In this document: positions 1-15,831 of the stretch, one piece after another
Position numbering within the stretch: position 1 is the stretch's first letter
Layout of the letters: each line of letters starts with the position of its first letter
Source: Bacteroidota bacterium
GTDB lineage: Bacteria; Spirochaetota; Spirochaetia; JABMQR01
Direction of reading: 5' to 3'
Length of the DNA: 15,831 bases
NCBI GenBank assembly: GCA_013202335.1
Contig: JABMQR010000102.1
Span: 1 to 15,831 of the forward strand
Position numbers and translations under genes: made by a program
The notes under the pieces: generated by a model
Told to the model about the DNA's origin: nothing
The model's input: only the letters and a program-made list of their open reading frames with translations
Database searches by the model: none

Positions 1-82
1 ACCTGCAGGTATAATATGCAAACAAATACTTTATGAGAATTAGTATCTATTATTAGCGCTTAATGTTCACAACTGAGCCGGC

Positions 83-589
83 TTAAGCTGCCAAATAAGG
101 AAACATGGCTAATAGCTCTTCATCAGGAGGATCAACTACTGTATAGATTCTATGTTTATAATGATATATTCCACTGTAACAATGCTCATATATAGTTTTA
201 GCAAGTTTTCCTTTGATAGGATTATGAGATATATAACAAAAAACTTTCCTCATATAACTATCACTATCAATGATTTTGCTGTGAAATCGATCATACCAAA
301 CATGTCCCTTTAAATTATACTTTTTATTATATCGTATTGCAAAAACGCTCAAAACCCATTGCATAATTGTTGATAAGTCAGTTCTTCCTGTAGGTTTAAT
401 TATCAAATGTATATGGTTATCCATTATTGAAAAATGAATTATGATAAAAAGATATTTTCGCTTGGCTTGAATCAATACTTTTAAGAACATCTCTTTTATA
501 ATAGCTTCCTGCAGGATATAAATCTGGAGATTGGCTCTGGCTGTTACATGGTACTTAGCACCTTTTTTTAGTTTTCTTCTTTTTCTCAT
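83..589 (-). CDS. REP-associated tyrosine transposase (RAYT, IS200/IS605-like)
   Basis: A 168-residue single-domain Y1/HUH nuclease that should nick and rejoin single-stranded DNA at repeat or hairpin targets. It begins MRKRRKLKKGAKYHVTAR, typical of RAYT proteins. It has the metal-binding His-x-His in MDNHIHLI, a candidate nucleophile Tyr in the following helix (FAIRYNKKYN), and the family signature GHVWYDRF followed by YISHNP. The ATG at 589 is chosen because the family begins at MRKRR; the reading frame also runs up to a TTG at 625, with no good Shine-Dalgarno for either. The gene is markedly more AT-rich than its neighbours, which suggests horizontal acquisition. No accessory tnpB lies beside it. 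Copy 1 of the window-wide CCTCCGTCCC word lies about 60 bp upstream of the ATG. The transposase call is firm; activity and target are unknown. Confidence 0.9.
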   Translation of the reverse strand: MRKRRKLKKGAKYHVTARANLQIYILQEAIIKEMFLKVLIQAKRKYLFIIIHFSIMDNHIHLIIKPTGRTDLSTIMQWVLSVFAIRYNKKYNLKGHVWYDRFHSKIIDSDSYMRKVFCYISHNPIKGKLAKTIYEHCYSGIYHYKHRIYTVVDPPDEELLAMFPYLAA

Positions 590-650
590 ACTTATATTAC
601 TTAAAAAAGTGATCAAATAATTCAATTATTACAATAATAAAAATGTTTTA

Positions 651-664
651 TCCTCCGTCCCTCT
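651..664 (+). repeat. CCTCCGTCCC word, copy 1 (intergenic, beside RAYT)
   Basis: TCCTCCGTCCCTCT lies between the divergent RAYT and HTH-EIIA genes. It is the only one of nine copies outside a coding or formerly coding sequence. Confidence 0.85.
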
Positions 665-674
665 CACATCCCTA

Positions 675-705
675 TTGACTCAAATTCTTATTAGTACCAT
701 ATTAT
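675..705 (+). promoter_or_regulatory. possible promoter of the EIIA-antiporter operon
   Basis: TTGACT (675-680) is followed by the -10-like CATATT (698-703, 17-bp spacer) or TATTAT (700-705, 19-bp spacer). Either would put the transcript start very close to the Shine-Dalgarno AGAGGA at 713-718, giving an unusually short leader, so this is only a weak assignment. Confidence 0.3.
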
Positions 706-723
706 GGAATATAGAGGAATATA

Positions 724-1431
724 ATGGAAAACAATGACTATTTAATGACTTTAACAGAAGTTGCTAATTACCTAAAGTTATCTGAAAAAACAATCCTTAA
801 AATGATCAAGAACCAGGAAATACCTTGTGCTAAAATTGCAAACCAGTGGCGCTTCCTCCGTCCCTTAATCGAAGATTGGCTTCTGGCAAAAATGAATGTA
901 ATACCACAAAATGACCTCTCCCGGCTAATCGAGGAGCAGTATGACCATGTACCCGTATCACGCTTTACCTCCGTCCCTCTTATAACAGCACTTCCGGAAA
1001 ACACCGACAAACAGGAAGCCCTTCTTCTGCTTACAACTATAGCAAGTGATCACAAAATTATTTCAGACAAAGATACTGTCTATCAGAAACTTATTGAACG
1101 TGAGCAAATGATATCAACAGGCATCGGAAATGGCATAGCAATACCGCATATGCGCAGCCCGTCGTCGTTGGTAATCAATGGGCCAAAGATAGTTATTGGT
1201 TTATCAAAGAAGGGAATATCATACGATTCTTCTGACAATCAGCCTGTTCATCTTATCTTTCTCATTTTAACAGACAGTGAAGTAGTTCATCTGCGGATAA
1301 TGGCGAAATTAGCGCAGATGATCCGCAAAAAAAATATGGCCTCAAATCTTTTAAAGGCCGATACACCGCAAAAAATATTCCAGCAGATAGCATTATTTGA
1401 ACGTAATGAACTGTTGGCACAGGAGGACTAG
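724..1431 (+). CDS. excisionase-type HTH fused to PTS EIIA (Ntr/fructose-like) domain
   Basis: A 235-residue two-domain regulator. Residues about 6-56 form a MerR/excisionase-like winged HTH (TLTEVANYLKLSEKTI, then the QWRF wing and an IEDWLL end). Residues about 85-228 form a PTS EIIA type-2 domain with the phosphorylatable histidine at residue 142 in GNGIAIPH. The inferred role is DNA binding modulated by EIIA phosphorylation (HPr or PtsP as donor), as expected of a nitrogen-PTS-like sensor. The start has AGAGGA five bases upstream. It is the first gene of an operon with a second EIIA protein (4 bp downstream) and a cation/proton antiporter. It contains two copies of the CCTCCGTCCC word. 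HTH-EIIA fusions are, to my knowledge, a recurring spirochaete architecture. It is not a phage excisionase despite the nearby transposase. Confidence 0.85.
   Translation: MENNDYLMTLTEVANYLKLSEKTILKMIKNQEIPCAKIANQWRFLRPLIEDWLLAKMNVIPQNDLSRLIEEQYDHVPVSRFTSVPLITALPENTDKQEALLLLTTIASDHKIISDKDTVYQKLIEREQMISTGIGNGIAIPHMRSPSSLVINGPKIVIGLSKKGISYDSSDNQPVHLIFLILTDSEVVHLRIMAKLAQMIRKKNMASNLLKADTPQKIFQQIALFERNELLAQED
854..866 (+). repeat. CCTCCGTCCC word, copy 2
   Basis: TCCTCCGTCCCTT inside the HTH-EIIA gene, read as codons CTC-CGT-CCC (Leu-Arg-Pro) just after the conserved WRF of the HTH wing. The expected domain length is kept. Confidence 0.8.
968..980 (+). repeat. CCTCCGTCCC word, copy 3
   Basis: CCTCCGTCCCTCT inside the same gene, in the linker between the HTH and EIIA domains, read in another frame as Thr-Ser-Val-Pro-Leu. 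Only 114 bp from copy 2. Confidence 0.85.
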
Positions 1432-1435
1432 AACC

Positions 1436-2236
1436 ATGTTAGTATCATTACAAAAAGAATGTATTTCATTAGGAACTAACGCAAACAGTAAAGATCAGAT
1501 CCTGAGTGAAGTCAGCAGACTGGCAAAAGAATCAAAATTACTTAACAACATTAGTCAGCAGGATATTGAAAAAAAGCTAATCGAGCGTGAAAAAGTATCC
1601 TCAACAGGAATGGAAAATTGCATAGCCATTCCACACTGCAGCTTTGATGAACTTGAAGAATTTACTGTTGGTCTGGTAATCATTTCTGAAGGGATAGACT
1701 TCCAATCAATGGATGATAAACCCGCAAAATTGATTTTCTTTATTATTGGCCCAACAAACCAGCGAAATAAACATATTCAAATAATTTCATCAATAGCCAA
1801 GCTTACAAAGGATGCAGCATTAATTAGTAAATTGCTTAAAAGTAAGGATCCCGAATCTGCATATGAAATTCTTCAAAAAGATATACATATTAAAGAAACA
1901 AATCAGGACGCTAAAAAATATTGTCAATTCACAATCCATATCCAAAACGAAAACCTGTTTACGGATGTGCTGGAAGTGCTTAGTTCAGAGGCTGAAGGAT
2001 CAATATCCGTTCTGGAAACAAATACTGCAGGATACTATCTGCACAAGCTCCCGCTGTTCGCAACTTTCTGGAATTCCTCCGTCCCCAATTTCAGCAGAGT
2101 ACTTATCGCCGTTATCAACAAAAACCTGATGAACGATACACTTCGCCGCATCAATATGTTAAATGAAGATAACACTCCGGGTTTACTTGTCACCGTTCAG
2201 GATATCATTTACCTGGATGGGGCAATAGATTTCTAG
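1436..2236 (+). CDS. PTS EIIA domain fused to a PII-like C-terminal domain
   Basis: A 266-residue protein. Residues about 1-150 are an EIIA type-2 domain with active-site His67 in NCIAIPH. Residues about 163-266 look like a ferredoxin-fold, PII-like regulatory domain: alternating beta strands and helices starting CQFTIHIQ and ending with GLLVTVQDII and DGAIDF. The PII-like reading is inferred from that pattern, not from a full motif. The ATG at 1436 is chosen over a TTG at 1397 because a strong Shine-Dalgarno (AGGAGGA, 1421-1427) precedes it by 8 nt and because the EIIA fold starts there. It lies 4 bp after the HTH-EIIA gene and 21 bp before the antiporter gene. Likely role: phosphorylation- and metabolite-dependent control of the antiporter or of its expression. 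One copy of the CCTCCGTCCC word falls in the C-terminal domain. Confidence 0.8.
   Translation: MLVSLQKECISLGTNANSKDQILSEVSRLAKESKLLNNISQQDIEKKLIEREKVSSTGMENCIAIPHCSFDELEEFTVGLVIISEGIDFQSMDDKPAKLIFFIIGPTNQRNKHIQIISSIAKLTKDAALISKLLKSKDPESAYEILQKDIHIKETNQDAKKYCQFTIHIQNENLFTDVLEVLSSEAEGSISVLETNTAGYYLHKLPLFATFWNSSVPNFSRVLIAVINKNLMNDTLRRINMLNEDNTPGLLVTVQDIIYLDGAIDF
2075..2086 (+). repeat. CCTCCGTCCC word, copy 4
   Basis: TCCTCCGTCCCC in the PII-like domain, read as Ser-Ser-Val-Pro. The flank CCCCAA matches copy 8, suggesting two flank variants of the word. Confidence 0.8.
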
Positions 2237-2257
2237 TAAGTCGACAGGAAAAATATT

Positions 2258-3517
2258 ATGAATATAATAACAAATATACAAAACTATTTTGTTGAAGCAG
2301 GTGTTTCACCTCTGCTTATAGTCGGCTTCATGACGGTAATTGGGTTATATGCCGGGAAAAGCATGAAGTTTATCAAATTACCTTCAATTATCGGGTTTAT
2401 GTTGATTGGGGTTCTTTTAGGACCGTCACTGTTTAACATGCTGCATGAAGAATTTCAGGTTAATCTTGGATTCATTACAGACATTGCATTGAGTTTTGTT
2501 GCAGTCAGCATTGGGATTGAGCTAAGCTTTACAGATCTTAAAAAGCAGGGAAAAGGCATAATTGTTGTAATCATAGCAGAATCATTTCTGGCATTCATTT
2601 TGGTAACCGGTGCTGTATATCTGCTAACAAAGGATATCGCATTGTCACTTATCTTCGGGTCTATTGCTCCTGCAAGTGCTCCGGCTGGTACTGTAGCTGT
2701 AATTCAGGAGTATAAGGCAAAAGGATCATTAACGAAGGCACTGTTTGCAGTAGTTGGTTTTGATGATGGTTTAGGAATAATCATTTTTGGATTTGCCTCT
2801 GCAATTTCACGCTCGATCCTTGGAATTGAAGCAGGAATGGCTTCAGAAGCATGGTACTTGCTTATTCTTGAACCGTTAAAAGAGATAGCTCTCAGCCTTG
2901 CAGTTGGTGGGATTGTTGCATTTATCTTTTGCCTTCTTGCCAGAAAGCTTAATCAAGCACGTGATATATTCATTCTGATTTTTGCGACAATTCTGATATC
3001 AGCAGGGCTATGTAATCTTCTCCATCTTTCAATCATCCTAACTAATATGGTTGTTGGAATTGTTATCGTAAATACTCAGCAAAAAACTCTGGTACAAAAA
3101 ATACATCACGAACTTTCTGAATTTATGCCGATACTCTTTATCATGTTCTTTATACTCGCAGGTGCCAACCTTCACGTTGCAGCACTACCCTCGCTGGGAT
3201 TGCTTGGAATAGTATATATTGCAGCAAGAAGCACGGGATTGGTCGCAGGAGCTTCTCTGGGATCTCTCGCCGGGGGGCTTGAACCAAAAATTCGTAAATA
3301 TTTGGGTATGGGTATTCTTTCCCAGGCTGGAGTCGCAATTGGACTCTCACTTATTGTAAAAAATGAATTCACGGCAATTAGTGCTCATGGGGCTGAAATC
3401 GGCAGTGTGGTAATTACCACTGTAACCGCAACATGTATCTTTTTTGAGATAATCGGACCAATCCTTACAAAAATCGGTCTTGAAAAGGCTGGTGAAATTA
3501 ATCTGCACAAAACATGA
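2258..3517 (+). CDS. cation:proton antiporter (CPA2-type, Na+/H+ or K+/H+)
   Basis: A 419-residue integral membrane protein with about 12-13 predicted transmembrane segments, exchanging Na+ or K+ for protons across the inner membrane. Typical CPA2 features are visible: the early GFMLIGVLLGP loop (residues 46-56), the helix with Asp169-Asp170 in GFDDGLGIIIFG, where this family keeps its ion-binding acidic pair, and the late helices with ARSTGLVAGASLG (323-335) and MGILSQAGVAIGLSL (351-365). The C-terminus is short, with no TrkA-N or TrkA-C domain, so regulation would have to come from separate proteins such as the two EIIA proteins just upstream. The ATG has ACAGGA 8 nt upstream. Ion specificity cannot be read from the sequence. 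The gene ends 17 bp from the convergent SPOR gene, with no obvious terminator. Confidence 0.88.
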   Translation: MNIITNIQNYFVEAGVSPLLIVGFMTVIGLYAGKSMKFIKLPSIIGFMLIGVLLGPSLFNMLHEEFQVNLGFITDIALSFVAVSIGIELSFTDLKKQGKGIIVVIIAESFLAFILVTGAVYLLTKDIALSLIFGSIAPASAPAGTVAVIQEYKAKGSLTKALFAVVGFDDGLGIIIFGFASAISRSILGIEAGMASEAWYLLILEPLKEIALSLAVGGIVAFIFCLLARKLNQARDIFILIFATILISAGLCNLLHLSIILTNMVVGIVIVNTQQKTLVQKIHHELSEFMPILFIMFFILAGANLHVAALPSLGLLGIVYIAARSTGLVAGASLGSLAGGLEPKIRKYLGMGILSQAGVAIGLSLIVKNEFTAISAHGAEIGSVVITTVTATCIFFEIIGPILTKIGLEKAGEINLHKT

Positions 3518-3534
3518 AATTGAAGATGAAAAAT

Positions 3535-4782
3535 CTATCTGGGAATTGTAATTTTGACCGCAGCGGTGTTTTTAAACCCGGCAAGGTCATTAACAATATT
3601 TGTCATAGCAATAGCTTGTTCAACTGAACCGTAGGGACCAAGCCGCAGTTGAAATTCCTGGTTTGAAAGCACTGCTATCGTTCCGGACAGGCCACTCTTT
3701 TGTAATAAATTCAAACCCAGTTCTGCCTGATTCACTGTTGGATAAGTCCCTGCAACTGTCCAATACCTGGGTTCAATTGCTGGAATCTCATAGTAAAGTT
3801 CTTCAGGCTCAATTTCAGGTTCCGGTTCAGGTTCAACAATAGAATCAACTAAAACGGGTTCTTCTGTTGAATCTGCAGCAGTATCTACTATCAGAACTTC
3901 AACAGGAATAGGGTCTGATAAGGGTTCAATTATCTCAGGCACTTCAGAATCATATTCTATAAGACCTTCTGGAATGGGTTCAACTGGTTCCACCTTTGGT
4001 TCCGGCTCCACTATCGCAAGTTCAATTGGTTCGGGTTCGGGCAATACTATCACAGGCTCAACCGGTTCTGGTTCTGGTTCCATTATTGCAAGTTCAACGG
4101 GTTCTGGTTTCGGTTCCATTATCGCAAGTTCAACGGGTTCTGGTTTCGGGATAATATTTCCAACTTTTGGTGTTTCCAGCTCGAGGGAACGTTCATCAGA
4201 ATTTTCAACCTTCACTGCTGTTGTTATTTCAGGAGTTACTATCTCATTTAACAAAGGAACTGAATCTATCACTGTAGTTACAAGATTTTCAATTGGATCT
4301 TCAGGTTCTGATTCAGGTTCTTTCGTATCATCCGTGCTTTCCACAGTTAGTATGTCTGGTGCTGTTGTTTCACTAATAACTTCAGCAGATTCATCCTTCA
4401 ATTCAACCGACAGTACCTCATTTTCTACTGCAACCGTTTCAACAATAGGTTCAACAATTGGGTCATCCAACACTGCCTCAATTGCACTTGATTCAGGTAC
4501 ATCTTCATTATTTGACACTTCAATTTCTGCTGGTTCTGGAACTATTTCAGGAGAATCTAATCTCCTGCCATCGATAATCACAGAGCCGGTAGTAGTTTCA
4601 CGGGTTGATGCTGCAGGAACCTGTGGGATAATCCTAATTGTAACTTTATCGCTATCGAATGTAGCCAGTATGGGTCGTAAGACACTCCGTCCAGGATAGA
4701 AATAGATTAATCCTGTAGTAATAATAATGAGCATAGTTAATGTGATTGAAAAGAGAACCCATAATACAGTTCTGTTTTTCAT
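3535..4782 (-). CDS. membrane-anchored SPOR-domain protein with Pro-Glu-rich linker
   Basis: A 415-residue protein with a short cytoplasmic N-terminus, one transmembrane helix (about residues 7-28), a long acidic Pro/Glu/Val-rich periplasmic linker (about 75-335) and a C-terminal SPOR domain (about 338-412, starting RYWTVAGTY and containing QLRLGPYGS). SPOR domains bind septal peptidoglycan stripped of stem peptides, so a role at the division site or in cell-wall remodelling is expected. The linker contains four tandem 12-residue repeats (residues 213-260). The ATG is preceded by AAGGG six bases upstream. It is the last gene of the minus-strand series after polA and coaE, 48 bp downstream of coaE. 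An open frame antisense to the repeats is a Ser/Gly-rich shadow, not a gene. Confidence 0.85.
   Translation of the reverse strand: MKNRTVLWVLFSITLTMLIIITTGLIYFYPGRSVLRPILATFDSDKVTIRIIPQVPAASTRETTTGSVIIDGRRLDSPEIVPEPAEIEVSNNEDVPESSAIEAVLDDPIVEPIVETVAVENEVLSVELKDESAEVISETTAPDILTVESTDDTKEPESEPEDPIENLVTTVIDSVPLLNEIVTPEITTAVKVENSDERSLELETPKVGNIIPKPEPVELAIMEPKPEPVELAIMEPEPEPVEPVIVLPEPEPIELAIVEPEPKVEPVEPIPEGLIEYDSEVPEIIEPLSDPIPVEVLIVDTAADSTEEPVLVDSIVEPEPEPEIEPEELYYEIPAIEPRYWTVAGTYPTVNQAELGLNLLQKSGLSGTIAVLSNQEFQLRLGPYGSVEQAIAMTNIVNDLAGFKNTAAVKITIPR
4003..4146 (-). repeat. four 36-bp tandem repeats in the SPOR-protein linker
   Basis: Four 12-codon units: KPEPVELAIMEP twice, nearly identical in DNA, then the diverged EPEPVEPVIVLP and EPEPIELAIVEP. 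The high DNA identity of the first two points to recent duplication by slippage, so copy number may vary between strains. Confidence 0.85.
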
Positions 4783-4830
4783 TATAAACCCTTAATAATC
4801 CCGATAAAGAAACAATTTTTTTTTAAAAAA

Positions 4831-5427
4831 TCAATTTATAATATCCAATATTTTCACTATAGAATCAAGCTTTTTGTGCAGATATCGAGTACTTCCAATG
4901 TTCATAACCCTAAATACTTTATACTTCCCGATAAGATTAATTAATCTAATATCTCTCTGGTTCCTATTTCTTTTCACAAAACTATTTAATTTCATACCGC
5001 GTGATTTGCGGGCTCGTAAAAACCTCATACAGAATGGAGCTGAGATAAATAAAACAGAATCACAAAGAGTATCTAATCCCATTCGTGACAAAACAGCAGC
5101 ATTAAGAACAATTCCGGGAGAATTATCATCTAAACTGGAAATAACATTATTACAGGTTTTAACCATGAGTGGATGGAGAAAATTCTCAAGCTTCTTCAAT
5201 AAACTGATATTGTTAAATACTTTCCTGGAAAGAACCTCTCTATCAGCTCCTCCGTCCCTCTTTCTAATATCACTCCCAAAAATCGCAGCGGCAGCAGCAA
5301 CTTCCCGATCCAGAATTTCATGTCCCAAACGGTCTACATCAACCAGCACATAGCCAAGTCCAGATAAATACTCTGCCGCAAGATTCTTCCCGGAACATAT
5401 TCTGCCGGTAAGCCCAATAACAGTCAT
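4831..5427 (-). CDS. coaE: dephospho-CoA kinase
   Basis: A 198-residue P-loop kinase that phosphorylates the 3'-OH of dephospho-CoA in the last step of CoA synthesis, in the cytoplasm. It has the N-terminal P-loop (residues 6-15, GLTGRICSGKN region), the DVDRLGHEI segment, IFGSDI followed by DGGADREVL and VFNN, the LHPLM histidine, and a lid-like RNRNQRD near residue 153. The P-loop ends in Asn where most CoaE proteins have Ser or Thr. Other spirochaetal CoaE proteins, as I recall them, share this variant, so it is probably functional. The start codon overlaps the polA stop by one base (TAATG), indicating translational coupling. One copy of the CCTCCGTCCC word encodes the conserved Asp-Gly-Gly stretch. 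Confidence 0.85.
   Translation of the reverse strand: MTVIGLTGRICSGKNLAAEYLSGLGYVLVDVDRLGHEILDREVAAAAAIFGSDIRKRDGGADREVLSRKVFNNISLLKKLENFLHPLMVKTCNNVISSLDDNSPGIVLNAAVLSRMGLDTLCDSVLFISAPFCMRFLRARKSRGMKLNSFVKRNRNQRDIRLINLIGKYKVFRVMNIGSTRYLHKKLDSIVKILDIIN
5248..5261 (+). repeat. CCTCCGTCCC word, copy 5
   Basis: TCCTCCGTCCCTCT inside coaE. On the coding strand it reads GAGGGACGGAGGA and encodes Arg-Asp-Gly-Gly, coinciding with a conserved DG-x-x-DR position of CoaE. Confidence 0.85.
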
Positions 5428-8174
5428 TAATGCAAATCTCCCCAGCTGTCTCCAGTCTCCAAACTCACACTAAGAGGGACATTTAGAGACACAGCCCCTT
5501 CCATTTCGGTCCTGACAAGCTCGCGCATCTCATCGATTTCATACTCAGGAACCTCAAAGATTAACTCATCGTGCACCTGCAGAACCATCCGCGAAACCAA
5601 ATTCCTTCGATCCATTTGCTCCTGAATACTGATCATTGCAAGCTTCAGAATATCAGCTGCAGTTCCCTGAATTGGTGTATTTACGGCAATACGCTCTGCT
5701 CCGGACCGCTCATTCCTATTTCTACTGGCAATCCCGGGGATTACCCGCTCATGCCCAAGAAGAGTCATTACTTTACCGGTTTTTTCCGCATTTTCAACTG
5801 TCGTATCAATAAATTTTCGAACACCGGAATACCTCTGAAAATATGCTTCAATAAAAACTGCAGCATCTGAACGTGGAATGCCCAATTCCTGAGACAACCT
5901 GAATGCCGACATCCCATACATAACCCCAAAATTTATTGTTTTTGCAATCCTGCGCTGTTCAGCAGTAACGGACTCTGTATCAACACCAAAGATCAAGGCT
6001 CCGGTATACTTATGTACATCACTACCTGTAACAAAGGCCTCTTTTAATCCGGGATCATCAGCAAAATGCGCCAGAACCACCAGCTCGATTTGAGAATAGT
6101 CTGCTGATAAAAATGTGAATCCTTCAGTAGGAACAAAAGCAGAACGAATCCTTCTTCCATCCTCGCTGCGAATAGGAATATTTTGGAGGTTCGGGTTCTT
6201 GCTGGAGAGCCGCCCTGTTGCAGTACCAGTCTGAAGAAGAGTAGTATGCAGTCTGCCAGTATCAGGATTTATTAGCACAGGCAAAGCTTCTACATAGGTG
6301 TTTCTGAGTTTCTCGAGGCTTCGATGCTGAAGAATCAACCCGGGAATAATATCCACCCTGGCAAGTTCTTCAAGCACAGCAACGTTTGTTGAGAAACCGG
6401 TTTTCGTTTTTTTTATGGTGCGCAATCCACGTTCAGTAAAGAGAACTTCCTGGAGCTGTTTCGTAGAGTTTAAATTAAATTCATGCCCACACTCAGTAAA
6501 AATTTCCTCTTTTATCACTTCCAGACGCTCTTTCAATTCTATTTCGTAGGTTTTTAACTGTTCAGGAAGTATCCGCATTCCCCGCAGTTCCATATCTGCA
6601 AGTATTTTGAGGATCGGCATTTCAACATGATACATCACATTTTCCATTCCGCGCTTTTTTATGAGGCTGCTGAGCATGAGGTAAAGACGGTATGTCACAT
6701 CAGCATCCTCAGCCGCATATTCTGAAGCTTTCGCAAGCTCAATATCTGGAAAAAGAAACCCTTTGGGAACAACATCACTATATTTTATGGTTGTGTAGTT
6801 TAAATAGGTTTCTGCAAGCCGGTCCATATTGAAGGCAGCTGCCGTTGAATTAAGCAGCCATGCCGCAATCATGGTATCAAAGTATATTGCAGACTGATTT
6901 ATCCCCCATCTTTTCAACACTTTATAATCATACTTATAATTCTGCCCGATGATTTTCATATCCGGGTTTTCAAGAAGCTGTTTTAGCTCTGTTCTGACCT
7001 CAGTTTCAGGCAGTTCCTCCGTCCCTCCTGCCCGCAAAGGAATATAAAAACCTTTGCAGAGTTCCCAAGATATTGAGAAACCTACAGGGGTTGCCTGCAT
7101 GTCATTGATGCTATCCGTTTCAATATCAAATGCAGCCTCACCTTTTTCAAGAGCCTGTTCGATGATTTTCTGAAGTTGAGTAATTGATTTAACTGTTTTA
7201 TAGGACCCTTTTCCGGAAAGTTTACCCAAAAACTTCTCCTCTTCAGCATCAACACTACTTTTTTCTGCCAGGTTTCCTTTACGGGCAGAACGTATTGCCT
7301 CCACCCCTCCGCCGGCAGCTGCAACAAGGCTTGAAGATTGAATCTCCTGAAAAACCGGTACAGCACCTGTCCAATCAACATCTGATACTGCCAGATCTTT
7401 TATGCTAATAGTTTCGCAATCAGCATCTTTCTGGAGAACGATCAGTTCTCTGCTAAGATATGCATTATCTCTGTTTTCACTGAGTTTTTTGGATGCTCCA
7501 GCGGGAATATCATTAAGATGATCGTAAATAGTATCGAGATCTCCATATTCCGCGAGCAGTTTAACAGCACCTTTGGGACCAATCCCTTTAACACCAGGGA
7601 TATTGTCCGAGGCATCCCCTATCAGAGATAAGTAGTCGACGACCTGATCTGGACGAACGCCTAGATGATCATACACGGTTTGTGCATCGAATCGAATATA
7701 TTCGCCTTTAACCGGGCGAAGCATAAAAACAGAATCCCCAATGAGCTGCATTAAATCCTTATCGCCGGTAAGAATCAGGCACTCCATCCCATCCATCCTG
7801 CAGTTGTGGGCAAGTGTCGCAATCAGGTCATCGGCCTCAAGCCCATTTTGGCGCAAACAGCTGACTCCGGCACCATTAAGAGCTTTCTCAACCAGAGGGA
7901 TCTGGCTCCGAAGATCATCAGGAGTCTTGTCTCGAGTGGCCTTGTATTCAGGATACATCTTATGTCTGAATGTGGGAGTTTTCGAATCCATAGCAACAGC
8001 AATGTATTCAGGTTTATACTCTTTAAGAAGCGCAAACAGGGTTCGGAAAAAACCAAACACCACGGATACGTTACGTCCCGAGGAATCTCTGATCGGCCTG
8101 TTGATAAATGCAAAATATGACCGGTATATCAAAGCATACCCATCTACCACCAGGAATTGTTTTTTTGGATTCAT
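5427..8174 (-). CDS. polA: DNA polymerase I
   Basis: A 915-residue, three-domain repair and Okazaki-fragment-processing polymerase. Residues about 5-290 are the 5'-nuclease (DGYALIYRSYFAF, AMDSKTPTFR, LEADDLIA, TGDKD, GDASDNIPGVKGIGPKGA). Residues about 330-505 are the 3'-5' exonuclease with all catalytic residues present: Asp350 and Glu352 in FDIETDS, Asp416 in GQNYKYD, and Tyr486/Asp490 in YAAED. Residues about 520-915 are the polymerase: motif A with Asp692 (ADYSQIELVVLAH), motif B (RRIAKTINFGVMYG) and motif C (VHDELIFE, Asp869). Proofreading is therefore probably intact, unlike in several bacterial PolI lineages. The ATG has GGAG five bases upstream and overlaps the upstream hydrolase stop as ATGA. 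The stop overlaps the coaE start. A copy of the dispersed word encodes GGTEE at residues 383-387, in a loop of the exonuclease domain. Confidence 0.97.
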   Translation of the reverse strand: MNPKKQFLVVDGYALIYRSYFAFINRPIRDSSGRNVSVVFGFFRTLFALLKEYKPEYIAVAMDSKTPTFRHKMYPEYKATRDKTPDDLRSQIPLVEKALNGAGVSCLRQNGLEADDLIATLAHNCRMDGMECLILTGDKDLMQLIGDSVFMLRPVKGEYIRFDAQTVYDHLGVRPDQVVDYLSLIGDASDNIPGVKGIGPKGAVKLLAEYGDLDTIYDHLNDIPAGASKKLSENRDNAYLSRELIVLQKDADCETISIKDLAVSDVDWTGAVPVFQEIQSSSLVAAAGGGVEAIRSARKGNLAEKSSVDAEEEKFLGKLSGKGSYKTVKSITQLQKIIEQALEKGEAAFDIETDSINDMQATPVGFSISWELCKGFYIPLRAGGTEELPETEVRTELKQLLENPDMKIIGQNYKYDYKVLKRWGINQSAIYFDTMIAAWLLNSTAAAFNMDRLAETYLNYTTIKYSDVVPKGFLFPDIELAKASEYAAEDADVTYRLYLMLSSLIKKRGMENVMYHVEMPILKILADMELRGMRILPEQLKTYEIELKERLEVIKEEIFTECGHEFNLNSTKQLQEVLFTERGLRTIKKTKTGFSTNVAVLEELARVDIIPGLILQHRSLEKLRNTYVEALPVLINPDTGRLHTTLLQTGTATGRLSSKNPNLQNIPIRSEDGRRIRSAFVPTEGFTFLSADYSQIELVVLAHFADDPGLKEAFVTGSDVHKYTGALIFGVDTESVTAEQRRIAKTINFGVMYGMSAFRLSQELGIPRSDAAVFIEAYFQRYSGVRKFIDTTVENAEKTGKVMTLLGHERVIPGIASRNRNERSGAERIAVNTPIQGTAADILKLAMISIQEQMDRRNLVSRMVLQVHDELIFEVPEYEIDEMRELVRTEMEGAVSLNVPLSVSLETGDSWGDLH
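7015..7027 (+). repeat. CCTCCGTCCC word, copy 6
   Basis: TCCTCCGTCCCTC inside polA. The coding strand reads GGG-ACG-GAG-GAA (Gly-Thr-Glu-Glu), a different codon phase from the coaE copy. Confidence 0.85.
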
Positions 8175-8947
8175 ATACTCTCCGCTCCCTCAATTATCAG
8201 CCCATCATAAGCCGGACAGACTCCATCAGGCAGTTCCTTTTCAATAACAGCATGATCAACATCATGGCAAAAATGGGTGAGATATGTTTTTTCGGGGTTG
8301 ATTTTTTTGGACACAGCCAAAGCTTGTTCAATTGAGAAATGGGTAGGATGAGGTCGATATCTCAAAGCACCAATAATTAATGTCCCAACACCTTTCAGTA
8401 ATGCATAACTCTCTTCCGGTATCCTGCTGCAGTCAGTGAGGTAGGCCATACTGCCAATCCGGTACCCTAAAATAGTTTTACAGCCATGATAAATCGGAAT
8501 AGGGATAATCTCCAGAGAGCCTATCTTCACACCCTTAGAATCAGCAATTCGCATATCCAGAGATGGAATTCCACCGCCAGGAACCTGCTTTAAAAAGATG
8601 TAGGAAAATCTTTCCCTGATTTCATCAACAACTTCCTGGGATGCATAAAACGGCATCGGTTTTTCACGGGTAAATACTCTCAAATCATCAATCCCATTGA
8701 GGTGGTCTGCATGATCATGGGTCTGAAGCACAGCATCCAGCCGGGTAATATTTTCCCGAATTAACTGAGTCCTGAGATCCGGACCTGTATCAATAACTAC
8801 CTGTATATTTCCATCAGTTATCAGTACTGATGAACGGGTTCGTGTATTGTGAGGATTCCGGGATTTACAAATTTTGCAGCCGCATGCTATTACCGGAATT
8901 CCATACGATGTGCCTGTTCCAAGGAATGTAAGTTTTATCGGACTCAG
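8171..8947 (-). CDS. MBL-fold metallo-hydrolase (PhnP-like phosphodiesterase), CTG start
   Basis: A 258-residue metallo-beta-lactamase-fold hydrolase of the PhnP-like cyclic-phosphate phosphodiesterase group. It has an N-terminal IKLTFLGTGTSYGIPV, a CGCKIC cluster (Cys22, 24, 27) that in PhnP binds a structural zinc, IDTGPDLR, the metal motif THDHADH (residues 76-82), His154, Asp172 in YLTDCS, and LTHFCHD near residue 225. No ATG, GTG or TTG occurs at the family's N-terminus. The first such codon, GTG at 8731, would remove 72 residues including the whole first strand and the Cys cluster. The best start is CTG at 8947, which overlaps the upstream stop as CTGA with AAGGA nine bases before it. 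ATA four codons... nine bases further on (codon 4, before Lys-Leu-Thr-Phe) is the alternative. Its own stop overlaps the polA start (ATGA). Substrate unknown. Confidence 0.85.
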   Translation of the reverse strand: MSPIKLTFLGTGTSYGIPVIACGCKICKSRNPHNTRTRSSVLITDGNIQVVIDTGPDLRTQLIRENITRLDAVLQTHDHADHLNGIDDLRVFTREKPMPFYASQEVVDEIRERFSYIFLKQVPGGGIPSLDMRIADSKGVKIGSLEIIPIPIYHGCKTILGYRIGSMAYLTDCSRIPEESYALLKGVGTLIIGALRYRPHPTHFSIEQALAVSKKINPEKTYLTHFCHDVDHAVIEKELPDGVCPAYDGLIIEGAESI

Positions 8948-9438
8948 TTTACTGCATCCTTAATTGCTTTGCTAAGGTCTTTAAGTCCCTTTTCAAGGTT
9001 ATCTTTAATTAAAGTCATGGCATTAGAAAAATCAATCTTATTTAAGTTATCAACGATGCCGTTTTTAACTACATCAAGATTAATTGAGCCAAAATCAATT
9101 TTATCGGCAATAGAATTAACAAAAATACCAACAGCATCTTTCCCTTCAGCCCATGCAAGCTCAATGGACTCCTTCAAATCATCAGTATCAATTGCCGAAA
9201 GTGCGGTCTCAACCTCTTTTTTTGTCGCTCCTGCATCTTCCATTGCTCCTGAAATACTGCTTAAAACATCTTCTACAGCCGCGTCCATCTCAGTGTCAGA
9301 CCCTGATCGGGATTCCCAGCTTATTGAAAAATACTTTTCAGACTGTTCGGGGAAAAAGAAATAAACAACAGCAAATGCAACCCCTGCCAATACAATTAAT
9401 GTAAACAAAGATTTAAAGAAACTTCTGTTTTTTGCCAT
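8944..9438 (-). CDS. membrane-anchored protein of unknown function
   Basis: A 164-residue protein I do not recognise. It has a basic N-terminus (MAKNRSFFK), one transmembrane helix (about residues 9-29) and an Ala/Asp/Lys-rich remainder predicted to be helical and probably outside the membrane. There are no cysteines or catalytic motifs. The ATG at 9438 is chosen because GAGGTG precedes it by 4 nt and because it directly fronts the anchor; an ATG at 9450 and a TTG at 9456 are in frame but lack a Shine-Dalgarno. Its TGA overlaps the inferred CTG start of the MBL hydrolase, and it is the first gene of the hydrolase-polA-coaE-SPOR group, just behind a promoter-like site. Confidence 0.75.
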   Translation of the reverse strand: MAKNRSFFKSLFTLIVLAGVAFAVVYFFFPEQSEKYFSISWESRSGSDTEMDAAVEDVLSSISGAMEDAGATKKEVETALSAIDTDDLKESIELAWAEGKDAVGIFVNSIADKIDFGSINLDVVKNGIVDNLNKIDFSNAMTLIKDNLEKGLKDLSKAIKDAVN

Positions 9439-9455
9439 ATCACACCTCATGTTCA

Positions 9456-9484
9456 AGCATACATTGAATTAGTGCTAATTACAA
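9456..9484 (-). promoter_or_regulatory. possible sigma70 promoter with palindrome in the spacer
   Basis: On the minus strand TTGTAA (9484-9479) and TATGCT (9461-9456) are separated by exactly 17 bp. Each matches four of six consensus bases. The spacer and -35 overlap an inverted repeat AATTAG-TG-CTAATT (9467-9480) that could be an operator. The site fits a promoter for the hypothetical-MBL-polA-coaE-SPOR group inside the gap after ptb. Confidence 0.4.
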
Positions 9485-9499
9485 TCAGAAGTACTATAT

Positions 9500-10462
9500 T
9501 CAGACTGTTTCAACCATCCCTGCAGAAACTGCAAGAGCCATATAAAGTGAAAGAAATCGGGTAGTGTTATTGTCAGATCGGGAGGTTAGCACAACAGGAA
9601 CACGTAAGCCTGCAATAATCCCCGCAGTTAGGCTTCCCTGCTGGACTGAAAACGATTTGTAAAGGACGTTACCAGCATCAAGATTCGGCATTAACAGAAT
9701 ATCGGGATCCCCCGGAACTTTCCCTGCTAAACTTTTCACTTTTGCAGCTTCGCTTGAGAAAGCTACATCAAGAGCCATAGGACCTTCGATTACAGCATCA
9801 CCAAAAAAACGTGTAGAGTTCTGGCACTGCACCAACTTTTCAGCATCAACTGTTGAGATGATTTTGGGATTCACTGTCTCTACGGGGCAGATACAGGCTA
9901 CAGAGGGACGGAGGATTCCGAGGGCACGAGCGACCTGGACGGCATTAAAAAGTATTTTCTTTTTCTTTTCAAAGTCCTGTCTGGTATTAATAGCTCCATC
10001 CGTCAGCAGGAAGGGTTTTTTATATCCTGTAAGCTTAAAAAGAGCTGTGTGGCTGATCAAACCACCTTTTGGTACTAATCCCTTTGTTTTATCAAGAAAT
10101 GCGCTGGTAAAGACAGAGGTGTGTACTCCGCCCTTCATCAGGACATGTGCCGACCCGTCTGCGGCGGCTAAGACAGCCTTTTCTGCCGCTTCTTTAGGAC
10201 CGCTGCAGTTAACAGTCTCAAAATCACGAATATCAATATTGCCCAAATTAGCAATTTTCCTGATATTTTCTGTATCACCAAAAAGCAAAAAATCTGCAAT
10301 TCCTGCATCAAATGCCTGCTTAATGCTTTGAAGGGTTGCCAAATGGTCTGCTGCAGCTACTGCTACCGTCACTTTACTGTTTTGCACTGGTTGGTAGCCG
10401 GTGTCCGGGAAAAGGGTTTGAATCAAGTCGGTAAATTCACTTTTAACTGCATCAATCATCAT
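9500..10462 (-). CDS. ptb: phosphate butyryltransferase
   Basis: A 320-residue cytoplasmic acyltransferase that converts (iso)butyryl-CoA or a branched acyl-CoA plus phosphate to acyl-phosphate plus CoA. It belongs to the PTA/PTB family: VLMKGGVHTSVF, SHTALFKLTGYKKPFLLTDGAI, GPMALDVAFSSEAAKVKS, GDPDILLMPNLDAGNVLYKS and a C-terminal PVVLTSRSDN. Length fits Ptb (about 300 aa), and the partner buk gene directly upstream supports Ptb over a Pta. The start is ambiguous. The frame runs up to a TTG at 10480, but ATG at 10462 or 10459, with AGGAG/CCAGGA just before, is likelier; both overlap the end of buk by 8-11 nt. One copy of the dispersed word encodes Leu-Arg-Pro-Ser ahead of the conserved Val-Ala strand. 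Confidence 0.92.
   Translation of the reverse strand: MMIDAVKSEFTDLIQTLFPDTGYQPVQNSKVTVAVAAADHLATLQSIKQAFDAGIADFLLFGDTENIRKIANLGNIDIRDFETVNCSGPKEAAEKAVLAAADGSAHVLMKGGVHTSVFTSAFLDKTKGLVPKGGLISHTALFKLTGYKKPFLLTDGAINTRQDFEKKKKILFNAVQVARALGILRPSVACICPVETVNPKIISTVDAEKLVQCQNSTRFFGDAVIEGPMALDVAFSSEAAKVKSLAGKVPGDPDILLMPNLDAGNVLYKSFSVQQGSLTAGIIAGLRVPVVLTSRSDNNTTRFLSLYMALAVSAGMVETV
9902..9915 (-). repeat. CCTCCGTCCC word, copy 7
   Basis: Plus strand AGAGGGACGGAGGA, so the word runs on the minus strand, in the sense direction of ptb, as CTC-CGT-CCC-TCT (Leu-Arg-Pro-Ser). It is the same codon phase as copy 2. Confidence 0.85.
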
Positions 10463-11534
10463 TATCCTGGTACTCCTCAACTTCTCTCGTGCCGTTTATG
10501 GCTGCAAGTGCATTCTCTGCCAGGGCATACATTTCTCGTTCTCCGGGTATTTCAATAATAGGAGCTATAAAAGAGATACGTTCTTTTAGAAGTTCCATCG
10601 TCGTTTCTGATTGCGCTATACCACCGGTCAACACAACAGCATCCACTTTCCCGCCAAAAACCGCTGCCATAGCACCTATTTCCTTGGCAGTTTGATACAC
10701 CATTGCTTTGTGATAAAGATCTGCTTCAATATCACCGGCAGCTGCCCTTCTTACAATTCTCCGGACATCATGGGTTCCACAATATGCATAAAGTCCGCCT
10801 TTCCCGCAAATACGTTTATGCATCTCTTCGGGTTTAAAGGTTCCGGATAATGCCAGCGTTACCAGATCCGATGCAGGCAGCCCGCCGGAGCGTTCCGGAG
10901 AAAAGGGGCCATCGCCATTCAGGGCATTGTTAACATCAATTACCCGCCCATTCAGATGCGCACCAACTGATATTCCACCGCCCATATGTGCAACTATAAA
11001 ACTCGATTTCTCATAAGGTATTCCGAGTTGAGCAGCGGCGGCCTCAGCAGCACTTTTTTGATTTAATGCATGAAAGATGCTCCGTCTTTTAATTTCAGGG
11101 ATTCCTGAAACCCGTGCTATATCACTTAGCTCATCGACCACTATCGGGTTTGCAATATAAGAGGGAGCTCCGACCTGTTCACTGATTCGGCACACCAGAA
11201 GAGCACCCAGATTGCTGGCATGCTCACCGTACTCTGCTCCGCGTAAAATTCGTATCATATCGGGAGTCACCAGATAGATTCCGCTCATAACAGGCTTCAG
11301 CATCCCTCCGCGCCCGATAAATGCGTCGATTATTGAAATATCAATTTCATTCTCTTCAAGAAACTTCATAACAAATGTGTATCTGAAAGCTTCCTGGTCA
11401 ATAACATATTGAAACACAGAGAGGTCCTGTGATGAGTGATGATAGGTAACTTTTATTTTTTCATCAAGGTTGTGAAACAAGGAGATTTTAGTTGATGTTG
11501 ATCCGGGATTTATTACAAGGATTTTGTATATCAT
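10452..11534 (-). CDS. buk: butyrate kinase (branched-chain acid kinase)
   Basis: A 360-residue acetate/butyrate-kinase-family enzyme transferring phosphate from (iso)butyryl-phosphate or branched acyl-phosphate to ADP. Visible features are the N-terminal VINPGSTSTKISLF phosphate motif, HMGGGISVGAHLNGRVIDV (near residue 184), ALNGDGPFSPERSGGLP, and the nucleotide-binding VVLTGGIA near the C-terminus. Length and the GDGPFSPERSG motif favour Buk over acetate kinase. The ATG at 11534 is chosen over a TTG at 11549 because it begins the family N-terminus and has GGGGGA upstream. The reading frame overlaps ptb at its 3' end. With the VOR genes upstream the physiological substrates are probably isobutyryl-, 2-methylbutyryl- and isovaleryl-phosphate. 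This is inferred from context. Confidence 0.94.
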   Translation of the reverse strand: MIYKILVINPGSTSTKISLFHNLDEKIKVTYHHSSQDLSVFQYVIDQEAFRYTFVMKFLEENEIDISIIDAFIGRGGMLKPVMSGIYLVTPDMIRILRGAEYGEHASNLGALLVCRISEQVGAPSYIANPIVVDELSDIARVSGIPEIKRRSIFHALNQKSAAEAAAAQLGIPYEKSSFIVAHMGGGISVGAHLNGRVIDVNNALNGDGPFSPERSGGLPASDLVTLALSGTFKPEEMHKRICGKGGLYAYCGTHDVRRIVRRAAAGDIEADLYHKAMVYQTAKEIGAMAAVFGGKVDAVVLTGGIAQSETTMELLKERISFIAPIIEIPGEREMYALAENALAAINGTREVEEYQDNDD

Positions 11535-11588
11535 AGTTATTTCCCCCAATTATTATCATAAGAGGCTCTTTCAAAATTAGTAATAATG

Positions 11589-11629
11589 AATCAACCTATG
11601 GTTGATTTTTATTAAATCATAGATTTAAT
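11589..11629 (-). promoter_or_regulatory. twin perfect hairpins between VOR genes and buk
   Basis: Two 19-bp palindromes of identical geometry, 8-bp arms and a 3-nt loop, sit 3 bp apart: ATTAAATC-ATA-GATTTAAT (11611-11629) and AATCAACC-TAT-GGTTGATT (11589-11607). The first spans the stop codon of the VOR fusion gene. In the transcribed (minus) direction neither is followed by a U-run, so they look more like an RNA processing or stability element, an attenuator or a tandem operator than a standard terminator. In the plus direction the AATCAACC hairpin is followed by a short T-run. Confidence 0.5.
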
Positions 11630-13080
11630 TTTAGATTTTTGAAATTGGTCTCATAATACTCCAAAGCTTTATCTACAATTCTCAGATTTGTAGCCACAAA
11701 CTCTTTTCGGCTTACACTTGTTGGGATAATTTTTTTCAACGTTTCAGGCGGCATAATCCCCTTATGACGAAGATACACAGTAAGCAGAATAACATTTGCC
11801 GCAGCAGTTAATCCCTCTTCTGCTGCGAGATCAGAAGCTGGTATATACAATACCGAGACATCGTCCCGATTAACTTTTCGTGTAACAATTGATGAGTTGA
11901 CTAATATCAGCCCGCCGGGAACTACATCGTCCTCAAAAGCATCCAGTGAAGGACCATTCATTGCGATAAGAACATTCGGGTCATCAATAACCGGTGATCC
12001 GATTTCATCATTGGAAAGAATAACACTTGCATATGCTTTTCCACCACGCATTTCCGGTCCGTAGGAAGGAAGCCATGAGGCATGAACACCTTCAGCTATT
12101 CCGCATTTTGCAAGCAGAGTTCCACAGGAAAGAACACCTTGTCCCCCAAAGCCTGCAATCTTGACCAGCTGATCCTCATCAAGTTGTAAAATTTCGAGAT
12201 TTGGGATGGGGGCATCACCGTTCAATAGTGAGATGAGTTCTGCCTCCTGCATAAATGGAATTTCTTCTGACGCAATTGCCTTGTGTGCCTCCAGGGTAGA
12301 ATCTATTGGATTCATGGTGCTGCAGGTGTCTCTGAAACAGGCTACCGGAAAAACGGGTTCTAAATTCTCTGCAAGCCACTTTCGAGACTCAACCGGTTCC
12401 ATTTTCCAGTTAACCGGACAGGGGGAGAGTATTTCAATGAAAGAGAAACCTTTACCCTCAACTTGGTATTTTAGCCCTTTTCGTACAGCTTTCCTGGTCT
12501 TTAGAACCCCTTTAGCTGAGGAAAGTGTTACCCGCTCAATATAAACAGGGGTCGAAATGGCATTAATTATTTCCGCCATCCCAATTGGCAGTCCATCCCT
12601 TCCGGCATCCCTTCCTGTGGGAGTTGTCAGGGTCTTCTGTCCCTGGAGAGTTGTGGGAGCCATCTGACCGCCGGTCATACCATAGATTGCGTTATTTACA
12701 AAAAATACCGTCATATTTTCACCGCGATTTGCGGCATGTATGATTTCCGAGGTACCAATTCCGGCAAGATCTCCATCACCCTGATAGGAGATTATTATCG
12801 CATCTTTGTGAACTCTGCGAACGCCCGTTGCCACAGCCGGAGCCCTTCCATGTGAGCACTGAATATTACCGGCATCAAAATAGTAATATGCAAATACAGA
12901 ACAGCCAACGGGTGAGTGAAAAATCACCCGGTCCTTTACGCCCAATTCATCTATAGCCTCAGCAATTAATTTGTGTATGGTTCCATGACCACATCCCGGA
13001 CAGTAATGTGTTGATGCCGTATTTTGTCCTTTTCTCTCAAAGGTTTCATAGAAGGCTGCTGGTTTTTCATGCTTAATCAT
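11617..13080 (-). CDS. 2-oxoisovalerate:ferredoxin oxidoreductase, fused beta and gamma subunits
   Basis: A 487-residue fusion. Residues about 1-255 are the thiamine-diphosphate-binding beta subunit: YCPGCGHG with Cys27 and Cys30, HGRAPAVATG, and the TPP/Mg motif from GDGDLAG (101-107) to VNNAIYGMTGGQ (128-139). A linker follows (about 256-305). Residues about 306-480 are the gamma subunit (AGFGGQGVLSCG, SWLPSYGPEMRGG). With the alpha subunit and ferredoxin it should oxidatively decarboxylate branched-chain 2-oxoacids to acyl-CoA, CO2 and reduced ferredoxin. Many VOR/KOR enzymes carry gamma as a separate protein. The frame is continuous and uninterrupted, so the fusion looks real. The ATG overlaps the alpha-subunit stop (ATGA), with GGGGG upstream. 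Substrate choice (branched-chain rather than 2-oxoglutarate) relies on the alpha subunit and on buk-ptb. Confidence 0.9.
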   Translation of the reverse strand: MIKHEKPAAFYETFERKGQNTASTHYCPGCGHGTIHKLIAEAIDELGVKDRVIFHSPVGCSVFAYYYFDAGNIQCSHGRAPAVATGVRRVHKDAIIISYQGDGDLAGIGTSEIIHAANRGENMTVFFVNNAIYGMTGGQMAPTTLQGQKTLTTPTGRDAGRDGLPIGMAEIINAISTPVYIERVTLSSAKGVLKTRKAVRKGLKYQVEGKGFSFIEILSPCPVNWKMEPVESRKWLAENLEPVFPVACFRDTCSTMNPIDSTLEAHKAIASEEIPFMQEAELISLLNGDAPIPNLEILQLDEDQLVKIAGFGGQGVLSCGTLLAKCGIAEGVHASWLPSYGPEMRGGKAYASVILSNDEIGSPVIDDPNVLIAMNGPSLDAFEDDVVPGGLILVNSSIVTRKVNRDDVSVLYIPASDLAAEEGLTAAANVILLTVYLRHKGIMPPETLKKIIPTSVSRKEFVATNLRIVDKALEYYETNFKNLKLNL

Positions 13081-14156
13081 GCGTTGCCCCCACTGTTGGT
13101 TTTTCCCAGTTTTTTGAGATCAGCTGTTACTTTTTCCGTAAGTTCTTTTACCGTGGGGACAATTCCCCCGAGCCAATTATAGCGCAGGATCTCTGAACCT
13201 CCCTGTACACTAAGCTCAACATCATCAGCCATCATACCGGTATTGAGTTCCACAACTGCCAAAGGTTTTTTCATATCTGCAAGTCTGTTAATAGCTTTAT
13301 TGGGGAAAGGAAACAGTGTTTTGGGGCGGAAAAAACCAACTTTATAGCCCTCTTTCCGCATTATCATCATCACCGTATGGCATAACCGGGAACATATCCC
13401 GAATGCAGTTAATACAATATCAGCATCTTCTGTGCCGTACTCTTCATATTCAACACAATTCTCCTCAAGCTGACGATACTTATTCTGGAGATGTTCATTA
13501 TGATTACTCATTTTCAGCGGGTTCATCAAAATGGAGGTTATAAGATTCCCGCGGCTTTCCGCATCTCCGTAAACCGCCCAATCTTTTCGTTTTCCCAAGG
13601 TTGCGGTTTCCGGAATATCAACTGGTTCCATCATCTGCCCGATATAGGCATCGCTCAGGATAATTACGGTCATACGGTAAGCATCCGCTAATTCAAAAGC
13701 CTTTCGGGTCATATCACACATTTCCTGGGCCGAATTCGGAGCAAATACGATATTACTATAGTTGCCGTGACCGCCGCCTTTTACCGTAGCGTTATAATCA
13801 CTCTGCTCAGGCCATATATTGCCAAGTCCAGGTCCTGCACGCTGCACATCCACAACTACAGAGGGAAGTTCTGCACCGGCTAAATAGGACAAACCCTCAG
13901 CCATTAGTGAGAGACCTGGTCCCGATGTTGCGGTCATTGTTCTGGCCCCGGCACTGGATGCTCCATAAATCATGTTAATTGCCGCTATTTCAGATTCTGC
14001 CTGGAGGAAGGTTCGTCCTGAAGCGGTAAAAAAAAGGGCTGCTGCATGCGCTATTTCACTGGCCGGAGTTATTGGGTAGCCGAAAAAATGTGTAGCTCCT
14101 CCTGTAAGAGCCCCATATACAACTGCTTCATTACCTTTCATCAATATTCTGCTCAT
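13077..14156 (-). CDS. vorB: 2-oxoisovalerate:ferredoxin oxidoreductase alpha subunit
   Basis: A 359-residue pyrimidine-binding alpha subunit. Residues 1-190 hold MKGNEAVVYGAL, the GYPITPASEI loop, ATSGPGLSLMAEGLSYLAG and VVVDVQRAGPGLG, then NIWPEQSDYNATVKGGGHG, with LSDAYIGQMMEPV ending the domain. About 230-345 is the transketolase C-terminal-like domain (VLTAFGICSR, FFRPKTLFPFP). The KGGGHG segment with APNSAQEM and the QMMEPV ending fit VorB better than KorA or PorA, so valine-, leucine- and isoleucine-derived 2-oxoacids are the likely substrates. The start has a G-rich Shine-Dalgarno ending GGAG seven bases upstream. It begins 2 bp after the ferredoxin gene and overlaps the beta-gamma gene by 4 nt. 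Confidence 0.92.
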   Translation of the reverse strand: MSRILMKGNEAVVYGALTGGATHFFGYPITPASEIAHAAALFFTASGRTFLQAESEIAAINMIYGASSAGARTMTATSGPGLSLMAEGLSYLAGAELPSVVVDVQRAGPGLGNIWPEQSDYNATVKGGGHGNYSNIVFAPNSAQEMCDMTRKAFELADAYRMTVIILSDAYIGQMMEPVDIPETATLGKRKDWAVYGDAESRGNLITSILMNPLKMSNHNEHLQNKYRQLEENCVEYEEYGTEDADIVLTAFGICSRLCHTVMMIMRKEGYKVGFFRPKTLFPFPNKAINRLADMKKPLAVVELNTGMMADDVELSVQGGSEILRYNWLGGIVPTVKELTEKVTADLKKLGKTNSGGNA

Positions 14157-14158
14157 GA

Positions 14159-14407
14159 TTAAGCTCCCCCCCCTGTTCCTGTTCTTTCCTGAGGTTTTTC
14201 ATTCTTAATAACTGTTATTGCCCCGGGTTCGGGACAGACATAGAAACAGAGACCGCAGGCTACACAGCGATCCTCCCCAATAAACACAGCATTCTGATAT
14301 CCCATTGAGTTAAAATCTGATCCTATTGTCAAACAGTGATTTGGGCAGGTTTGCACGCATACCCGGCATCCTTTGCATTGATCAGCCGTTATTATTACAT
14401 AATTCAT
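14159..14407 (-). CDS. 2x[4Fe-4S] ferredoxin, VOR delta subunit
   Basis: An 82-residue ferredoxin-like electron carrier subunit. Two complete cluster motifs: Cys11, 14, 17, 21 (CKGCRVCVQTCP) and Cys48, 51, 54, 58 (CVACGLCFYVCP), giving two [4Fe-4S] clusters that pass electrons from the TPP site to external ferredoxin. It ends in a Gly-rich tail. The ATG has GGAG seven bases upstream and overlaps, as ATGA, the stop of an upstream 52-codon open frame without a start. It is the first intact gene of the VOR-buk-ptb cluster. Confidence 0.93.
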   Translation of the reverse strand: MNYVIITADQCKGCRVCVQTCPNHCLTIGSDFNSMGYQNAVFIGEDRCVACGLCFYVCPEPGAITVIKNEKPQERTGTGGGA

Positions 14408-14562
14408 AATTCATCTCCAAACTTTTCGTCAGCACACTCGTTAAAATAGTTTATCTTACTGATCATTCCGATGTACTTTCCCGATACATCTTTACTATCA
14501 GCGCTTAATACAAGCACTAAATCAACGTTACCGGACAGGTAGAGAATTATGCCTTTAAGGGA
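14404..14562 (-). pseudogene. possible gene tail upstream of the ferredoxin (no start codon)
   Basis: A 52-codon open frame bounded upstream by TAA (14563-14565) and ending in TGA that overlaps the ferredoxin ATG as ATGA. It reads like protein (GNVDLVLVLSADSKDVSG, then YIGMISKINYF), with a hydrophobic strand and a helix. It has no ATG until the last 20 codons, though a GTG could start a 37-residue peptide. The coupled stop suggests the 3' end of a former operon gene. A faint likeness to the end of an EIIA domain is too weak to name it. Confidence 0.3.
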
Positions 14563-14587
14563 TTAACAATCATCACTGCAGAAATAG

Positions 14588-14866
14588 CGTTCCATCAGAA
14601 AAACACTACAGGCGGGTCTCCTTGCCTCGACTATCGCCCTTTCAGTTATGTCCAATGGAACAATTCGCATGACTGCCCTATCAGGCCTCTACAAAGAAAA
14701 CACTCAAGATCGAAATCAACTGCTTGAGATTCTTAGGATCTTAGTGAACTTCGATTCCATACGCACTCTTCCAATCACCGTTGATCAGTTTAATAAGCAG
14801 GAAGAAACAGCTTCACGCTCAATAACTATTGTACAATCGGCTAATTTAGGTGTCAAACAATGTTGA
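14588..14866 (+). pseudogene. unrecognised gene fragment without a proper start
   Basis: The frame is open from a TAG at 14585-14587 to TGA at 14864-14866 (92 codons). The first ATG is at 14648, with no clear Shine-Dalgarno, while protein-like sequence (TLQAGLLASTIALSVMSNGT) already runs upstream of it. Later parts, DRNQLLEILRILVNFDSI and SITIVQSANLG, alternate helix and strand. There is a faint resemblance to the C-terminal part of DUF58 proteins, which I cannot confirm. Taken as the 3' remnant of a lost gene. The stretch from here to about 15000 is AT-rich and I see nothing else in it. Confidence 0.35.
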
Positions 14867-15128
14867 CGATATCGAAACAGATCAGCACTCCAAGAATTAA
14901 CAATTCAGGAAATCTTTGGGTTACTGCATGTATGATCACAATATAATCAGAATTTATCAATTAGTCATTATTAACTAGCTAGCATTTAAATAGAATTAAG
15001 TAGAGGTCGGTCAAAAAAAACAGTCATTAATGTTATTCCTTTCCCGATTTCAAATTTTATATGCTATACTTTTTAAAGTTACATTATGTCACATTTTATA
15101 CACCAAGGGAGAGCTGAACTATCTTGTT

Positions 15129-15140
15129 GGGGACGGAGGA
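15129..15140 (-). repeat. CCTCCGTCCC word, copy 8
   Basis: Plus strand GGGGACGGAGGA, reverse orientation, at the apparent frame junction of the transporter pseudogene. The flank (CCCCAA on the minus strand) is shared with copy 4. Confidence 0.8.
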
Positions 15141-15667
15141 AGCCTTCACATCGACCCTGCAGATCATTATGTTTGTTGTCTCCTTTATCTTTTACCCTCC
15201 CACAACTTTTATAGCGAAAAAAACGGACAAAAAGCGATTGATGATCATTGCTTTTTATTCTGATACTGGTGTTTTCATTAATCATGATTTTAGGAAAAGT
15301 TCCTTTATCATACACTTTACAGGGATATTTATTAATAATTTTGATGGGAATTCCTCTTGCTGTCTTTGGGATACTGCCTAACTCCATAATCGGTGATATT
15401 GCTGAAGCAGATGCTGTTGTTACGGGGCAGAATAAAACTGCAATTTTTTATGGAGCAAGGACGTTTATGTCCAAAATAGGCCAAATGATAGCAGGTCTTA
15501 TATTCCCATCACTTCTTTTAATTGGAAGTATCCGGGATAATGATATTGGAATCAGGCTAACCGGTTTAGCTGCTGTTTTTTTTGTGGTTATTGGATTATT
15601 ATGTTTTCTCTATTATGATGAAAATAAAGTGTTGAGGATTCTCAGGGATCATGCTTCAAAGCAGAGT

Positions 15668-15680
15668 TCCTCCGTCCCTC
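15668..15680 (+). repeat. CCTCCGTCCC word, copy 9
   Basis: TCCTCCGTCCCTC in the codons for the hydrophilic C-terminal tail of the transporter remnant (Ser-Ser-Val-Pro-Pro), beyond the last transmembrane helix. Confidence 0.85.
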
Positions 15681-15736
15681 CAGAAGTCCCTGCTACAAAT
15701 AACAGCCAAAATTCTGATAAAAATGGAGACTGATAC

Positions 15737-15831
15737 ATGGACCTGTATTATATAGTTGTTATCCTAATTGCAATTTGCCTGGCAATATATTTGGGAACGG
15801 GATATCTTATCGGCAGACATATGGCCCGAAA
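15737..15831 (+). CDS. membrane-anchored protein, N-terminus only (runs off the window)
   Basis: The first 31 codons of a gene cut by the window edge. It starts at an ATG 3 bp after the transporter stop, with GGAG eight bases upstream. The sequence MDLYYIVVILIAICLAIYLG is a single N-terminal transmembrane helix followed by a basic segment (IGRHMAR). RmuC-type and other singly anchored proteins begin like this, but the fragment is too short to name. Its tight placement suggests it was co-transcribed with the now broken transporter. Confidence 0.6.
   Translation, partial: MDLYYIVVILIAICLAIYLGTGYLIGRHMAR

Follow-up and report, generated by a model that had tools for sequence, protein, structure and literature searches.

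A short non-palindromic word tied to RAYT-like transposases and lying mostly within genes of spirochaetes

Introduction

REP repeats occur widely, as do the transposases that belong to them. DUS/USS have a core of about 10 nt with degenerate edges, come in clade variants and have copies in genes, and KOPS/Chi-like sites are marked by high density and a one-strand polarity per replichore. Nunvar 2010 (PMC2817692) reports that repeats accumulate near the rayt gene in one betaproteobacterium and in three gammaproteobacteria of marine origin.

Here we describe a short word found in the window, i.e. the whole stretch of 15,831 nt that was analysed, and in related genomes. It resembles RAYT/REP systems (TnpAREP-REPtron) in several respects: a Y1 transposase is flanked by a repeat specific to it (with an inverted copy beyond the gene in several relatives, not in all), the repeat co-varies with RAYT type (except for GGGACAGAGC on the tree), and its count in a genome follows the resident RAYT. 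In contrast to such systems, the copies in the window lack a palindrome and a GTAG/GTGG head and comprise 11-12 nt only. Moreover REP repeats are extragenic, whereas the words are mostly intragenic, and close relatives have the same length at the word sites. With REPINs, as covered by the accessible part of Bertels 2011 (PMC3116915), the word shares that over-represented short oligomers are tied to RAYTs and that inverted word pairs adjoin some RAYTs. Unlike REPINs the window words occur singly and for the most part within genes; in SBW25, according to the same part of that paper, no more than 14 of the 16-mers overlapped genes. GTAG/CGTC repeats, in the accessible part of Di Nocera 2013 (PMC3733652), likewise have spirochaete hosts and known intragenic copies, and the word happens to contain CGTC; those repeats are however palindromes of 20-40 bp, and the CGTC ones are reported there without a dedicated transposase. 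Like DUS/USS, the window word is a short core with degenerate edges, clade variants and intragenic copies, but it is sparse genome-wide in the nearest relatives (20 and 23 copies), tied to RAYTs and clustered around them. With regard to a possible KOPS/Chi-like nature, its counts in these relatives, which are MAGs, are low.

The RAYT/REP literature gives no description of these words in the parts accessible to us, and none of the literature matches listed for the letters GGGACGGAGG deals with such repeats. RAYT-repeat linkage and local accumulation are already known; a non-palindromic, intragenic word built by substitution is new. We propose, with a probability of about 0.6, that the local RAYT recognises these words, which would have formed where they stand and been gathered in cis.

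Results

Nine copies of the word in the window

A previous sequence-only reading had counted nine exact copies of CCTCCGTCCC (GGGACGGAGG) in the window. All nine were found, compared with 0.01 expected from 200 dinucleotide shuffles (largest shuffled count 1). The coordinates it gave were roughly right, with shifts of 0 to 3 bases. As it had also noticed, a longer core, TCCTCCGTCCCTC, is exact in five of the nine, and the copies at 2076 and 15130 share a variant by continuing as CCCCA.

The window word is best written as RGGGACGGAGG(W). A purine (R) stands at -1 in 248 of 252 collected copies, and A/T comes after the word in 215. Outside these 11-12 nt no sequence common to the collected copies was seen, and neither a GTAG nor a GTGG head occurs in the word contexts read. 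The nine copies were folded as DNA in stretches of 60-70 nt. No hairpin stands out (z -1.14 to 1.22), in agreement with the earlier statement that the word forms none, and a hairpin at the word was discarded as a candidate.

Copy 1 (652..661, plus strand) is intergenic, ~60 nt upstream of the RAYT start, and reads GGGACGGAGG on the RAYT sense strand. Copies 2 (855..864, plus) and 3 (968..977, plus) both lie in a gene with HTH_17 and PTS EIIA_2 (724..1431, plus). Copy 2 is exact in the related locus L156 of genome G001 and not in L003; at copy 3, L156 matches 7/10 bases with no gap. A second PTS EIIA_2 gene (1397..2236, plus) contains copy 4 (2076..2085, plus), again exact in L156 and not in L003. 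Copy 5 (5249..5258, plus) is located in the dephospho-CoA kinase gene coaE (4831..5427, minus) and is exact in L001 and L002. Copy 6 (7016..7025, plus) is located in the DNA polymerase I gene polA (5427..8174, minus), exact in L002 and absent without a gap in L001 and L003. A phosphate acetyl/butyryltransferase-like gene (ptb-like; 9500..10480, minus) holds copy 7 (9905..9914, minus), exact in L002 and matched at 7/10 bases in L001. Copy 8 (15130..15139, minus) lies upstream of an MFS_2-like ORF (15248-15733), within which copy 9 (15669..15678, plus) is found.

Seven of the nine window words are thus within long stop-to-stop ORFs, polA, coaE and the ptb-like gene among them, which overturns the claim that the word belongs to none of the genes. 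Elsewhere words are inside long ORFs in 17/23 cases in G002, 11/12 in G001, 40/47 in G006, 26/34 in G021, 39/50 and 32/39 in G016 and in just 3/8, a lower share, in G010, in stretches that were picked for words or RAYTs and of which ORFs make up 0.87-0.95 of the length.

The RAYT gene and the words beside its relatives

The RAYT-like / IS200-like Y1 transposase gene is located at 83..590 on the minus strand; its ORF reaches 625 when read from a TTG, the ATG being at 590. The product passes PF01797 (Y1_Tnp) with 51.9 bits (cut-off 23). Against the NCBIfam model REP_Tyr_transpos (NF047646) it scores 70.3 bits (E 1.5e-19, match 1-146 of 146), under the cut-off of 80, which is exceeded by word-adjacent RAYTs in G010, G016, G020, G021, G023 and G024. 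HIH and the tyrosine in YISHNP can be read from the translation. There is no PDB sequence match at E 1e-3, and a search of viral contigs for close relatives confirmed none.

The pattern RGGGWCRGAGN lies near 36 of 60 spirochaete RAYT rows (88 words), the reversed pattern near 2 (2 words). The rows represent 55 distinct places, 33 of them with a word when counted by hand. The 24 rows without a word count against a recognition word. In several relatives, not in all, the word is found inverted on the far side of the RAYT; the window shows the upstream side only.

Word variants partly follow the RAYT tree. The variant label requires 15 changes on the tree compared with a shuffled mean of 29.7, and 0 of 200 shuffles were as low. 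Against this, the label GGGACAGAGC is unclustered (6 changes, shuffled mean 6.7), and the RAYT nearest to that of the window, in G003, has another variant, GGGTCGGAGG.

Word counts in spirochaete genomes

Counts are given as word/reversed-word control, the reversed word being an imperfect null, and the thresholds for enrichment were chosen once the counts were known. The two nearest relatives by PolA (87% identical; genomes of 2-2.8 Mb) show 20/3 (G001) and 23/1 (G002). Genomes tend to be enriched for the variant of their own RAYT: GGGACAGAGC is found at 74/0 in G016 and 40/3 in G023, GGGACGGAGC at 37/3 in G010. RGGGTCAGAG, predicted from RAYT flanks, is enriched in 10 of 10 genomes with this flank word (28-209, control 1-8), compared with 1-21 (control 3-18) in 10 other genomes.

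Several genomes speak against our reading. G001 (20/3) and G017 (28/13) are rich in words with no RAYT found. The sole RAYT found in G002 (23/1) is from a clade without words, and in G006 (140/16) only a truncated RAYT was found, where a contig ends. Close RAYTs without word enrichment occur in G244 and G166, and G084 is enriched (37/13), yet its RAYT flanks lack the word. Variants above control that are not known from the genome's own RAYTs occur in G024 (GGGACGGAGC 29/2, RGGGTCAGAG 16/4) and G008 (GGGACGGAGC 10/0).

Words gather around some RAYTs

Around some RAYTs the words are concentrated, at distances up to about 10 kb. On the complete isolate chromosome of Breznakiella homolactica 17 of 46 words are ≤10 kb from the one RAYT found, and in G222 18 of 86 words are within 10 kb of a RAYT. 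Word frequency in G024 drops steeply past 10 kb. Two variants in G016 cluster at different RAYT copies in a variant-specific manner (Fisher p 3.7e-8), and in G002 8 of 23 words fall into 20.8 kb around polA, a stretch syntenic with the window. Contrary to our reading, G016 also has dense word clusters on two contigs (C7 and C36) with no RAYT found.

Word sites differ by substitution in close relatives

At six coding sites no gap within 3 residues was found in L001/L156, L002 and L003 wherever they cover the site. Considering all relatives covering a site, such gaps occur in 14/81 at polA and 19/73 at coaE, mostly in distant relatives, and in 0/8 at ptb and 0/2, 0/3 and 0/2 at the PTS sites. 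The DNA of L003 shows two compensating one-base gaps at 855, and a 3-base gap along with others at 9905; the protein is without gaps. For the leuC site of Breznakiella, 109 of 119 relatives (78-84%) are free of gaps within 3 residues and 115 are free of them inside the four residues; aligned with distant solved structures, the site lies in a gap. At the aspS site no gap is seen within several residues in comparison with solved AspRS. An inserted element at the word sites was rejected as a candidate on the basis that aligned close relatives show no length change.

Between the window and L002, 3 of 3 words are exact where 9.35% of 10-mers are, and some words are exact at 78% identity. Against our reading, only one of the three words common to the window and L002 is present in L001. 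Where L001, L156 or L002 lack the word, 7-8 of its 10 bases are already there. In the coaE protein search RDGG is kept in 8 of 11 rows, the query included, and hence protein constraint may help to keep the word there.

Discussion

According to the reading we prefer, the resident RAYT would belong to the HUH/tyrosine nucleases that act on single strands, with RGGGACGGAGG(W) beside its gene as the recognition word, which it would bind or cut as single-stranded DNA. Base substitutions in sequence already present, most of it coding, would give rise to further exact copies, many of them no more than about 10 kb from the RAYT gene, and some would then be kept exact. The local build-up would be driven by linkage to the RAYT. 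Either alleles with words near the gene are favoured, through biased recombination in cis or through selection, or the RAYT may help to convert near-matching sites. We consider a recognition site under selection or drive more probable than template copying, since the word has degenerate edges (R, W) on both sides and no shared sequence outside them.

Such copying is the core of an explanation that we consider unlikely, in which single-stranded pieces of RAYT ends anneal at nearby near-matches and overwrite them. It would account for the substitution mode, the local reach and the few single-mismatch copies in the window group (10, with 6.8 expected, alongside 44 exact). The degenerate edges and the lack of a longer common tract speak against it, as does G006, where near-matches are undepleted (15, with 16.4 expected). 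In G021 13 are found with 10.4 expected. G016 has about 29 with 17 expected, its other variant left out, a modest excess that runs against our own reading. For comparison, the accessible part of Bertels 2011 (PMC3116915) lists 1053 exact 16-mers and 1249 with up to one change. The mutation-cloud argument from few near-matches is a weak one.

Insertion of the words as very small transposed elements (REP-like solo ends of a RAYT) appears rather improbable. Such behaviour is proposed for REP-RAYT systems in the portion of Nunvar 2010 (PMC2817692) available to us. Linkage to RAYTs and the word copies flanking them fit this, and in three RAYT copies of G010 homology starts at the word, with 8-12 identical positions in the 30 nt ahead of it and 24-30 in those that follow. 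However, close relatives show no length change at the sites, the copies have nothing in common beyond 11-12 nt, and most bases of the word pre-exist in L001/L156/L002 where it is missing. Of the earlier suggestion that the word is the mark of a mobile repeat, the tie to a RAYT is retained; the inserted piece is not, as sites in close relatives differ by substitution.

We give slightly less credit still to a genome-level word that serves the cell (as uptake signal, Chi-/KOPS-like site or methylation target), the RAYT having landed in regions rich in it. The word is non-palindromic, lies in coding DNA, is formed by substitution and has clade variants, traits that DUS/USS have as well. Moreover the words listed for G006 are many and dispersed over numerous contigs, which disagrees with our reading. 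On the other hand, the nearest relatives have merely 20-23 copies per 2-2.8 Mb, clustered in G002, a single genome (G016) holds two variants around different RAYT copies, and the frequency in G024 falls steeply past 10 kb. An even genome-level signal was rejected on these counts and on the clustering in the nearest relatives and G024. The genome-level signal put forward by the sequence-only reading, taken as an even one, is not borne out in relatives, where the word is clustered and mostly intragenic, G006 perhaps excepted. Chance or an assembly artefact, for which the use of mostly MAGs could be brought forward, can be set aside in view of the 200 shuffles (mean 0.01), the cluster in a complete isolate chromosome and the same word positions in MAGs with different isolate names.

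A more far-reaching idea, which we regard as tentative and rather doubtful, is that RAYTs of this group are cis-selfish elements: each would write the word it recognises into host genes nearby, a gene-drive-like building of sites without DNA insertion. A linked word would raise the inheritance of the RAYT or of its stretch, so that exact words would accumulate by substitution as far as linkage reaches, ~10 kb, and every RAYT copy would retain a variant of its own.

The repeat described here is a bare word in genes such as polA, aspS and leuC, and it marks its enzyme. Its measurable cluster around several RAYT copies offers a clean readout consisting of distance, variant and gain by substitution. 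In an isolate with a complete genome this readout could set drive against selection. It also calls for caution, as clusters of words in coding DNA can stem from a nearby transposase and not from gene function.

Distribution of the word in the window

The nine exact copies of CCTCCGTCCC counted by the sequence-only reading are confirmed, with 0.01 expected from 200 dinucleotide shuffles, and five of them share the 13-mer TCCTCCGTCCCTC. Read on the opposite strand, the word is GGGACGGAGG, preceded by A or G in all nine copies. DNA folding of nine stretches of 60-70 nt at these copies gave z-scores of -1.14 to 1.22. The same reading had placed the word in none of the genes. This was mistaken: seven of the nine copies lie within long ORFs. 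A gene with HTH_17 and PTS EIIA_2 domains holds two of them; the other five are distributed singly over another EIIA_2 gene, coaE, polA, a ptb-like gene and an MFS-like ORF. Two words fall within 15079-15733, where an MFS_2-like C-terminal ORF occupies 15248-15733 and the upstream frame is apparently broken. The pair of EIIA_2 genes is immediately followed by a sodium/hydrogen exchanger gene (2258-3517, PF00999), and the minus-strand ORF 3535-4782, without Pfam match, contains 36-bp direct repeats at 3997-4176.

The minus-strand ORF 83..625 (ATG at 590) matches Y1_Tnp with 51.9 bits (cut-off 23) and REP_Tyr_transpos with 70.3 bits, below the cut-off of 80. The first word is located ~60 nt upstream of the ATG of this RAYT (REP-associated-type, IS200-like Y1 transposase), on its sense strand.

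Word variants at RAYT genes

RAYTs are present in 13 of 24 genomes, 7 above cut-off (NF047646, E 1e-5). RAYT flanks from -300 to +450, taken from 60 fetched rows (55 distinct places by hand), were searched for RGGGWCRGAGN (R = A/G, W = A/T). It was found in 36 rows (33 distinct places) with 88 words in total, the reversed pattern in 2 of 60. The variant GGGACGGAGG occurs at RAYTs of the window and of genomes G020 and G021, GGGACGGAGC in G010 and G051, GGGACAGAGC in G016, G023, G083 and G222, GGGACAGAGG in G016, GGGACAGAGT in G024 (the complete chromosome of Breznakiella homolactica), and GGGTCGGAGG in G003; GGGTCAGAGC/T belongs to a distinct clade with tree support. When all variant labels are mapped jointly onto a tree of 53 RAYTs, 15 changes suffice, compared with a mean of 29.7 after shuffling (0 of 200 shuffles as low); near-copy RAYTs contribute to this clustering. 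The GGGACAGAGC label alone is not clustered on this tree (6 changes vs 6.7 shuffled), and the row nearest to the window RAYT carries GGGTCGGAGG.

Throughout the fetched stretches the preceding base is A or G in 248 of 252 word copies and the following base A or T in 215, being mostly C in G021; beyond these edge bases nothing further is common to the copies. Homology among three RAYT copies of G010 begins at the word. Tandem word arrays are seen at G186:C22:19-123 (19 bp spacing) and at G222:C1:780271-780427 (mostly 21 bp).

Genome-wide counts

The window word was counted against its reversed control in 24 genomes. It reaches 20/3 (word/control) in G001, 23/1 in G002, 140/16 in G006, 23/5 in G010, 24/5 in G020 and 106/5 in G021. 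Copy numbers in the remaining 18 genomes run from 0 to 28, with the maximum in G017 (28/13). Eight of the 23 copies in G002 lie within 20.8 kb around polA, a stretch syntenic with the window.

Genomes tend to follow the word variant of their RAYT. GGGACAGAGC amounts to 74/0 in G016 and 40/3 in G023, GGGACGGAGC to 37/3 in G010, 70/6 in G021 and also 29/2 in G024. GGGTCGGAGG gives 22/11 in G003, with 9 of the 22 copies on the RAYT contig of that genome, and also 28/5 in G017, where no RAYT was found. Among 246 spirochaete genomes, RGGGACRGAG is enriched in five (G051, G083, G016, G084 and G222) at thresholds set after the counts (at least 30 copies at at least 1.9 times control). A close RAYT (E <= 1e-25) was found in seven genomes, comprising these five and the non-enriched G244 and G166; the RAYT flanks of G084 are without word. 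RAYT flanks hold GGGTCAGAG in 10 genomes, and hence RGGGTCAGAG enrichment was predicted there. All ten contain 28 to 209 copies (control 1 to 8), ten comparison genomes 1 to 21 (control 3 to 18; highest ratio 16/4 in G024); seven more genomes of the same clade without word at the fetched RAYT were left out.

Clustering around RAYTs

In Breznakiella, 17 of 46 RGGGACAGAG copies lie within 10 kb of the single RAYT found (uniform-null p 1e-28) and none between 10 and 20 kb. Ten of the 17 are inside ORFs; the final base is T in 11, as in the RAYT's own word, C in 5 and G in 1. On the whole chromosome (and locus L198) the word is oriented 36 forward vs 10 reverse (control 5 vs 9), a bias also present outside the cluster. 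G222 has 18 of 86 words within 10 kb of one of three RAYT matches, a count partly made up by an array with 21-bp spacing. The words listed for G006 are scattered across many contigs.

In G016, 12 GGGACAGAGC and no GGGACAGAGG lie within 10 kb of the GGGACAGAGC-carrying RAYTs (C2, C50), and 20 GGGACAGAGG and one GGGACAGAGC around those carrying GGGACAGAGG (C4, C6; Fisher p 3.7e-8, excluding a fifth RAYT, on C12, whose flanks hold both variants and whose surroundings contain 9 and 7 copies of them). If words inside RAYT genes or up to 500 bp from them are discounted by hand, the four counts become 6, 0, 12 and 1. Contigs of G016 on which no RAYT was found also carry GGGACAGAGC clusters (7 copies in L191 on C36, 6 in L192 on C7).

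Formation and persistence of words

A PolA search returned three spirochaete MAGs, two of 87% identity (locus L001 in G001 and L002 in G002) and a third, L003, of 71%. L001/L156 (both G001), L002 (covering only 5249, 7016 and 9905) and L003 were aligned to the window at six intragenic word sites (855, 968, 2076, 5249, 7016, 9905). Wherever a site is covered, its alignment has no gap within 3 residues. DNA alignments of L001, L156 and L002 are gapless within the word; the L003 alignment contains gaps that compensate each other at 855, and one of 3 bases at 9905. Word-less sites in L001, L156 and L002 match at 7 or 8 of 10 bases, approximately background identity, and polA of L001 has its own word where the window reads CCTCCACCCC. 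These alignments indicate that in close relatives words are formed by substitution, not insertion.

Among all covering relatives, nearby gaps occur in 14 of 81 at the polA site and 19 of 73 at the coaE site. The Breznakiella aspS word has no nearby gap aligned to solved AspRS. The leuC word is in a gap vs distant structures, and 109 of 119 relatives (78-84% identity) are without gap within 3 residues, reading GEGQ, GDKT, GDKS and similar for GDRA in the query.

Comparison of the same loci suggests that some words are kept. Window and L002 share all three words of each exactly, at 78.1% identity over 9.7 kb and 9.35% identical 10-mers. Three of six window words are exact in L001/L156 (background 13.6-15.1%), and one of L001's two words is kept in L002. 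At the coaE site the protein sequence RDGG is conserved too, in 8 of 11 rows with the query counted. Single-mismatch copies number 10 in the window group (6.8 expected) beside 44 exact ones, 15 in G006 (16.4) and 13 in G021 (10.4), but about 29 in G016 (17). At L156:865-2256 (G001:C55), no RAYT match lies beside the HTH-EIIA gene; its place is taken by an ORF fusing Transketolase_C and iron alcohol dehydrogenase domains, with a word near the start.

Relation to known RAYT systems

Against the word being a recognition word of RAYTs stand G001, G002 and G017, with words but no cognate RAYT found, G006 with only a RAYT fragment, and the 24 of 60 RAYT rows without word in their flanks. In the most probable reading, the local RAYT recognises this word, whose copies are built up and maintained in situ and accumulate in cis. 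By analogy with known TnpAREP proteins (PMC8266576), the RAYT may bind or cut it. Co-variation of RAYT and repeat and local accumulation are already known for palindromic REPs (Nunvar 2010, PMC2817692; Bertels 2011, PMC3116915; PMC6006769, which looked for GT[AG]G hairpins). Unlike palindromic REPs, the word described here is bare, non-palindromic, mostly intragenic and apparently formed by substitution.
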